Source: a virus. From it: a DNA stretch of 57,721 bases. The notes below the pieces were generated by a model that saw nothing but the letters and a program-made list of their open reading frames with translations, had not been told where the DNA came from and searched no databases. The translations under genes were made by a program, and so were the position numbers. The DNA lies in the IMG/VR virus record IMGVR_UViG_3300030104_001324, positions 1 to 57,721 of that record. One strand, written 5' to 3'. Below are positions 1-57,721 of the stretch, piece by piece. The stretch's first letter is position 1, and every line of letters begins with the position of its first letter.

Positions 1-166
1 GTAGCAGATAAACTGTCTGGAGCATTAAGCATCATGGAGATAACATAATATGCCCTATATTGGAGTAGAACCAGAGTCTAACTTTCAGACTGCTCCTGCT
101 GTTGTCAGGTTTAGTGGTGATGGTTCAGACACAACCTTTGCACTAGGCAGAACTATTGGCTCTGTG
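1..166. repeat. Terminal redundancy, left copy (identical to 57556-57721)
   Basis: Bases 1-166 are identical to 57556-57721. The repeat starts inside the last codons of the gene at 57244-57603 (its last coding bases and stop are repeated here at 1-48) and runs into the adaptor gene at 50. Because it lies inside coding sequence with no special boundary, it most likely reflects closure of a circular or circularly permuted genome in assembly, not a packaged direct terminal repeat. Confidence 0.95.
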
Positions 167-502
167 CAAGACATACTTGTGTCAGTAGATGGTGTTATAC
201 AGGACACTGCAGCGTATACTGTACCTGATGGGTCAACACTAACCTTTAGTGCTGCACCTTCTTCTAACTCAGGTAATAATATTTTTGTATACTTTCTAGA
301 GACAGGTGGAGCTTCTGTTGTACCTGAAGACCAATTCAAAGGTAACTTTAAAAATGGTGGTATGTTTAGATTAAACGCACAGTCTCTAACAACAAGCCTA
401 TCTATACTAGCTACAGAAAATGCTACAGTTACAGGTGCATTGTCTATAGCTTCAGGTAATACACTAACGATTGAAAGTGGTGGGAGGCTAGTAGTACTAT
501 GA
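50..502 (+). CDS. Tail fibre adaptor / structural protein, first MPYIG copy
   Basis: A 150-residue beta-rich protein starting MPYIG, with a stretch of the form DGSDTTFALGR...DILVSVDGVIQD...YTV..GSTLTFSAAP that recurs at the N-termini of marine phage tail proteins. The start sits two bases after the stop of the preceding gene (the stop at 46-48, repeated at 57601-57603). It overlaps the next fibre gene by four bases (ATGA-type coupling). A paralogue with the same MPYIG start lies at 3240-3704 and heads a second cassette. Function is inferred as the virion-proximal attachment piece for the short fibres encoded downstream; no enzymatic motif is visible. Confidence 0.7.
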   Translation: MPYIGVEPESNFQTAPAVVRFSGDGSDTTFALGRTIGSVQDILVSVDGVIQDTAAYTVPDGSTLTFSAAPSSNSGNNIFVYFLETGGASVVPEDQFKGNFKNGGMFRLNAQSLTTSLSILATENATVTGALSIASGNTLTIESGGRLVVL

Positions 503-999
503 GTACGTTAAAAGTAGATACAATACAACATAGTGGTGGCACTACAGGTTTAACTATAGATTCTAGTGGAAGAATTAAATACCCTGCACAAGTTCGTTTT
601 TTAGCTATAGGGTCTGCTGATGGTTTTCTTACAACAGCGACTTTACCTTTTCCTACAGTAGTTAGAAACATCGGCTCAGGATATAATAACTCTACTTACA
701 AATTTACTGCTCCGATAAGCGGATGCTATTTTTTTAACCTTCATCAATACGTTAAATGTGACTCTGGTGAAAGTATAGGACTTGAGTTTCGTAAAAATGA
801 TGCTGAACTACTTACTGCCCCAAAAATTTATTTTCATCCTGATAATATGAACTCTGGAGGAGAAATTGAACAAATACAGTCTACATCAGCCATGATTGAT
901 TTATCTGCTACAGATACTATTCATGTTATTTATTCTGGTAATGGAGAATATTACAGTGGTAATCAATGGTCACAATTTAGTGGATATTTATTAGGATAA
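499..999 (+). CDS. Short tail fibre with C1q-like tip
   Basis: A 166-residue protein. Residues 1-30 (MSTLKVDTI, then a GLTIDSSGRI element) match the N-terminal anchor seen on several neighbouring fibre proteins. Residues from about 33 resemble a C1q/TNF-like jelly roll: a YKFTAPISGCYFF segment followed by alternating beta strands, ending in FSGYLLG. The gene at 3701 has the same architecture and nearly the same ending (FTGFLIG). Likely a trimeric receptor-binding fibre tip. It overlaps the adaptor gene upstream by four bases. Domain assignment is by sequence pattern only. Confidence 0.65.
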   Translation: MSTLKVDTIQHSGGTTGLTIDSSGRIKYPAQVRFLAIGSADGFLTTATLPFPTVVRNIGSGYNNSTYKFTAPISGCYFFNLHQYVKCDSGESIGLEFRKNDAELLTAPKIYFHPDNMNSGGEIEQIQSTSAMIDLSATDTIHVIYSGNGEYYSGNQWSQFSGYLLG

Positions 1000-1002
1000 A
1001 AC

Positions 1003-1416
1003 ATGAGTACACTTTTATTAAACACACTAACAGGCAAAACCTCCGCAGGGTCTATCGTGGTGACAGGCGAAGGTGGTTCTACAACTACGAATATGCAACA
1101 GGGATTATGTAAAGCATGGATAAACTTTACAGGTATAACTACTACTGCAGCTAGAGATTCATTTAATATGAGTATTCAGACAGATGTAGGTGCAGGACAA
1201 ACGACATTAGCTATTACAAGTGATATGGGTAATGCTAATTATAGTGGTTACTACTTTACAAGTGCGGCAACAGGAACGGCTTATAGTAACTTTGGTAACG
1301 CATTTACTGGTGGTTTTGGAAGTTTTGCAGCAGGTCAATGTAGTGTCAATGCTTACACTTCTACTAATTTTGACTCATATCAAAACCTAGTTGGGTTATT
1401 TGGAGATTTAGCATAA
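1003..1416 (+). CDS. Short tail fibre protein, GDLA family copy 1
   Basis: A 137-residue Gly/Ser/Thr-rich beta protein. Its first 45 residues (MSTLLLNTLTGKTSAGSI, then a T.N.QQGL.KAW element) are clearly paralogous to the protein at 4838-5275, and it ends in GDLA like the proteins ending at 1808 and 5275. The N-terminal M-S-T-L anchor links it to the other short fibres. It starts three bases after the previous stop and overlaps the next start by one base. Probably an accessory or alternative fibre tip; no recognised enzymatic domain. Confidence 0.6.
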   Translation: MSTLLLNTLTGKTSAGSIVVTGEGGSTTTNMQQGLCKAWINFTGITTTAARDSFNMSIQTDVGAGQTTLAITSDMGNANYSGYYFTSAATGTAYSNFGNAFTGGFGSFAAGQCSVNAYTSTNFDSYQNLVGLFGDLA

Positions 1417-1808
1417 TGGTAGCACATGGAACAATAGCATTTGACACGCTCACAACGTCTGACCAAGTAAAGTCTGGTACTGAAAAGTCTATAGATACGA
1501 GCTATCTTTTTAATGGTGTAATTAAAATGTGGACAGACGTAGACCATGTAAGTGCGGAAGTAGATGATAGTTTTAATGGAAGTGGAATAACAGATAATGG
1601 TGATGGAAATTTAACCGTTAGTTACACAAACAATATGGCATCTGCATACAGAATGTTATGTGGAAATGATGAAAAATATGGTATAGGTGAGATATATAAT
1701 GGTAGCGGAACATCATCTCATCTTCACAGAACTAGAGGAGATGGTAGTTATACAGGGCTTATTGATACTGCTTCAACTAATAGTGGAACTTTTGGAGACT
1801 TAGCATGA
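1416..1808 (+). CDS. Short tail fibre protein, GDLA family copy 2
   Basis: A 130-residue protein. After a divergent N-terminus (MVAHGTIAFDTL) it has an IKMWTDVDH...DSFNGSGITDNGDGNLTVSYTN segment matching the KAW...RDS...G.VDN.PGNMT.S.TN pattern of the 4838 protein, and it also ends in GDLA. It therefore belongs to the same fold family as its neighbours at 1003 and 4838. The start codon overlaps the upstream stop by one base, suggesting translational coupling. Its role as a fibre or decoration protein is inferred from context. Confidence 0.55.
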   Translation: MVAHGTIAFDTLTTSDQVKSGTEKSIDTSYLFNGVIKMWTDVDHVSAEVDDSFNGSGITDNGDGNLTVSYTNNMASAYRMLCGNDEKYGIGEIYNGSGTSSHLHRTRGDGSYTGLIDTASTNSGTFGDLA

Positions 1809-2293
1809 TAGAGACACCAGAGTTTCAAGGCACACACTTATGGGAGCGTTTATGTTGGGCAAAGGAGAAGCTAGAGCCTTACAGGAGCGAGTACTGCATA
1901 GTGTGGGAAGACCCTAATGAAATGGAAAATCCTGCTAAAGTTTCACACCCAGACCCTAACTGGATGGCTTGTGCATTACAGGGTGGAATACTACCACCAG
2001 TACAATCCTATTGGGAACTAAAGAAGGACGAAGCAAAGCCTGACTTTGTAAAACATACCAGAGGTCCAGAGCTTCTACACAATATGAAACCTATTGACGC
2101 TATGACAGAAGAAGAAGCAATAGAGTATTTAATAATGAAGGACATACCTGAACATGTCTGGAGAGATTGGGATAAATCCAATAAGCCACGATTGGTTATC
2201 TGCAAAAAGAGTCAACTTCCTGCAACTAGGGAGTGGAGAAATGCGTGGCAAATAAGTGATGAACTCACTGTTGAGACATCAGTAGCCGCATAA
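1805..2293 (+). CDS. Hypothetical protein in tail-fibre operon, possible fibre assembly factor
   Basis: A 162-residue mixed alpha/beta protein rich in Trp and charged residues, quite unlike the Gly/Ser/Thr-rich fibres around it, so probably not a virion fibre itself. It overlaps the upstream gene by four bases (ATGA). No motif is recognised. Its position between fibre genes, followed by a second soluble helical protein, suggests a chaperone or assembly role, but this is inference. All three Asp-Pro pairs in the first part use GAC-CC codons, part of the GATC avoidance of this block. Confidence 0.55.
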   Translation: MIETPEFQGTHLWERLCWAKEKLEPYRSEYCIVWEDPNEMENPAKVSHPDPNWMACALQGGILPPVQSYWELKKDEAKPDFVKHTRGPELLHNMKPIDAMTEEEAIEYLIMKDIPEHVWRDWDKSNKPRLVICKKSQLPATREWRNAWQISDELTVETSVAA

Positions 2294-2307
2294 AGGAGTA
2301 TTAAACT

Positions 2308-2685
2308 ATGGTGAAAACTTATATTATGGACATGGATGGCAAGACTGTTGATAGCTCATCAGTAACTAAACCATCTGACAGACACTTCAGAGGAGCATGG
2401 AAACTTTCAAGTGACTCTAAAGTTATAGCCGAAGACATGACTAAAGCTAAAGTTATCTTCAAAGATAAAATTAGAAGAGTACGTCAGCCTCTACTGGACG
2501 CTGAAGACGTAGTGTACATGAAGGCACTAGAAGCTAGTGACTCATCAGCACAAGCTGCAAGTATAGCTAAGAAGAAGAAACTTAGAGATGCACCTGCTAC
2601 AACAGCTATTGAAAATGCTGACACTATAGCTAAACTAAAAGCAGCTTGGGATACAAGCACATTGGGTACTAGCCCTTACGCATAA
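2308..2685 (+). CDS. Probable tail fibre assembly chaperone-like protein
   Basis: A 125-residue, largely helical protein with a good AAGGAG ribosome site. The middle (about residues 50-75: KDKIRRVRQPLLDAEDVVYM) resembles the R..RD.LL...D helix of tail assembly chaperones of the Caudo_TAP/XkdW kind, and the C-terminal third is Ala/Lys-rich helix. It sits directly after another soluble protein within the fibre operon, as chaperones usually do. The family assignment is a pattern resemblance, not proven. Confidence 0.5.
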   Translation: MVKTYIMDMDGKTVDSSSVTKPSDRHFRGAWKLSSDSKVIAEDMTKAKVIFKDKIRRVRQPLLDAEDVVYMKALEASDSSAQAASIAKKKKLRDAPATTAIENADTIAKLKAAWDTSTLGTSPYA

Positions 2686-2695
2686 GGATAAGTAA

Positions 2696-3229
2696 ATGGC
2701 ACTGACACAGGTTAATGAGTTTGGGTTTTCAGGTTATGAACACCACTGGTGGGCATATAATGGTAGTCAAGGTTTAAGTGAAAATGACCCTGACACCTTA
2801 ACTAGTTTTACAACTCTTCATAACGTATCAAGTACCCATCATAATTACTATAAACAATTAGGTAACACTTCCTTTACTCATTCAAGTGGCATATTTACTT
2901 TTCCACGAACAGGCACTTGGAAAATTCATTTTGTTCTAAACTTATTAGATAATGATGCGTCTTCAAGACATATTAATGCCTATATAGGTATTAGTGCAGA
3001 TAGTGGCTCAAGTTACGTTAGTTTTAATGGTGGGTATGGTGCATTTGTTCATGTTACTTCTAATTCATATGCTCAAGTCGATGCAACTAGATTAGTAAAC
3101 GTAACTGATGCCTCTACATTTAGATGTAGGTTTCAAGGATATTCTAGTACTGCTATAGATACGGTTCAAAAATATGATAACCAAGGTTTTTCAAACGTAA
3201 CATTTGAACGTATAGGAGAATCACAATGA
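2696..3229 (+). CDS. Short tail fibre protein with C1q-like beta domain
   Basis: A 177-residue protein rich in aromatic residues, His, Ser and Thr. A FTFPRTGTWKIHFVLNLLDND stretch near residues 68-88 followed by regular beta strands resembles the C1q-like jelly roll of marine phage fibres, where F.AP..G.Y.. marks the first strands. It lacks the S.L.VD.I anchor of its neighbours and begins MALTQVNEFGF instead. It ends just before the second MPYIG adaptor gene, so it closes the first fibre cassette. Receptor binding is inferred. Confidence 0.55.
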   Translation: MALTQVNEFGFSGYEHHWWAYNGSQGLSENDPDTLTSFTTLHNVSSTHHNYYKQLGNTSFTHSSGIFTFPRTGTWKIHFVLNLLDNDASSRHINAYIGISADSGSSYVSFNGGYGAFVHVTSNSYAQVDATRLVNVTDASTFRCRFQGYSSTAIDTVQKYDNQGFSNVTFERIGESQ

Positions 3230-3239
3230 GGATAAGTAA

Positions 3240-3704
3240 ATGCCATATATAGGTAAAGCACCAAAGAACTCAGTCCGTAATCGCTTCACATATCAAGCGA
3301 CAGCAGGACAAACATCATTTAGTGGCAGTGACAGCAACTCGCTAACACTCAGCTATCCAGACAGTTTGTACATGGACGTATATCAAAATGGAGTGATGCT
3401 CAAAGCAGGTACAGACTATACCGCTACGACAGGAACAACAGTAGTGCTAGTTAGTTCTGCATCAGCAAATGACGTAGTGGAGATGGTAGTCTATGATGTG
3501 TTTGACGTAGCCAATAGCTACTCTAAGACTGACTCAGATACACGCTATCCATTCTTGGGTAACAACTCCATCATTAGAACTAATGGCAACTCTATTAGTA
3601 CAGACATTACAATAGACAGCAGTACAAATGGCTTATCGGCAGGACCAATCACAGTAGGTTCTTCTAGCACTGTAACTGTTGCAGGACACTGGAGTATCGT
3701 ATGA
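3240..3704 (+). CDS. Tail fibre adaptor / structural protein, second MPYIG copy
   Basis: A 154-residue beta-rich protein starting MPYIG like the one at 50-502. The shared plan is MPYIG, a Thr/Ser-rich strand region (FTYQATAGQTSFSG), a YMDVYQNGVMLKAGTDYT segment typical of phage tail proteins, and a short beta ending. It heads the second cassette and overlaps the following C1q fibre by four bases, exactly as the first copy does. The same short GAGGATAAGTAAATG-like leader precedes this gene and the one at 2696, suggesting duplicated translation signals. Confidence 0.7.
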   Translation: MPYIGKAPKNSVRNRFTYQATAGQTSFSGSDSNSLTLSYPDSLYMDVYQNGVMLKAGTDYTATTGTTVVLVSSASANDVVEMVVYDVFDVANSYSKTDSDTRYPFLGNNSIIRTNGNSISTDITIDSSTNGLSAGPITVGSSSTVTVAGHWSIV

Positions 3705-4204
3705 CAAGTAAACTTATAGTTGACAGTATAGAAGGTAGAACAGGCAAAGGTTTTTTAACACCTGATAGACCTGCTTTTTCAGTCAAAAGAATCACAGGAA
3801 GTGGAACGGCCCTTAGTGGGCATATTACATTGAATACAGTTAACTTTAATGTGGGAAATTGTTGGGATGGTACAAATAAATTTCAAGCTCCAGTAGCAGG
3901 AATTTACTTTTTTAGTCTTACTGCATTTTCTTGTGATAGTAATGCAAGTGGTCAGGATGATGGTGCGGCAGTTAAAGTATATATTGAGCAAGATACAGAT
4001 TCAAGTTTTGGTTCACCAACTATGATTGCTACAGTTTACGCATTTGGTACTGGTGCAGATATTTTTTACCCTGTTTCAATAAGTGGTACAGCTTCACTTG
4101 TGGCTAATGAGTATGTACGAGTTAATGTACCAACTGGATACATATATGCTAGTACATTAGCTTCAAATTACCCTCCGATTTTTACTGGATTTTTAATAGG
4201 ATAA
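3701..4204 (+). CDS. Short tail fibre with C1q-like tip, second cassette
   Basis: A 167-residue protein. The N-terminal anchor (MTSKLIVDSIEGRTGKGFL) is followed by a C1q-like domain: KFQAPVAGIYFFSLTAF at about residues 65-82, then beta strands, ending FTGFLIG. It parallels the 499-999 product in length, domain and position after an MPYIG adaptor. The two tips have diverged strongly in sequence, as expected for alternative receptor-binding domains. Confidence 0.65.
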   Translation: MTSKLIVDSIEGRTGKGFLTPDRPAFSVKRITGSGTALSGHITLNTVNFNVGNCWDGTNKFQAPVAGIYFFSLTAFSCDSNASGQDDGAAVKVYIEQDTDSSFGSPTMIATVYAFGTGADIFYPVSISGTASLVANEYVRVNVPTGYIYASTLASNYPPIFTGFLIG

Positions 4205-4208
4205 ACAA

Positions 4209-4838
4209 ATGACAAGTGAACTAAGAGTAGACAAAATACATAACGAAGGTGGAGACAACGATAGCGGATTGGATATGTCCACTAATGATGTTGTTAAAAT
4301 TAAAATAGCAGGAGCAGAAAAGGCAAGTTTTAGTGCTAACGGTAATCTATTACAAGGCTGTACTGCAACTCCAAGTGCTACTGTTTCAGGTAATTTAATT
4401 AGAAATATTTACGATGTTGGTGCGTGTCTTTTTTCTCTTGGCAATAGTTATACATCATCTGCTGAAATGCTAGTATTTATGAATGGAAATGGAAACGTAG
4501 GTAGTATTGATACAAGTGGAAGTGGTACGTCTTATAATACCTCCTCAGACTACAGGTTAAAAGAAAATGTAACAACCTCTTGGGATGCTACATCAAGATT
4601 GAAACAACTCAAGCCAAGTAGGTTTAACTTCAAGGCAGACAAAGATATAACACTTGATGGTTTTCTAGCACACGAAGTTTCAAGCGTAGTGCCTGAAGCA
4701 GTTACAGGTAAAAAAGATGAAGTAGATAGTAGTGGAGAAATAGTGCCACAAGGTATTGACCAATCAAAATTAGTACCTCTTCTTGTCAAAACTATCCAAG
4801 AATTAGAGGCTCGTATAGCTGCACTGGAGGCTAAATAA
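4209..4838 (+). CDS. Tail fibre with C-terminal peptidase S74 intramolecular chaperone
   Basis: A 209-residue protein. It has the MTSELRVDKI anchor, a short beta region (to about residue 105), then an S74 domain from about residue 113: SDYRLKENV, a LKPSRFNFK strand, GFLAHEV..VVPEAV, and a C-terminal coiled coil ending in LEARIAALEAK. In S74 domains the chaperone assists trimer folding and cuts itself off just before the conserved Ser; the Ser-Lys dyad would be S113 and K118, with the usual spacing of five. The fibre part left after cleavage is unusually short, about 112 residues. It overlaps the next start by one base. Confidence 0.8.
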   Translation: MTSELRVDKIHNEGGDNDSGLDMSTNDVVKIKIAGAEKASFSANGNLLQGCTATPSATVSGNLIRNIYDVGACLFSLGNSYTSSAEMLVFMNGNGNVGSIDTSGSGTSYNTSSDYRLKENVTTSWDATSRLKQLKPSRFNFKADKDITLDGFLAHEVSSVVPEAVTGKKDEVDSSGEIVPQGIDQSKLVPLLVKTIQELEARIAALEAK

Positions 4839-5275
4839 TGGCAAGTGAACTTAAAGTAAATACACTCACAGGAGTTAGCACAGCAGGTAGCATTGCAGTC
4901 ACAAGTGAAGATAATAGCACCACAATTAATCTACAGGGCGGTTTAACTAAGGCTTGGTGGATGTTTGACCAAGCTAATACTAACCCCGGAACTACACGAG
5001 ATTCTTTAGCTGTAAGTGGTATAGTAGACAATTCTCCGGGTAATATGACCGCTTCATTTACAAATCCTTTTGCAAGTAGTACAAGATATTCTGCAACATC
5101 TTGTATGGCTTATCAAAATGATACAATAGCTAATGCTTTTAGAGGTAATGGTAATATAGTAAGAGCAGCAGGGTCATTACAATGGATATGTGTCTTTGTT
5201 AGTTCAACAGGAGGAGCAGGGTCAGTAGAAGATGACGATGAAAACTCTTGGCAACTTTGTGGAGATTTAGCATGA
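4838..5275 (+). CDS. Short tail fibre protein, GDLA family copy 3
   Basis: A 145-residue paralogue of the 1003-1416 product: the same N-terminal plan (MASELKVNTLTG.STAGSI, then STT.N.QGGLTKAW) and the same GDLA ending. It also carries the RDSLAVSGIVDNSPGNMTASFTN segment that matches the 1416-1808 product, so it bridges the two first-cassette members. The start overlaps the upstream stop by one base and its stop overlaps the next ATG. Probably an alternative fibre or decoration subunit. Confidence 0.6.
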   Translation: MASELKVNTLTGVSTAGSIAVTSEDNSTTINLQGGLTKAWWMFDQANTNPGTTRDSLAVSGIVDNSPGNMTASFTNPFASSTRYSATSCMAYQNDTIANAFRGNGNIVRAAGSLQWICVFVSSTGGAGSVEDDDENSWQLCGDLA

Positions 5276-6345
5276 GTAAAGCGGCAGAACTAGCGGCACT
5301 AATTGCCAATGTAAATAAGGGTAGCTCGTTAGGTAATAAAAATTTTATTATTAACGGTGGTATGCAAGTTTGGCAGAGAGCAACTTCGGCAACAGCGGCA
5401 GTAGATGGTGCTTATAAAACTGTTGATAGATTTTTTAATTGGGTCAGTGGTGGTGGAGCATATACAACAGAACAATCTACAGGTCACTTAGCTACCACAG
5501 GACATGAAAATGCACTAAAACTTGCTGTAACAACTGCTGATACTTCTATTGCGGCAGGAGATTATTATGTTATTGGTTACAAAATTGAAGCTCAAAACTT
5601 ACAGTCTTTTAAGTATGGTTCTTCTTCCGCAAACGCAGTTACTTTATCATTTTGGATTAGAGCTACAAAGACAGGAACACACACCCTTTTCTTTTCAAAA
5701 AACGATAGCACCCAGTATATTTATGTTGCAGAGTACACTATTAGTGCAAGTAATACTTGGGAGTATAAAACTATAACCATAGAACCTGACAGTAATATTA
5801 AAGCAGCAGGGGGAGCAATAACAGATGATAATGGAGCAGGTATTACGATTGGTTTTGTTTTAAAAGAAGGCTCAAATTATGAAGGAGCAACAGCTAATGC
5901 TTGGAATACGAGCAAATATACAACCAGTAATCAAGTTAACAATATGGATAGCACTTCTAATACTTGGTATTTAACAGGAGTGCAACTTGAGATAGGGAAG
6001 GCTACGGCATTTGAGCATGAACCATATGATGCTACACTTAAAAAGTGCCTCCGCTATCACTATCAGTACACTACTTCAGGATTATCTGATTATCCTGCAT
6101 ACTTTTCTACTCCTTATAGTCCTGCGTCACAAGATGGTAGTTTACCAAATAGTTCTGCCATTTTAACAGTAGTACACCCAGTTCCTATGAGGGCTGCACC
6201 AACACACCCTGCAACAACAGTTGTGGGTAGTACTTCTTTGAGCAGAGATACTAGTACTGTATATCATACAGTTTATCAAATGGGCAGTTCAACAAGTAAT
6301 GAAGCTCAAAGTATAAGTGCTGCTACAATAACAGCAGAATTATAA
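5272..6345 (+). CDS. Tail fibre / spike protein with NFIINGGMQVWQR domain
   Basis: A 357-residue protein. I chose the ATG at 5272, which overlaps the upstream stop (ATGA), over an in-frame ATG 24 bases upstream that would add eight poorly fitting residues. Residues about 20-40 carry NKNFIINGGMQVWQRAT followed by KTVDRFFNW, a motif repeated in many phage tail proteins at the start of a beta-sandwich, probably carbohydrate-binding domain. The GVQLEIGKATAFEHEPYDATLKKCLRYH element near residue 245 is typical of the same family. Likely the largest receptor-binding protein of the second cassette. Confidence 0.7.
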   Translation: MSKAAELAALIANVNKGSSLGNKNFIINGGMQVWQRATSATAAVDGAYKTVDRFFNWVSGGGAYTTEQSTGHLATTGHENALKLAVTTADTSIAAGDYYVIGYKIEAQNLQSFKYGSSSANAVTLSFWIRATKTGTHTLFFSKNDSTQYIYVAEYTISASNTWEYKTITIEPDSNIKAAGGAITDDNGAGITIGFVLKEGSNYEGATANAWNTSKYTTSNQVNNMDSTSNTWYLTGVQLEIGKATAFEHEPYDATLKKCLRYHYQYTTSGLSDYPAYFSTPYSPASQDGSLPNSSAILTVVHPVPMRAAPTHPATTVVGSTSLSRDTSTVYHTVYQMGSSTSNEAQSISAATITAEL

Positions 6346-6356
6346 GGAGAAATAAT

Positions 6357-6563
6357 ATGGGTTTTGTATGTTCAGAATTTACTACTGCAAAAAAGTTTCA
6401 GAGGGTTAAAGAAGATGATGGAAGTGTGTCTAATCATTGTATCAAAGTTATTAAAGCAGATGACTCAATAGGTTTTATGCCAATGGTTATGGACAATATG
6501 GATTATAAATACCTAACAGAACAAGTTGCGGCAGGTAAACTAACAATCTCAGACGCTGACTAA
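6357..6563 (+). CDS. Small conserved-type hypothetical protein after fibre operon
   Basis: A 68-residue acidic protein with a strong AAGGAG site seven bases before its ATG. Nothing in it is recognised. Its stop codon is part of the unusually perfect Shine-Dalgarno sequence of the next gene (AAGGAGGTG at 6562-6570). Context suggests a small tail-module or lysis-region protein. Confidence 0.6.
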   Translation: MGFVCSEFTTAKKFQRVKEDDGSVSNHCIKVIKADDSIGFMPMVMDNMDYKYLTEQVAAGKLTISDAD

Positions 6564-6574
6564 GGAGGTGTACC

Positions 6575-7054
6575 ATAGACCCATTAACAGTCAGTGCTGC
6601 AATATCCACAGCTACGGCTGCATTTAATGGGATTAAACAAGCCTTCCAAGCAGGGCGAGACTTGGAGGCAATGGCAGGTGACTTATCCAGATGGATGGGA
6701 GCAGTCAGTGACGTAGACCACATACACAAGTCTTCTAAGTCACCGTCCATGTTAAAGAAGATGTTCGCTGCTCAGTCAGTAGAACAAGAAGCGATAGAGG
6801 CATTTGCTGCAAAGAAGAAACTACAGCAACAGCGTGATGACCTAAAGACATATATCATGTTCACTCAGGGAACTAAGGCTTGGGATGAACTGCTTCAGAC
6901 AGAAGCTGACATTCGTAAGCAAAGAAAGAAGATGGTGTATGAAGCTCAACAGAGAAGAGAAAAAATACTTAACATTGTGTTTATCTGTCTCGCTCTTGTT
7001 GCTCTTACCATTCTTGCTAGCGGATTGCTCTACGTTATTGTCATCAATATCTAA
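6575..7054 (+). CDS. C-terminally membrane-anchored protein; probable AUA start codon
   Basis: The frame open to 7054 has no ATG near a ribosome site at its natural beginning. A nine-base Shine-Dalgarno match at 6562-6570 points to ATA at 6575, giving 159 residues beginning (M)DPLTVSAAISTATAAFNG. The first usable canonical codons are TTG 6662 and ATG 6671, which would remove about 30 protein-like residues. The middle is charged and helical, and residues about 131-158 form one hydrophobic membrane segment at the C-terminus. Function unknown; it lies with two other membrane or exported proteins. ATA may be a true start or a one-base change from ATG. Confidence 0.65.
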   Translation: MDPLTVSAAISTATAAFNGIKQAFQAGRDLEAMAGDLSRWMGAVSDVDHIHKSSKSPSMLKKMFAAQSVEQEAIEAFAAKKKLQQQRDDLKTYIMFTQGTKAWDELLQTEADIRKQRKKMVYEAQQRREKILNIVFICLALVALTILASGLLYVIVINI

Positions 7055-7331
7055 GGCAGACGCACACGAACATAAGTATACACCTACATTAGAGAACGGA
7101 CACTTAACTATATGTAGGTTGAAAAAAGTAGAGAAGGCACACCAGAACGCTAACGGACAAGACGGAATAAGTTGGTGGTGTTTATATGAAGGTGCAAACG
7201 GTAGTGGGTTTTTAGAGTTAGTTGACTCTTATAAACTGTGTCCTAAACAAGTGGTCTGTGAGTATGACCCAAAAGATAAACCACCTAGCATAGATGATAT
7301 GTTACAAGCAATGAAGGACGCATTTAAATAA
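6939..7331 (+). CDS. Exported small protein with signal peptide
   Basis: A 131-residue protein whose first 115 bases overlap the end of the preceding membrane protein gene in another frame. I prefer ATG 6939 (MKLNREEKKYL, then a Leu-rich core) over ATG 6885 because it gives a classic signal peptide: basic start, LCLSVSLLLLLPFLL core, and a possible signal peptidase I site after SISKADA. A Cys at LLADC could hint at a lipoprotein, but the lipobox is imperfect. The mature part has several Cys and Trp residues. The nested arrangement recalls overlapping spanin genes, but the topology does not match a spanin pair. Confidence 0.6.
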   Translation: MKLNREEKKYLTLCLSVSLLLLLPFLLADCSTLLSSISKADAHEHKYTPTLENGHLTICRLKKVEKAHQNANGQDGISWWCLYEGANGSGFLELVDSYKLCPKQVVCEYDPKDKPPSIDDMLQAMKDAFK

Positions 7332-7561
7332 TGGAAATTAACCCTATACTATTCTGGAACTTAATACTGACACTCGTAATAGCTCCTGCCTTTTGGACAT
7401 TTAGAGGCTTAATTACAGAGGTAAAACGCATAGACATACTTGTAAATAAAACTAGAGAAGAGTACGCTTCACGAGATGATGTTAAGGAAGAAATGAAGAC
7501 AGTACACGAAGCTATGCATCGTATAGAAGACAAGCTAGACAAGTTATTGATTAAGGGTTAA
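7331..7561 (+). CDS. Small membrane protein with coiled coil (holin- or spanin-like)
   Basis: A 76-residue protein with one N-terminal membrane segment (about residues 7-27) followed by a charged coiled coil (EEYASRDDVKEEMKTVHEAMHRIEDKLDKLL). It starts on the last base of the upstream stop. Such one-span proteins are common near phage lysis or virion genes and are often labelled holin-like or inner-membrane spanin. A separate three-span holin and endolysin pair exists at 38.3-39.4 kb, so its role here is uncertain. Confidence 0.6.
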   Translation: MEINPILFWNLILTLVIAPAFWTFRGLITEVKRIDILVNKTREEYASRDDVKEEMKTVHEAMHRIEDKLDKLLIKG

Positions 7562-7565
7562 ATAA

Positions 7566-9557
7566 ATGGCAATGATGCAAACACCACAATTCGGAGGCTT
7601 TCAGCCTTCAGGCAAAGTTAAGATAGCACAGGCTATGGGCTTTCAAGGACCAATGGAACAGTTTGATAGGTTCTTAGAAGACAACCCTGATAAGCAGGCA
7701 GAAATGATGCGCTACGAAAACATCGCTAGGAAGATGGTAAGTGGTGGTTATGTAGCTAAGATGCAAGAAGGTGGTATGCCTAAATCTGATGTTGTACCTC
7801 CTGATTATGATGCACCTGTTTATGGTGGTCCTGTACCTACTCCAGAGTTTACTCCTGATATACTTGATAAACTTGCAAATCCTCCTGCAGATCCTCCCTC
7901 AATAACAGATATGTCTATCGACAGGATAGTTGATCCTAAATTACCTGCAGGTGCGGTGACAACTGCATATGGTGTACCTACCGATCCTAATCAAACGATT
8001 GCTGAAGGAACAGGAGCAGTTGGAGATATGGAAGGTGCTGAGACTACAACGGTAGACACCACAGCACAGGCAGAAACACCAGAGGCAGATAAAGCAAACA
8101 CATATGATCCTGCAAAATCAGCAGAACAAGTAGGCAATGCACTAGACTCTGTTCAAGCTGCTCAAACAGATCCTGATGATGCACGTTCTAAAGTTGTAGC
8201 AGCGGAGCAAACCAAGTCTGCTGTATCAGATTTAGATGCTGCTAAAGGTACAGCACACCTAATTGAAAATCCTGTACAAAGAAAAATAGAAGAAGGTGAA
8301 TTAATATCTGGTTCTGCTGATGCAGAAAAAGCTAAACAGTTTACAGAAGAAATACAGGCTGCTGAAGCTACTCCTTCTCAAGAAGCAACAACAGCAGGAC
8401 AACTTAAAAAGTTAACAGAAGGTTTTGATGCCTCTAATCCTCCACCTTGGGCTTCTAGTGCTATGCAAGCAGTCGGATCGGAGATGGCTAGAAGAGGTTT
8501 ATCTATCTCTTCAGATGCAGGACAAGCTTTATTAGATGCTGCCTTACGATCTGCACTACCTATAGCACAGGCTGACGCATCCACCTTTGCTTCCTTTGAA
8601 GCACAGAACTTATCTAATAGACAAGCTCGTGCAATGCTTGCAGCGGAGCAACGTGCTAAGTTTATGGAGATGGAGTTTACTCAAGACTTTCAGTCTAGGG
8701 TACAAAACTCTGCACGTATTGGTGATATAGCTAATATGAACTTTACTGCAGAACAGAATATAGCTCTTGAGAATAGTAGAGCAGTCAACACCATGAACCT
8801 AGCTAACCTGAATAATGAGCAAGCTATGGTAATGGCTGAAGCATCTGCCCTTTCTAATTTAGATATGGCTAACTTAAATAACAGACAACAGGCAGCGGTT
8901 CAAAACGCTCAGAACTTTATGCAGTTAGATATGGCTAACTTATCTAATGAACAGCAGACAACTTTATTTAAAGCACAACAACAAACTACTGCACTATTTA
9001 ATGATCAGGCTGCCACTAATGCAGCAAAACAATTTAATGCTACTAGTGAAAATCAAACAGAGCAATTCTTTGCTAACCTTGCTCAACAAAACTCACAGTA
9101 TAATGCCTCACAAACTAATGCTATAAATCAGTTTAATGCAGGGCAAGAGAACGCTATGGCACAGTTTAACTCTGAGATGGATAATCAAAGAGATCAGTTT
9201 GACGCTAAGAACGCACTTGTTATAGCACAGAACAATGCACAGTGGAGAAGAGAAATAGCTACCGCAGATACCGCTGCAATTAACAGAGCTAATGAGCTTA
9301 ATGCCAATGCCGTGCTTGGAGTATCCAATCAAGCCTATGCTAACTTGTGGAACTACTACTCTGATACTATGGAGTGGGCATGGACTAGTGCGGAGAATAG
9401 CTTGGAAAGAAGTACTAATATGGCAATGGCTGAGTTAGATGCCAAGACGAGAAAAGAAATTGCAGATGAAAACGCTAAGTCGGCAGCAGGAACAGCCATA
9501 GGAGAATTGATTGGTACTATAGGTAGTGCATGGATAACAGGAGGACCAAAAACATGA
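7566..9557 (+). CDS. Internal virion protein, Gln/Asn/Ala-rich helical
   Basis: A 663-residue protein. The N-terminal third is Pro/Asp/Thr-rich and probably flexible; it includes a GGYVAKMQEGGMPK element of the Gly-Gly type found in other virion proteins here. From about residue 290 it is almost entirely helical, with repeating Asn/Gln/Ala blocks such as NLNNEQ, NLNNRQ, NLSNEQ and QFNA. The C-terminal GTAIGELIGTIGSAW could be a membrane-active helix. This composition and its position before two larger structural genes fit an ejection protein like T7 gp14. GATC sites reappear within this gene at 7890 after an 11 kb absence. Confidence 0.65.
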   Translation: MAMMQTPQFGGFQPSGKVKIAQAMGFQGPMEQFDRFLEDNPDKQAEMMRYENIARKMVSGGYVAKMQEGGMPKSDVVPPDYDAPVYGGPVPTPEFTPDILDKLANPPADPPSITDMSIDRIVDPKLPAGAVTTAYGVPTDPNQTIAEGTGAVGDMEGAETTTVDTTAQAETPEADKANTYDPAKSAEQVGNALDSVQAAQTDPDDARSKVVAAEQTKSAVSDLDAAKGTAHLIENPVQRKIEEGELISGSADAEKAKQFTEEIQAAEATPSQEATTAGQLKKLTEGFDASNPPPWASSAMQAVGSEMARRGLSISSDAGQALLDAALRSALPIAQADASTFASFEAQNLSNRQARAMLAAEQRAKFMEMEFTQDFQSRVQNSARIGDIANMNFTAEQNIALENSRAVNTMNLANLNNEQAMVMAEASALSNLDMANLNNRQQAAVQNAQNFMQLDMANLSNEQQTTLFKAQQQTTALFNDQAATNAAKQFNATSENQTEQFFANLAQQNSQYNASQTNAINQFNAGQENAMAQFNSEMDNQRDQFDAKNALVIAQNNAQWRREIATADTAAINRANELNANAVLGVSNQAYANLWNYYSDTMEWAWTSAENSLERSTNMAMAELDAKTRKEIADENAKSAAGTAIGELIGTIGSAWITGGPKT

Positions 9558-9787
9558 GAGCGTTTGACTCAGCAGGTAATACCTATACAAAGTATAATGA
9601 TATGATTAAAGAATTAAGTGTAGCTAGGGATGCTACGTCTAATAGTAAGGGTTTTGTTTCAAGACCATATCCAAAAAGTAAAGAAGATGGATCAGAATAT
9701 GCAGAAATACAGAAAGCTTTAATTCTAATGAATGAAATAAGAAAAAAAAGAGAGATGATAAATAATGCAACAAGCACAGCAACCTAA
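9554..9787 (+). CDS. Small hypothetical protein, ejection-protein operon
   Basis: A 77-residue basic protein. The ATG at 9554 overlaps the upstream stop and has an AGGAGG site nine bases before it; an in-frame ATG at 9530 lies inside the previous gene and has none. No family is recognised. Its 3' end overlaps the next gene by 23 bases, so the three genes are probably translated as a coupled set. Confidence 0.55.
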   Translation: MRAFDSAGNTYTKYNDMIKELSVARDATSNSKGFVSRPYPKSKEDGSEYAEIQKALILMNEIRKKREMINNATSTAT

Positions 9788-10304
9788 TTTTAATCAGCCT
9801 CAAGTGGGAATAGGCATGACTCCTGAGTTAGGAGCAAGACCTTGGCAGAACCCACCTCAACTGGTTAAGATAGAAGATGTAATCTCTCATTATGTAGAAG
9901 TGTTATCTACTGATGAAGCTTCTATGCGCATAGCTAACATACTGGACATGGGTGTACCTGTAACTACACTAGCTAATACCATTCAGATTAACAATGTTAT
10001 GGAGGGTCTACATACCATAGACACAGGAATTATGGCTACACCTGCAATTATGGAATACATAATGCTCATAGGAGATTCTCAAAATATAAAGTACAATACT
10101 GGATTAGAACAGCCTGAAGGATCAGATAGAGAAATGTTTATTAAGAGAGCTATGGCTGAACTTATAAGTAAGGAGCAACCTCCAATGGACACAGGCGAAC
10201 AGCCTATGATGCCACAGTCAGAGATGTCACCACCAGAAATGGCACAGGAAGAACCTATGCCTACTGAGGAAGCTCCAGTTGGTTTAATGTCTAGGAGAGC
10301 GTAA
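9765..10304 (+). CDS. Hypothetical virion-associated protein
   Basis: A 179-residue protein: a Gln/Pro-rich start, a helical middle (VEDVISHYVEVL-like region, about residues 34-125) and a Met/Pro/Glu-rich tail (about residues 137-179). It lies between two internal virion-type proteins and its stop overlaps the next ATG by one base. Composition and context fit a structural or assembly protein; no domain is recognised. Confidence 0.55.
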   Translation: MQQAQQPNFNQPQVGIGMTPELGARPWQNPPQLVKIEDVISHYVEVLSTDEASMRIANILDMGVPVTTLANTIQINNVMEGLHTIDTGIMATPAIMEYIMLIGDSQNIKYNTGLEQPEGSDREMFIKRAMAELISKEQPPMDTGEQPMMPQSEMSPPEMAQEEPMPTEEAPVGLMSRRA

Positions 10305-11719
10305 TGGGATTTGGATTAGGTTTAGTAAAAGGTATAGCCACATCTGTTAATAGAAATTTAATGCAGTCTATGGAAGACTATAAAGATAAGATAGATCTAC
10401 TAACTGCAACAAATGTTAAGACTGCTCAACAAAGAGAAGCAGATTATAATGAAAGAATGAATACAGTTACTGGATCTCTTGGCGATATAAAACGTGCAGT
10501 AGACAATGACTTAGGTGTTGTTCAATACCTAGTAGATGAGTATGGACTAGAGGGAGCTAAAGAAAAAGCTGACCTTATAAACAGCTTATCTAAGAAAACT
10601 GGTAAGGTAAGAAGTGCTGCAGAAATTGTTGGGTTAGTTCGTGATCCTAATAATACTATAACCCTAGATAAATTAGCAAAGAGCCTTATACCTGCTCCAT
10701 CACAAATATATACAGATGCTAAGATAGAACCTACAGGTTTAATGAAACTGTTTGATGATGATATATCTGATGATGTAAGAAGAGAAACAGAAGCAATGTT
10801 AGGTGCTGCAGGCATACGATCTAGTTACGGTGAAATGAAGCTACTTGATCCCTCTTATACAGACGAGACTACAGGTGTTAGAGAGTGGGAATTATACGCT
10901 CCAGATGACTTTAAAAAAGCACAGGTGTACCATCAGAATGTTGCCTTTAAACTAAGGCAGAAAGGAATCTTTGATAACGATCAAGATCTTTTAAATGAAG
11001 CTGCTATAGTACAACTTAGGGCAGACAATGATGCAATTATGGTAGCCATTGAAGCAGGAGATAGGAAACCTTTATCACAAACTGAAAGTAAAAAATATGA
11101 AGATTATATTTACCAAAGATTAACATTAAACTGGGTTGGCACAACAGTTAAAATAAACAAAAAAGAAACTCCGTTATATCAAAATGGTATATTTACAAAA
11201 GCAGGTATAAATCAATATCAAAACAAAATACTAAACGAACAAACGCTTTCAATATTAGAAATGGTAAATGCCGCTAAAGAGGACGGTGTATCAGCAGTAG
11301 ATATTAACTTCTATGTAAACCACGCTATTGATAATAACCTGCAACTCTTGTACGTTGCTCCTGAATCAGTTCAATCTGGAGTTCCTGATGTAGACGAAGT
11401 AGGAAGTTTTACTTTTGCTAAAACCGAAAGTGGAGATTTTAAAGCTGCAATAAATCCATATACAAGAAGAGGTAGCTCTGATCGTGCTAACTTTGCTATC
11501 GAAGTATTTCCTGCTAATGCGTTTAAAGAGAGTTCAGTATCTGAAGAACTTACTAAGTTTTATGATGACCCTAGAGTACAAGATATTTTTAGAAGTTTTA
11601 ATAATGGATTAGGTCCAAATGATGCAACAGAAAAACAGGCTTTTATTGATAAATTAGTAAAAGAATTAAAAATTGATATAGCGATAGCAGAGAAAATAGC
11701 AGGTAAAGCAAAGAGCTAA
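10304..11719 (+). CDS. Putative internal virion protein, medium size
   Basis: A 471-residue, mostly helical protein beginning MGFGLGLVKGIATSVNRNL, an amphipathic start of the kind seen in ejected internal proteins, followed by a coiled-coil-like region (about residues 18-75). No enzymatic motif is seen. The order small protein, this gene, then an 1117-residue protein resembles the T7 gp14-gp15-gp16 internal core series, and I infer a gp15-like role from order and size only. Confidence 0.55.
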   Translation: MGFGLGLVKGIATSVNRNLMQSMEDYKDKIDLLTATNVKTAQQREADYNERMNTVTGSLGDIKRAVDNDLGVVQYLVDEYGLEGAKEKADLINSLSKKTGKVRSAAEIVGLVRDPNNTITLDKLAKSLIPAPSQIYTDAKIEPTGLMKLFDDDISDDVRRETEAMLGAAGIRSSYGEMKLLDPSYTDETTGVREWELYAPDDFKKAQVYHQNVAFKLRQKGIFDNDQDLLNEAAIVQLRADNDAIMVAIEAGDRKPLSQTESKKYEDYIYQRLTLNWVGTTVKINKKETPLYQNGIFTKAGINQYQNKILNEQTLSILEMVNAAKEDGVSAVDINFYVNHAIDNNLQLLYVAPESVQSGVPDVDEVGSFTFAKTESGDFKAAINPYTRRGSSDRANFAIEVFPANAFKESSVSEELTKFYDDPRVQDIFRSFNNGLGPNDATEKQAFIDKLVKELKIDIAIAEKIAGKAKS

Positions 11720-11720
11720 G

Positions 11721-14700
11721 ATGACAGAACCTCTGTACCATATGTACCACAAGGATAACTTGACAAAGGAAAACCTATTAGCAGATCCAGATTTTCTTAG
11801 TGATGCTAGTAGATTTTTAATAGAAAGAGAAAACTATACAGCAGAAGAACTTCAAGACAATGAATTAGTATACGATCAGTTTATGGAACACTTTAGGTTT
11901 CAGAATGTAAATGAAGTAACAGCCATAAAAGATTTAATATATGCCCAAGATTTAGATCAGGATGGTAAAGATCGTATGGGCAGACTCATGCAAACCTATG
12001 ACCGCATGGGTATGGACTTAGGTACAAAGGCATACATAGATTATGCCCAAGGTATCTTATTTGCACCGTCCACTTATGCAAGCCTCTTTTCATTTGGCAC
12101 AGCTAAAGCAGGCACACTAGCCTCTCAGCAGGCTCTTAAATTTTCCCTTAGAAAACTATTAACAGAAGGCAGACATTTAAAAAATGTTGCAAAGAAAGCC
12201 GCCTTTCCTGTTGCTGTAGATACAACTGCAGGAGCAGGCACTGTGTATGCTCAAGAGAGTACTCGTGTAGAGACAGGACAAAAAGATGAAGTAGACATGA
12301 CTAATGTTGGAATGGCAGGAGGTATTTCATTTGTAACATCTGGAGTGTTAACTGGTGCAGGCTCAATTCAAGGAGTTAAAAGAGATCTTGCGTCAGAAAG
12401 AATATTAAGAATAAACCAAAAGAAATTAAAGGCTCGTTCTGAAATAGTACATAAGGTTAGAACTAGTAAATTATTTAATGCTAATAATAAAAAAGCAGAC
12501 TTAGCTAAACAGTTTGAAATTATATTAAAAGAATCTAGAGTAGAAAAGCTTAGAGAAGAAAACAAATTAGGGTTAAAAGAAACCATACCTGAAATACTAG
12601 AGACAGGTAAAAGGTTATATAAAGATAGACTGTTAGCAAAGGGAGAGGGCATACCATTAACCTTTGATGAGAAAGCTATGCAAAACATCGCTGCCGCAGC
12701 GACTGAAATGGATAGCATTATAGGCAATCTTCCTAATGCGGCTAAAGGATCTACAGAAAGATTTACTTCTAGGTTATCTAGAGCCTTGTTAGATGATGTA
12801 GACGGTACTCTTAAAGTAAAACTAAATAAAATTATGACGGATTACAATATTAATTGGGAAGATGTCGGACCTCTGTTTGCTGCGGAGTTAAGTAGAGCAG
12901 GTACATTGCTAGGTCAGGTGGGTAAGTTATCAAAGAGTAAACAAAGAGAACTATATACTAAAAAAGTAGATGAGTTAAACAGGCTAGATGATGCACTAGA
13001 GGCTGATGGACGCTTAACAAATGAATATAGAAAAAAGCTAAACAAAGAAACAAAAAATGGTCACTTCTCTAGAATAAGACACTTTATAAATGAGGCTTTT
13101 GTAAAGGGTAGAGTAGGTCTTATGACTATACAGTTAGCTACCACAGTAAGAAACACAACTAATGGTTATATGAGAAACTATGTATATGCTTTAGATAATC
13201 TAGGTACAGGATTAATAAATGCAACAACAGGCTCTGTTAAAAAATTAGCAGCAGGCTCAGACGAGGATTTACTTAGACACGCACAGGCTTCTGTAGAGTT
13301 AGGTAAGGCTCAGATGCGAACTGCTTGGGATTCTGCTTGGTTAAAAGATATGGGGTTAGGTTTAGAAAGCACAACTACAACTGCCCTGTTTAAAGTTTTA
13401 GGTTCAGAAGAGTTTGGTTATAATAAACAAGTATCCAAAATGCTTAGAGAATTAGCTGACATAGGAGAAATGACAGGTGCAGAAACAGGCTTGCTTAAAC
13501 CTGTTAGATTCCTCAATGGTCTTAATACCATGAGTGATAATATGTTTAAAAGAGCTATATTTACAAGAGAATTAAATAAAGCACTACGTTCTAATCCTTT
13601 ACAAATAGAAGGTAGAGCGTACAATAATCTTAATGATTTATTAAAGAAGGGATATGGCAACCGACTTAGAACAAAAGATATAGCACTGGCTATGGAAGAA
13701 GCACTAGACTTTACATATCAAAGAGGTGGCTTTAGGGGAGTTGAAGGTAACTTTAATTTAATGGCAGACAACTTTATAAAGTTTGGTTCAACAGTGTTTG
13801 GATCTTCTTTTGTACCATTTCCTCGCTTCATGGTTAACTCATTTCAATTCATGTACAAACATGCGCCTATTCTTGGTATGTATAACTGGGGTGGCATAAG
13901 AAATAGATCAACTGCTCTTGTAGGTAAGGATGGTAATCCTGCTATAAATAGTTTTGATTTATCTCCAGAGGCTATTGCACAATCTTTTTCAGGAATGGCT
14001 CTATTATACACCATGTATCAGGCAAGGGTTCAGTTTGGTGATGAGTACACTACTGCATATGAATATAAAGATCCAAACTCAGGTGGTACGTTTGATGCAA
14101 GAGCTATGCTAGGACCATTTGCTCCTTATGCATTAGCCGCAGATGTAATTTACAGACTAAAACCAGAGTGGCATGGTAACGAAAACGTAGCTAGAACAAG
14201 AGTACTAGGGTTTCGTGAATCTGTAGAAGCTATAACAGGTTCATTTGGTAGAGCAGGTACAGGTTTGTATATTGTTGATGGGATAATGAATGAAATACAG
14301 GGTGGAAATACAGATGTTGACATAGAAAGAGGCCTAGCTAAATTTCTAGGTAATTACTTTAATACTTTCTTTGTAGGAGCAGGAGTATTTACCGATATAT
14401 TAGGTTCTTTTGATCCAGAATACAGGACCTTAAAAAGTAACGCTGATGTAAACTTTTGGGAATACTTTTTTAAGCAGACAACACGATCTTTGCCTATGGA
14501 TGCAGTATCCGATTTAGGTACAGCCGCAGGTTTAGACTCTGAGAATTTTTCTTTATACACAGAGAGGGATAGATTAGCTAGTCCTACTAGAGGTTCAGGA
14601 GTTAAGCGATACCATCCTTTCTTTAAGCAACTTACAGGTTTTACACCCAGAGAGGAAAAGACTTTTATTGAAAAAGAAATAGCACGATTACAATTAGATT

Positions 14701-15074
14701 ATGTAGAGCTACTACCTAAAAGAATAAAGGGTGATCAAGAATTATCTAATGATGCTTTGCAAGCTATGGGAGAGTATGTGGAAAGAGAAGTTGCTAACTA
14801 TATTTTTTCAGATGAATATAGAGATGAAAAATCTGACATAGGCAAAAAGCATATGTTAAAAAGTCAGATTAATAGATTTAAAACACTTGCTAGGAATCAA
14901 GTACTAGATCCTGCAGGTGCTACAACAGAAGAAGAACTTGAACGAATACTACAAGCAATCTACATGACACAAAAATATGCAGACAGAAAATATAAAGAAC
15001 AAAAGTACAAAGAAATTTATGGAGATGATAGAGATCTAAGGGAAGATGGAGCTTGGGATTTTATGTCCGATTAA
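11721..15074 (+). CDS. Large internal virion / ejection protein
   Basis: An 1117-residue protein, the largest in the genome and the last of the rightward arm. It is predominantly helical. It has an Ala-rich stretch about residues 155-185 (KKAAFPVAVDTTAGAGTVYAQ), long charged helices around 215-450, and hydrophobic patches near 465-520 and 670-780 that could insert in a membrane. Size, position and composition match large DNA-ejection proteins (T7 gp16-like). I see no transglycosylase catalytic motif. Its stop is only two bases from the stop of the convergent MazG gene. Confidence 0.6.
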   Translation: MTEPLYHMYHKDNLTKENLLADPDFLSDASRFLIERENYTAEELQDNELVYDQFMEHFRFQNVNEVTAIKDLIYAQDLDQDGKDRMGRLMQTYDRMGMDLGTKAYIDYAQGILFAPSTYASLFSFGTAKAGTLASQQALKFSLRKLLTEGRHLKNVAKKAAFPVAVDTTAGAGTVYAQESTRVETGQKDEVDMTNVGMAGGISFVTSGVLTGAGSIQGVKRDLASERILRINQKKLKARSEIVHKVRTSKLFNANNKKADLAKQFEIILKESRVEKLREENKLGLKETIPEILETGKRLYKDRLLAKGEGIPLTFDEKAMQNIAAAATEMDSIIGNLPNAAKGSTERFTSRLSRALLDDVDGTLKVKLNKIMTDYNINWEDVGPLFAAELSRAGTLLGQVGKLSKSKQRELYTKKVDELNRLDDALEADGRLTNEYRKKLNKETKNGHFSRIRHFINEAFVKGRVGLMTIQLATTVRNTTNGYMRNYVYALDNLGTGLINATTGSVKKLAAGSDEDLLRHAQASVELGKAQMRTAWDSAWLKDMGLGLESTTTTALFKVLGSEEFGYNKQVSKMLRELADIGEMTGAETGLLKPVRFLNGLNTMSDNMFKRAIFTRELNKALRSNPLQIEGRAYNNLNDLLKKGYGNRLRTKDIALAMEEALDFTYQRGGFRGVEGNFNLMADNFIKFGSTVFGSSFVPFPRFMVNSFQFMYKHAPILGMYNWGGIRNRSTALVGKDGNPAINSFDLSPEAIAQSFSGMALLYTMYQARVQFGDEYTTAYEYKDPNSGGTFDARAMLGPFAPYALAADVIYRLKPEWHGNENVARTRVLGFRESVEAITGSFGRAGTGLYIVDGIMNEIQGGNTDVDIERGLAKFLGNYFNTFFVGAGVFTDILGSFDPEYRTLKSNADVNFWEYFFKQTTRSLPMDAVSDLGTAAGLDSENFSLYTERDRLASPTRGSGVKRYHPFFKQLTGFTPREEKTFIEKEIARLQLDYVELLPKRIKGDQELSNDALQAMGEYVEREVANYIFSDEYRDEKSDIGKKHMLKSQINRFKTLARNQVLDPAGATTEEELERILQAIYMTQKYADRKYKEQKYKEIYGDDRDLREDGAWDFMSD

Positions 15075-15076
15075 AT

Positions 15077-15457
15077 CTACCTCTTATCTCCACTTCCATG
15101 TATCGTACCTTTCTTCTTACGACTAGCTAACTTAACTTCATTCTCTTTAGCTATACGTCCTAGTGTGTACCCTAAGTCTTCAGACAAAGCAGCACAGTAC
15201 CACAACACATCCCCAATCTCAGACGCTAACTGTTCCCTCCAATCGTCAGGCAACTTGCTTGTACCATCCCTTATTATCTTTTTAACTTTATTAGCTACCT
15301 CACCTGCTTCCCCTGCCAATCCTAGTGCAGGGTAAAGTATCTTGTGCTGTGGTGGGTATACTGCTGTAGTCACAGCGTTCTTTTGATATTCATTCATGTC
15401 CATTTTTCCATACCTCTCTTCCATAAATTGTTTAGCCTCTAGCTCTATTGTGTTCAT
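15077..15457 (-). CDS. mazG: MazG-like nucleotide pyrophosphohydrolase
   Basis: A 126-residue all-helical NTP pyrophosphohydrolase. The metal-binding pattern is visible: GLAGEAGEVANKVKK supplies the first ExxE and LASEIGDVLWY supplies ExxD about 30 residues later. Phage MazG proteins hydrolyse dNTPs or (p)ppGpp-like nucleotides and are common in marine phages, where they are thought to influence host nucleotide pools or starvation signalling. It is the last gene of the leftward arm, overlapped by its upstream neighbour by 26 bases. Confidence 0.88.
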   Translation of the reverse strand: MNTIELEAKQFMEERYGKMDMNEYQKNAVTTAVYPPQHKILYPALGLAGEAGEVANKVKKIIRDGTSKLPDDWREQLASEIGDVLWYCAALSEDLGYTLGRIAKENEVKLASRKKKGTIHGSGDKR

Positions 15458-15647
15458 GTTTCTGTACCTTCTTTAAGTTGTGGGCAAACGCATCATTAAA
15501 TCCACGCTCCCATTCACGATGCTGCATTGTGTTACTGTTGAAGGGATTATTTATTCTAGCTCTGTAAAAGTCTTTAAAGCCTCTCTGATGCTGTATCTTT
15601 AGAGGTGCGTCATACTTACCTAGTCCTTTTCTCTGTCTTATATTCAT
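15432..15647 (-). CDS. Small basic protein, weakly RMF/CrpP-like
   Basis: A 71-residue basic protein. The pattern RGFKDFYRARINNPFN...HREWERGFNDAF (about residues 22-53) recalls the G..A...G..NP......W..GF.DA layout of ribosome modulation factor and CrpP-like small proteins, which phages carry often. This is a pattern resemblance only. It overlaps mazG and follows the reductase gene by two bases, so it is part of the nucleotide-metabolism operon. Confidence 0.5.
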   Translation of the reverse strand: MNIRQRKGLGKYDAPLKIQHQRGFKDFYRARINNPFNSNTMQHREWERGFNDAFAHNLKKVQKHEHNRARG

Positions 15648-15649
15648 AT

Positions 15650-17605
15650 CTATGCTCCTATATCTACTATTTCACAAACATCGCCTGAACATGCAAAGGT
15701 CTGATTGCCTGCTGTAGTATCTTCCTTCTCGTACTCAGCAAGCTGTGACCAGTTTATATCGTAGACGAACTTATCTAACATATCATTATACTCTTCTTCT
15801 GTACAGTCCTGATATGGTGCTTGTTGATAAGTATGATCAGAGTGTGGTAAAAATGACACACCTGACATCTCATCAAAGTGTTTGAATACAAATGCACCAA
15901 CTTCCATCCACTCATCATCTCGCACTGTGATAGTCACAGAGGGCTTGTGTTCACACCAGTGTCTCTGGTATATCATCCACATTTCAAGCTGTTGTATGGC
16001 TGTTAAATCGTTTCTGGTGACACATCCTTTAGGTGACTTAACAGGAAAGCTAAATACTGTAGTGTCATTAGGCTTTGTAACGTCAGGCTCATATGGTACA
16101 CCTTGTTCAATCATAAACTGTGTCAATGGGTCTTTGTTATCACCACGCACAGTCCTAATGTAGTACTCGCTGTGTCTAGCATGTATACCTGATGCACTGT
16201 CCACTAACTGTGACACTGTGCCACTAGGCTTGACGCATGTGATAGCTGTAGACTGTGGTATGTTTAGCTTCTCTGCCCACTCTTTATTTGTATCCACCGC
16301 AACCTCTCGTAGCTCCTGTAATAGATCTTCAAGATGCACATGTGATAAAAGAGTATTTTTATTAGAAGTACCATTAGTCAATGGACAATCCATTATACCT
16401 GTAAGAGATACACCTAGTAGTCTTTCTTCTTCTGTGTTCTTCTTCCACACCTTACGTAGATAAGGAAAGTCTGTGAGAGTAGACTGTATTGTACCTAGTA
16501 TGGTAGCAAGCTTTACCTTATGCTTCAGGGTTTCTTTTGTGTCCTCTGCCCTGATAACAACTTCTGTAAGATTACAGAACTGATAGGGTCTAAGGATAAT
16601 CTCACTGCATGGGTTTGTACCAAAGTCAAAGTTAGAATCTCTTCTACCATACTTCTCTACCTGTTTCTTAGATGCAACTCTGTTGAAGATACCACGCTCT
16701 CCTGACTTAGATTCAACTAATCCTGTCCACTCACGTAGGAATGTCTCACCATCAGGCTTATCTGTGTACGCTACAGAGTTGTTAGACAGAGCCATATGTG
16801 GTGCGTCCTGCCACCACTGTCCTGACTTAGCATGACGCATACGTATGTCACTAAGGTTAGACAAACTAATCATGGCAGACCTACGCACTCCTCCTACCAC
16901 AACAATCTCCCCTATCTTACACATAATAGAATGACAGTCATAGCTAGATAACTTCTTCCCTGTGTTTGCCTTGAACATATTAATGGTAAAGTTAAATAGA
17001 TCTACAAGAGGTGCAGGTCCACTTGCCCTACCACCAAACGTCTTGAGCCTAGCTCCTGCAGGTCTGACCTTAGACACATCCCATGTAGGTATCTCTCCTG
17101 CATAAAGCAGTGCTACTAACATGCGAAAAGCTTTTGCCCAACCTTCCTTGCTGTCCTTAACAACAATACAAGTGTCGGAGTTATACAGATGCTCTGGTAC
17201 TTCAGGTAGTTTGTTTACGTACTGTCTCTCTACCGAAAAGCCTACACCTGTACCACACAGTAGTATATACATAGCTTCATCAAAAGATTTAGGATCATCT
17301 ACAGGCAGATAGCTACAGTTGTACCCTGCTGTGTTGTCTCGCTCAAGAGCAGGCCCTGCTGTCATTAATGCTCTCATGCTAGGCATAACATCTAGTCTAG
17401 CTACGGCATTACGCAACTCAGTTTTTATAGAAGACCACATACTTGTGCTTTCTCTTAGTGTGTCCATAGTTTCTTCTTTATGGGTTATATAGTTAATGTA
17501 TCTATCAACTGTTTCTTCCCATGTTTCTCTTCTTTGTTCGTCATCTAACCAACGAGCATAGCGAGAGGTGGCTATAAAGTTTTGGTAATCTGTAGGTAAG
17601 CTCAT
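15650..17605 (-). CDS. nrdJ: Class II (B12-dependent) ribonucleoside-triphosphate reductase
   Basis: A 651-residue monomeric-type reductase making dNTPs from NTPs for phage DNA synthesis. Visible signatures: GYNCSYLPVDD with Cys97, the NPCSEI loop at residues 331-336 with the radical Cys333, FCNLTEV with the partner Cys344, a GVRRSAMISL barrel strand, and a C-terminal CSGDVC redox pair (C-x4-C) like that of the Lactobacillus enzyme. No small subunit or glycyl-radical site is present, so the adenosylcobalamin class is favoured. The ATG overlaps the upstream stop (TAATG). A B12-dependent enzyme implies reliance on host or environmental cobalamin. Confidence 0.9.
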   Translation of the reverse strand: MSLPTDYQNFIATSRYARWLDDEQRRETWEETVDRYINYITHKEETMDTLRESTSMWSSIKTELRNAVARLDVMPSMRALMTAGPALERDNTAGYNCSYLPVDDPKSFDEAMYILLCGTGVGFSVERQYVNKLPEVPEHLYNSDTCIVVKDSKEGWAKAFRMLVALLYAGEIPTWDVSKVRPAGARLKTFGGRASGPAPLVDLFNFTINMFKANTGKKLSSYDCHSIMCKIGEIVVVGGVRRSAMISLSNLSDIRMRHAKSGQWWQDAPHMALSNNSVAYTDKPDGETFLREWTGLVESKSGERGIFNRVASKKQVEKYGRRDSNFDFGTNPCSEIILRPYQFCNLTEVVIRAEDTKETLKHKVKLATILGTIQSTLTDFPYLRKVWKKNTEEERLLGVSLTGIMDCPLTNGTSNKNTLLSHVHLEDLLQELREVAVDTNKEWAEKLNIPQSTAITCVKPSGTVSQLVDSASGIHARHSEYYIRTVRGDNKDPLTQFMIEQGVPYEPDVTKPNDTTVFSFPVKSPKGCVTRNDLTAIQQLEMWMIYQRHWCEHKPSVTITVRDDEWMEVGAFVFKHFDEMSGVSFLPHSDHTYQQAPYQDCTEEEYNDMLDKFVYDINWSQLAEYEKEDTTAGNQTFACSGDVCEIVDIGA

Positions 17606-17769
17606 TATTTATTCTCCATTAATACGTTAATTGTTTTTATGTCCAAGCCATCAATATCATATATGTACGCACTGAAAGCCTCCTCTATTTCCTGTGCCAC
17701 TTCACCGTCAACAGGCACAGGATACTCATCTTCATCTATATCAAGAGTTAAGAATACCTTGATCCTCAT
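17605..17769 (-). CDS. Small acidic phage protein upstream of the reductase
   Basis: A 54-residue acidic protein starting MRIKVFLTLDIDEDEYPVPVDG and ending YDIDGLDIKTINVLMENK. I found this frame by reading the 160-base gap between the reductase and the DUF3310 gene. Small acidic proteins of this form are common in phage metabolic operons, with no known function. Its stop overlaps the reductase start (TAATG) and its start overlaps the DUF3310 stop, so it fits a continuous coupled operon. Confidence 0.7.
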   Translation of the reverse strand: MRIKVFLTLDIDEDEYPVPVDGEVAQEIEEAFSAYIYDIDGLDIKTINVLMENK

Positions 17770-17978
17770 TTTACTACATCAATAAGTTTTGTCAAGTACC
17801 ATTGAGCTTTCTCAAGGTCTTCCTTACCTCCCTTATATCTGTATCGCCATATATATTTAAGGATATTACCTTGCAAGTAATACTGAAAGCCATCATCTGT
17901 GGCTGCTTCAATAGCATCAATACATTCTATACCCTTTTGATTATAGTGTGGTGGACTATTTACCATATCTTCACTCAT
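17766..17978 (-). CDS. DUF3310 family protein
   Basis: A 70-residue protein matching the DUF3310 pattern: VNSPPHYNQKGIECIDAIE, then GFQYYLQGNILKYIWRYRYKGGKEDLEKAQWYLTKLI. The family is frequent in phages, often beside nucleotide-metabolism genes; its biochemical role is not established. Start and stop overlap both neighbours by four bases. Confidence 0.85.
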   Translation of the reverse strand: MSEDMVNSPPHYNQKGIECIDAIEAATDDGFQYYLQGNILKYIWRYRYKGGKEDLEKAQWYLTKLIDVVK

Positions 17979-18331
17979 TGTTTACCTCCATTAGCTTTAG
18001 GGTTGAAAGAAACTCTCACAACATTATCCTTGCGAGAAACTACTTTAGGTTTTATCACAGTGTCCTCTACATTGTCAAGTTCATTTAGGGCATAGTCATT
18101 AATTAACTCCCTAAACGACTTCATCTCCTCCATCATAGGAACTGTAGAGGTTATCATCCTACAGAAATGTAGCATACTTGCATAGTCTTCATCACTTAAA
18201 AACATATCATCTGCTATTACTATATTAACATTTACTTCCCCTTCCCATCTTTTGTTACGAACAACAGGAGTTATTTTTATAATAAAATCTTGGGGATCAA
18301 AGGGTAATAGTATCTTTTCTTCGTCTTCCAT
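17975..18331 (-). CDS. Hypothetical protein between DUF3310 and endonuclease I
   Basis: A 118-residue mixed-charge protein. I start it at ATG 18331 (MEDEEKILLPFDPQDF), which follows an AGGAGGT site and begins one base after the endonuclease I stop; the longer frame reading back to 18508 lies inside the endonuclease gene and is a shadow. The centre has strands (IIKITPVVRNKRWEGEVNVNIVI) followed by helices. No family is recognised. Confidence 0.6.
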   Translation of the reverse strand: MEDEEKILLPFDPQDFIIKITPVVRNKRWEGEVNVNIVIADDMFLSDEDYASMLHFCRMITSTVPMMEEMKSFRELINDYALNELDNVEDTVIKPKVVSRKDNVVRVSFNPKANGGKQ

Positions 18332-18332
18332 G

Positions 18333-18788
18333 CTACCTCCTAACTTTTTTAAGGGGGAAAGGAATGATATTAGGGTATTTGTGTTTCCCTTTTTCCTTAA
18401 CCCATGCTTCAGGTATAACACGAGTATCATATAAGAACCCATGTTTCTCACACCAATTAGCATACGTAGTCTTTGAACCCTTGCGTATCTTACGTTTACT
18501 GTTCTCAAAGATAAACCGTATGTCTAGTTTGGAATGTTGTTTTTTTATAGCAAGATGTTTTCTTCTATCACTTGCAGTGAACATGCCTTTGCTCTCAATA
18601 ATAATACCATTGTTTAAAACAAAGTCAGGTGTATAGGTACGGTAACAGAGGTCTTCCCATTCAATCTTAATTTTCTCATAGAGATACTTAACCTTCCTCT
18701 CTTTAAGATCAATAGAGATCTTATGTTCAAGACCACTACGATACCCATACTTCCTTGCAGCTTGAAACTGTTTACTGTTGAGTGACAT
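18333..18788 (-). CDS. T7-type endonuclease I (Holliday junction resolvase)
   Basis: A 151-residue nuclease of the phage endonuclease I family, which resolves branched DNA during replication and packaging. The active-site region is clear: YTPDFVLNNGIIIESKGMF (about residues 52-70) gives the PD...ExK triad. It is followed by DRRKHLAIKKQHSKLDIRFIFENS and the conserved SKTTYANWCEKHGF segment. The start overlaps the end of the upstream Cas4-like nuclease by 17 bases. Confidence 0.9.
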   Translation of the reverse strand: MSLNSKQFQAARKYGYRSGLEHKISIDLKERKVKYLYEKIKIEWEDLCYRTYTPDFVLNNGIIIESKGMFTASDRRKHLAIKKQHSKLDIRFIFENSKRKIRKGSKTTYANWCEKHGFLYDTRVIPEAWVKEKGKHKYPNIIPFPLKKVRR

Positions 18789-19614
18789 AAGCTACTGTCT
18801 TTGGTTCTTTTGCCTGTGAAAACTTAGCAGGTTTTTCTTCTAGGGTAGGAAAGCATGCATACTTATAACTACAGAACCTACAGTTGTCATTCAGTACCGT
18901 GTTCCCTGTCTCTTTACCCCTCCACTTCTCAGGTACAGGCTCAAAGCAACGCTTAAACTCATTCTCATTAAGAGTATCAACAGTGTGTTGTATCTTGGTG
19001 ATCTCTTCGTCAAGGTTTATATCTGCCTTAACATACTTAAACTCACCATTGGCTTTGTTTACAACCCACCAACCACCTGCTTTCTTATCTGCAGCACGAG
19101 CATAGCCTGCTAGTTGTGACACATAACCAAACGAATCACCCTGTGCAAGTGTGTCATAAGATGCAAACTTATTACGATAGGACCAATCAGACGCAGACTT
19201 AACGTCATCTACAGCGTCATCAATTACAAGGTCATACTCACCTGTAATCTCATCGTCTTCTAGCTTGAGTGTAACTTTAGAATTGTCTTCATATGTTACC
19301 CCTGCTTCTGTAAGTAATGCTTTAAATACAGCTTCAACTATATCACCTAGCATCATGTTCATAATAAAGGTAGTAGGTTTAGGAAGTGCTTTCTCTGGAT
19401 GATTCTTTTCAAACCAGAGTTGGCAGGTGGGTCTGCCTACATTAGACATACGTAGGCGAAACTCATCCCTCTTGTTACCACCACTAAACTGACGTTGCAT
19501 TGCAGACTTTATATCGTCAGCCACCTTATTGATGGTGGCCTCCGACATTTTTGTTTTGCCTTGTGCAGCGTCCTCCATGTATTGATGGAGAGCCATTTCT
19601 GCAGGATGCATCAT
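18772..19614 (-). CDS. Cas4/RecB-like PD-(D/E)XK exonuclease with Fe-S cysteines
   Basis: A 280-residue nuclease, probably a 5'-3' exonuclease for recombination or host DNA breakdown. ITGEYDLVIDDAVDDVKSAS (about residues 122-141) carries the D...D-x-K core, and GYVSQLAGYARAA supplies the usual Q...Y motif. Four cysteines follow the Cas4/AddB layout: one early (GRPTCQLW, about residue 61) and three near the C-terminus in CRFCSYKYAC (C-x2-C-x5-C), as needed for an Fe-S cluster. The start overlaps the upstream gene by four bases. There is no CRISPR array here, so a replication or recombination role is more likely than adaptation. Confidence 0.82.
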   Translation of the reverse strand: MMHPAEMALHQYMEDAAQGKTKMSEATINKVADDIKSAMQRQFSGGNKRDEFRLRMSNVGRPTCQLWFEKNHPEKALPKPTTFIMNMMLGDIVEAVFKALLTEAGVTYEDNSKVTLKLEDDEITGEYDLVIDDAVDDVKSASDWSYRNKFASYDTLAQGDSFGYVSQLAGYARAADKKAGGWWVVNKANGEFKYVKADINLDEEITKIQHTVDTLNENEFKRCFEPVPEKWRGKETGNTVLNDNCRFCSYKYACFPTLEEKPAKFSQAKEPKTVAYVTQQ

Positions 19615-20507
19615 TGTACTGTAGCGTCTTCTACGTCAATAAAATCCTCGACATCTATATCAACTTCCTGTTTGTCACGAACATTCTCGTTCCAAGCATT
19701 AAAGATATAACTGTTATAGTTGTCTACCCATGCCATGAAGTCAGCAAATATAGCCTGCTCTTCGTCCTCTACACGTAGAGTTTCTGTCATGTTTAGCTTA
19801 GTAGCAGGAACATAATAGCTATTGCCGTTAGGTATCTGCCTTGCCTCAGTAGTAAGCTCAATATTATGCTGAACAAATAGCCTCTTCATCTTAGAATACT
19901 GAGTAAAGCAACCACCTATGGTAGCGTAGGCTTCTCTGTTTTCCACTTCCCAAATGCATGGAGTTACACCAACGTCAACAGGAGAACCTTTATCATCAAC
20001 AGGGTTAATAAGCTCCACAGTACCTAAGACTACACGCACACGCTTAATGGATCGGTATAGATCCTGTATGTCCTTTGGTAAAGCTTTCCAATCCTTAACC
20101 CAATGATCGCTCTTACCGCAGTTAAAGCCACCATCGTTGTCCTTCAAATCAATCTTGAAGTTTTCCTCAGTCATAATAGTTTTTATGTACCGATTCTTAG
20201 TTTCACCTGAACCCATAACAAATCGCTTATACATGTAACGCTGTAGGTATGGACGTAGTTTAACAGACGTAGCGTAATAGGTAGGTCCATCAGGTATCTC
20301 TAACTTATAAGATCCTCCTTCGACTACCTCTACATTCTTCTGCTTACCATTCACTTCAGCCGTACCCATAATAGGTGAGTGGCTAATACGAAAACGTGCA
20401 AGCGTACTAGATTTTTTAGAGGAAGTACTGGCTTCATCCGAAATGCCCATAGCTTTAGCCATAGCTGCATAGTTGTTAGTATCAATAGTTACAATATCAT
20501 TCATCAT
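19611..20507 (-). CDS. Probable single-stranded DNA-binding protein
   Basis: A 298-residue protein with a strong AAGGAG site. After a Ser/Lys-rich start it is beta-rich with many aromatic and basic residues (for example YYATSVKLRPYLQRYMYKRFV). It ends in a very acidic tail (DIDVEDFIDVEDATVQ), the usual protein-docking tail of phage SSBs. It has its own sigma-70 promoter inside the end of the polymerase gene and precedes two nucleases, as a gp2.5-like SSB would. The assignment rests on composition and context and is not certain. Confidence 0.55.
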   Translation of the reverse strand: MMNDIVTIDTNNYAAMAKAMGISDEASTSSKKSSTLARFRISHSPIMGTAEVNGKQKNVEVVEGGSYKLEIPDGPTYYATSVKLRPYLQRYMYKRFVMGSGETKNRYIKTIMTEENFKIDLKDNDGGFNCGKSDHWVKDWKALPKDIQDLYRSIKRVRVVLGTVELINPVDDKGSPVDVGVTPCIWEVENREAYATIGGCFTQYSKMKRLFVQHNIELTTEARQIPNGNSYYVPATKLNMTETLRVEDEEQAIFADFMAWVDNYNSYIFNAWNENVRDKQEVDIDVEDFIDVEDATVQ

Positions 20508-20539
20508 TATTTACTCCTTTCAAAAGTGTTAAAGTCTTA

Positions 20540-20568
20540 GTTATATCATGCTACGTCCTTGGTGTCAA
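20540..20568 (-). promoter_or_regulatory. Sigma-70 promoter for the SSB-nuclease-nucleotide operon
   Basis: On the minus strand TTGACA (20563-20568) is followed by a 17-bp spacer and TATAAC (20540-20545). It overlaps the last codons and downstream edge of the polymerase gene and reads into the SSB gene starting at 20507. It has the same TTGACA-17-TATAAC form as the promoter at 27323-27351. Confidence 0.75.
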
Positions 20569-22588
20569 GCCAATTCGGACCTATTTTTGCTTCTAATAAT
20601 AAGGGTACATTAAAGTTAACATTCCATCTCTTATCAATGATGTCTTTTAACTTCTCATTTGTACTATCTATTACTTTAAGAACAGCATGTTCCTCATTGG
20701 GGTGAACATCAATCACAATAGAATCGTGTACTGTATTCACAATACAACTTCTCAGGTCTTTGAGTTCCTTATCTATGTGTAGTAGTGCTATAGGTACAAT
20801 GTCTGCTGTCGCAAAGGACTGCACAGGATAATTCTTTATCTGTGTAAAGTGCGAGACAGTATTATTGCGTCTACGTACAACATCAGGAAAGGAAAACTCT
20901 CGTCCTGAAGGGGTTGAGATCTTGCCAGTGTTTAAGGCTTCATCAGCAAGACGTTTATGCCACTTGGCTATACCTGCATACTTGCTATTGAACTGCGAAT
21001 AATATGCAGCTTCAGCAGGTGTTCGCCCATATCCACTAGCACCATACAACGGTGCGAATGTGTGAGCCTTGGCATCTTGTCTTGATGTAGGTTGCCCTGC
21101 TTCGGATATAACCTTGGCTGTATAGGCATGTACATCAAATCCTGTAGCTACTTCTTCCATAGCTGTCTTATCTTGTCCTAACCACGCGGCAACACGAAAC
21201 TCTAGCTGTGCAAAGTCAGCTTCCATGATCTTGCCACCTTCCCATCGTGACACAAACACCTTCTTCACAGGGAATGTACCACCTCTAGGCATGTTCTGCA
21301 TGTTAGGATCAGCACCACTTAACCTACCTGTAGAAGTTCTGTGCTGTAAAAGTCTAACGTGCAGGCGATTGTCAGGTTTGGTGTGTGTTCTGATTCCCTC
21401 CACAAATGAGGACAGGTATGTGTCAATGGCTGAGAGCCTTTGCACCCTACTAAGAAAAGCAACAGCACCATCCATATTCCTAGCACGAGCAATCCCTTCA
21501 AGATACAATAGGTTTGTTTTGTTTGTGCTGAAACCATTAGCACTAACCCATTTAGCATTTGGCGCATTGAACTTTAACCCTGCAACAACATTACTAATAG
21601 GGGTAAAGATATACCCAATACCAGTACAGTCATTACATTTGTTTGATCTAGCAAATAGTTTTCCATCTTTCTTTACCTTTCTAACTGAGCCTGTTCCCTT
21701 ACAGGCAGTACACTGATGAGCCTTCTGTTTAAGAAGAACCTGCGACTGATCCTTAACACAGTCCTTATATGAATCATTAGCCATGTAAGGATCAAATGTA
21801 TTTGCCCATACAGTTTTGTCCTTTGGCTTACGACTATACACAATCCATGATAGTTGTTCAGGACTGTTAAGATTGATGGGCATGTCTCCCATTAGTTCCC
21901 TTACCTGCTTGTTAAGGTCAGACACTAACTGTTGTCTCTCTCTTTCAAACTCATCCTTAACTTGTCCAAGCTTGGACAAATCAACCTTGAACCCACGCTG
22001 ATAGATACGTGCTAGACACACAACTACCTGATTAGTTAGGTCAACTGTGTCACGTAAGCTACTGTCTTCTAATAATAATCTTTTGTATATCCTGTCGGAT
22101 AACTGCTGTGTAGCGTACAGATCAGCAGTCAGGTAGTCTACCAGTTCCTTCCAAGGGATGTCAGCAGTAGAGTAACCCTTACTAAAGTAAGCCTTGAGTG
22201 TGTCCTGCTTCTTAGTGTCTAGGTTATATCTCTCAGCACATGCCTCAAGGGAGAGTGGTTCTTTCAACCCACGTTGTAAGACGTACTCACCTAGCATGGT
22301 ATCAAACACAGGACCATCATAGGTAAACCCACTCTCCCACAGCCACAACAAATCGTATGCTGCATTATGCATTATAAGTATTGTTGATCTATCCAACCAA
22401 TCTTGTACCACCTTGTGTCCATCCTTCCAAGGATCAACCTCATTGTGATTGAATGTAATGATAGCTTTCTCACCTGTGTCCGATAACATACCCACCATTA
22501 CAAGCTCATTCGTAGCTTCAAATGGATCAAGGTGCATCTTACCATCACGCTTGGTTACAGTGTTCTCTATGTCAAGTGTTAGTTTCAT
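20546..22588 (-). CDS. polA: Family A DNA polymerase with internal DnaJ-like zinc finger
   Basis: A 680-residue replicative polymerase. The N-terminal 3'-5' exonuclease has LDIENT (D6, E8), HNAAYDLLWL (about 74-83) and YLTADLYATQQL (152-163). Polymerase motif A is MEADFAQLEFR (about 455-465), motif B is RQDAKAHTFAPLYGASGYG (503-521), with Phe at the position equivalent to E. coli Phe762, and motif C is VHDSIVID. Between the exonuclease and the palm, residues 293-325 hold two CxxCxGxG repeats like the DnaJ zinc finger, the hallmark described for phage HMO-2011. A copy of the 18-bp palindrome lies in codons 204-209. The start overlaps the GIY-YIG gene by 17 bases. Confidence 0.95.
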   Translation of the reverse strand: MKLTLDIENTVTKRDGKMHLDPFEATNELVMVGMLSDTGEKAIITFNHNEVDPWKDGHKVVQDWLDRSTILIMHNAAYDLLWLWESGFTYDGPVFDTMLGEYVLQRGLKEPLSLEACAERYNLDTKKQDTLKAYFSKGYSTADIPWKELVDYLTADLYATQQLSDRIYKRLLLEDSSLRDTVDLTNQVVVCLARIYQRGFKVDLSKLGQVKDEFERERQQLVSDLNKQVRELMGDMPINLNSPEQLSWIVYSRKPKDKTVWANTFDPYMANDSYKDCVKDQSQVLLKQKAHQCTACKGTGSVRKVKKDGKLFARSNKCNDCTGIGYIFTPISNVVAGLKFNAPNAKWVSANGFSTNKTNLLYLEGIARARNMDGAVAFLSRVQRLSAIDTYLSSFVEGIRTHTKPDNRLHVRLLQHRTSTGRLSGADPNMQNMPRGGTFPVKKVFVSRWEGGKIMEADFAQLEFRVAAWLGQDKTAMEEVATGFDVHAYTAKVISEAGQPTSRQDAKAHTFAPLYGASGYGRTPAEAAYYSQFNSKYAGIAKWHKRLADEALNTGKISTPSGREFSFPDVVRRRNNTVSHFTQIKNYPVQSFATADIVPIALLHIDKELKDLRSCIVNTVHDSIVIDVHPNEEHAVLKVIDSTNEKLKDIIDKRWNVNFNVPLLLEAKIGPNWLDTKDVA
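21962..21979. promoter_or_regulatory. Palindromic operator-like site 1 (inside polA)
   Basis: TTGTCCAAGCTTGGACAA, a perfect 18-bp palindrome, one of seven sites sharing the core GTCCAAGCTTGGAC. It lies inside the polymerase gene and is read there as Leu-Ser-Lys-Leu-Gly-Gln. It is the most distant copy from the control region. Confidence 0.75.
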
Positions 22589-23111
22589 TTTCCATACTCC
22601 TTACTATATTAATAGCACTATGTAAAGGAAGCTTAAACCATTCAGACTGTCTGTCCTCTGCTAGTTCATTAGCCTTTTTATGTGCCATAGTTTCTGCTTT
22701 TCTTCTGTCCTTCACAGGTACAGCTACCTCTAACTTATAATCCCTGAGAGGAGATGACGTTTGGTAGCTGTTACATCTATCTGATGCATCCATTGCCATG
22801 CCTATCTTTACCCAACCTTTCCATGCAGGATTTGATATAGCATATACATATCCATCTTTTGATCTCTGCACATTTTCAAAAGAGGAAAAGGCGGCATCAT
22901 TGAAAGATGTATAGCGACCTGCTTTATATAAAGGGTGGGATCGTGGTATATACTTTCCATCAACGTACATTCTATTTGAATTGACCACAGAATTATTGGT
23001 ATAGGTTTTAGCACAGCCTTTACATTGTAGTCTGTCTTCTTTCTCCCAAGACAGAGGCCAGTTAACATAAGCAGTTAATTCTACGTTACAAGTTTTACAT
23101 CTTTTTATCAT
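22572..23111 (-). CDS. GIY-YIG nuclease of the T5orf172 type with zinc ribbon
   Basis: A 179-residue protein. The N-terminus has CKTC and CKGC pairs (about residues 5-33) forming a probable zinc ribbon. The C-terminal half carries GYVYAISNPAWKGWVKIGMA (about residues 87-106), matching the G-x-Y-Y...KIG start of the T5orf172/MUG113 branch of GIY-YIG nucleases, followed by CNSYQTSSPL and a KAETMAHKKANE helix with the catalytic Glu. It sits between helicase and polymerase with four- and 17-base overlaps, so it is either a domesticated replication nuclease or a homing-type gene that became fixed. Confidence 0.75.
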   Translation of the reverse strand: MIKRCKTCNVELTAYVNWPLSWEKEDRLQCKGCAKTYTNNSVVNSNRMYVDGKYIPRSHPLYKAGRYTSFNDAAFSSFENVQRSKDGYVYAISNPAWKGWVKIGMAMDASDRCNSYQTSSPLRDYKLEVAVPVKDRRKAETMAHKKANELAEDRQSEWFKLPLHSAINIVRSMENETNT

Positions 23112-24334
23112 GCTGTGTACCTCGCTGTTTTGTAGTCAAGATTACATGTGATTATACCATGATAACCTGACAGTTTGTTTTTTACAATATTAATATGTCT
23201 CTGTGGATCTTCGTCTTCTCCGTTGTTATTGGTAGCAGGGTTCTTTGCAAGTAAGATCATAAGATCTGCTTCAGCAGCCTTACCTGTACGACTGCCCTCC
23301 ATCATGGCTTGGTTAAGTATAACCTTACCCTCTGCTTCAGCAGATAGCTGTGACATGTAGAAGATAGCACAGTTGTGTTGCTTTGCAATCATACGAGCAT
23401 GGACTGCGTTAGCCTTGAGTGCTTCATCCTGTCGAGCAAAGCCTCCTGTCTTGGCAAACTTGTCACCCATATCTAACACCACAATGTCAGGCTTATATGA
23501 CTTACAGATTGACTCAACCCAAGACATATCTCTGCCTGTCACATCACGTACCTTGATGTTCTGATGTACAGGATCATATAATTCTCTGGCTTTTTTTGGG
23601 TTAACTTTGATGTCTTGAACAGACATACCTGATGCTGCAGTAAGATACCTAGCACCAACTCTGTGTGATGCTTCTTCGTTACATAAGACAATGCAGTTAG
23701 CACCCTGCCTAGCAAATCCATTCGGACCTGCAATAAGACTTGCATGGAAAGATGTCTTACCTGTGTTAGGTCTAGCACCTACCTCAACCAAGTGACCTTC
23801 ATTAACACCTTCAAGCACACGAGTAAGGGAAGGTATATTGAAAGCCCATCGTGCTTCCATCTTGTTCTTGGCAAGCAGGGTTTCCATAGACATGTCATCC
23901 CACTCAACCTTGAGATCAGGAGTGAAGTCATCTGAGTAGGACTCAAGTAAGTGACGCAACGGCTCAAGGCTAGTCTGCGTACCGTTTACATAGTCAAACC
24001 CTAAGTTCGCTATGTCCTCACCAATTACCTGTTGGAATAGTTTGGATAACACTTCCTGTGCTACGTCACTACCCATAGGTGTTTCAGTTTTAATCTTACG
24101 AAACAGATCTGAGTATGCCTGCTTCTGTGCTGTTGTTAGTGTGGGATTGCCTGACATGAAGAGAGCTTCTATCTCATCAGGTGTGACAGTCCTTTCATAT
24201 CTGTCCATAGCAAGATCAATAGACTGCTTAATCTTTCGGACATCTTTTGTGAATAGTCTATCAGGACATCTAGCACCACGATGCTCTTCGTAGAACTCCT
24301 TGTCCATTAGACTACGTATTAATGATAACTCCAT
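23108..24334 (-). CDS. dnaB: DnaB-like replicative DNA helicase
   Basis: A 408-residue RecA-fold helicase. The Walker A is GARPNTGKTSFHASL (about residues 186-200), the Walker B region is KPDIVVLDMGDK, a Gln-bearing FYMSQLSAEAEGK sensor motif follows, and the C-terminal NKLSGYHG completes the DnaB-type motor. The N-terminal 150 residues are helical, as in primase-interacting domains. It lies between primase and polymerase, and together these form the core replisome. Confidence 0.9.
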   Translation of the reverse strand: MELSLIRSLMDKEFYEEHRGARCPDRLFTKDVRKIKQSIDLAMDRYERTVTPDEIEALFMSGNPTLTTAQKQAYSDLFRKIKTETPMGSDVAQEVLSKLFQQVIGEDIANLGFDYVNGTQTSLEPLRHLLESYSDDFTPDLKVEWDDMSMETLLAKNKMEARWAFNIPSLTRVLEGVNEGHLVEVGARPNTGKTSFHASLIAGPNGFARQGANCIVLCNEEASHRVGARYLTAASGMSVQDIKVNPKKARELYDPVHQNIKVRDVTGRDMSWVESICKSYKPDIVVLDMGDKFAKTGGFARQDEALKANAVHARMIAKQHNCAIFYMSQLSAEAEGKVILNQAMMEGSRTGKAAEADLMILLAKNPATNNNGEDEDPQRHINIVKNKLSGYHGIITCNLDYKTARYTA

Positions 24335-24335
24335 A

Positions 24336-25115
24336 TTATACTCCTATGTTGGTAAGACTATCTATGTCTTGGGGGTTTCTGTATTTTAAATCGTCTGTCA
24401 AACGTAATGCTTTTACGTCAGGCACATGAGTCTTTAGTTCTCGTACAAACGCTAGTGTCTTGGGTAATGCGTCAGGGTCTAGCGCAACTACTGCCGTAGA
24501 GAATTGTGATAAGTATCGCTTGTGTGATTCTGATAGTGATGTACCCAACACAGCAACCCCAACATGCACATCGCTAACTGTTCCAACCACTGCAGCACTT
24601 ACACAATCCTCTACAACTACTGCGACTTTACCATAGCCATGAGCATAAGGCAAGTCACTTTTTCCATATCGTTTCCACTTAGGTAATCTTTTATCAAGGC
24701 TACGTCCTGTAGCGTCAACGATCTTACCCTTGTGTACGATAGGGAACACAACCCTATGATCCTTTACGTCATACATCAACTCAGTAGTTTCTATATCCAG
24801 ACCATAGGTATTTGCAAATTCTAATACAACCTCATCATTATTATGAGGCACTATATACTCAGGTAAAGTAAAAGGCACTTCAACTATCTCTTCAGCAAAT
24901 GATCCAAGAGACTTGCGAATGTCCTCACTTGTAAGGTGTACTCTCTTACCTCCTGAGAGTGAGCAAGATACCTTGTAACAATTCCAAAGTATCTGACCCA
25001 TGTTGTTAGTGATAGTGAATGTCTTCTCCTTATTCTTACACATAGGACAAGTCATGCGTTTAGTTTCACCATCACGTAACTGTAAATCATTTATAAGTGT
25101 ATTGATATTAACCAT
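24336..25115 (-). CDS. DNA primase (zinc-binding plus TOPRIM)
   Basis: A 259-residue primase. I start it at ATG 25115 (MVNINTLINDLQLRDGETKR), overlapping the integrase stop by eight bases; the longer start at 25142 lies within the integrase gene. The zinc module has CPMC and a later C-x4-C (NCYKVSC). The TOPRIM part has VVVEDCVSAAVVG with the catalytic Glu and ALDPDA with the DxD. It has the T7 gp4-like primase layout but no fused helicase, which is the next gene. Confidence 0.88.
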   Translation of the reverse strand: MVNINTLINDLQLRDGETKRMTCPMCKNKEKTFTITNNMGQILWNCYKVSCSLSGGKRVHLTSEDIRKSLGSFAEEIVEVPFTLPEYIVPHNNDEVVLEFANTYGLDIETTELMYDVKDHRVVFPIVHKGKIVDATGRSLDKRLPKWKRYGKSDLPYAHGYGKVAVVVEDCVSAAVVGTVSDVHVGVAVLGTSLSESHKRYLSQFSTAVVALDPDALPKTLAFVRELKTHVPDVKALRLTDDLKYRNPQDIDSLTNIGV

Positions 25116-26187
25116 TATACACACTTTTAACATGGGCATCACGAGTTGTCAAGGCATTATTTGCACTTGTAAAAGTATTTTTCATGTAGGGTTTAACCGA
25201 ACTTGGATTTGTATGACCTGTCACTGACATGATCTGCCCAAGTGACACACCTGCGTCCACCATTTCGGTTGTTCCTGTCCTCCGAATGTCCATTAATCGT
25301 AGCTCGTCAGACAATCCTGCCTCACGCATGACACCCCTTCCTTTTTTGGATAGTCCATACAAGGAATAGGGTATAAACTCCCCCTGTACAGGCTTTATTT
25401 GAGGGCATATGTACCTCTGAAAGCCAAAGTCCTTTCGTTGTTGTTCTAACATGTCAAATAGCTCCTCTGATATGGGTAAAAATACCTCTGCCCTACGCTT
25501 GGATTGCTTGATGTGAACCTGCCTATCGTTGATGCTTGTCCACTCTAACAGACGCATATCACCTAGCCTTTGCACCCATTCATAAGCCATCTGAACTATC
25601 AGTCCTACGTTCCTAGTGTCAAACTCAGCGTAAGCTGTCTCAAGAAACTTGGTAACATCAGCCCTAGTCCATACTACCTTGCGTTGTATAGGTGACTTAC
25701 GTGTTACCTGACTGAAAGGATTGAAGGGAGCATCATCAAACTGCACTGCGTATGTGAATAAGCGTGAGCTTACACTACAGGCATGGTTGGCAAAGGTTAT
25801 CCCTCTGTTCAACCACTTGTTGTATATCTGCTTTGCATCTTTCAGTGTCACAGACTTGTACTTCCTATTGCCTATGTCCTCAGATAACTGACGCATGAAG
25901 TATCGGTAGTCTGTCTGTGTCTTGTCACGTAACTGTGCAAAATCCCATGAATCTGTGTACGCTCTAACGATTTGATTGACAGTGCTTGTACTACGTATCT
26001 CATTGCTATCCTCCTGATCCTTTCGCCATGTATCTATGATCCTATTGAGATTAGAAGCCTTGCGTTTAGCTGTGGCTAGGTCTTTGCCTAGCTCACAACG
26101 TGACACAATGCCCTGATCCACAAACTTCTGTGGTGGATTGAACCTATAGCTATCCATACGCTTCTGTGTAAAACGAGGTAGTGCCAT
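25108..26187 (-). CDS. int: Tyrosine recombinase / phage integrase
   Basis: A 359-residue integrase. The core-binding domain is about residues 65-150 and the catalytic domain about 170-345. Expected catalytic residues are R207 (VQRLGDMRLLEW), a Lys near 228, R302 in LMDIRRTGTTEM, H325 in TGH and the nucleophile Y334 in VKPYMKN. Spacing R302-H325-Y334 is standard. The first His of the usual HxxR box is Met299 here. Integration into a host tRNA gene would be typical, but no attP core could be identified from one sequence. The gene sits inside the replication operon, without a neighbouring excisionase or recognised repressor. Confidence 0.9.
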   Translation of the reverse strand: MALPRFTQKRMDSYRFNPPQKFVDQGIVSRCELGKDLATAKRKASNLNRIIDTWRKDQEDSNEIRSTSTVNQIVRAYTDSWDFAQLRDKTQTDYRYFMRQLSEDIGNRKYKSVTLKDAKQIYNKWLNRGITFANHACSVSSRLFTYAVQFDDAPFNPFSQVTRKSPIQRKVVWTRADVTKFLETAYAEFDTRNVGLIVQMAYEWVQRLGDMRLLEWTSINDRQVHIKQSKRRAEVFLPISEELFDMLEQQRKDFGFQRYICPQIKPVQGEFIPYSLYGLSKKGRGVMREAGLSDELRLMDIRRTGTTEMVDAGVSLGQIMSVTGHTNPSSVKPYMKNTFTSANNALTTRDAHVKSVYNG

Positions 26188-26189
26188 TG

Positions 26190-26429
26190 CTAATATTTCC
26201 TTTCATAAAATGTGAAATTTCCAAACTCATCACAGAATTTTTTTACGCTATCAAAATTTGGTCTTGGTTTTTTACATCTTTTGTCAAATCCTATTTCGTA
26301 GTTAAGATAATTTAAAGCCTCTTCTTCGGTATTAAACTCTATATTTTCTACTACTATCTCGTGAACATCACCTTTCCAATCATCCCAATAGAACTCATCA
26401 CTAGCATCTCTTAGTAAAAATTTACTCAT
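26190..26429 (-). CDS. Small acidic hypothetical protein next to integrase
   Basis: A 79-residue acidic protein rich in Trp, Phe and Tyr. ATG 26429 overlaps the stop of the DUF932 gene (ATGA); the longer frame to 26468 reads into that gene. It ends three bases before the integrase start. Position directly before int would suit an excisionase, but it is acidic and shows no DNA-binding motif, so I leave it unassigned. Confidence 0.55.
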   Translation of the reverse strand: MSKFLLRDASDEFYWDDWKGDVHEIVVENIEFNTEEEALNYLNYEIGFDKRCKKPRPNFDSVKKFCDEFGNFTFYERKY

Positions 26430-27274
26430 ACTGCCACCAAGTCTTGAAACTGCTTGGACTTTACCCACTTGGTAACGTCAAGCTCTCTGTTCCACATGGA
26501 TACTGCTTCAGTATCTTTGCCTGTGTTACGTAGCTTAAAGCCGTTACGCTCATCAGCATAGCTTGCATAGTTAGTGAAAGCACTGTAGATGCTGTATGCA
26601 TTAGCACCTCGTGTGCTTACCTCTGCACCATAGAGTGAGTACATCTTCTCTGCCTGTTTGTCAGACATGATCTTCTCAAACAGAGCCTTAACATCTACAC
26701 TGGCTGTTGATGTGTTCGCCCACTGTTGTAGTGTATTAGCCTGATCGTAGAAGTCTGTTGATGACTGCTCTAGTTGTCTGCCAAAGCCATCTATGCAGAA
26801 GTTGGATGTGTTCTTACGCTTCACAATGTCATGCTCACCTCGCACCATCTTGTTTGTGCAGAAGAATGATATCTGTCCATACACCACGATGTTAGAACAC
26901 AGACCATCAACTCCATGCAGACCTATGATACGCTGTCCAATCTTCTCGCTATGCTTATCTGTATAGATGTCATAGCTTACGTTAGGTAATGTGATGTCCA
27001 TCATCATGTACCCATCATTACGAGCAGACCTCCAATCAATAGTCATGCCTTCTAGCTCTTCAGCAGATAGCTTGTCCTGCATAGTATTCCATACAGTGTG
27101 AGCAAAGTTTGTGTGTGACGTAGTGGTAAAGCCATTACCCACCACGTTAAGGTATGTGTCTGTACCTTTAACCTTGACGTACTTCTTGTCAGGAACTTTG
27201 GATGGCTCATACTCCACCTCAAAGTCAAAGTTCTCAGGTACATGAAAGTTAGTTGTTGTTAAATCAAATGGCAT
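26426..27274 (-). CDS. DUF932-family phage protein
   Basis: A 282-residue protein beginning MPFDLTTTNFHVPENFDFEVEY, with an AAGGAG site seven bases before ATG 27274; the frame extending to 27367 crosses the promoter and is not used. The arrangement of a VVGNGFTTTSH motif, a central GLHGVDGLCSNIVVYGQISFFCTNKMV segment and a C-terminal helical part matches the DUF932 group found in phages and plasmids (function unresolved). It is the first gene of an operon driven by a strong promoter and leads into integrase and replication genes. Confidence 0.75.
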   Translation of the reverse strand: MPFDLTTTNFHVPENFDFEVEYEPSKVPDKKYVKVKGTDTYLNVVGNGFTTTSHTNFAHTVWNTMQDKLSAEELEGMTIDWRSARNDGYMMMDITLPNVSYDIYTDKHSEKIGQRIIGLHGVDGLCSNIVVYGQISFFCTNKMVRGEHDIVKRKNTSNFCIDGFGRQLEQSSTDFYDQANTLQQWANTSTASVDVKALFEKIMSDKQAEKMYSLYGAEVSTRGANAYSIYSAFTNYASYADERNGFKLRNTGKDTEAVSMWNRELDVTKWVKSKQFQDLVAV

Positions 27275-27322
27275 TTGTAATCTCCTTTTCTGTTTGGGTT
27301 GCAACTGATAGTTAGTTATATA

Positions 27323-27351
27323 GTTATAACATAGCGTGATGTTAATGTCAA
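27323..27351 (-). promoter_or_regulatory. Sigma-70 promoter for DUF932-integrase-replication operon
   Basis: On the minus strand TTGACA (27346-27351), a 17-bp spacer and TATAAC (27323-27328). It reads leftward into the DUF932 gene, leaving a leader of about 40 bases. The match to the sigma-70 consensus is eleven of twelve, the last base of the -10 being C. Confidence 0.82.
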
Positions 27352-27382
27352 GATATGATCTGACCAATCATCACATGGGTCG

Positions 27383-27661
27383 TTAGGTATTTCTGCTGAG
27401 TTCATTCGCTATCTCCTGTCTTGCGTTCCATCTTATCCAACTGTACATACAGTGATCCTCACCATAGCATAGGTCAATTAGAGAAACAAGGTTATACTTT
27501 TTATCTTTCTTCCACTGCCAGTTCCTTGCACTGAATGGTTGATGTACCCTGCCACCTGTCACCACATTGAGTAACATGGACAGAGAGATCAACACACGCA
27601 GGCAATAAGAACCTGTGGAACTTGTCCAAGCTTGGACGAATTTGTTAACCACATTTATCAT
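27383..27661 (-). CDS. Hypothetical protein containing operator site 2
   Basis: A 92-residue protein with a moderately hydrophobic stretch (YCLRVLISLSMLLNVV, about residues 18-34) followed by a basic Trp-rich part. Its start overlaps the upstream small gene stop by four bases (ATGA). Codons 8-13 overlap a copy of the palindrome, read here as V-Q-A-W-T-S. No family is recognised. Confidence 0.55.
   Translation of the reverse strand: MINVVNKFVQAWTSSTGSYCLRVLISLSMLLNVVTGGRVHQPFSARNWQWKKDKKYNLVSLIDLCYGEDHCMYSWIRWNARQEIANELSRNT
27622..27639. promoter_or_regulatory. Palindromic operator-like site 2
   Basis: TTGTCCAAGCTTGGACGA: the invariant 14-bp palindromic core with TT/GA flanks. It lies just inside the gene that starts at 27661, in a different reading frame from site 1. 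Confidence 0.75.
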
Positions 27662-27798
27662 AGGTCTAGCTCCTCCTTAAATTTTTCAATAGTTTCTAAT
27701 ATAAAATCAAATATGTAAGCTTCTTTAATATCTGAGGCTGCCATAGTTTTAAGATAAACATTTATCATCATAAGTAAATCATCCTTTGTTCCTTTCAT
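27658..27798 (-). CDS. Small acidic helical protein
   Basis: A 46-residue protein (MKGTKDDLLMMINVYLKTMA...KEELDL) found by reading the gap between two larger frames. It has GGAG-type spacing before ATG 27798, overlaps the upstream gene by 20 bases, and its stop overlaps the next ATG. Probably a real coupled small gene of unknown function. Confidence 0.55.
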   Translation of the reverse strand: MKGTKDDLLMMINVYLKTMAASDIKEAYIFDFILETIEKFKEELDL

Positions 27799-28000
27799 TA
27801 GTTTCTCCTTTCATTTCTTTCAGTACCTTTTCTACTACCTCCTCTTTGGTATGACCAAAGTAAACTGTATCATTATACACGAGGGTATAACTAGGCAGTC
27901 CTGCGTCATAGTATTTATTCAGATGTTGATCTTTGACCTGCAAGCCTAGCTCTAGTTTCAGCTTTGATCTTAGCGTTGAGCTTCTTCTTTCGTTCATCAT
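27779..28000 (-). CDS. Small basic hypothetical protein
   Basis: A 73-residue basic protein with an AGGAGA site directly upstream of two consecutive ATGs (28000 and 27997; the second has better spacing). It contains a TLVYNDTVYFGHTKEEVVEKVLKEM segment, possibly a small strand-helix unit. It overlaps both neighbours and belongs to the chain of tiny early genes. Function unknown. Confidence 0.55.
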   Translation of the reverse strand: MMNERRSSTLRSKLKLELGLQVKDQHLNKYYDAGLPSYTLVYNDTVYFGHTKEEVVEKVLKEMKGETNERNKG

Positions 28001-28160
28001 TCTCCTCCCTAGTTATGAACTCAAAGTTCTTTACGTTACGCATCTTCCTAGCTTGCCTTACATAACCATCCTTCTCAGCTTGGTCAACACATACTACTAT
28101 TAAAGGCATGACCTTAAACATCTCCTTCATTTTCTGTATCTCTTTTTTGTAGTCCTTCAT
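27915..28160 (-). CDS. Small basic hypothetical protein
   Basis: An 81-residue, strongly basic protein starting MKDYKKEIQKMKEMFKVMPLIVVCVD. ATG 28160 follows an AGGAGG site; the ATG at 28184 has none. The end is a Lys/Arg-rich helix (ERKKKLNAKIKAETRARLAG) that could bind nucleic acid. It overlaps neighbours on both sides. No family recognised. Confidence 0.55.
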   Translation of the reverse strand: MKDYKKEIQKMKEMFKVMPLIVVCVDQAEKDGYVRQARKMRNVKNFEFITREENDERKKKLNAKIKAETRARLAGQRSTSE

Positions 28161-28296
28161 GTGCTTCCTCCTTTGTGTCTGCATCCATAATTGTCTTTAT
28201 CATGTCAGCCTTCCACCCATCTATGTAACGTAGGTCAGCTATAATCCTCCTCTTTGCTAGGTCTATGTGTGCTTCTTCTTCTTTTTTTTTCGCCAT
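28114..28296 (-). CDS. Small hypothetical protein
   Basis: A 60-residue charged helical protein beginning MAKKKEEEAHIDLAKRR. I prefer ATG 28296, which has a GGGAG site, over ATG 28323, which lacks one. No recognised domain. Confidence 0.5.
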   Translation of the reverse strand: MAKKKEEEAHIDLAKRRIIADLRYIDGWKADMIKTIMDADTKEEAHEGLQKRDTENEGDV

Positions 28297-28315
28297 ATTA
28301 TTACTCCCATTATTA

Positions 28316-28411
28316 TCAGCCATACTGCATCCATATCATCATCCCTATAAATATTACCACTAAGACTAGCATAGTAAAATCATTAGGGTCTTTGTTATTC
28401 CAATAGCTCAT
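28316..28411 (-). CDS. Tiny single-span membrane protein (31 residues)
   Basis: A 31-residue frame: MSYWNNKDPNDFTMLVLVV then a continuous hydrophobic helix (about residues 13-28). It starts within the 3' end of the zinc-finger gene upstream. Short one-span proteins are frequent in phage early regions, but at this size the call is tentative. Confidence 0.4.
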   Translation of the reverse strand: MSYWNNKDPNDFTMLVLVVIFIGMMIWMQYG

Positions 28412-28550
28412 ATTCTTTTTCCTTAAAAATAAATTTCTTATTGCAGTAACCGCAGATAGCTTCACCATCTTTCAGTCTATAGTAGACCCTTGGGTGGTCA
28501 TCTTCACACATAACTGCTTCTGTGTTTACGTACTCTACATTTTCATCCAT
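28395..28550 (-). CDS. zf-CHCC-like zinc-finger protein (51 residues)
   Basis: A 51-residue protein. The pattern C-x3-HPRVYYRL...AICGYCNKKF (Cys15, His19, Cys34, Cys37) matches the CHCC zinc finger known from NDUFS6-like proteins (C...HP.V...L......CPYC...F). Found by reading a stretch without a longer frame. It overlaps both neighbours by a few bases, which supports a real coupled gene. Role unknown; nucleic acid or protein binding is likely. Confidence 0.7.
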   Translation of the reverse strand: MDENVEYVNTEAVMCEDDHPRVYYRLKDGEAICGYCNKKFIFKEKEYELLE

Positions 28551-28716
28551 ATTCTACTACCTCACCAGTGTTCCACTTGTCTGCTTCCACTTGTGCTTCC
28601 TCCCTTGTGTCAAACAATTTAATGGGTGTGTCCACTGTCCACATAGCACCACACCCTGATTTTACATAGTCAGAGCCATCCTCTTCAAAAGGTTCAATCA
28701 TTACTGCGTACTTCAT
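28543..28716 (-). CDS. Small acidic protein
   Basis: A 57-residue acidic protein (MKYAVMIEPFEEDGSDYVKSG then ...WTVDTPIKLFDTREEAQVEADKW). The strand-then-DTREEAQ-helix ending is a common small phage fold for proteins of unknown role. Its stop overlaps the zinc-finger gene start by eight bases and its start overlaps the upstream stop. Confidence 0.6.
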   Translation of the reverse strand: MKYAVMIEPFEEDGSDYVKSGCGAMWTVDTPIKLFDTREEAQVEADKWNTGEVVEYG

Positions 28717-28931
28717 TGCCATACTCCATCATTAGTTCTCCACTCCAAGCCTTCCCACTCTAGGTCATGCTCAATGTTTTTCCAAGCTAACTCGTACTCA
28801 TAATCCCAACACGCAAACAAAGATTCTGTCGCATGAGTATTAACTATTTCGCACATATCATCAGCAGTCTTTTGAGCATAGTCATTCAAGCTAGGCTCAT
28901 GGTCTAGCGGTAGTTCATTCTTGAATATCAT
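28713..28931 (-). CDS. Small acidic hypothetical protein after methyltransferase
   Basis: A 72-residue acidic, Trp-rich protein. ATG 28931 shares its first base with the methyltransferase stop (TGATG); the longer frame to 28976 lies inside that gene. Acidic small proteins encoded beside a methyltransferase could be DNA mimics or regulators, but nothing in the sequence proves it. Confidence 0.55.
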   Translation of the reverse strand: MIFKNELPLDHEPSLNDYAQKTADDMCEIVNTHATESLFACWDYEYELAWKNIEHDLEWEGLEWRTNDGVWQ

Positions 28932-29923
28932 CACTCCATTCCTCTCATTATGTGGGCGATTACATTTACAGTCCAACCATTGCCCAACATCTTGTATCGT
29001 TGACTGTTACTGATAGGCTTTATCTCATTAGACATAGATATATCTGGATACTTTCTATGAAACCTACCATACTCAGTGTATCCATCTGGTACTGTCTGTA
29101 ATCTCTCACATTCCAATGGAGATAATGCCCTCCAATGTAACTCGTCTGTGTTTATCTTAGGTTCTCTGTGTCCACCTTGCATGGTAGTCAAGGCAGGTGA
29201 CTTGCCTGATGTGGCATACACTCGTTTGATAATGTCATACCCTTTGATGTCAGCCTCACCAACCTGATGACAACCCTTAGTGTCAAACACTAACTGCCTT
29301 CTGGACTTCTCGTAGTACATCTTCATGCTACCCCCCTTGAAGTAGTTGGCATCTACACAGTAGGACTTATCTCTGTCCACCATGCCATCTTCAATTATGT
29401 GCTTGAGTACAATGCCCTTGTCCTCCCACTCCTCAATAGGAATGTTAGTCCAATACAATCTCTTGCGATTATGTGCAGAGAAGTCAGCACTGTTTATCGT
29501 TATGGGTTCACAGAACTCATCTGTACCTAGAGCCTCGCTTATGCCCATAGTGATGCGTAACTCCTGCTCCTTCTTCATAGGTACATTCTCAAACAGAAAG
29601 TACTTAGGCTTCAGTCCACGCAAGGCATCAAAGATAAGGTCAGATAGGTCACGTTCATCTCCATCTGCCTTACCCTTGCCTGCCACCGAATACGGTTGAC
29701 AAGGAAAACCACCCATCAGTAGGTACACATCCTTACCTATCATGTTAGTCCAATTCCTTGCGTCACCATGTCGGATAGCATTGGGATAAGCATACCTACT
29801 AACTGCTTCGGCATACTTATCTATCTCAAATGCATGGTACTCAATGTCTGTGTGGCCTAGCTTATCTAAGGCTAGGTGTCCACATGACATGCCATCACAT
29901 AAACTCGCTACAATCTTGGTCAT
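28931..29923 (-). CDS. C5-cytosine DNA methyltransferase
   Basis: A 330-residue Dcm-type enzyme. Motif I is SLCDGMSCGHLAL, motif IV is GGFPCQPYS with the catalytic Cys, motif VI is FLFENV, motif VIII is AHNRKRLYW and motif X is GNGWTVNVIAHI. All catalytic elements look intact. The target recognition region (about residues 170-270) gives no readable specificity. No cognate restriction gene is adjacent, so it is an orphan methyltransferase, probably protecting phage DNA from host restriction. Confidence 0.93.
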   Translation of the reverse strand: MTKIVASLCDGMSCGHLALDKLGHTDIEYHAFEIDKYAEAVSRYAYPNAIRHGDARNWTNMIGKDVYLLMGGFPCQPYSVAGKGKADGDERDLSDLIFDALRGLKPKYFLFENVPMKKEQELRITMGISEALGTDEFCEPITINSADFSAHNRKRLYWTNIPIEEWEDKGIVLKHIIEDGMVDRDKSYCVDANYFKGGSMKMYYEKSRRQLVFDTKGCHQVGEADIKGYDIIKRVYATSGKSPALTTMQGGHREPKINTDELHWRALSPLECERLQTVPDGYTEYGRFHRKYPDISMSNEIKPISNSQRYKMLGNGWTVNVIAHIMRGME

Positions 29924-30288
29924 TAGTTCATCACCTTTTCTTTACTGAAATATTGTTTAGCCATATCTTGTGTAGTTATGTACTCCACACCACTCGCTAT
30001 GTCCTTCATAAGATATGGCTTTGTCCTAGCCTTGCGTCTGTACCCTGACAGTATGAAAGTTTTACCGTCCATCCTAGCAGTCTTAGACAGATCAAGATTG
30101 TGTATCTCTGCCCATTGCTCCAAGTCTTTCTCAGCTTGGGTACTAGCACCATCTACTCTTAGGTTCAGCTTGAATGTTACCTCATCATCATTGAATGATG
30201 CGTTACCTACTGTGACCTCGTAACCTTCTATCGCTACCATGCTTTGTAGACTATCTCTCAACTCTTTTACTTTATTTCTGTTTAGCAT
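29923..30288 (-). CDS. Hypothetical protein upstream of methyltransferase
   Basis: A 121-residue basic protein: an N-terminal helix, strands (EVTVGNASFNDDEVTFKLNLRV), then a Gly-Tyr-Arg-Arg-Lys segment. It resembles small phage proteins that accompany replication genes, but I recognise no family. Its stop overlaps the methyltransferase start by one base and its start overlaps the next gene, indicating coupling. Confidence 0.6.
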   Translation of the reverse strand: MLNRNKVKELRDSLQSMVAIEGYEVTVGNASFNDDEVTFKLNLRVDGASTQAEKDLEQWAEIHNLDLSKTARMDGKTFILSGYRRKARTKPYLMKDIASGVEYITTQDMAKQYFSKEKVMN

Positions 30289-30508
30289 TTGTTTCCTCCA
30301 TAATTAAATCTGTGTAGTAAGGACTATCACAATTCTCTGGTTGTGTAAACTTAAATATTTTTTGCAATGGATAAGAGCATCTCAGCTTATCTATTGTGTG
30401 ATACTCAAGAGGTATACCTTCCGATACGTGCCTATCTAATTCACGCATTGTGTTTACAAGGTCAAGTATCTGTTGCCTCTCTTGTTTTGTTGCTTCGTAT
30501 ATATCCAT
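30272..30508 (-). CDS. Small hypothetical protein
   Basis: A 78-residue helical protein (MDIYEATKQERQQILDLVN...). It has a GGAG-type site before ATG 30508 and overlaps the downstream gene by 17 bases. No family recognised. Confidence 0.55.
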   Translation of the reverse strand: MDIYEATKQERQQILDLVNTMRELDRHVSEGIPLEYHTIDKLRCSYPLQKIFKFTQPENCDSPYYTDLIMEETNAKQK

Positions 30509-30511
30509 CTG

Positions 30512-30700
30512 TTAGTTCTCCTTTAAAAATATTGTTGGTCGTTCAGGTGGCATAGACATGGGCTTGCTAACAGTCTCGTACATCTCAAAGCACTCGCCTG
30601 CATCTGCACCATACAGTTTTTCTGCATGGGCATTGCATTGGTCAAGCGTAGTGAAACGCATGACCATTAGCAACCCATATACTGTGACTTGTTCAAGCAC
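30512..30700 (-). CDS. Small hypothetical protein with GTG start
   Basis: A 62-residue protein starting at GTG 30700, whose first base is the last base of the upstream TAG stop (TAGTG), so re-initiation is the likely mode. An internal ATG 13 codons later (MRFTTLDQCNAHAEKLYG) is an alternative start. Operator-like site 3 lies about ten bases upstream. Confidence 0.5.
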   Translation of the reverse strand: MLEQVTVYGLLMVMRFTTLDQCNAHAEKLYGADAGECFEMYETVSKPMSMPPERPTIFLKEN

Positions 30701-31050
30701 TATGCTACTTTGTCCAAGCTTGGACGAGTTGCCTTCAACTGTGCCTTAACAGTCTTCAACTCAGCACGTAGCCTACGTAACTCTTTAGCAGTTTCTGATA
30801 CGTCATACTTATTAGTAATCGCACCATCAGTAATCAACTTTGATGCTCTGTATCGTATACGATTTACTGGCTCACGCAGTGTGTCAGCTATGAACTGTGC
30901 AGTATGGTCTACGTACCCTTCAATCAAAGATATATCGGTAGGTGTGTAGTTATACGTGTACTTTTTAGCTTTCGGAAAGTGAGCAGTATGTGTGCTATAA
31001 TCCTGCTTAGTGTCGTATGTTGCAAATGCTGTGTTTGTTGTGTTAGTCAT
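30700..31050 (-). CDS. Hypothetical basic protein with C-terminal coiled coil
   Basis: A 116-residue protein: a Thr/Tyr-rich start, then DISLIEGYVDHTAQFIADTLREPVNRIRYRASKLITDG (about residues 39-76), which has the look of a small helix-turn-helix with a DNA-reading helix, and a coiled coil (AKELRRLRAELKTVKAQLKA). Its last codons overlap operator-like site 3. It is a candidate DNA-binding regulator; the HTH reading is tentative. Confidence 0.55.
   Translation of the reverse strand: MTNTTNTAFATYDTKQDYSTHTAHFPKAKKYTYNYTPTDISLIEGYVDHTAQFIADTLREPVNRIRYRASKLITDGAITNKYDVSETAKELRRLRAELKTVKAQLKATRPSLDKVA
30710..30727. promoter_or_regulatory. Palindromic operator-like site 3
   Basis: TTGTCCAAGCTTGGACGA. 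The 14-bp core lies in the final codons of the gene at 30700-31050 (read P-S-L-D-K, a third frame) and just upstream of the GTG-started gene. Confidence 0.75.
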
Positions 31051-31063
31051 AATAATTCCCTCC

Positions 31064-31348
31064 TTAGTGGGTTAATGTTGAGTTGTGTACATAGCTTTGA
31101 ACCTCTGGCTCTGGCTCTATGTGCCATTCTTTGATGAAGTCAAACTCCACCTTGCTTTTTGGATACACCACTTTAATCATGCGTAACACATGGTCAATAG
31201 CTGATGTTCCATCTGTGACTGTGGGGTAGGTATCATCTACAATAACAGTACCATGCTCCCCATCTACAGTCAACCCTATATGGTAGTATCCGATAGGCTC
31301 TCGCTCATCTGTCATACCCCAATCTTTTTTGTATAAAAAGCTAGTCAT
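31064..31348 (-). CDS. Hypothetical acidic protein
   Basis: A 94-residue protein starting MTSFLYKKDWGMTDEREPIGYYH. ATG 31348 has a GGAGG site seven bases upstream, while the longer frame to 31387 enters the previous gene. It contains HIGLTVDGEHGTVIVDDTYPTVTDG, a strand-rich segment. No family recognised. Confidence 0.55.
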   Translation of the reverse strand: MTSFLYKKDWGMTDEREPIGYYHIGLTVDGEHGTVIVDDTYPTVTDGTSAIDHVLRMIKVVYPKSKVEFDFIKEWHIEPEPEVQSYVHNSTLTH

Positions 31349-31520
31349 TACTCCTCCAATTATTGTAAATTTCCATTGCTTTAGCATCTATCATATCTTG
31401 CCAGAACTTTTCTGGGTTGTTAAACCATTCCTTCTCTAGCGTGTGCCAGTTTCTATTAACCTCCATTTCTGCTTGTTCGTAGCATCTCTCTTTTATCTGT
31501 TCGTTGTATTCGTTACTCAT
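31341..31520 (-). CDS. Small charged hypothetical protein
   Basis: A 59-residue helical, Trp/Asn/Glu-rich protein (MSNEYNEQIKERCYEQAEME...). It was read from the gap between two larger frames. Its stop overlaps the next gene by eight bases. It would be the first gene after the possible promoter at 31547-31575. Confidence 0.55.
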   Translation of the reverse strand: MSNEYNEQIKERCYEQAEMEVNRNWHTLEKEWFNNPEKFWQDMIDAKAMEIYNNWRSND

Positions 31521-31546
31521 GTTTTACCTTTCTGTTTTTTTTTTAT

Positions 31547-31575
31547 TATGTAGCATGGTAGCTATACCTTGTCAA
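31547..31575 (-). promoter_or_regulatory. Possible sigma-70 promoter
   Basis: TTGACA (31570-31575, minus strand) is followed after 17 bp by TACATA, or after 19 bp by CATAAT. The -35 is perfect but the -10 is weak at good spacing, so this is tentative. It would drive the gene starting at 31520. Confidence 0.35.
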
Positions 31576-31775
31576 ACATTTATTTTTTTCATCTCTCCTG
31601 TCAAACTGTTATATTTCAACCCCAATGTTTTGAGTACCTCATTAGCTAAGTCCATTCTGCCCTTATCATACGTTGACTCTGACACGTAATCTTTATGGTA
31701 GCGTGGATTTGATAAGACTATTTTACATAATAAAATCACATCTGCCACATTAAAATCTTGTTCACTCAGGCTCAT
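31572..31775 (-). CDS. Small hypothetical protein
   Basis: A 67-residue helical protein (MSLSEQDFNVADVILLCKIVL...). ATG 31775 overlaps the upstream stop (ATGA) and has an AGGAGG site eight bases before it. Its 3' end overlaps the possible promoter at 31570. Unknown function. Confidence 0.55.
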   Translation of the reverse strand: MSLSEQDFNVADVILLCKIVLSNPRYHKDYVSESTYDKGRMDLANEVLKTLGLKYNSLTGEMKKINV

Positions 31776-31909
31776 GCTATCCTCCTAGCTTGCTTGTTCT
31801 TACGTGCAAGTTTACGCTCACGCTTCCACTCATCACGCTTTGGTTTTTGTCCAAGCTTGGACACTTTTTTAATTGGTATCTTCTCATATGCTTTAATCTC
31901 GTAGTACAT
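31772..31909 (-). CDS. Small very basic protein containing operator site 4
   Basis: A 45-residue, extremely basic protein (MYYEIKAYEKIPIKKVSKLGQ, then KPKRDEWKRERKLARKNKQARRIA). It was read from a gap. Its start overlaps the upstream 48-residue gene by 17 bases and its stop overlaps the next ATG, so it fits the coupled operon. The palindrome is read as S-K-L-G-Q, the same frame as in the polymerase. Likely nucleic-acid binding by charge. Confidence 0.55.
   Translation of the reverse strand: MYYEIKAYEKIPIKKVSKLGQKPKRDEWKRERKLARKNKQARRIA
31847..31864. promoter_or_regulatory. Palindromic operator-like site 4
   Basis: TTGTCCAAGCTTGGACAC, with the invariant 14-bp core, inside the 45-residue basic gene at 31772-31909. 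Confidence 0.75.
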
Positions 31910-32039
31910 TACGCTTCTCCTTTCCTCTGTTATACTTCGCACCTTTACCTTTCTTAGGTGGCACGATCTTAGGTGATCGCCTATCTTGTAGCATAGTTCT
32001 TGCTATAGGATTGATAGGTTTAATTAGGGGTAGTTTCAT
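31893..32039 (-). CDS. Small basic protein following GP88
   Basis: A 48-residue basic protein (MKLPLIKPINPIARTMLQDRRSPKIV, then PPKKGKGAKYNRGKEKRN). ATG 32039 overlaps the GP88 gene stop (TAATG). Read from a gap; coupling on both sides supports it. Function unknown. Confidence 0.6.
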   Translation of the reverse strand: MKLPLIKPINPIARTMLQDRRSPKIVPPKKGKGAKYNRGKEKRNVLRD

Positions 32040-32758
32040 TATGCCACCTTTCTAATTACAAATCCACTTGTGTCATGCCTTGCATCACCTTTAGCTTTCA
32101 ACCCTACAACTACATTGGTGGGGTCAAGGAAGCGTAGGTCATCAGTATCACCATCAATAACCTTTCTTCCTAAGAAGCATATAGGCAAATCACCTTCAAA
32201 CACAACTGCCATGCTTGTATTTGTATCTGCACAAGCCAAGTTTATCTTTTTAGCATAATCCATACTAGCTTCACTATATGACAAGGTAAGGTGATAGTTG
32301 CTAGGCAAATCTTTATACACCCTAGTATAAATTTTAGTGTAGTCATAGAACTGCACCAATGGATTAGCTTCCATAATACCAAACTTTTCCCACATAATAT
32401 CAGTAGTTCCATTTAATCTAATGCATGGTTGCTGACCATTCTTTAAGCAACGCTTAGTAAACTTAGTCATATCCTCCTGCAAAATTTCCATAAATAATTT
32501 TCTATTTGTATAGAACTGTATCAGCTTACGTTCCCTTGCTGACTGTACATTATGCATCTTACCCCTGCCTGCTGAAACAAGGCAACCTTCATGACAACTT
32601 GCCTGCTCTGCAAAGGCGCAAGGATTAACAGTTTTTCCTAGCTCCTCAATAAAAGTTTTGTATGACTTCATATATAAAATAGCAGTCATGTACTCATCAC
32701 CATTGCCTTTAATTGTTTTGGCATCATTGCCAACGGAAAGTAATTTGTAGTCACCCAT
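32039..32758 (-). CDS. GP88-family phage protein
   Basis: A 239-residue protein of the family named after mycobacteriophage gene product 88. Recognisable parts are KLLSVGNDAKTIKGN, a Cys cluster (NPCAFAEQASCHEGCLVSAG), RLNGTTDIMWEK, VQFYDYTKIYTR, YHLTLSYSEAS and GLKAKGDARHDTSGFV. The Cys cluster suggests a metal or Fe-S site, but the function is unknown. I start it at ATG 32758, behind AGGAGT; the TTG start at 32782 would lie inside the operator palindrome. The leader carries a sigma-70 promoter and operator site 5. Confidence 0.8.
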   Translation of the reverse strand: MGDYKLLSVGNDAKTIKGNGDEYMTAILYMKSYKTFIEELGKTVNPCAFAEQASCHEGCLVSAGRGKMHNVQSARERKLIQFYTNRKLFMEILQEDMTKFTKRCLKNGQQPCIRLNGTTDIMWEKFGIMEANPLVQFYDYTKIYTRVYKDLPSNYHLTLSYSEASMDYAKKINLACADTNTSMAVVFEGDLPICFLGRKVIDGDTDDLRFLDPTNVVVGLKAKGDARHDTSGFVIRKVA

Positions 32759-32774
32759 TTGTTTTACTCCTGAT

Positions 32775-32792
32775 TTGTCCAAGCTTGGACAA
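32775..32792. promoter_or_regulatory. Palindromic operator-like site 5 (leader of GP88 gene)
   Basis: TTGTCCAAGCTTGGACAA, a perfect 18-bp palindrome in non-coding leader DNA between the -10 box (32827-32832) and the ribosome site of the GP88 gene, about 30-45 bases downstream of the expected transcription start. This is the position of a roadblock or proximal operator. Confidence 0.8.
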
Positions 32793-32826
32793 GTTAAATG
32801 TTACATTTAAAATGTAGTATTATATA

Positions 32827-32855
32827 GTTATATTATAGATCGTTTGAATAGTCAA
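32827..32855 (-). promoter_or_regulatory. Sigma-70 promoter of the GP88 operon
   Basis: Minus strand TTGACT (32850-32855), a 17-bp spacer and TATAAC (32827-32832). The -35 lies in the last codons of the small membrane gene at 32833-32949. It reads through operator-like site 5. Confidence 0.75.
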
Positions 32856-32949
32856 GTGCCACCTGCCTAGCTAGGCAATATAAAAACCATACAAACAAAA
32901 CATCTCCTACGATTAGAATTGCACCCCCTATAAATAAGTATAAATTCAT
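32833..32949 (-). CDS. Tiny single-span membrane protein (38 residues)
   Basis: A 38-residue protein beginning MNLYLFIGGAILIVGDVLFVW: an uninterrupted membrane helix (about residues 4-25) with a short cytoplasmic tail. The ATG overlaps the upstream stop (ATGA). Unknown role. Confidence 0.5.
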   Translation of the reverse strand: MNLYLFIGGAILIVGDVLFVWFLYCLARQVALDYSNDL

Positions 32950-33179
32950 TTTATAATATTCCTTTCTTCTATTAAATATATAATGTTATTATGTAGCGTC
33001 ACAATTTCAGCGCGCTTTTTATCTAACAAATTATTTTTATCATCTATTAGTTTACGTTGCGCCTTTACCTTCTCTTTGTATTCTTCAATAGTGTTTAACT
33101 TTTTCTCTAAGAATATTAACATTTCTTTATAGGCCATTTGCATAGCGTCCAATTGTTTTTGTAGTTCTATTGTGTCCAT
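32946..33179 (-). CDS. Small coiled-coil protein
   Basis: A 77-residue protein that is almost one continuous coiled coil (MDTIELQKQLDAMQMAYKEM ... KLIDDKNNLLDKKRAEIVTL). A GGGGGT-type purine stretch precedes the ATG. It could be a multimerising regulator or a spacer; no family recognised. Confidence 0.55.
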   Translation of the reverse strand: MDTIELQKQLDAMQMAYKEMLIFLEKKLNTIEEYKEKVKAQRKLIDDKNNLLDKKRAEIVTLHNNIIYLIEERNIIK

Positions 33180-33190
33180 AGTTCCACCCC

Positions 33191-33397
33191 CTATAAATTA
33201 TGCTTTAGTTTTAAAAGTTGTAGTAAATAATCTGAACTATCAAAATTAGTTTCTTCAGTCCTACAATCTCGACAAGCTACAGCTTCAAATTCTAGGCCAT
33301 AATCCCTATCGTCTAAGTAAGTTTGTTCTTCATCTGATCTAAGCGTAAAAGCTTTATTACACCCCTCACAAATTTCAGTTGTCATATAATCTAACAT
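33191..33397 (-). CDS. Small zinc-ribbon protein behind operator site 6
   Basis: A 68-residue acidic protein with CEGC (about residues 10-13) and CRDC (about 42-45), a likely zinc ribbon. The start at 33397 has an AAGGAT site; an ATG four codons later is an alternative. Operator-like site 6 lies about 28-45 bases upstream, so this gene may head the unit that follows the terminator at 33487-33513. Function unknown; DNA or protein binding is plausible. Confidence 0.6.
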   Translation of the reverse strand: MLDYMTTEICEGCNKAFTLRSDEEQTYLDDRDYGLEFEAVACRDCRTEETNFDSSDYLLQLLKLKHNL

Positions 33398-33424
33398 TTT
33401 TTAAATCCTTTTTATGATTGTTAG

Positions 33425-33442
33425 TTGTCCAAGCTTGGACAA
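33425..33442. promoter_or_regulatory. Palindromic operator-like site 6
   Basis: TTGTCCAAGCTTGGACAA, a perfect 18-bp palindrome in the intergenic DNA upstream of the zinc-ribbon gene, next to the nested hairpin at 33459-33534. Confidence 0.8.
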
Positions 33443-33458
33443 GTTGAAGCATATAATT

Positions 33459-33534
33459 GCTTCAGCAAGAACAGTATTAAGAACGTAAAAACCCCAAGCT
33501 TTTACACTTGGGGTCAATACTGTTTAAGCTGAAG
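33459..33534 (-). terminator. Intrinsic terminator inside a three-tier nested inverted repeat
   Basis: On the minus strand CCCCAAG (33507-33513) pairs with CTTGGGG (33492-33498), followed by TTTTT (33487-33491): a standard rho-independent terminator for the gene at 33546. It is flanked by two further inverted repeats, AACAGTATT (33516-33524 with 33470-33478) and CTTCAGC (33528-33534 with 33460-33466). The GCTTCA arm can also pair with TGAAGC at 33445-33450, so two folds compete. Confidence 0.75.
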
Positions 33535-33545
33535 GAACTAGGGGT

Positions 33546-34223
33546 TTATGCAACTTTTTTATTCTTAGCGTTTACCATGTCTAAAGTTCTTTTAGCTGAT
33601 GTTAAAGCTGATATAACTTTTTCAATATCTAATCCTTTAGCGTGACAATGTACGGCCACCATTTTAGCTATTTCAATTTCAGACATTGGCAAGGAAGCTT
33701 TCTTTTCTTTAGCTTCAGTTTCTTCAGTTTCAGTGTCTTCAGTGTCTTCAGCTTCAGTGTCTTCATTAACCTTGTTAGCTTTATTCATTTCAGCAAAGAG
33801 ATTAGTTAAGCTTGTGAATTGTGGATTGGCTCTAGCAAAGTCCATCACTTCATTATGCTCAGCTAATAGCCTTACGCACTCACTAACTCTTTGCTTTGGG
33901 AACTTGTCCAAGAAAAGCATCTCTTTAATCTTAGAAGGTATATTTTTATAGCCTTCACTATGCGCTAAAAACTTAGCGCGTTCTTGAAGCTTGCCCAATT
34001 CATAAAAGATACCGTTTGGTGATATATCAGCTATGAAAGTTGAGTGATCCTTCTTGGCCCTAGCTTGCCATGTATTCCAAAGCTTAGACGCTTTTGACAT
34101 ATCAGTATTTAAAACACTTGAGCCAGTTTGATTTACATCAACTGAACCTTTCTTTGGTGCTTTAGCTTTAACTGATTTAACAATCTTTTTTACATTAGCT
34201 TTTGTTTTAGTTGCTTTAGTCAT
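33546..34223 (-). CDS. Lys-rich orphan protein in its own operator-flanked transcription unit
   Basis: A 225-residue protein. Residues 1-28 are very basic (MTKATKTKANVKKIVKSVKA), the middle is helical (about 45-145, with LAEHNEVMDFARANPQF), residues about 150-175 are acidic repeats of Glu-Asp-Thr, and the C-terminus is a helical bundle (PMSEIEIAKMVAVHCHAKGLDIEKVISALTSAK). No family recognised. It is alone between promoter 34382-34411 and the terminator, with palindromic sites 7 and 6 on either side. It is the first leftward gene, so an early DNA-binding or regulatory role is plausible. Confidence 0.7.
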   Translation of the reverse strand: MTKATKTKANVKKIVKSVKAKAPKKGSVDVNQTGSSVLNTDMSKASKLWNTWQARAKKDHSTFIADISPNGIFYELGKLQERAKFLAHSEGYKNIPSKIKEMLFLDKFPKQRVSECVRLLAEHNEVMDFARANPQFTSLTNLFAEMNKANKVNEDTEAEDTEDTETEETEAKEKKASLPMSEIEIAKMVAVHCHAKGLDIEKVISALTSAKRTLDMVNAKNKKVA

Positions 34224-34340
34224 TTTTTAAATCCTTTGTTTGTTTAAGTTGTCTGGACACAGCTTGCGCCAGAACTTTGTTAGATCATACATTTAAACTA
34301 AACACAATAGTTATTTTAAAAAATATTTCATATTCAAATT

Positions 34341-34358
34341 TCGTCCAAGCTTGGACAA
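34341..34358. promoter_or_regulatory. Palindromic operator-like site 7
   Basis: TCGTCCAAGCTTGGACAA, the 14-bp core with one flank mismatch, in non-coding DNA about 17-34 bases downstream of the expected start of leftward transcription. Confidence 0.8.
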
Positions 34359-34381
34359 GTTTATTGGGGTGTTTTTGGTGC

Positions 34382-34411
34382 ATTATATATACAAGGGTTT
34401 TCAATCGTGAA
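34382..34411 (-). promoter_or_regulatory. Leftward promoter of the Lys-rich orphan gene
   Basis: Minus strand TTCACG (34406-34411), an 18-bp spacer and a perfect TATAAT (34382-34387). The -35 matches four of six. It would give a leader of about 150 bases containing operator-like site 7. Confidence 0.55.
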
Positions 34412-34906
34412 CATAAAGAGAACAAACGCTAGAAATTAATTTTATGTAGTTACATAGCTAAAATAGTAAATGGCTCTGTATGGCTCTTAATCTGGAGCTA
34501 TGGCCATAGGGGGGTATATTTGCACGCACTAAGCAATTTTCACTCTTTTCACTCAAAACACGCTTTAAAACCAAGTATACTTGAAACAACTGATAGCATA
34601 TGAGTTGTTCACCCTAGTAAATCAGTCTATTTCATTGGGGTTTGGGGTTTCTTGGTGGATTGTTTGGGGTGAGAAACAAAAACCATAGATTATATTTAAC
34701 GCGATAAGTATTTTTTTCGCACGCGCTTGGGCAGGCGTGGGCCGTGTGGGGGGTGTGCGTTAGCGTATACACATAAATACACAGATCAGGTTTTTTCACT
34801 GTTAACCACTAAGGCAACTGGCAGCTATATATGTATCATTATTGCAACACTTACAAATAAAATGACTATATTGTGTGATATTTATGCAACACTAGGTATT
34901 TTTTAC

Positions 34907-34935
34907 TTGACAGCCTTTACAAAAACTGGTATAAT
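34907..34935 (+). promoter_or_regulatory. Consensus rightward promoter
   Basis: TTGACA (34907-34912), a 17-bp spacer, and TATAAT (34930-34935), preceded by TGG, so an extended -10 is also present. All twelve consensus bases match. It reads into the rightward arm beginning at 35079, with a leader of about 135 bases. Confidence 0.88.
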
Positions 34936-35078
34936 TAAGTATAACTAAAACATGCAGCACACTTAAAGTGTATACACTTAAACTATCCCTTATATATTAA
35001 CTCTATAATACATTTAAATGAATCATTTTAAATGGTATATAGGTATATTATACGTACAAATTAAATTAAGGCTTGACT

Positions 35079-35288
35079 TTGGCACGAAAATCAGTAAAAC
35101 TATACACAGATAATGTAATAGAGGCATTTTATGATGCTATACGTACTAATACACTACACAGATTACATATACCTCACAGTGATGTCTTCTACGTAAGGAC
35201 AGCAGTAGAGGCACATTATGGTCGTTCATTTACATTGAAAGAAGTAGAGGACGCAATGAGAGCAGAAGGATGGAGTGACAATGGCTAG
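35079..35288 (+). CDS. Small basic hypothetical protein, first rightward gene
   Basis: A 69-residue protein using TTG. TTG 35079 (MARKSVKLYTDNVIEAFYDA) has AAGG at a good distance; TTG 35073 is the alternative. The DVFYVRTAVEAHYGRSFTLKEVEDAMRAEGW segment (about residues 34-65) looks like a compact helical, possibly winged-helix unit. As the first gene under the strongest promoter it is a candidate early regulator; no family recognised. It overlaps the next ATG by eight bases. Confidence 0.55.
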   Translation: MARKSVKLYTDNVIEAFYDAIRTNTLHRLHIPHSDVFYVRTAVEAHYGRSFTLKEVEDAMRAEGWSDNG

Positions 35289-35688
35289 TAAGGGAATTAT
35301 AAAAGTCAGTGAATTAAAGGGAATGTCAATGAAAGATTTGACTACGCTGATTAAAGAAGTTAGGGCTGTGTCTAATAAAGTGGCTGCAGAAGTAGCAGCT
35401 AAAATATTTGGGGGTACTGTTACTGAGTTAGGTGGACCAAAGTTAGAAGATAAAGAATATATAAATATTCCTCAAATGATAGAAACTCAAAAATTAAAAG
35501 AAGAAAAAAAATTTAGAGAGGCAGAGAAAGAAAATTTTAAAATAACAGATCCTGACAAATTAGAAAAGTTAAATAAGGGAGAACCTGTAGGTCTTAACTT
35601 TAACAACAGAGGTGGACTCACTAAGAGTGGTCATAAGGACTATCGTGGAACTGGAATGTTTTATGGTGGTATGTCTAAGAAAAAGTAA
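35281..35688 (+). CDS. Small protein with conserved C-terminal GMFYGGM-KKK tag
   Basis: A 135-residue protein starting at ATG 35281, overlapping the upstream stop, with GGAG five bases before it. The body is a helical charged region. The C-terminus RGGLTKSGHKDYRGTGMFYGG, ending MSKKK, is nearly the same as that of the unrelated protein at 39421-40023. This tag probably marks virion incorporation or an interaction common to both. Function unknown. Confidence 0.6.
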   Translation: MASKGIIKVSELKGMSMKDLTTLIKEVRAVSNKVAAEVAAKIFGGTVTELGGPKLEDKEYINIPQMIETQKLKEEKKFREAEKENFKITDPDKLEKLNKGEPVGLNFNNRGGLTKSGHKDYRGTGMFYGGMSKKK

Positions 35689-35696
35689 TAACGGAC

Positions 35697-35725
35697 TTGC
35701 AATAATGTCTGTGGTGTAGTATACT
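35697..35725 (+). promoter_or_regulatory. Sigma-70 promoter for the DUF1127 gene
   Basis: TTGCAA (35697-35702), a 17-bp spacer and TATACT (35720-35725). It begins nine bases after the preceding stop and reads into the gene at 35784. Confidence 0.7.
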
Positions 35726-35745
35726 AATATATGTTATAACTACTT

Positions 35746-35765
35746 TGTATCAAATGATACATTTG
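35746..35765 (+). promoter_or_regulatory. Overlapping hairpins in the DUF1127 leader
   Basis: TGTATCA-AA-TGATACA (35746-35761) forms a near-perfect inverted repeat followed by TTTGTTTT. A second repeat, CAAATG-ATA-CATTTG (35751-35765), shares bases with it, so the two cannot form together. Possible operator or attenuator. Confidence 0.4.
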
Positions 35766-35783
35766 TTTTAAAGGAGTTACAAC

Positions 35784-35948
35784 ATGAAATACGTACACAA
35801 ACTTTGGTCAAGTTACTTAGACTATCAGGAAAAACGAGCAGCGTACATGGCTTTGCAAGCCCTGACAGATTATCAACTTAGAGATATAGGTATAGGCAGC
35901 CGCAGCGATATTAGACGAATGGTATGGCACAATAAAAATCAATGTTAG
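35784..35948 (+). CDS. DUF1127 domain protein
   Basis: A 54-residue protein with AAGGAG seven bases before the ATG. The segment YMALQALTDYQLRDIGIGSR followed by SDIRRMVW is a clear DUF1127 domain: the L..L.D..L.DIG..R.DI...V pattern found in short Arg-rich proteins of alphaproteobacteria, where some members affect RNA or phosphate metabolism. It has its own promoter and a structured leader. A host-derived regulator is the likely explanation and it supports an alphaproteobacterial host. Confidence 0.85.
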   Translation: MKYVHKLWSSYLDYQEKRAAYMALQALTDYQLRDIGIGSRSDIRRMVWHNKNQC

Positions 35949-36058
35949 ATCAGTACATAAAAGAACTACTAAGCCACTGGAATATGCAGAAGACTAAGAC
36001 ATTACTAATAGCATTATTTGTAATATGGTCAGCTTATTTCATAGTGGAATATTTATAA
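35942..36058 (+). CDS. Tiny membrane protein overlapping DUF1127 (38 residues)
   Basis: A 38-residue frame starting at the ATG within the last codons of the DUF1127 gene: MLDQYIKELLSHWNMQKTKT then a hydrophobic helix (LLIALFVIWSAYFIVEYL). The overlap suggests coupled translation; no independent ribosome site is obvious. Confidence 0.5.
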   Translation: MLDQYIKELLSHWNMQKTKTLLIALFVIWSAYFIVEYL

Positions 36059-36070
36059 AGGAGACTAACT

Positions 36071-36151
36071 ATGAGAAAATATTTTAAACGACTATGGTGT
36101 GCAATCATAAATAGAAAGTGTTCCGACACTTGCACATGCTTAGATGACTAG
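36071..36151 (+). CDS. Cys-rich micropeptide (26 residues)
   Basis: MRKYFKRLWCAIINRKCSDT then CTCLDD: basic first half and four Cys residues. AAGGAG lies at a proper distance before ATG 36071. Short, but the ribosome site and the overlap with the next ATG support translation. Metal binding or membrane association is possible. Confidence 0.5.
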   Translation: MRKYFKRLWCAIINRKCSDTCTCLDD

Positions 36152-36278
36152 AGGATTGTTACCACTTAATACCCCAACGTGGAAAACAACGTCTGTTGTA
36201 TTTGTAGACACAATATGCCTGTCATTAGTGGTAGGCTTACTTGTATCTATTGTCAATACGTGTTTGACTTTGAGATAG
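36144..36278 (+). CDS. Small membrane protein, competing frame with 36179-36394
   Basis: A 44-residue frame whose ATG overlaps the upstream stop (ATGACTAG), as in coupled small genes. It has a long hydrophobic helix (about residues 18-42). It overlaps a zinc-ribbon frame read in another phase; I judge this one somewhat more likely because of start coupling. Confidence 0.4.
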   Translation: MTRGLLPLNTPTWKTTSVVFVDTICLSLVVGLLVSIVNTCLTLR

Positions 36279-36394
36279 CAAAAGCGTGGATAGCCCACGT
36301 AAGTAATGTAAGGTATAATAATGACACAAAAGAAATTCCAACAGCACAGCGAGTACGAGGACTACGATCTAGATGGGGATGGAGTAGTGACTGA
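36179..36394 (+). CDS. Possible zinc-ribbon protein, alternative frame
   Basis: A 71-residue frame from GTG 36179: CCICRHNMPVISGRLTCIYC contains two CxxC knuckles with regular spacing, which is hard to get by chance. But the start has no clear ribosome site and the last 74 bases run into the EF-hand gene. Both frames may be used, or one is a shadow. Confidence 0.35.
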   Translation: MENNVCCICRHNMPVISGRLTCIYCQYVFDFEIAKAWIAHVSNVRYNNDTKEIPTAQRVRGLRSRWGWSSD

Positions 36395-36641
36395 CGAAGA
36401 GTTAGCACACGTTAAAGAGATCAACAAGACTGAAGCAGATCTACGTAAACAAAAAGCACAGCGTAGAATGGCTACAGCTACATTAATAGGTATGGGAGCA
36501 TTTACAGCAGGAATGTTTTTTATGCCTATTGAGCATATAGAAGCACTATCAGACTTATCCAACTTGTTTTATATATCAGGAGCAGGTATAGTTGGTGCGT
36601 ACATGGGAACATCCGCTTGGATGTCAAACAGAAGTAAATAA
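36321..36641 (+). CDS. EF-hand membrane protein
   Basis: A 106-residue protein. Residues 16-27 are a textbook EF-hand loop (D-L-D-G-D-G-V-V-T-D-E-E) with acidic ligands at positions 1, 3, 5 and 12. A basic linker (about 35-48) leads to two hydrophobic helices (about 49-67 and 80-98). The EF loop would lie in the cytoplasm if the positive-inside rule holds. It may sense Ca2+ at the membrane; the family occurs in other marine phages as hypothetical. Function unknown. Confidence 0.75.
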   Translation: MTQKKFQQHSEYEDYDLDGDGVVTDEELAHVKEINKTEADLRKQKAQRRMATATLIGMGAFTAGMFFMPIEHIEALSDLSNLFYISGAGIVGAYMGTSAWMSNRSK

Positions 36642-36652
36642 GGAGAATACTA

Positions 36653-36868
36653 ATGGCAATGAAAGCAGCACCTAGTGGAAGTAAAGGAAAAGGTTTAAGT
36701 AAGCTACCTAAAAGTGTAAGAAATAAAATGGGTTACATGAAAGGTGGTGGCATGTCTAAAAAGACTAAAGGCTATGCTATGGGCGGTATGAAAAAAACTA
36801 AAGGCTACGCTAAAGGTGGAATGAAGAAAACCAAAGGCTATGCTAAAGGTGGCAAAGTAAAAAAATAA
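36653..36868 (+). CDS. Lys/Gly tandem-repeat basic protein
   Basis: A 71-residue, extremely basic protein. Three tandem units of the form M-K-K-T-K-G-Y-A-K-G-G occupy about residues 34-66, encoded by 33-base direct repeats (roughly 36753-36855). It has no acidic residues that I can see. Composition resembles DNA-condensing or histone-tail-like peptides and it lies among other small basic virion-type genes. Function inferred only. Confidence 0.65.
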   Translation: MAMKAAPSGSKGKGLSKLPKSVRNKMGYMKGGGMSKKTKGYAMGGMKKTKGYAKGGMKKTKGYAKGGKVKK

Positions 36869-37588
36869 GTGTCGTACTTAATTAGTAACGTACCACATTT
36901 TAAATGTTGGGTACGTAGAGAGTTTACTTGTAACCACCAAGACTATCACGGTGAATTTTTACACGCAATGGTATTTGCAGTAAACACAATACCTGACAGG
37001 TCGTTAAGCTTTCAGCTAGTATTTACAGGCTGTGAGATAGACAGAGAAGATGGACCTGAAGAAAATGTACACGGTGGAGCAATGTGGGCTAGGATGCCCA
37101 TACAGGCTCTTGTAGCCGATATACCAGTAGATGAGTGGGCAGTACCAATGGAAGACCACATGTGTCAACCTTGGGATTGTGAGTCAAGACATCACAGTGT
37201 AATAGTGATGGATAGAGTTAGTTCCTCACCGTGGCTATGTAAGATAGGCAATGAGTTTTATACAGGTAAGTATTTATTTACGGTTGACTATACAGACAGT
37301 GATATAGCTGATGATCCTGCACAACATAAACAGTCACATGTTTTATACTTGACAGATGCAGGACAGTGGACAGGAAACTTAGTAGCACTGCCCAATAATA
37401 GAGTTAGAGCTACAAGCCCTGCTCTTTGGAGAACTGGAGAGGGTGCGCCTGACTTTACACCGTCACAGTGGACGCACTCAGCAGAGAGCCACGAAAGTTA
37501 TCTAGATCCATCGGTAACATTTAATAATTTATATAAGAGTAGATATGGCAACAAAAGCAAAAACAACAGTAAAAAAAGTAGCAAGTAA
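36869..37588 (+). CDS. Conserved marine-phage hypothetical protein
   Basis: A 239-residue protein starting at GTG directly after the previous stop. The N-terminus (MSYLISNVPHFKCWVRREFTCNHQ, then YHGEFLHAMVFAV) and the GGAMWARMPIQALV segment are characteristic of a protein found in many marine myo- and podoviruses, without known function. It has many Trp, His and Cys residues and ends in a Lys/Ser-rich tail that overlaps the next gene by 44 bases. Confidence 0.7.
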   Translation: MSYLISNVPHFKCWVRREFTCNHQDYHGEFLHAMVFAVNTIPDRSLSFQLVFTGCEIDREDGPEENVHGGAMWARMPIQALVADIPVDEWAVPMEDHMCQPWDCESRHHSVIVMDRVSSSPWLCKIGNEFYTGKYLFTVDYTDSDIADDPAQHKQSHVLYLTDAGQWTGNLVALPNNRVRATSPALWRTGEGAPDFTPSQWTHSAESHESYLDPSVTFNNLYKSRYGNKSKNNSKKSSK

Positions 37589-37826
37589 ATTACGCAAAGC
37601 TAGTAAAGCCCATGCAGGTCAGGCTAAAACTTTATCAGCCTTAAAGCTAAATAAAGGTGGTAGCACTGTAAACAAAGCAGGTAACTATACTAAACCTACT
37701 ATGCGTAAAAATATATTTAATCGCATTAAAGCAGGCACTAAGGGTGGTGGAGCAGGTCAATGGTCTGCTAGAAAAGCTCAGATGCTTGCTAGTGCTTACA
37801 AAAAAGCAGGCGGTGGCTATAAGTAA
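37545..37826 (+). CDS. Small basic marine-phage protein
   Basis: A 93-residue protein: a Lys/Ala-rich first third, then LKLNKGGSTVNKAGNYTKPT, MRKNIFNRIKAGTKGGGAGQ and WSARKAQMLASAYKKAGGGYK. This C-terminal part recurs in small basic proteins of many marine phages. The high charge and the GGG loops suggest nucleic-acid binding or virion association. It overlaps both neighbours. Confidence 0.7.
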   Translation: MATKAKTTVKKVASKLRKASKAHAGQAKTLSALKLNKGGSTVNKAGNYTKPTMRKNIFNRIKAGTKGGGAGQWSARKAQMLASAYKKAGGGYK

Positions 37827-38071
37827 TGGCACTAGCAAAAAGTCAACAAAGTCTTAAATCATGGACTAAACAAAAGTGGAGAACCAAGAGTGGTAAACCA
37901 TCAGCAAAAACAGGAGAACGCTACCTACCTTCCGCAGCTATCAAAGCCCTATCTCCGCAAGAGTACGCAGCAACTACTAAAGCTAAGAGAGCAGGTAAAC
38001 GAGCAGGTAAGCAGCATGTTAAGCAGCCAAAGAGTGTTGCAAAAAAGACGAGAGCATATAGAAAGGTATAA
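37826..38071 (+). CDS. DUF5872-like small basic protein
   Basis: An 81-residue basic protein with the pattern SLKSWTKQKWRTKSGKPS, GERYLPSAAIKALSPQEYAAT, KAKRAGKRAGKQHVKQPKSV, matching the DUF5872 layout found in phages and some bacteria. The function is not established. Its start overlaps the preceding stop by one base. Confidence 0.75.
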   Translation: MALAKSQQSLKSWTKQKWRTKSGKPSAKTGERYLPSAAIKALSPQEYAATTKAKRAGKRAGKQHVKQPKSVAKKTRAYRKV

Positions 38072-38284
38072 ATGGCAGACAACGTAATTAACATAAATAA
38101 AAAAGACTACAAGGTAGATGACCTAGATAATAAGTCTAAATACATTGTAGCACAAATAAGAGACTTAGAAGGTAAAGTAGCCTCTGCTAAGTTTCAGTTA
38201 GATCAACATGAAATAGCTAAACAGCAATTTGTAAATATGCTTATCAGTGCCGTTGAGGGAAAACCTAACGGTAAGGATAGCTAA
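38072..38284 (+). CDS. DUF6447-like small protein
   Basis: A 70-residue acidic helical protein (MADNVININKKDYKVDDLDN, then KSKYIVAQIRDLEGKVASAKFQLDQ). The short strand followed by a coiled-coil helix is the form of a small cyanophage and marine-phage family (DUF6447), of unknown function. Encoded without any gap between its neighbours. Confidence 0.65.
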   Translation: MADNVININKKDYKVDDLDNKSKYIVAQIRDLEGKVASAKFQLDQHEIAKQQFVNMLISAVEGKPNGKDS

Positions 38285-38652
38285 TGTTTAATATTGCAGG
38301 TACGTTAATATCTTCAGTTGGCAGCCTAGCTTCCACTTACCTAGATGGTAAGGTTGCAGCCAATAAAGCTGAAGCACAGATTCGTTTGAAGGAAGCTACA
38401 GGCGATATAGATTGGGATCTAGCTGCTATTAGGGCATCTCAGAGTTCGTGGAAAGACGAGTGGATAACTGTACTTTTCTCCATTCCTTTAGTACTGTCCT
38501 TCTGTGGTGATTGGGGTAGGGAGATAGTAGCAAACGGCTTCACTGCTCTGGCAGGGATGCCTGATTGGTATCAGTATAGTTTAGGTGCAGTTGTAGCTGC
38601 GTCACTAGGAACTAAAGGAGTAGCTAAATTCTTTGGTCCTAAGAAGAAGTAA
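38284..38652 (+). CDS. Three-span holin
   Basis: A 122-residue membrane protein with an amphipathic N-terminal half and three hydrophobic segments (about residues 60-75, 81-91 and 96-112) containing DEWITVLFSIPLVLSFCGDW and YQYSLGAVVAASLGTKGVAKFF. This matches the three-membrane-span holin family related to that of gene transfer agents. It lies just before the endolysin, as expected for the pore that releases or activates it. Confidence 0.8.
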   Translation: MFNIAGTLISSVGSLASTYLDGKVAANKAEAQIRLKEATGDIDWDLAAIRASQSSWKDEWITVLFSIPLVLSFCGDWGREIVANGFTALAGMPDWYQYSLGAVVAASLGTKGVAKFFGPKKK

Positions 38653-38891
38653 TGAAAGTATTTCTTTATGTTATGTTTTTAGTAAATGAACAGTGGTGGA
38701 TTGACCCTAACTTTCCTCCTGTAATTATGCAAGATGCACAACAATGTAGAGCAATGGAAAATTACTTTGATATTAATATAGGATTAATACAAGACAACGA
38801 ACATAAAATAGGGTGTATTCAAACAAATGACATATGGGAATTTCTTGTTGAAACATATGGATCAAGGCCCTATAAAGATAGTAAAGTTTAA
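38652..38891 (+). CDS. Small protein between holin and endolysin
   Basis: A 79-residue protein with a short hydrophobic N-terminus (MKVFLYVMFLVNEQWW) that may act as a weak signal or anchor, then an acidic part with two Cys. Its ATG is one base into the holin stop (TAATG). It may be periplasmic and help lysis; unproven. The 65 bases to the endolysin hold no clear gene. Confidence 0.55.
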   Translation: MKVFLYVMFLVNEQWWIDPNFPPVIMQDAQQCRAMENYFDINIGLIQDNEHKIGCIQTNDIWEFLVETYGSRPYKDSKV

Positions 38892-38956
38892 ACCCCAATA
38901 TTTAGGCGAAAGACGGATGCCTATGGAAAGACTTAAAAATAAAAGGAAGTACACAA

Positions 38957-39409
38957 ATGGCTTATACACTGTCGAGCAGATCTCTAGACAAACTAGAGGG
39001 CGTAAATGAAGATCTAGTTAAGGTTGTTAAAAGAGCAATAGAACTAACTAAAATTGATTTTGGTGTTATTTACGGAATGAGAACACAAGAAGAACAGCAG
39101 AAGTTGTTTGACGCAGGAAAGTCACAGACTATGAAGAGTAAGCACCTAACAGGTGACGCAGTAGACTTGATGGCATATGTAGATGGAAAGGCAAGTTGGG
39201 AACTTAACCTGTATGACGATTTAGCTGACGCTATGAAATGGGCAGCTACAGAGTCTGGAACTAAGGTTCGTTGGGGAGCAGCTTGGCATATACCTGACAT
39301 ATCTACTTGGGATGGCACAATGGAAGAAGCTATGATGGCTTACATTGACCTACGCAGATCTCAAGGCAGAAGACCATTTATTGATGGTCCACATTTTGAA
39401 CTTAATTAA
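38957..39409 (+). CDS. Endolysin, M15-family peptidase
   Basis: A 150-residue peptidoglycan endopeptidase (D-Ala-D-Ala carboxypeptidase / M15C type). The zinc site is visible: SKHLTGDAVDL with H63 and D70, and the C-terminal GPHFELN with H146. The Y-G-M-R-T-Q-E-E-Q substrate helix (about residues 39-47) is also typical. There is no signal peptide, so it depends on the upstream holin. An AAGGAAG site precedes the ATG. Confidence 0.9.
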   Translation: MAYTLSSRSLDKLEGVNEDLVKVVKRAIELTKIDFGVIYGMRTQEEQQKLFDAGKSQTMKSKHLTGDAVDLMAYVDGKASWELNLYDDLADAMKWAATESGTKVRWGAAWHIPDISTWDGTMEEAMMAYIDLRRSQGRRPFIDGPHFELN

Positions 39410-39420
39410 AGGTAAGTAGT

Positions 39421-40023
39421 ATGGCACAAGATTTAGAAAGAATAGAAGACCTTCTTAAATATAAAAAAACTGGTTCAGGAAAACTGGCTGATAGATTAAT
39501 TGCTGATGTAGTTAAAAAAAATATTATAGATAGTGATAAGACAGATAAAAAAATGAAAGAAAATACAGAAAAGTATAAAGATAGAGGCACATCTGGTAGA
39601 AAACATGCTAAAGAATTAAATAAAAAATTAGCAGCGGCATATAGAAAAAGGATGCTTAAACGAGTAGAGAAAGGTAACAAAGATTTACAAATACTTGGAA
39701 GTTACGGAATAGATGCTCCAAAGTCTAAAGGTTTTAGGACTAAAAATACTGGAGATACTAAGGACGATATAAAAGTAAGTTTTGGTTCTCGTGTACAAGA
39801 TGATCGTTTTGATTTTGATGATAGTCCAGATCCAGATCCAAGGGATAATCCATTTAGAGAGAAAAAAGATTTACCTCCAAATAGAACCCCAAACAGACCA
39901 AAGCCAAAACCAAAGCCAAAAGATGAAAAACCAAGACCCATGAATAGAGGTGGTCTTACAGGACACACAGATTATCGTAAGACAGGCATGTTCTATGGTG
40001 GAATGGCTAAGAAAAAGAAGTAA
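39421..40023 (+). CDS. Basic Pro/Lys-rich protein with C-terminal GMFYGGM-KKK tag
   Basis: A 200-residue protein. The first 90 residues form charged helices, followed by an acidic stretch (DFDDSPDPDPRD) and a Pro-Lys repeat (RPKPKPKPKDEKP, about residues 160-174). The end, RGGLTGHTDYRKTGMFYGGM plus AKKKK, is shared with the protein at 35281-35688. Probably a virion-associated or assembly protein; no known domain. Confidence 0.6.
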   Translation: MAQDLERIEDLLKYKKTGSGKLADRLIADVVKKNIIDSDKTDKKMKENTEKYKDRGTSGRKHAKELNKKLAAAYRKRMLKRVEKGNKDLQILGSYGIDAPKSKGFRTKNTGDTKDDIKVSFGSRVQDDRFDFDDSPDPDPRDNPFREKKDLPPNRTPNRPKPKPKPKDEKPRPMNRGGLTGHTDYRKTGMFYGGMAKKKK

Positions 40024-40337
40024 TGGACATCAAAGTATCCATAGGGCTTGCTGCAACTTTGGCAATGCAAATCTCTGCTGCAGTTTGGTACGTAGCTCAG
40101 ACGGATGCTACCATTAAGGACTTATCAGCTACGGTTGCTGAACTAAGTTCTGCTAACTTAAAGAGAGATGTAGATGTTAACGCTAGTAATATTACAAACA
40201 TTGACGGTGACGTTAAATCTTTAGGCACTCATTTAGCTAGAGGCATAGGTGATAGCAATGACATACTTAGACGTATTAGCGTACTGGAGACAGATGTAAT
40301 GTACATGCAGAGAGAAATATATAGGAATGATCGCTAA
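40023..40337 (+). CDS. Membrane-anchored coiled-coil protein (spanin-like)
   Basis: A 104-residue protein with an N-terminal membrane segment (about residues 5-25) followed by an extended coiled coil. This is the layout of inner-membrane spanins, and it lies one gene after the endolysin-tag pair. No outer-membrane partner is apparent within it, so the spanin label is tentative. The start overlaps the previous stop by one base. Confidence 0.55.
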   Translation: MDIKVSIGLAATLAMQISAAVWYVAQTDATIKDLSATVAELSSANLKRDVDVNASNITNIDGDVKSLGTHLARGIGDSNDILRRISVLETDVMYMQREIYRNDR

Positions 40338-40621
40338 TGGCAAAAGGCACAATGAAAGGTCATACTATTGGTGGAGGTCACAAGCGTCCTACTAAAGCAG
40401 GCGCAGGTATGACTAAGAAAGGTGTAGCTAAATACCGAAGAGATAATCCCGGCAGTAAACTGCAAACGGCTGTTACAGGCAAAGTAAAACAAGGCAGTAA
40501 AGCTGCGAATAGACGTAAATCATACTGTGCAAGATCAGCAGGACAAATGAAACAATTTCCTAAAGCAGCAAATAATCCTAATAGTAGACTGCGACAGGCA
40601 AGAAAAAGGTGGAAGTGTTAA
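40337..40621 (+). CDS. DUF6321-like small basic protein
   Basis: A 94-residue protein with a pattern known from many marine phages: GAGMTKKGVAKYRRDNPGSK, LQTAVTGKVKQGSKAANRRK, SYCARSAGQMKQF and a C-terminal RKRWKC. It has a high positive charge and two Cys residues near its C-terminal half. The family has no assigned function; being among virion genes, it may bind DNA in the capsid. Confidence 0.75.
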   Translation: MAKGTMKGHTIGGGHKRPTKAGAGMTKKGVAKYRRDNPGSKLQTAVTGKVKQGSKAANRRKSYCARSAGQMKQFPKAANNPNSRLRQARKRWKC

Positions 40622-41902
40622 ATGGCAAATGTACCTCAACAATCTACAGAATCACAAGATGCACAAATTCTAATAGAACTTATAGGAAGAAATGATCCTG
40701 ATATAAATACTAATTTTTTATTAGATAAGTTTACGCAAAAACATGGAGAAACAGCCACCAGTAATTTAATCACTCATTTATTTTCTATTGGTTTAGTTGA
40801 AGGTGGTCATAGAGGTATGATACATATGCCTCCAACAGAAAAAAATAAAGATTATAGAGATGTACAGCGTATAAAGAGATTTATGAAACCTATAGTGGAT
40901 CAATTTAAACAATACCAAGGAACAGGGAATCCTATACCAGAAGAGTTAAGAAAGCGTTATACAAGAGTATATAATAAATTTATTGCACCTTTTGAGGAAA
41001 GAAGAGCTATAAAGGATATGCAAAAATACTTTGCTTCTCGTCCTGATATGTCTATGGAAGAACGGCAAATGAGAATGATGAAGATGCGTCAGGAGTTAGC
41101 CGAAAATAGAAGAAGGGCTACTGGTAATGAATACTTTGACATGATTAGTAGACCCAGACCTCAAGACATGGCACAACAAGCAGTAGATCCAAAAACAGGT
41201 AAACCCTATACACAGGAGCAACTACAAAATATTATGAATCAAAGAGAAGCTGCACGTAGGCTTCAACAAGCCACATCTAGATTTAATCAATTAATGAATC
41301 AACAACGAAAAGCAGATGCCTTTAATGCTAGACCAGAATCAGAACGTAATGGATTAATGGCAGCAGGTTTAACCGATAAAGAAAAAGAAGAGGTAAAACA
41401 ACTACAAGCGATGTTACAACAAAGGGTTATGCCTACACAAACTATAACTGACGAACAAAGAGATATGGCAATAAAGGCTCTTAATCCTGATAGGAAAATA
41501 GTAGATGCGCCTAGACCGCCAACACAAACTAAAGAAGATAAGAAACCAAAAATAAAAAAACCACCAAGCCGTCCACCTCGTAGACCTCCTGCTCCTGCAG
41601 GATGGAGAAGAGATCCTAGAACAGGCAAGTTAATACAGGGTAGCACCAGAAGAATAAGAAGAAGAGAGCAGACAACAGACACAAAAACAGGAATGGGCAA
41701 TAGAAGACAGTTTACTGCTACAGGTTATTACGGTCCTGCAGATAGGTTTTATACGTATGGAACTGGTCCTGCTCCTAATTTTACTAAAGATAACTTTACT
41801 AAACAACAAGCAGGAATTAAACCTAAAGGAACTTTTGTTTCTACCCCAATATCTATACCTAAACCAAAAATGGGATTAGGTTCTATGCAAGGACCAGTAT
41901 AA
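40622..41902 (+). CDS. Pro/Arg/Gln-rich hypothetical structural-type protein
   Basis: A 426-residue protein beginning directly after the previous stop. The first 90 residues look globular (ILIELIGRNDPDINTNFLLD, with an HRGMIHMPP element). The middle is a long Met/Gln/Arg-rich helix, and residues about 300-350 are a basic Pro-rich linker (RPPRRPPAPAGWRRDPRTGK). No enzyme motif. Position just before terminase suggests a head or packaging role. Confidence 0.5.
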   Translation: MANVPQQSTESQDAQILIELIGRNDPDINTNFLLDKFTQKHGETATSNLITHLFSIGLVEGGHRGMIHMPPTEKNKDYRDVQRIKRFMKPIVDQFKQYQGTGNPIPEELRKRYTRVYNKFIAPFEERRAIKDMQKYFASRPDMSMEERQMRMMKMRQELAENRRRATGNEYFDMISRPRPQDMAQQAVDPKTGKPYTQEQLQNIMNQREAARRLQQATSRFNQLMNQQRKADAFNARPESERNGLMAAGLTDKEKEEVKQLQAMLQQRVMPTQTITDEQRDMAIKALNPDRKIVDAPRPPTQTKEDKKPKIKKPPSRPPRRPPAPAGWRRDPRTGKLIQGSTRRIRRREQTTDTKTGMGNRRQFTATGYYGPADRFYTYGTGPAPNFTKDNFTKQQAGIKPKGTFVSTPISIPKPKMGLGSMQGPV

Positions 41903-42273
41903 TGGCACGAGAATTAACAGATAAACAACAAAAGTTTTTACAAGTATTATTTGATGATGCTTATGGTAGTGTAGGTAAAGCTAAAAAACTAGCAGGCTAT
42001 GCTGAAGGCACAAGCACCACAGATATTGTAACTGGATTAAAGGAGGAGATACTTGAAGCGACTCAAATATATATGGCATGTAATGCTCCTCAAGCTGCCG
42101 TTGCACTGGCAGGTGGGGTACTTGATCCAACTCAACTTGGCATACGAGATAAACTCTCGGCTGCGAAAGAATTACTTGACCGCACTGGTCTGGTTAAGAC
42201 TGAGAAGCTACAAGTAGAGGCATCAGGTGGGGTAATGTTAATGCCTCCTAAGAAACAAGAAGAGGAAGAATAA
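41902..42273 (+). CDS. Probable terminase small subunit
   Basis: A 123-residue helical protein starting MARELTDKQQKFLQVLFDDA, the L..KQ..FL..... opening typical of small terminase subunits, followed by a helix-turn-helix-like AYGSVGKAKKLAGYAEGTST. The C-terminal half (DKLSAAKELLDRTGLVKTEK) is also typical of the family. It would recognise phage DNA and guide the large subunit. Confidence 0.75.
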   Translation: MARELTDKQQKFLQVLFDDAYGSVGKAKKLAGYAEGTSTTDIVTGLKEEILEATQIYMACNAPQAAVALAGGVLDPTQLGIRDKLSAAKELLDRTGLVKTEKLQVEASGGVMLMPPKKQEEEE

Positions 42274-42274
42274 A

Positions 42275-42505
42275 ATGTCTGAAAAACTCATAGCATATAT
42301 AGAAAAACAGATGAAAAAATTATCTAATAAATTAAACAGTTCTGATTTATCAAAAAAAGATAGAGTAGGAATTGAAAAAGATATAATTAGATTACAAGGA
42401 GATTATAATAAAATATTAGGTATAAGTTCTACTTTTAGTAGGGGTGGTAGTGTAACATCTAAAAAGAAATATGGTATAGTAGATAATCTTAAAAAGAAAA
42501 AATGA
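42275..42505 (+). CDS. Small helical protein with basic tail
   Basis: A 76-residue protein: a charged helix hairpin (about residues 1-50) and a C-terminal FSRGGSVTSKKKYGIVDNLK plus KKK. The RGG...KKK tail recalls the tags of the 35281 and 39421 products. It sits between the terminase subunit genes and overlaps the next gene by four bases. Unknown function. Confidence 0.5.
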   Translation: MSEKLIAYIEKQMKKLSNKLNSSDLSKKDRVGIEKDIIRLQGDYNKILGISSTFSRGGSVTSKKKYGIVDNLKKKK

Positions 42506-42912
42506 ATAGATCATTAGGACGTTTTAAACTACCGCAGCCAGTAGATATACAAGAAGAAAATGAATGGCTACCCATACCTAAAATAGCACGTACAGTTCCC
42601 TTTGGGTATAAGACTAATGAAGAAGACCCAGATATACTAGATCCTATTTCAGACGAGTTAAACAAATTACAGCAAGCTAAGAAATATCTAAACCAATATT
42701 CTTATAGAGAGGTAGCAAACTGGTTAAGTACAAACACAGGCAGATCTATATCCCACGTAGGTTTAATGAAACGATTAACAAATGAGCGAAGACACAAGAA
42801 CCAAGCTACAAGCCTCCGCAAATGGGCAGACTATGCGAAAAAGGCTCTCGCCAAAGCGGAAAAAATTGAAACCCAAAGAACAGGTGCAAGAGGAAAAGTC
42901 GCTACAGCCTAA
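42502..42912 (+). CDS. HTH protein preceding large terminase
   Basis: A 136-residue protein. Residues about 68-96 (YSYREVANWLSTNTGRSISHVGLMKRLTN) form a clear helix-turn-helix of the recombinase/resolvase type, followed by a basic helical tail. Proteins of this form are often encoded directly before TerL in marine phages and may be the actual DNA-recognising packaging factor. Its last 131 bases overlap the terminase gene in another frame. Confidence 0.65.
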   Translation: MNRSLGRFKLPQPVDIQEENEWLPIPKIARTVPFGYKTNEEDPDILDPISDELNKLQQAKKYLNQYSYREVANWLSTNTGRSISHVGLMKRLTNERRHKNQATSLRKWADYAKKALAKAEKIETQRTGARGKVATA

Positions 42913-44341
42913 AGTAGAGGCACAACCACTTAGAATAGAAGAGACACGTAATGTTATATTCAAACCTAATGATGGACCTCAGACAGATTTTCTTGCCGCT
43001 TCCGAAAGAGAAGTTCTCTATGGAGGCTCTGCAGGTGGTGGTAAGTCTTATGCTATGTTGGCTGACCCTCTCCGCTATATGGGCAATCCTAGTTTTAGTG
43101 GTCTTCTTCTCAGACACACTACAGAAGAACTTAGAGAACTAATATATAAAAGTCAAGAGTTATACCCTAAAATATGGAAAGGTATAAAATGGTCAGAAAG
43201 AAAGATGCAGTGGACTGCACCATCTGGCGCAAAACTTTGGATGTCATACCTAGACAGAGAAGACGATGTGCTACGCTACCAAGGTCTAGCATTTAGTTGG
43301 ATAGGGTTTGACGAACTTACACAGTGGGCTACTCCGTTTGCTTGGAACTACATGAGATCAAGATTACGTTCTACTGATCCGCAGCTTCCAGTGTACATGA
43401 GAGCTACCACTAATCCCGGAGGTCGAGGACATCACTGGGTTAAGAAGATGTTTATTGATCCTGCTCCATATAACAGGGCATTTAATGCTACAGATATAGA
43501 GACAGGAGAGGATTTAAAGTACCCATCAGGGCATGAAAAAGCAGGTAAGGCACTATTTAAAAGAAAATTTATACCTGCAAGATTGACTGATAACCCCTAT
43601 CTATCTACATCTGGTGACTATGAAGCAATGCTTCTTTCGCTACCAGAACAACAAAGAAGACAGTTACTAGAAGGTGATTGGGATATTAAAGAAGGCGCAG
43701 CCTTTACAGAGTTTGATAGAAACATACATGTTATTGAACCTTACAGTATACCAAATAACTGGGTAAAGTTTAGAGCATGTGACTATGGATATGGAAGTTA
43801 CTCTGCTGTAGTCTGGATAGCAGTAGCTCCTAGTGAACAATTAATTGTATACAGGGAACTATATGTATCAAAAGTACTGGCTACTGATTTAGCTGATATG
43901 ATACTGGATCTGGAAGCAGGCGATGGAAATATTCGGTATGGTGTGTTGGACAGTAGCCTTTGGCATAAACGTGGGGATACTGGTCCATCTTTGGCAGAAC
44001 AGATGGTACAACGAGGTTGTCGCTTTAGACCGTCAGATCGCAGCAAAGGCTCTAGAGTCTCAGGAAAGAATGAACTCCATAGACGATTACAAGTTGACGA
44101 GTTTACAGAAGAACCAAGATTAGTGTTTTTTAATAATTGTACAAATATAATATCGCAGTTACCTGCACTACCAATAGATAAGAAAAACCCAGAAGATATT
44201 GACACACACTCAGAAGACCACTTGTATGATGCGCTAAGATATGGTATAATGTCAAGACCACGTTTTAGCATATTTGATTACGACCCAACAATGAATCAAA
44301 CTAGAAATATGCCTGTTGCCGATGCAACATTTGGATATTAA
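42782..44341 (+). CDS. terL: Terminase large subunit
   Basis: A 519-residue packaging ATPase-nuclease. The Walker A is GGSAGGGKS (81-89), the Walker B is FSWIGFDEL (D177, E178), and a T-NPGGRGHHWVKK motif follows near residue 207. The RNase H-like nuclease has FRACDYGYGSYSAVVW and a C-terminal HLYDALRYG. The start at 42782 lies inside the upstream gene; ATG 42833 (MRKRLSPKRK) is an alternative that would shorten the overlap. The first 50 residues are basic and poorly conserved in type. Confidence 0.93.
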   Translation: MSEDTRTKLQASANGQTMRKRLSPKRKKLKPKEQVQEEKSLQPKVEAQPLRIEETRNVIFKPNDGPQTDFLAASEREVLYGGSAGGGKSYAMLADPLRYMGNPSFSGLLLRHTTEELRELIYKSQELYPKIWKGIKWSERKMQWTAPSGAKLWMSYLDREDDVLRYQGLAFSWIGFDELTQWATPFAWNYMRSRLRSTDPQLPVYMRATTNPGGRGHHWVKKMFIDPAPYNRAFNATDIETGEDLKYPSGHEKAGKALFKRKFIPARLTDNPYLSTSGDYEAMLLSLPEQQRRQLLEGDWDIKEGAAFTEFDRNIHVIEPYSIPNNWVKFRACDYGYGSYSAVVWIAVAPSEQLIVYRELYVSKVLATDLADMILDLEAGDGNIRYGVLDSSLWHKRGDTGPSLAEQMVQRGCRFRPSDRSKGSRVSGKNELHRRLQVDEFTEEPRLVFFNNCTNIISQLPALPIDKKNPEDIDTHSEDHLYDALRYGIMSRPRFSIFDYDPTMNQTRNMPVADATFGY

Positions 44342-44350
44342 GGAAAATAA

Positions 44351-46483
44351 ATGGCAGAAGAAGATAAAATTTTAATTGAAGAAAATGCAATAGCTTTAGA
44401 AGATAGCGAAGACTCTATACTTGAGGACTCTTCCTCTGCAAATATTATTCCTTTTATTAGGGAACGCTATAAAAAAGCAGAAGACTATAGAGAACAAGAT
44501 GAACAACGGTGGTTAAGATCATATCGAAACTATAGAGGTATATATGGTTCAGATGTACAATTTACCGAAGCAGAAAAATCAAGAGTATTTATTAAAGTTA
44601 CCAAAACAAAAACTCTTGCTGCATACGGACAAATTGTTGACGTATTATTTTCCGCAAATAAATTTCCCTTAACTATTGAGCCTACTAAACTACCAGAAGG
44701 TGTATTTGAAGATGTAAATTTTGATCCAAATAAACCTGAAGCTATTCGTAAAGGACTAGAAACAGAAACTCCTTATGGTTTTGCAGGAGATGGTAAAGAT
44801 CTACCTGCAGGTGCTACACAAAAATCATTAACACTTGGACCTTTAGAAGAAAAACTTAGTGAAATAACTGGATTAGAAGCAGGAGCAGGTAAGACTCCTA
44901 GTGCTGTTACATTTAGTCCTGCTATGATAGCAGCAAAGGGTATGGAGAAGAAGATACATGATCAGCTACAAGAGTCAAGTGCTAATAAACATTTAAGAAG
45001 CACAGCATTTGAAATGGCTTTATTTGGTACTGGTGTAATGAAAGGTCCGTTTGCTGTTGATAAAGAGTATCCTAACTGGAGTGAAGACGGTGAGTATGAT
45101 CCAACTATTAAAACTGTACCACAAGTTTCCCATGTATCAGTATGGAACTTTTATCCTGATCCTGACGCAAATAATATGGACGAGGCACAGTATGTTATAG
45201 AGAAACATAAGCTATCAAGATCCCAGTTAAGAGCATTAAAACGTAGACCTTACTTTAGAGACAAAGTTATAGAAGAAGCTATAGCAGACGGAGAAAACTA
45301 CACTAAAGATTATTGGGAAGATGATTTATCTGATTATGCACCAGAGCATAACATTGATAGATTCGAAGTTCTTGAGTATTGGGGTATGTGCGATATTGAA
45401 ATGCTTAGAGAAGAAGGTGTTGAAATACCAGATGAAGTAAAAGATTTAGATGAAATTTCTGTAAATGTCTGGGTATGTAATGGTAAGTTATTACGTATGG
45501 TGCTTAATCCATTTAAGCCTGCTACTATTCCTTACATGGCTGCACCCTATGAACTTAATCCTTATAGCTTTTTTGGTGTAGGTATTGCAGAAAATATGGA
45601 CGATACCCAAACACTAATGAATGGGTTTATGCGTATGGCGGTAGATAATGCTGTATTGTCTGGTAATTTACTTATAGAGGTAGATGAAACTAATCTAGTT
45701 CCCGGCCAAGATTTATCGGTATATCCCGGAAAAGTCTTTAGAAGACAAGGGGGTGCGCCCGGCCAAGCTATCTTTGGTACAAAGTTTCCTAATGCTTCAA
45801 ACGAAAATTTACAGCTATTTGATAAAGCAAGGGTGCTTGCAGATGAAAGTACTGGCTTTCCTAGTTTTGCTCATGGGCAAACAGGTGTACAGGGTGTAGG
45901 TAGAACTGCGTCAGGTATGTCTATGCTTATGAACGCGGCTGCAGGTAGCATTAAAAATGTTATTAAAAATGTAGATGACTATCTACTAAAACCTTTAGGT
46001 GAAGGATTATTTAGATTTAATATGCAGTTTGATTTTGACCCAAAGATACGAGGAGATCTTGAGGTTAAAGCTAGAGGCACAGAAAGTTTAATGGCTAATG
46101 AAGTTCGTAGTCAGAGATTAATGCAATTTTTACAAGTAGCATCTAATCCTGCTCTTGCTCCTTTTGCTAAAATGGATTACATTATTCGTGAGATTGCAAA
46201 AGCTCTTGATCTTGATCCAGATAAAGTTACTAATGATATGAGAGAGGCTGCATTACAAGCTGAACTTATGAAAGGTTTTCAACAGCCACAACAACCCCAA
46301 ATGGAAGGGCAACCTCCTGCAGGCGCAGATGCAATGGATATGACAGGCGCAGGTGGAGGAACAATAGGTACAGGACAAGTACCTATGCCACAGGAACAAG
46401 GATTTAGCGGAAATGGACAAGCAGCTACTCAGCCACCTCAAGCCGTTGGTGAACAACAAGGAGATGTTGGACCACTTCAATAA
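44351..46483 (+). CDS. Portal (head-tail connector) protein
   Basis: A 710-residue protein. After an acidic start it has IIPFIRERYKKAEDYREQDEQRW and a LAAYGQIVDVLFSANKFPLTIEP segment typical of podovirus portals. The central region has NPFKPATIPYMAAPYELNPYSFFG and GRTASGMSMLMNAAAGSIKN, also portal signatures. The C-terminal 60 residues are Gln/Pro/Gly-rich. It would form the dodecameric portal ring docking terminase and tail. Confidence 0.88.
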   Translation: MAEEDKILIEENAIALEDSEDSILEDSSSANIIPFIRERYKKAEDYREQDEQRWLRSYRNYRGIYGSDVQFTEAEKSRVFIKVTKTKTLAAYGQIVDVLFSANKFPLTIEPTKLPEGVFEDVNFDPNKPEAIRKGLETETPYGFAGDGKDLPAGATQKSLTLGPLEEKLSEITGLEAGAGKTPSAVTFSPAMIAAKGMEKKIHDQLQESSANKHLRSTAFEMALFGTGVMKGPFAVDKEYPNWSEDGEYDPTIKTVPQVSHVSVWNFYPDPDANNMDEAQYVIEKHKLSRSQLRALKRRPYFRDKVIEEAIADGENYTKDYWEDDLSDYAPEHNIDRFEVLEYWGMCDIEMLREEGVEIPDEVKDLDEISVNVWVCNGKLLRMVLNPFKPATIPYMAAPYELNPYSFFGVGIAENMDDTQTLMNGFMRMAVDNAVLSGNLLIEVDETNLVPGQDLSVYPGKVFRRQGGAPGQAIFGTKFPNASNENLQLFDKARVLADESTGFPSFAHGQTGVQGVGRTASGMSMLMNAAAGSIKNVIKNVDDYLLKPLGEGLFRFNMQFDFDPKIRGDLEVKARGTESLMANEVRSQRLMQFLQVASNPALAPFAKMDYIIREIAKALDLDPDKVTNDMREAALQAELMKGFQQPQQPQMEGQPPAGADAMDMTGAGGGTIGTGQVPMPQEQGFSGNGQAATQPPQAVGEQQGDVGPLQ

Positions 46484-46631
46484 TTATGTAGATGCTGTAA
46501 TTCAACAGCAACATAGAGTTATGGAACAAACCGATAACATAGTTGTATTACACAGAGCGCAAGGTGCTATACATAGTCTACGTAAATTAAAACAGTTAAG
46601 AGATGAGGTAAATGGAAGCACTAAGACCTAA
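46464..46631 (+). CDS. Small protein overlapping the portal gene end
   Basis: A 55-residue helical protein (MLDHFNNYVDAVIQQQHRVM...). I prefer ATG 46464 to ATG 46413; the AAGGAG just before it is very close, so TTG 46467 is possible. Its end overlaps the next gene by 20 bases. Small helical proteins in this position may help head assembly; unproven. Confidence 0.55.
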   Translation: MLDHFNNYVDAVIQQQHRVMEQTDNIVVLHRAQGAIHSLRKLKQLRDEVNGSTKT

Positions 46632-49218
46632 TAGAGAAATTGTAGAAGAGGCTACAGGAGAGAATACCAGAGCAGGTAGATTAATAAAAAATATTACAAC
46701 GTATAATCAAGGAGGAGCAGTAATGCAAGATCAAATGAAAATGGCTTTCATGGATGAAGGCGGCTTAAAAGATGAGGGTGGAGAAGTTGAACCTACCTCT
46801 GGTAATGATGTTCCTTCTGGTTCATTAAAAAAAGAAGTAAAAGATGACATACCTACAATGCTAAGTGAAGGGGAGTTTGTATTTCCTGCAGACGTAGTGA
46901 GGTACATTGGACTTGAAAAACTTATGAAGCTACGTCAAGATGCTAAACAAGGTTTGAAGATGATGGAAAAGATGGGTCAGATGGGTAACTCTGATGAGGC
47001 CACTGTACCTGATGACTTGCCCTTTGGTATGGCAGACTTAGTTGTAATAGCAGGCGGTAAAGATGAACCTAAAGAAATGGCAGAAGGTGGTGTACTTAGA
47101 GGACAGCAAGGTTTGTTTGCTGATCCTAGATTTGCAGGACAAAATGTAGCTCCTACTCCAACATACACACCTGCAGAAATAGAAAACCTAAGAACAGGTT
47201 TACGTGGTCAGTTTGATGAAATACAAGAAGACATTAAACCACCAGAAGATGAAGAGACAGAAGATCCTGTTGCTACACCTGAAGTAGCAGAAGTTCAAGC
47301 ACCAGAACCAGAGTCAGGGTATGATAAAAGACGCAGAGAAACACGAGGCTTTAACAAGTATATAGAAGAACAACAACGTGCAGGTGGAGACTTTGCTACT
47401 GTTAAGAGCTACGAAGATAGAGATGCAGTAGATTGGTTAAAGGCTGCTACAGATATAAACGGACTCATGGGAGATGTTGTTACTAAGTTGCCCATAGTTG
47501 GTGACTTGGTAAATTTAAGCTATAAAGGTGCAAGAGATTATATAGATAACTTACGTACAAGTGGAGAATTTAATGCCTTAGATGAAGACACTAAATTTGC
47601 GTTAGAGATATTTGAAAAGTCTAAAAAACCAAAGGGCATACTCTCAGTATTAAAAGATGTATTTCAAGGTAAAACACTTAAAGAAGCATTTACACCTGAA
47701 GAGTATGAAGAGCTTACAGAAGCAGAACTTGCTAAGATTAAAGCCATAAGAGATAAAGCTGTAGCTGCAGCAAAGAAACGAAAAGAAGAGTATAGTAACT
47801 TATCTGCTACAGATAGAACACAAAGAAGACAGTTTAAAGTAACAGGTATATTTAACGATGGTCAAGGTAATATAATACAAATGAAAGGTGATCAGGTTCT
47901 TTATCAAGTTGACGGTAGAAATACCTATGTTAATATAGCAGACATAGCTGACGCAGGAGATGATCCATCATTGTTAATGGAACGTATACTAGCATCTAGA
48001 TATAAAGGATATGATGCAAATGGTAAACCTATAGCAACAAGAGATGAAGACGAAGTAGCGGAGGCCATGCCTGAGTATGTGCAAGGATATGAAGCAGATC
48101 TTGTTTCAGCAAGTAATGCTGAGGCTACAAATGACTCAAGCGATAGTGATGGCAATCAGGCTTTTGATGATGATGATAATACAGGTGAGGGTACTGATGA
48201 GATAGACCTTACAGAAAATCAAAATGAAAATATTTTTGGACCTGACGAGGGTGGTAAACCAGTATCAGAACTTAATCAACTAGAAAGACTACAAGCAGGA
48301 TTATCTTTTGATCCTGATAAAATGGGTGAAGGACCAGAAAAAGAAGCATATAAAGAGTATGTTGCAGGATTAAGTCAATATGTGCCTGCAACCACTGCAC
48401 CAGAAGTAGAAGACATAGCGAACAAAGAAGAAGAAAAAGAGGTAGATCTACCATCAGAAGATACATCAGAAGATGCTTTAGATTTTGATCTTAACTATGA
48501 TGATTTTACAGACTTAGAAAAAACTGTAGAGTTAGATGATCCTGCAGATACATCTTACTTACAGAGCGGTAGTCCTGAACAGGTAGGTGGTCTATCATCA
48601 GAAATGGACGATAAAGGTATTGCACAATTAGAAAATTTAGTTCCTGCAGAAGTAGAAGCAGAAGCACCTATAGAAGCAGGAGATCCTGACAAGCTAACAA
48701 AAGATGACTTAGATGGAACTTTTAGTACATGGTTTAAATATAAAACTCAAAATCTTTTTGATGGATCTGATGATAAAGAACCAGTTGAGCTAGATCCTTT
48801 TGGTAGTAAAATGACTGACTCACAAAGAACTGTAAACAATATAATTGCTAGAACTAAAGATAACAAAAGAAAAGCAGAGATCCAAGCAGCAGTTGATAAA
48901 GCAAAAACACCTACAGAAAAACGAGATGCTGCTATAGACGTACTATTAAAAACAGGAGATGGTGGTAAAGGATCATCTCAAGGAACAGTAGATATTGTTG
49001 AAAATATTAGAAAAAGAAAAAAGAAAGAAGCAGATAAAGTAACTATTCCTGATGCACCTAAATATGTAGCACCTACTGCACCTACGATAGATTATGATGC
49101 AGGAAAGACACCTTCAGTACCATCTGTAGGACCGTTTGCTAAAGGTGGACTAGCTAAACAAAAAGTTAAGAAGCCTGCAAAGAAGAGGAAAGGTGGACTA
49201 GCCTCTAAAAAGAAATAG
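46612..49218 (+). CDS. Large acidic virion protein with Gly-Gly motifs
   Basis: An 868-residue, strongly acidic protein. The N-terminal part has MAFMDEGGLKDEGGEVEPTS and DDIPTMLSEGEFVFPADVVR (about residues 45-100), a signature I associate with structural proteins of marine podoviruses. The rest is low-complexity acidic and helical, and the C-terminus turns very basic with repeated GGLA (FAKGGLAKQKVKKPAKKRKG). It lies between portal and scaffold. Likely a head-associated protein; the exact role is unknown. Confidence 0.65.
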   Translation: MEALRPNREIVEEATGENTRAGRLIKNITTYNQGGAVMQDQMKMAFMDEGGLKDEGGEVEPTSGNDVPSGSLKKEVKDDIPTMLSEGEFVFPADVVRYIGLEKLMKLRQDAKQGLKMMEKMGQMGNSDEATVPDDLPFGMADLVVIAGGKDEPKEMAEGGVLRGQQGLFADPRFAGQNVAPTPTYTPAEIENLRTGLRGQFDEIQEDIKPPEDEETEDPVATPEVAEVQAPEPESGYDKRRRETRGFNKYIEEQQRAGGDFATVKSYEDRDAVDWLKAATDINGLMGDVVTKLPIVGDLVNLSYKGARDYIDNLRTSGEFNALDEDTKFALEIFEKSKKPKGILSVLKDVFQGKTLKEAFTPEEYEELTEAELAKIKAIRDKAVAAAKKRKEEYSNLSATDRTQRRQFKVTGIFNDGQGNIIQMKGDQVLYQVDGRNTYVNIADIADAGDDPSLLMERILASRYKGYDANGKPIATRDEDEVAEAMPEYVQGYEADLVSASNAEATNDSSDSDGNQAFDDDDNTGEGTDEIDLTENQNENIFGPDEGGKPVSELNQLERLQAGLSFDPDKMGEGPEKEAYKEYVAGLSQYVPATTAPEVEDIANKEEEKEVDLPSEDTSEDALDFDLNYDDFTDLEKTVELDDPADTSYLQSGSPEQVGGLSSEMDDKGIAQLENLVPAEVEAEAPIEAGDPDKLTKDDLDGTFSTWFKYKTQNLFDGSDDKEPVELDPFGSKMTDSQRTVNNIIARTKDNKRKAEIQAAVDKAKTPTEKRDAAIDVLLKTGDGGKGSSQGTVDIVENIRKRKKKEADKVTIPDAPKYVAPTAPTIDYDAGKTPSVPSVGPFAKGGLAKQKVKKPAKKRKGGLASKKK

Positions 49219-49284
49219 ACCACATATAATCTGGCTACCAATCCCCCATATTGGCTACGATTGCCCTAGAAAAGGAGAACGACA
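49219..49284. other. Short leader before scaffold with imperfect direct repeat
   Basis: The 66 bases between the acidic virion gene and the scaffold gene hold two imperfect copies of TGGCTAC-A-T--CCC spaced 21 bases apart, followed by AAAAGGAG. It may be a conserved leader; I see no promoter. Confidence 0.35.
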
Positions 49285-50145
49285 ATGGCTGAAGCTGCTG
49301 TTATGACTGAGGAGGCAACACCTAAGAAAGTTGCATTTGTTGATAGACCTACCGCTAATGACGATAGGATTAAACAAGATGAAGAAGAGTTAAAGGAACT
49401 TATTCAAGATCACAAGGGAGAAGCTACAGAGTCTGAAGAAGCTGAACCCAAGACTGCTGAAGAAAAAACTTTTAAAAAGCGGTATGGTGACTTGCGTAGA
49501 CACTCTCAACAAAAAGAGGGAGAACTACAAACTCAAATAGATGCACTTAAAAAACAACTAGATGAGTCTACTCGCAAGGAAATAAGTTTACCAAAGTCAG
49601 ATGAAGATATTGAGGCATGGTCTAAACAATATCCTGATGTAGCTGCAATAGTAGAAACTATAGCTATTAAAAAAGCACAAGAGCAAACGATAGAGCTTGA
49701 CAAACGTGTAAAAGAAATAGATACTATGCAGTCTAACGTACACAAGGAAAAAGCAGAAGCTGAACTTCTTAGCTTACATCCTGACTTTAATGAAATAAGA
49801 GAGACTGATGAGTTTCATAACTGGGCAGAAGATCAGCCTAAGTGGATACAGGATGCTCTCTACGAAAATGAAAACGATGCTCGTTCTGCATCTAGAGCTA
49901 TTGACTTATATAAAGCGGATATGGGTATTAGTAAGAAAAAACCTGCAACATCAAAAGATGCTGCTCGTTCTACTAATACTAAAAGTACACGCACAAAATT
50001 ACAAGAAGATAGTTCTAGCGATTATTTACGAGAATCTGCTGTTCAAAGTATGTCAGCCAAAGAATACGAAAAAAACCAAGACGATATTATGGAAGCAATA
50101 CGTAGTGGTAAATTTGTATATGATATATCTGGCAATGCAAGATAA
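49285..50145 (+). CDS. Capsid scaffolding protein
   Basis: A 286-residue acidic protein. Residues about 55-160 are coiled coil (KKRYGDLRRHSQQKEGELQTQ IDALKKQLDES in outline), followed by LHPDFNEIRETDEFHNWAEDQP, a segment typical of podovirus scaffolding proteins, and a Ser/Thr/Lys-rich part. It ends in a small helical domain (KEYEKNQDDIMEAIRSGKFVYD) of the type that contacts the capsid protein. It lies directly before the capsid gene, which has its own promoter. Confidence 0.8.
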   Translation: MAEAAVMTEEATPKKVAFVDRPTANDDRIKQDEEELKELIQDHKGEATESEEAEPKTAEEKTFKKRYGDLRRHSQQKEGELQTQIDALKKQLDESTRKEISLPKSDEDIEAWSKQYPDVAAIVETIAIKKAQEQTIELDKRVKEIDTMQSNVHKEKAEAELLSLHPDFNEIRETDEFHNWAEDQPKWIQDALYENENDARSASRAIDLYKADMGISKKKPATSKDAARSTNTKSTRTKLQEDSSSDYLRESAVQSMSAKEYEKNQDDIMEAIRSGKFVYDISGNAR

Positions 50146-50148
50146 GTG

Positions 50149-50176
50149 TTGACAAATACTTTATTTTAAGTATAAC
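50149..50176 (+). promoter_or_regulatory. Sigma-70 promoter of the capsid gene
   Basis: TTGACA (50149-50154), a 16-bp spacer and TATAAC (50171-50176), four bases after the scaffold stop. A second -10-like TATAAT lies just downstream. It gives the capsid gene extra transcription relative to scaffold. Confidence 0.75.
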
Positions 50177-50386
50177 TATATGTTATAATGTTTATTTACC
50201 CTATGTAGTATAGCAACTTAATAAACATACCATAGCAAGCTCCAGAAAGTTTGAATTACTCTGTGACATAAAAGCCCAAAGGTATAAGTGAGCGCAACAT
50301 TTATAGTTTTGCACCTTTTTGAATAGACCTTTAAAGTGTAGTGGTGTTTTGCATTTGACAAGTTTTAATATGAAAGGATTTTAATC
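50177..50386 (+). other. Long leader of the capsid gene, no gene seen
   Basis: About 200 untranslated bases between the promoter and the capsid ATG, unusual in this tightly packed genome. AAAGGT (near 50278) can pair with ACCTTT (near 50317) around a large loop. A second TTGACA occurs at about 50355, too near the start codon to judge. It ends with AAAGGAT as ribosome site. Probably an mRNA-stability or translation-control leader. Confidence 0.45.
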
Positions 50387-51460
50387 ATGGCATTTAAAAC
50401 TGCAGCAGGCTATGGTAATCTGCCCAATGGTAACTTTTCACCAGTTATCTATTCCAAGCAGGTCCAGTTAGCCTTCCGAAAAAGTACGGTTGTTGGTTCA
50501 ATCACTAATTCGGACTATTTTGGCGAAATTTCCGCAATGGGAGATACCGTCAGAATTATCAAAGAGCCTGAGATTACCGTCAAAGAGTATGCTCGTGGAG
50601 CGCAAATAACTCCGCAAGATCTTGATGACGAAGATTTTACGCTTGTTGTCGATAAGGCAAATTATTTTGCTTTTAAAATGGACGATATTGAAGAAGCTCA
50701 TTCACATGTGAATTTTTCACAGCTTGCTTCTGATCGTGCCGCATATCGGTTAGCCGATCAATATGACCAAGAAGTTCTTGGATACCTCTCAGGCTTTAAG
50801 CAATCAAGCATAAGCTCTCTAGCAGGCACAGCAAACGACACTGTTTCAGGGTCAAAGGCTGTATCTACTGCAGGGTCTGATGAATTGCTAACAAGCATGA
50901 AGTTGAGAAAAGACTCTTTTGGTAACATCACTACATCAAGTGCAGGTGATCACTCTATTCCAATAGCTCCAAGGCTAGGCGGTGCAACAGCGCAAGCTAC
51001 TGCAACTGCTACACCTTTGCAAGTTATTGCTAGAATGGGCAGATTACTTGATACACAGTTTGTGGATACACAAGGTAGATGGTTAGTACTACACCCAACT
51101 TTTGTTGAAGTTTTAAAGGATGAAGATTCTCGTCTTTTAAATTCAGACTTTGGTGAGTCAGGTGGACTACGAGCAGGTCTAGCTATTGGTAAAATTCATG
51201 GCTTTGATGTTTACATGTCTAATAACCTACCATCTGTAGGTACAGGCCCGGGAACATCTGGCTCTGCAAACCAAAACTCAAACTACGGTGTTATTGTTGC
51301 AGGTCATAGTTCTGCTATTGCTACTGCAGAACAAATCAACAAGACCGAGACATATCGTGACCCTGACAGCTTTGCTGACATTGTTCGTGGTATGCATTTG
51401 TACGGCAGAAAGATCCTCAGACCAGAGGCAATCGCAACTGCTAAATATAACGTAGCGTAG
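50387..51460 (+). CDS. Major capsid protein
   Basis: A 357-residue protein with the look of an HK97-fold coat protein: SPVIYSKQVQLAFRKSTVVG near residue 18, TVRIIKEPEITVKEY (about 55-70), DKANYFAFKMDDIEEA (about 88-103), and the C-terminal IRDP/IVRGMHLYGRKILRPEA region. It has its own promoter and long leader, expected for the most abundant virion protein. Placement after scaffold supports the assignment. Confidence 0.88.
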   Translation: MAFKTAAGYGNLPNGNFSPVIYSKQVQLAFRKSTVVGSITNSDYFGEISAMGDTVRIIKEPEITVKEYARGAQITPQDLDDEDFTLVVDKANYFAFKMDDIEEAHSHVNFSQLASDRAAYRLADQYDQEVLGYLSGFKQSSISSLAGTANDTVSGSKAVSTAGSDELLTSMKLRKDSFGNITTSSAGDHSIPIAPRLGGATAQATATATPLQVIARMGRLLDTQFVDTQGRWLVLHPTFVEVLKDEDSRLLNSDFGESGGLRAGLAIGKIHGFDVYMSNNLPSVGTGPGTSGSANQNSNYGVIVAGHSSAIATAEQINKTETYRDPDSFADIVRGMHLYGRKILRPEAIATAKYNVA

Positions 51461-51473
51461 GGAGGAATACACA

Positions 51474-52004
51474 ATGGCAACTTATGATATGACATCAAAA
51501 GACACTACTGGTGTTTCTTCTAACTCTCTAGCAGTCCTACCAACACAAACTGGTATGGGTGTAATGCGTATGGTTCAAGCTTACTTGGACATTGACGCAC
51601 TTGTTGCTGCAGGGTATTCAGGCGCAGATGGTGACATCTTTCAACTACTTGAAATTCCTGCAGGATGCTTAGTGCTATTTGCAGGTGCTGAAGTAGAGAA
51701 GGCTTTTACTGGAAGCTGTACTTTGGATATGGACTTTGCAGCAGGCGATGACATCATTGACGGTGCTGATATTACTTCCACAGGTTACTGTGCTGAAGGT
51801 AGTAATGGACAGTCTAATGACGTTACCACAGGTGCTGCTTCTCTGTTTACGCAATTTCAATCTGCTACAGATACTATTGACTGCAAGATTGCAGGTGCTG
51901 CTCCTGCTACAGGAAGATTACGAGCTTACGCTTGTATAATTGACTGTAACGACTTAGGAGCGTCTGGTAAAGCAGCAGATGTTGATAGAGATCAACTCGC
52001 TTAA
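51474..52004 (+). CDS. Capsid-associated / head decoration-type protein
   Basis: A 176-residue Gly/Ala/Thr-rich beta protein starting MATYDMTSKDTTGVSSNSLA with a GGAGG site. The FQLLEIPAGCLVLFAGAEVEK segment (about residues 56-76) is typical of proteins encoded next to capsid genes in marine podoviruses. It is followed by a strong terminator, so it ends the capsid transcription unit. Decoration or head-completion is inferred. Confidence 0.6.
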   Translation: MATYDMTSKDTTGVSSNSLAVLPTQTGMGVMRMVQAYLDIDALVAAGYSGADGDIFQLLEIPAGCLVLFAGAEVEKAFTGSCTLDMDFAAGDDIIDGADITSTGYCAEGSNGQSNDVTTGAASLFTQFQSATDTIDCKIAGAAPATGRLRAYACIIDCNDLGASGKAADVDRDQLA

Positions 52005-52015
52005 CTTAACATTTA

Positions 52016-52044
52016 GGGAGGGCATTAACTTGCCCTTCCTTTTT
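52016..52044 (+). terminator. Intrinsic terminator after the capsid unit
   Basis: GGGAGGGC (52016-52023) pairs with GCCCTTCC (52032-52039, one G-T pair) around an eight-base loop, followed by TTTTT (52040-52044). It lies 12 bases after the stop at 52004. Confidence 0.88.
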
Positions 52045-52059
52045 AGATAAAGAGAATAT

Positions 52060-52995
52060 ATGTCAGGCACTTATTTAAGTTTAACAAATTCAGTAATAGC
52101 TAGATTAAATGAAGTTCAATTAACTTCAGCTAATTTTAGTTCAGCTAGGGGAATACAGATCCAAGTTCAAAATGCTATTAATGAAACAGTGCGATATATT
52201 AACCAAAGAGAATTTAATTACCCATTTAATCATGCAACAGCCACTAAAACTTTAACTGCAGGGGTAGTGCGCTATAGTTTACCTACTAGTACAAAGACAG
52301 TAGACTATAGTACATTTAGATTAATTAAAGATAGTGATTTAGGAACGTCAGGTGGAAGGTTATCTGTACTTGACTATAATGACTATGTTAATAGTTATAT
52401 AACACAGGAAGACGAGATTAATTCTACTACTGCTGCCGAAGTAATAGATGCATCCGAAACAGAAATAGATCTAACTAGTGCTTCAGATTTTGACAGTACT
52501 GGTACAGTATATATTGACAATGAGCAAATAACATATACTGGCATTAGTTCAAATACACTTACTGGATGCACGAGAGGTGCAAACTCTACTACTGCTGCTT
52601 CACATAGCAACGGAGCAACTGTTACACAGTTTGATGGTGGAGGAATACCAAGACACGTAGTAAGAAGTAAAGATAATAATTATCTCGTATATCCTTTTCC
52701 AACTAAATCCTATCAAATCAAGTTTGACTACTATACATTTCCTAGTGATATGTCTGCTCACGATGATACTACAACAATACCTGCACGATTTGATCCAGTT
52801 ATAGTAGATGGTGCAACAGCGTTTGTATACCAATATCGTGGTGAAACTACACAGTATCAGCTTAACTTTGCTAGATTTGAACAGGGTATTAAGAATATGC
52901 AAACACTTTTAATTAATAAGTTTGATTATGTAAGATCAACTTATATACCTAGAACTCAACACGGACAGTTAAACACTAGCCTTGGAGTAATCTAA
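52060..52995 (+). CDS. Tail tubular protein A-like (head-tail adaptor)
   Basis: A 311-residue protein. The N-terminal helical region (VIARLNEVQLTSANFSSARG, QVQNAINETVRYINQREFNYPFNH) and the C-terminal FDPVIVDGATAFVYQYRGE/FEQGIKNM segment match podovirus tail tube adaptor proteins (T7 gp11-like). Residues about 125-190 are an inserted beta module (IDLTSASDFDSTGTVYIDNEQ, ITYTGISSNTLTGCTRGANS) that occurs in other phage proteins as a mobile domain. It would form the ring under the portal. Confidence 0.8.
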   Translation: MSGTYLSLTNSVIARLNEVQLTSANFSSARGIQIQVQNAINETVRYINQREFNYPFNHATATKTLTAGVVRYSLPTSTKTVDYSTFRLIKDSDLGTSGGRLSVLDYNDYVNSYITQEDEINSTTAAEVIDASETEIDLTSASDFDSTGTVYIDNEQITYTGISSNTLTGCTRGANSTTAASHSNGATVTQFDGGGIPRHVVRSKDNNYLVYPFPTKSYQIKFDYYTFPSDMSAHDDTTTIPARFDPVIVDGATAFVYQYRGETTQYQLNFARFEQGIKNMQTLLINKFDYVRSTYIPRTQHGQLNTSLGVI

Positions 52996-54542
52996 TGCCT
53001 GATATGTCACAGGTTCAACCTGTAGCATTTAACTGCGAAGGTGGACTAGTTCTAAACCGATCAACCTTTATGATGCAAGCAGGCGAAGCATTAGAATTGC
53101 AAAACTTTGAGCCTGATATTGAAGGTGGTTACAGAAGAATAAATGGTTATAGTAAGTACGTTAGTGCTATTGTTCCCTCTACAAGTTCTTCTAGTGAAAA
53201 AGTTTTAATGGTTGCAACTGTTGGTGATTCTGTACTAGCAGCCAGAGGAACAAAAATATATAGTGCTACTGCAGGCGGTTCTAGTTGGACGTTACAAGAT
53301 ACAAGATCTTCTACACCAAGTAAATACAGATTTGAAAGATTTAACTTTGAAAATTCAGATAAGTTAATTCTTGTTGATGGAGTAAATTATCCATCCGTAT
53401 TTACTGTTTCTGATCTTTCTCATGTAGATGTATCGACTGCTAGTGTTGAAGGTTCTAAGTTTGTCGCTGCTTTTAAAAACCACATGTTTTATGCAGGTAA
53501 GTCTAGTACACCTCAAACAATAGTATATAGTTCTGGAGGAAATGAAGATGATTTTGGTACAAGCGGAAGTCTTCCTTCTGGAAGTATAAATGTTGACGAT
53601 ACAATAACAGGTCTTAAAGTCTTTCGTGATAATTTATTTATATTCTGTCAAAATAGAATTTTTAAATTATCAGGTAGTAGTGGTGGCGGTTCAGGAGATT
53701 TTGCTATTACACCTGTTACGAGAAATATTGGATGTATTAATGGCGATACTATTCAAGAATTTGCAGGTGATTTAATATTCTTAGGACCAGATGGTTTACG
53801 TACCGTTGCAGGTACTGCTAGAATTGGTGACGTTGAACTAGGTACAATAAGTGCAAATGTTCAGTCTATATTTGATGATAACTTAGCTAGTGCTTCTGAG
53901 TTTGATAGCCTAGTTATACCAGATAAAACACAGTACCGTATATTTTTTACTAAGTCTAGCACAGGACAAAATATCACTAAAGGTGTTATGTGTGTTATGA
54001 AAGGGCAAAAGTTTGAGTTTGCCGAAATACGAGGAATAAAGCCTGCATGTACCGATAGTTTTGTAAAATCAGGGGATGTTATAGTTTTACATGGAGACTA
54101 CGCAAACGGATATGTATATAGGCAAGAATCTGGAAATGACTTTGATGGTACAGCTATTATGGCTAAGTACCGTAGCCCAGATTTAACATTTAATGATGCA
54201 GGTATTCGTAAACACATGCAACGAGTAGTTGTAAACTACGCACCTGAATCAACAATAGATGCTGACTTATTTTTACGATATGATTATGAATCAGCAGAAT
54301 CAGCAAGACCTGCAGCTTACGCACTAGACTCTGGTGATGTAGCTGCAATATACGGAACATCAACATACGGTACATCTTCTTCCTCGTTAGGAACTTATGG
54401 AGGTGCATCACAGCCGCTAGTAAGGCAGGCAGTAGAAGGATCAGGGTTTGCCGTAGCGTTAAGAGTAAATGATGGTGGTACAACTGCACCGTACTCACTC
54501 AAGGGTTTTCAGTTAGAATATCAAGTAGGAGCAAGAAGGTAA
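52995..54542 (+). CDS. Tail tubular protein B-like / tail nozzle
   Basis: A 515-residue beta-rich protein. FNCEGGLVLNRSTFMMQAGEALELQNFEPDIEGGYRRINGY (in outline, residues 8-50) is typical of marine podovirus tail tube B proteins, where GG.....LQ.GEA..L.NFEP..EGGYR marks the start. A GLKVFRDNLFIFCQNRIFKL blade-like repeat and GCINGDTIQEFAGDLIFLGPDGLRTV follow. It starts on the last base of the adaptor gene. The last GATC before the 11 kb GATC-free block lies here, at 54439. Confidence 0.8.
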   Translation: MPDMSQVQPVAFNCEGGLVLNRSTFMMQAGEALELQNFEPDIEGGYRRINGYSKYVSAIVPSTSSSSEKVLMVATVGDSVLAARGTKIYSATAGGSSWTLQDTRSSTPSKYRFERFNFENSDKLILVDGVNYPSVFTVSDLSHVDVSTASVEGSKFVAAFKNHMFYAGKSSTPQTIVYSSGGNEDDFGTSGSLPSGSINVDDTITGLKVFRDNLFIFCQNRIFKLSGSSGGGSGDFAITPVTRNIGCINGDTIQEFAGDLIFLGPDGLRTVAGTARIGDVELGTISANVQSIFDDNLASASEFDSLVIPDKTQYRIFFTKSSTGQNITKGVMCVMKGQKFEFAEIRGIKPACTDSFVKSGDVIVLHGDYANGYVYRQESGNDFDGTAIMAKYRSPDLTFNDAGIRKHMQRVVVNYAPESTIDADLFLRYDYESAESARPAAYALDSGDVAAIYGTSTYGTSSSSLGTYGGASQPLVRQAVEGSGFAVALRVNDGGTTAPYSLKGFQLEYQVGARR

Positions 54543-57230
54543 ATGGGAGAAACGTACACAAGACAGTCTTCATACTCTGATGGAGATACAATAACAGCGG
54601 CACATACTAATGACGAGTTTAACCAGTTATTAGCAGCTTTTGCATCAAGTTCAGGACACACACACGATGGCACTACCGCAGAAGGTGGACCAATTACTAA
54701 GCTTCTTGGTAATACACTTACGTTTGGTGCAGGTACAGCAGGAACAGATATTACCATTACATTTGATGGAGAAACTACTGACGGTGTTCTTAAATGGATG
54801 GAAGATGAAGACTACTTTGAGTTTTCAGATGACATACTTGTAGCTTCTACAGAAAAGATACAATTCCGTGACACAGCTATATACATTAACTCTAGTGCAG
54901 ACGGACAGCTTGACTTAGTAGCTGACACAGAGATACAGATAGCTGCTACTACTATTGACATCAATGGTAATGTAGACATCTCAGGTACACTCACTATTGG
55001 TTCAGCAGGTATATCTGAAGCTGAACTAGAAGTGTTAGATGGACTAACAGTTTCAACCACAGAAGTAAATATACTTGACGGTGATACTACTGCTACATCT
55101 ACTACAGTCGCAGATGCAGACAGAGTAGTAATGAATGACAACGGCACTATGGTGCAAGTTGCTGTAACAGACTTAGCTGCATACTTTGACGATGAAATTA
55201 CAGCTATGCCTAACCTAACATCTGTAGGCACACTCTCCACACTCACAGTAGACAATGTAATAATTAACGGCACGACTATAGGACACACAAGTGACACAGA
55301 CTTGATGACCTTGACTAGTGGTGTAGTAACTGTTGCAGGTGAATTAGATGCGACAACTCTTGACATTTCAGGTAATGCCGATATTGATGGTACAACTAAC
55401 CTAGACGTTGTTGACATTGACGGTGCAGTACAGATTGACGCTACTGTAACTGTTGGTGAAGATGACACAGGTTACGATGTAAAATTCTTTGGTGATACAG
55501 CTTCAGCGTATATGCAATGGGATGCTTCTGCAGATGACCTTATACTAGGTGGTGCTGCAGGACTTGTAGTTCCTGAAAGTAAATTAACATTAGGTAGCAC
55601 TGCTGTTACAGCTACTGCTGCAGAGCTTAACTTACTTGATGGTGTATCTGGATTAGTACAAGCTGACTTTACTAAACTAGCAGCAGTTGATTCAACAGCA
55701 GCAGAACTTAACATTGTAGATGGAGGTACTTCTGCTACATCAACAACATTAGCAGACGCTGACAGAGTTGTAGTAAACGATAATGGAACAATGGTTCAGG
55801 TTGCTTTAACTGACTTTGAAACATACTTTGAGTCAGCTTTAGATACACTTTCTAATGTAACTACTGTTGGTGCATTAAATAGTGGTTCTATAACAAGTGG
55901 CTTTGGTACAATAGATACTGGGTCTTCTACAATAACAACTACAGGTCTTATCACAGGTGGCTCACTTGATATTGATGACGTTGTTATAAACGGCACAACT
56001 ATTGGTCATACTGATGATACAGATTTGATTACACTCACAGATGGTGTTGTTACTGTTGCAGGTGAAGTTGATGCAACAAGTTTAGATATTAGTGGCGATA
56101 TAGATGTTGATGGAACAACTAATTTAGATAATACAGATATAGATGGCACGTTAGTTGTAGATGGTTCTAATATATCATTGGACAGTACAACTACGTTAAA
56201 CATAGATAACTCTAATACATCTAATGGTATAACAATAGGAACAGCCACATCTGGTGTACCTATATCTATAGGGCATAGTACATCTGAAACTACAATAAAT
56301 GGCAATCTAACCGTATCAGGTACAACCACTACAGTAAATTCAACTACTGTAAATTTAAACGACCACAACATTATACTAGATAGCGGTAACAGTACGTCTG
56401 CTGTCATAAATGGTGCAGGTATTACAATAGAGGGTGGTAGTGGAGATGACGCTACATTTAGCTATAGTACAACTGGTCCTAAGTTTGAGCTAAAGTTAGG
56501 CTCTAGTTATGAAAGTTTACAAGTTGACCAACTTATTGCAGACTCATTAGATATAGAAAATGATGTAGATATTAATGGTACACTAGAAGCGGATGCTATA
56601 ACAGTTAATGGCACAGCACTTAATACCGTGATTGCAGGTGTAACAGTTACTAATGCAACAACAGCTGCAGTAGCAACAACAGTAACTATTAGTGATAATG
56701 AAAGCACAAACGAAGACAATGCTATTATCTTTACTGCAGGTGGAGATGTAGATGGTGGAAACATAGGATTAGAGTCAGATGGTGATTTAACTTACAATCC
56801 TAGCACAGGAAGGTTGACAGCGACACAATTATCTGGTACAATACAAACTGCAGCACAAACAAATATTACATCATTAGGTACATTATCTGCATTAACTGTT
56901 GACAATGTAGCAATAAATGGTACAACTATAGGTCACACAGATGATACAGACCTTATAACATTAGCAGATGGTATAGCAACAGTAGCAGGTGAACTTTCTG
57001 TAACTACCTTAGACATAGGTGGTACTAATGTAGCAGCTACTGCCGCAGAGTTAAACATAATGGACGGTGGAACAGCCGCTTCATCTACAACTCTTGCAGA
57101 TGCAGATAGATTAGTGACAAACGATAATGGAACAATGAAACAAGTAGCATTAACAGATGTGAAAACATATTTAACCAGTGCAGGGTTTTCTACTGATGAC
57201 CCAACGGCACTTGCGATTGCCCTTGGATAG
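54543..57230 (+). CDS. Main tail fibre protein with internal repeats
   Basis: An 895-residue fibre. The first 40 residues (SSYSDGDTITAAHTNDEFNQ, then a GHTHDG element) are a common marine phage fibre N-terminus that docks to the tail. The rest is repeats: INGTTIGHT.DTDL..L..G occurs three times, DADR.V.NDNGTM.QVA.TD three times, and TAAELN..DG several times, giving a long beta-structured trimeric shaft. The C-terminus is short and simple, so receptor-binding tips are probably supplied by the small fibre genes that follow. The whole gene lacks GATC. Confidence 0.82.
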   Translation: MGETYTRQSSYSDGDTITAAHTNDEFNQLLAAFASSSGHTHDGTTAEGGPITKLLGNTLTFGAGTAGTDITITFDGETTDGVLKWMEDEDYFEFSDDILVASTEKIQFRDTAIYINSSADGQLDLVADTEIQIAATTIDINGNVDISGTLTIGSAGISEAELEVLDGLTVSTTEVNILDGDTTATSTTVADADRVVMNDNGTMVQVAVTDLAAYFDDEITAMPNLTSVGTLSTLTVDNVIINGTTIGHTSDTDLMTLTSGVVTVAGELDATTLDISGNADIDGTTNLDVVDIDGAVQIDATVTVGEDDTGYDVKFFGDTASAYMQWDASADDLILGGAAGLVVPESKLTLGSTAVTATAAELNLLDGVSGLVQADFTKLAAVDSTAAELNIVDGGTSATSTTLADADRVVVNDNGTMVQVALTDFETYFESALDTLSNVTTVGALNSGSITSGFGTIDTGSSTITTTGLITGGSLDIDDVVINGTTIGHTDDTDLITLTDGVVTVAGEVDATSLDISGDIDVDGTTNLDNTDIDGTLVVDGSNISLDSTTTLNIDNSNTSNGITIGTATSGVPISIGHSTSETTINGNLTVSGTTTTVNSTTVNLNDHNIILDSGNSTSAVINGAGITIEGGSGDDATFSYSTTGPKFELKLGSSYESLQVDQLIADSLDIENDVDINGTLEADAITVNGTALNTVIAGVTVTNATTAAVATTVTISDNESTNEDNAIIFTAGGDVDGGNIGLESDGDLTYNPSTGRLTATQLSGTIQTAAQTNITSLGTLSALTVDNVAINGTTIGHTDDTDLITLADGIATVAGELSVTTLDIGGTNVAATAAELNIMDGGTAASSTTLADADRLVTNDNGTMKQVALTDVKTYLTSAGFSTDDPTALAIALG
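55020..57175 (+). repeat. Amino-acid level tandem repeats in the tail fibre shaft
   Basis: Three large units with the order AEL..LDG, (D)ADR-NDNGTM-QVA, INGTTIGHT and TLDI/SLDI elements. The INGTTIGHT blocks start near 55250, 55970 and 56899. At DNA level the copies differ at many synonymous sites, so they are old repeats under protein-level selection. Confidence 0.7.
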
Positions 57231-57243
57231 TTAGGAGAAACAG

Positions 57244-57603
57244 ATGGCAAATACATTTAAAGTGGTGACATTCGCAGCAGAGCCAAATGCTGCAGGTACA
57301 CCCTACACAGTTTATACAACACCTTCAAGCACAACAACAGTTGTTATAGGTTTAATATTAACAAACATTCATACTTCTCAAGTAACAGCAGAAGTTGAGC
57401 TTGTTAGTGATACATCAGGAGGAGGCAGAGGAGCTACAAATGGCACAGCTTTCTTAGCTAAAGATGTACCTATACCTGTAGGAGCTTCATTAGAACTATT
57501 GTCAGGTGGTAAGGTTATACTAGAAACTACGGATATACTAAAAATTGACTGTAGCGTAGCAGATAAACTGTCTGGAGCATTAAGCATCATGGAGATAACA
57601 TAA
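57244..57603 (+). CDS. Small structural protein after the main fibre
   Basis: A 119-residue beta-rich protein (MANTFKVVTFAAEPNAAGTP, then IGLILTNIHTSQVTAEVELVSD). Proteins of this form, similar to tail-associated beta-sandwich domains, follow the main fibre in many marine phages. The GGAG site seven bases upstream is good. Its last 48 bases are repeated at the left end of the window. It precedes the first MPYIG adaptor by one base across the circle junction. Confidence 0.65.
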   Translation: MANTFKVVTFAAEPNAAGTPYTVYTTPSSTTTVVIGLILTNIHTSQVTAEVELVSDTSGGGRGATNGTAFLAKDVPIPVGASLELLSGGKVILETTDILKIDCSVADKLSGALSIMEIT

Positions 57604-57721
57604 TATGCCCTATATTGGAGTAGAACCAGAGTCTAACTTTCAGACTGCTCCTGCTGTTGTCAGGTTTAGTGGTGATGGTTCAGACACAACCTTTGCACTA
57701 GGCAGAACTATTGGCTCTGTG
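57556..57721. repeat. Terminal redundancy, right copy (identical to 1-166)
   Basis: Exact copy of bases 1-166. It carries the end of the 57244 gene and the first 117 bases of the MPYIG adaptor gene. Removing one copy gives a circle of 57,555 bases. Confidence 0.95.
57605..57721 (+). CDS. Partial repeat of the first MPYIG adaptor gene
   Basis: The first 39 codons of the gene at 50-502, present a second time because of the terminal redundancy and cut by the window end. It is not a separate gene. Confidence 0.9.
   Translation, partial: MPYIGVEPESNFQTAPAVVRFSGDGSDTTFALGRTIGSV

Follow-up and report, generated by a model that had tools for sequence, protein, structure and literature searches.

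Several phages and plasmids are known to use one short operator in many copies. The repressor of actinophage phiC31 recognizes a symmetric operator that is present in many, mostly intergenic, copies and is tied to autoregulation of the repressor gene, and in plasmid RK2 a dozen dispersed OB palindromes are served by one global regulator, KorB. In the cluster A mycobacteriophages, such as L5 and TipsytheTRex, the stoperators are asymmetric 13-bp sites bound by a monomer, and the domain that binds them has no known structural relative (PMC9283540). In SPbeta, a Bacillus prophage and proven lysogen, a repeated 15-bp element of promoter regions (SPBRE) had been detected computationally well before its reader was identified as MrpR, a master repressor of an unusual, tyrosine-recombinase fold (PMC10516654). 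The HMO-2011-type phages have been described as both dominant and widespread marine phages (PMC9038755), and text searches of that paper and of PMC6918029 for a repressor or palindrome gave nothing.

The window, which is the whole stretch of 57,721 nt of marine bacteriophage DNA analyzed here, has the features of an HMO-2011-type phage, namely a polymerase with a central DnaJ-like zinc motif and replication and structural modules in opposite orientations. Its polA is 69-71% to HMO-2011, CRP-1 and CRP-345, and the CXXCXGXG motifs are present. A motif scan of the whole window confirmed seven perfect copies of the 14-bp palindrome GTCCAAGCTTGGAC (Table 1). The positions given in the preliminary description point to the same sites, but refer to where the 18-bp frame starts, two bases before the 14-bp cores. 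Its chance expectation for an exact 14-mer, about 0.0002 copies in the window (57721/4^14), is correct. No copies with one to three mismatches were found in the window; shuffled windows are expected to contain 1.8 copies per shuffle at up to three mismatches, seven was reached in no shuffle, and the 18-mer expectation from the shuffles is 0.01. Three sites have the full 18-bp palindrome, as had been stated, and the remaining four are off by one outer base. GTCC-GGAC pairs, scanned at spacings 0-15, are six bases apart in all seven. The GTCCAAGCTTGGAC core also contains a HindIII site. The distribution is likewise as first described: all seven sites lie in the minus-strand (early) arm, no site was found in the rightward arm of the window, the inter-site distance falls toward the control region, and sites 1 to 3 are in leaders or intergenic DNA, with sites 4 to 7 inside genes.

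Table 1. Palindromic sites (14-bp cores) of the window and the genes and promoter that carry or flank them.
Feature	Position	Strand	Context or basis
Site 1, GTCCAAGCTTGGAC	34343..34356	.	control region, 120 bp upstream of the gene C ATG
Site 2, perfect 18-bp form	33427..33440	.	leader, 30 bp upstream of ORF 33191-33397
Site 3, perfect 18-bp form	32777..32790	.	leader of the GP88-like gene, ~28 bp downstream of the TATAAT -10 box
Site 4	31849..31862	.	within the small basic gene 31772-31909, reads SKLGQ
Site 5	30712..30725	.	final codons of ORF 30700-31050, reads PSLDK; next ORF just downstream
Site 6	27624..27637	.	codons 9-13 of ORF 27383-27661, reads VQAWT; conserved in close relative L011
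Site 7, perfect 18-bp form	21964..21977	.	within the DNA polymerase gene, reads SKLGQ; conserved in L011
Gene C, 225 aa, first early-arm gene, candidate cognate DNA-binding protein	33546..34223	-	T140 co-varies with the motif
Promoter-like TTCAAA-18-TATAAT upstream of site 3	32819..32848	-	sequence
GP88-like gene behind site 3	32039..32758	-	Pfam PF17338
Conserved 45-aa basic gene	31772..31909	-	site in its coding sequence in nearly all genomes in which the gene was seen; not in G023
HMO-2011-type DNA polymerase gene, host of site 7	20546..22588	-	sequence comparison

It had been proposed from the reading frames that selection acts on the DNA, and this proposal is borne out. The in-gene sites of the window fall in three different reading phases, giving SKLGQ twice and VQAWT and PSLDK once each, and the polA site is made by a residue change from DE to GQ, with SKLGQ in the window and SKLDE, TKLDE, DALDS and similar in relatives. 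Because the polA site needed an amino-acid change and the sites occupy three reading phases, the comparison indicates that selection acts on the site DNA and not on the protein.

A dispersed GTCC-N6-GGAC palindrome is also found in the early arm of other HMO-2011-type phages, including HMO-2011 itself (four sites), CRP-1, CRP-345 and 25 metagenomic loci. The 25 loci, all with gene C, hold 120 sites at spacing 6 versus 0-5 at any other spacing, and a control pattern read backwards occurs 0-2 times per genome. The fifth base of the half-site, GTCC(A/G)A, defines A-type and G-type genomes, and the site words named besides GTCCAAGCTTGGAC are GTCCAACGTTGGAC and GTCCGATGTCGGAC. A -10 box often precedes leader sites by 10-29 bp (29/69 vs 21% in controls, p ~6e-5, relatedness ignored). 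Near-identical promoter and intergenic sites in one arm, conserved in relatives, are what is seen in dispersed phage operator networks in general (CIR, SPBRE, stoperators), and they are found here, which supports the earlier view of a dispersed, regulatory-looking system. In site-free HMO-2011-type genomes, no clear alternative palindrome network was found. Some candidates were set aside: GTCC-N18-GGAC, which recurs in polA loci, looks to be nothing more than shared sequence, and the integrase-borne GTCCAAGGTTGGAC and CRP-345 14469 were rejected as coding coincidences, because the G-type genome G029 retains the A-type word in its integrase.

The sites could act as RNA, as 5-bp hairpins in early transcripts (boxB/nut-like, or for mRNA processing or stability) read by C or by the 45-aa protein. 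In several relatives the flanks of leader sites are directional (GAAACC before, ACTTT and a ribosome-binding site after), the fifth pair is compensated from A-U to G-C in 149/152 sites, and a small Arg/Lys-rich protein is encoded nearby, all of which would suit an RNA. However, the bases that would form the loop are dyad-symmetric (A...T at positions 5 and 8 in 144/152 sites), which a loop would not need. Nor would it need interchangeable centers, and the center dinucleotides are TG (70), CA (44), CG (26) and TA (1), a pattern that indicates a DNA dyad rather than a fixed RNA loop. In addition, HMO-2011 carries an asymmetric site center in both orientations on one transcript, and a search of the window against Rfam gave no match. 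Action as RNA is thus considered unlikely.

The sites go together with gene C. They are present in 25/25 C loci and number 0-1 in contigs without C; among polA contigs, 4-7 sites were found in all six with C and 0-1 in the 29 without it. Conservation in relatives, which the preliminary description had put forward as a check, is strong, and the sites upstream of and inside C are invariant: one lies 236-376 bp upstream of C in all 24 relatives with sequence there (at -289 in HMO-2011) and one inside C, at +392 to +449, in 25/25 loci. The window's own C has no in-gene site and is divergent, with 23-29% identity to its relatives.

Base 5 of the half-site switches with residue 140 of C, which is T in every A-type genome and S, N or K in every G-type genome. 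Of more than 2000 columns in 12 gene families, T140 alone is fully conserved and tells A-type and G-type genomes apart, and no such column was found in the 11 other families, including the 71-aa, DUF932-like, 107-aa and small genes. The motif and residue 140 change together in 4/4 independent switches, three of them on well-supported branches; in a tree-aware test, a sign test is unable to reach significance because there are only three to four independent switches. The co-variation also bears on whether the binder is another phage protein, such as the 71-aa (35079-35288) or 116-aa (30700-31050) product, or a host factor. The 71-aa gene shows high conservation and lies, in divergent orientation, beside the control region, but no conserved column in those families tracks the A/G switch as one does in C; moreover, the 71-aa gene also occurs in the site-free G020 and the 116-aa gene is absent from several site-bearing genomes. 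A host factor is opposed by changes of the motif within one host family and, like a generic repressor, was rejected, as no co-variation was seen elsewhere in the phage gene families compared. Overall, a different binder is about as improbable as a role in RNA.

The palindromes are therefore best read, with a probability of roughly 60%, as putative operators at which a regulator made by the phage, the gene C product, would bind DNA. The preliminary description held that no repressor gene was recognizable in the phage; this is corrected in that C, which it had itself listed for gel shift, is a phage-encoded candidate binder. C is basic (pI 9.3) and predicted to be all-helical, with residues 40-157 confidently modeled as helices. 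No significant match was found in Pfam, PHROGs, NCBIfam or PDB, and fold searches with Foldseek and VIA-align, run on the full model and on the isolated domain, yielded low helical matches to unrelated proteins and no recognized DNA-binding fold. The one strong match in BFVD was S4S2E1, an unnamed entry that may be a homolog. Relatives of C were also sought as prophage copies in genome contigs, and none was found.

C is probably a repressor or roadblock of early transcription. Its synthesis would fall early in infection, or it would persist in a lysogen, and a C dimer would recognize a pair of GTCC(A/G)A half-sites separated by one helical turn, with the fifth base pair probably contacted by residue 140, which lies where a predicted helix begins. 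DNA binding, dimerization and repression by C are all inferred. C would bind the site close to its promoter as well as those scattered along the early operon, and bound C would most likely block initiation or elongation, thereby tuning itself and shutting down early transcription; this direction of regulation is suggested by site position only. More tentatively, gene C may found a new class of phage regulators that bind DNA and have no known fold. Its early-arm operators would then evolve together, by switches of single residues, and the layout may have at least two origins, one in the HMO-2011-type phages and one in the Tank/SilentRX-type phages of Arthrobacter. The shared layout comprises a first early gene with a site upstream, usually one within its own linker codons, and more at later gene starts. 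No homology could be detected between C and the family of first genes in the Arthrobacter phages. The palindrome of the Tank/SilentRX-type phages, in a comparable layout, is GGGTCGG-N4-CCGACCC, and G065, a metagenomic relative of these phages, uses the identical GTCCAAGCTTGGAC word.

Compared with the systems described above, the network resembles that of phiC31 in its symmetric multi-copy operator, but the phage is unrelated and so, as far as known, is the protein. As in the stoperator system, many copies of one short site are found genome-wide and at gene boundaries, a small phage protein is the reader (here the candidate C), specificity evolves between relatives, and neither the stoperator domain nor C has recognized structural relatives (PMC9283540). 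Unlike stoperators, the site here is a palindrome of 14-18 bp, with a symmetric core and, in leaders of several relatives, directional flanks, and C has no significant match to a repressor family in Pfam, PHROGs, NCBIfam or PDB; the C system would act in the manner of stoperators without belonging to that group. The symmetry, which had been singled out as unlike stoperators, does distinguish the palindrome from the asymmetric 13-bp site, but it is not a new kind of arrangement, because other phages are known to have dispersed operators that are symmetric. SPBRE is similar as a repeated element in promoter regions across the phage; MrpR has its recombinase fold, whereas C is small, predicted to be all-helical and of no recognized fold, and lysogeny is proven for SPbeta, whereas here it is hypothetical.

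Perfect dispersed palindromes near replication genes also resemble centromere or partition/nucleoid-type arrays (parS, N15 or KorB style), and the sites might serve such a function instead of acting as transcription operators. Yet the KorB model PF08535 gave no match in the window or in seven relatives, integrase genes are present in the relevant phages, and the sites are at gene starts and near promoters, with one fixed upstream of C and one inside it, which makes a partition array less probable still than an RNA element or another binder. A weak KorB/ParB hint from a match of one C member (E 0.12) vanished on follow-up. Chance, a restriction-site effect or an assembly artefact, for which one could cite the HindIII site and the few lone GTCC-N6-GGAC matches elsewhere, has practically no probability left, given the expectation of ~0.0002, and is already refuted by relatives, with matching places conserved across dozens of independent genomes.

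With C as the probable reader, the analysis names an early-gene signal and one residue-base pair in HMO-2011-type phages. A protein residue and dozens of sites that switch jointly, several times, make a good natural case of regulator-operator co-evolution. If C keeps a prophage quiet, the finding would also bear on whether the integrase-carrying HMO-2011-type phages are truly temperate.

By its sequence, the window is assigned to the HMO-2011-type phages. Its DNA polymerase is 69-71% identical to those of CRP-345, CRP-1 and HMO-2011, and its replication and structural arms are divergent. The window ends (1-166 and 57556-57721) are identical over 166 bp, a possible sign that the contig is a complete genome closing into a circle of approximately 57,555 bp. 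At 22572-23111 and 28931-29923, the early arm has insertions that encode a protein with a T5orf172/MUG113 domain and a cytosine-5 methyltransferase homologous to that of CRP-603. The GP88-like gene (32039-32758) and a CRP-345 gene (L012:2698-3105) resemble mycobacteriophage L5 genes 88 and 82 (PF17338, PF25735), although this phage group is marine.

A scan of the window bore out the preliminary description of seven perfect copies of the 14-bp palindrome GTCCAAGCTTGGAC, three of them extending to the full 18-bp TTGTCCAAGCTTGGACAA, in the leftward arm only. No copy was found in the rightward arm, and none with 1-3 mismatches anywhere in the window; this all-or-none pattern, with sites either perfect or absent, indicates strong selection. 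The in-gene copies use three reading phases, as had been described.

Dispersed palindromes of the window (start of the 14-bp core) and their surroundings
Site	Location	Detail
34343	Leader	
33427	Leader	
32777	Leader	28 bp behind a TATAAT box, directly ahead of the RBS of the GP88-like gene
31849	Within a small conserved basic gene	
30712	Gene end	
27624	Gene start	
21964	Middle of the DNA polymerase gene	

The proposed check for the palindrome in related phages gave a positive result, as GTCC-N6-GGAC is the rule common to the words of the window, CRP-345 and CRP-1 (both GTCCAANNTTGGAC) and HMO-2011 (GTCCGACAGCGGAC). Across 80 loci of the DNA polymerase gene polA, 39 matches were observed at spacing 6 versus 0-7 at other spacings, except spacing 18, whose 20 matches were set aside as ordinary shared sequence. 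Sites within one genome switch together, with relatives carrying mostly A-type (GTCCAA..TTGGAC) or mostly G-type (GTCCGA..TCGGAC) words and two (L115 and G034) being slightly mixed. CRP-207, CRP-2, CRP-603 and HTVC033P have 0-1 sites. The near-perfect dyad GTCCAAGGTTGGAC inside the integrase of CRP-345 (L012:7079), CRP-1 (L014:6868), contigs G010 and G029 and others persists in a genome of the G type as well and was therefore rejected as a seeming coding coincidence, curious though its symmetry is.

Comparison of the encoded residues supports the earlier claim that selection acts on the DNA of the sites and not on the protein. At site 21964, the polymerases of relatives have SKLDE, DALDS, TKLDE and similar residues, versus SKLGQ in the window and in L011, a close relative, and in the 45-aa gene (31772-31909, minus strand) the residues encoded at the site vary with motif type (SNVGQ or SDVGQ). 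Among 152 sites, the centre dinucleotides are TG (70), CA (44), CG (26) and TA (1), and A and T occupy symmetric positions in 144. Since TG on one strand reads CA on the other, this is the pattern that a DNA dyad predicts. Action of the sites as RNA or direction-dependent elements is best argued from the directional flanks of the leader sites, but TG and CA are interchangeable in the centres, which a hairpin loop has no reason to treat alike, and the asymmetric HMO-2011 centre is present in both directions on one transcript.

The binding protein had been described as possibly new or host-derived, as no repressor gene was recognised. The first early gene, C (33546-34223, minus strand; 225 aa), matches no protein family; this phage gene is a strong candidate reader. 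When early-arm ORFs were clustered, some families proved to be confined to site-bearing genomes, and C was one of these. A profile search yielded 25 C loci, all with sites (120 at spacing 6 versus 0-5 at any other spacing). A site lies inside C in all 25 and 236-376 bp upstream in all 24 with sequence there; HMO-2011 has one at -289, contig G015 has a one-mismatch copy at -168, and the window has its upstream site at -120, without an inner site. In a set of 35 polA contigs, sites number 4-7 in the six that carry C and 0-1 in all others; G017, G020 and G026, which are near-complete and C-free, lack sites altogether. No relatives of C were found in bacterial genomes, nor a match among solved folds, which is not proof of a new fold.

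At the position of window residue T140 of C, every A-type genome has T, whereas the five G-type genomes have S (three), N (one) or K (one); over 12 families (>2000 aligned columns), this is the sole column with full conservation in A-type genomes that tells the types apart. When this column is left out of the tree, motif type and T140 switch on the same four occasions (three on well-supported branches); a formal sign test would need more than four events. In the structural model, T140 stands at the start of a helix (139-157) predicted with confidence (domain pLDDT ~95).

Leader sites tend to follow a -10 box at a distance of 10-29 bp (29/69 cases versus 21% in controls). A protein bound at such a position would block promoter escape or elongation; this and the fixed site upstream of C favour C as an autoregulated repressor with dispersed roadblocks; we infer its binding, dimerisation and sign of regulation. 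The early promoter TTGATACTTTAGTGAAAGTGTTATATAAC, which also forms an inverted repeat, recurs in CRP-1 (L014:1001), HMO-2011 (L013:15), G029 (L103:4620) and G015 (L101:8553, 10220), in most cases 20-40 bp ahead of a GTCC site. The conserved inverted repeats of phiC31 are comparable in arrangement. The dispersed sites, with C as candidate reader, work like mycobacteriophage stoperators (PMC9283540) and SPbeta SPBRE/MrpR (PMC10516654); as had been described, they depart from stoperators in symmetry, stoperators being asymmetric and these sites palindromic. As to a possible role in lysogeny, CRP-3, a more distant member, integrates, while CRP-1 was not shown to do so (PMC6918029).

An exact scan also identified G065 and G066 (IMGVR_UViG_3300032080_000014 and _000021; L158/L198-L201), GC-rich contigs of the same sample in which GTCC-N6-GGAC occurs 29 and 12 times; many of these sites immediately precede start codons and many are exact GTCCAAGCTTGGAC. 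The terminase of these contigs is most similar to that of Arthrobacter phages. In the cultured Arthrobacter phages (L202-L207), it is instead GGGTCGG-N4-CCGACCC that occurs mostly before gene starts of the leftward arm, with 30 and 24 copies in 50-kb stretches of SilentRX (L202) and Tank (L203), and is also present in BruhMoment and AWGoat; in Tank, SilentRX and BruhMoment the first early gene contains one of the copies. A profile comparison links the first early gene of G065 to theirs (E 3.8e-5), and this gene likewise has one site upstream and another inside, in a linker. This family shows no detectable homology to C, so one layout is found again in unrelated phages, with words that differ or are even identical. 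The palindromes of the HMO-2011-type phages form a real, conserved regulatory network at the DNA level, for which C is a strong candidate reader.
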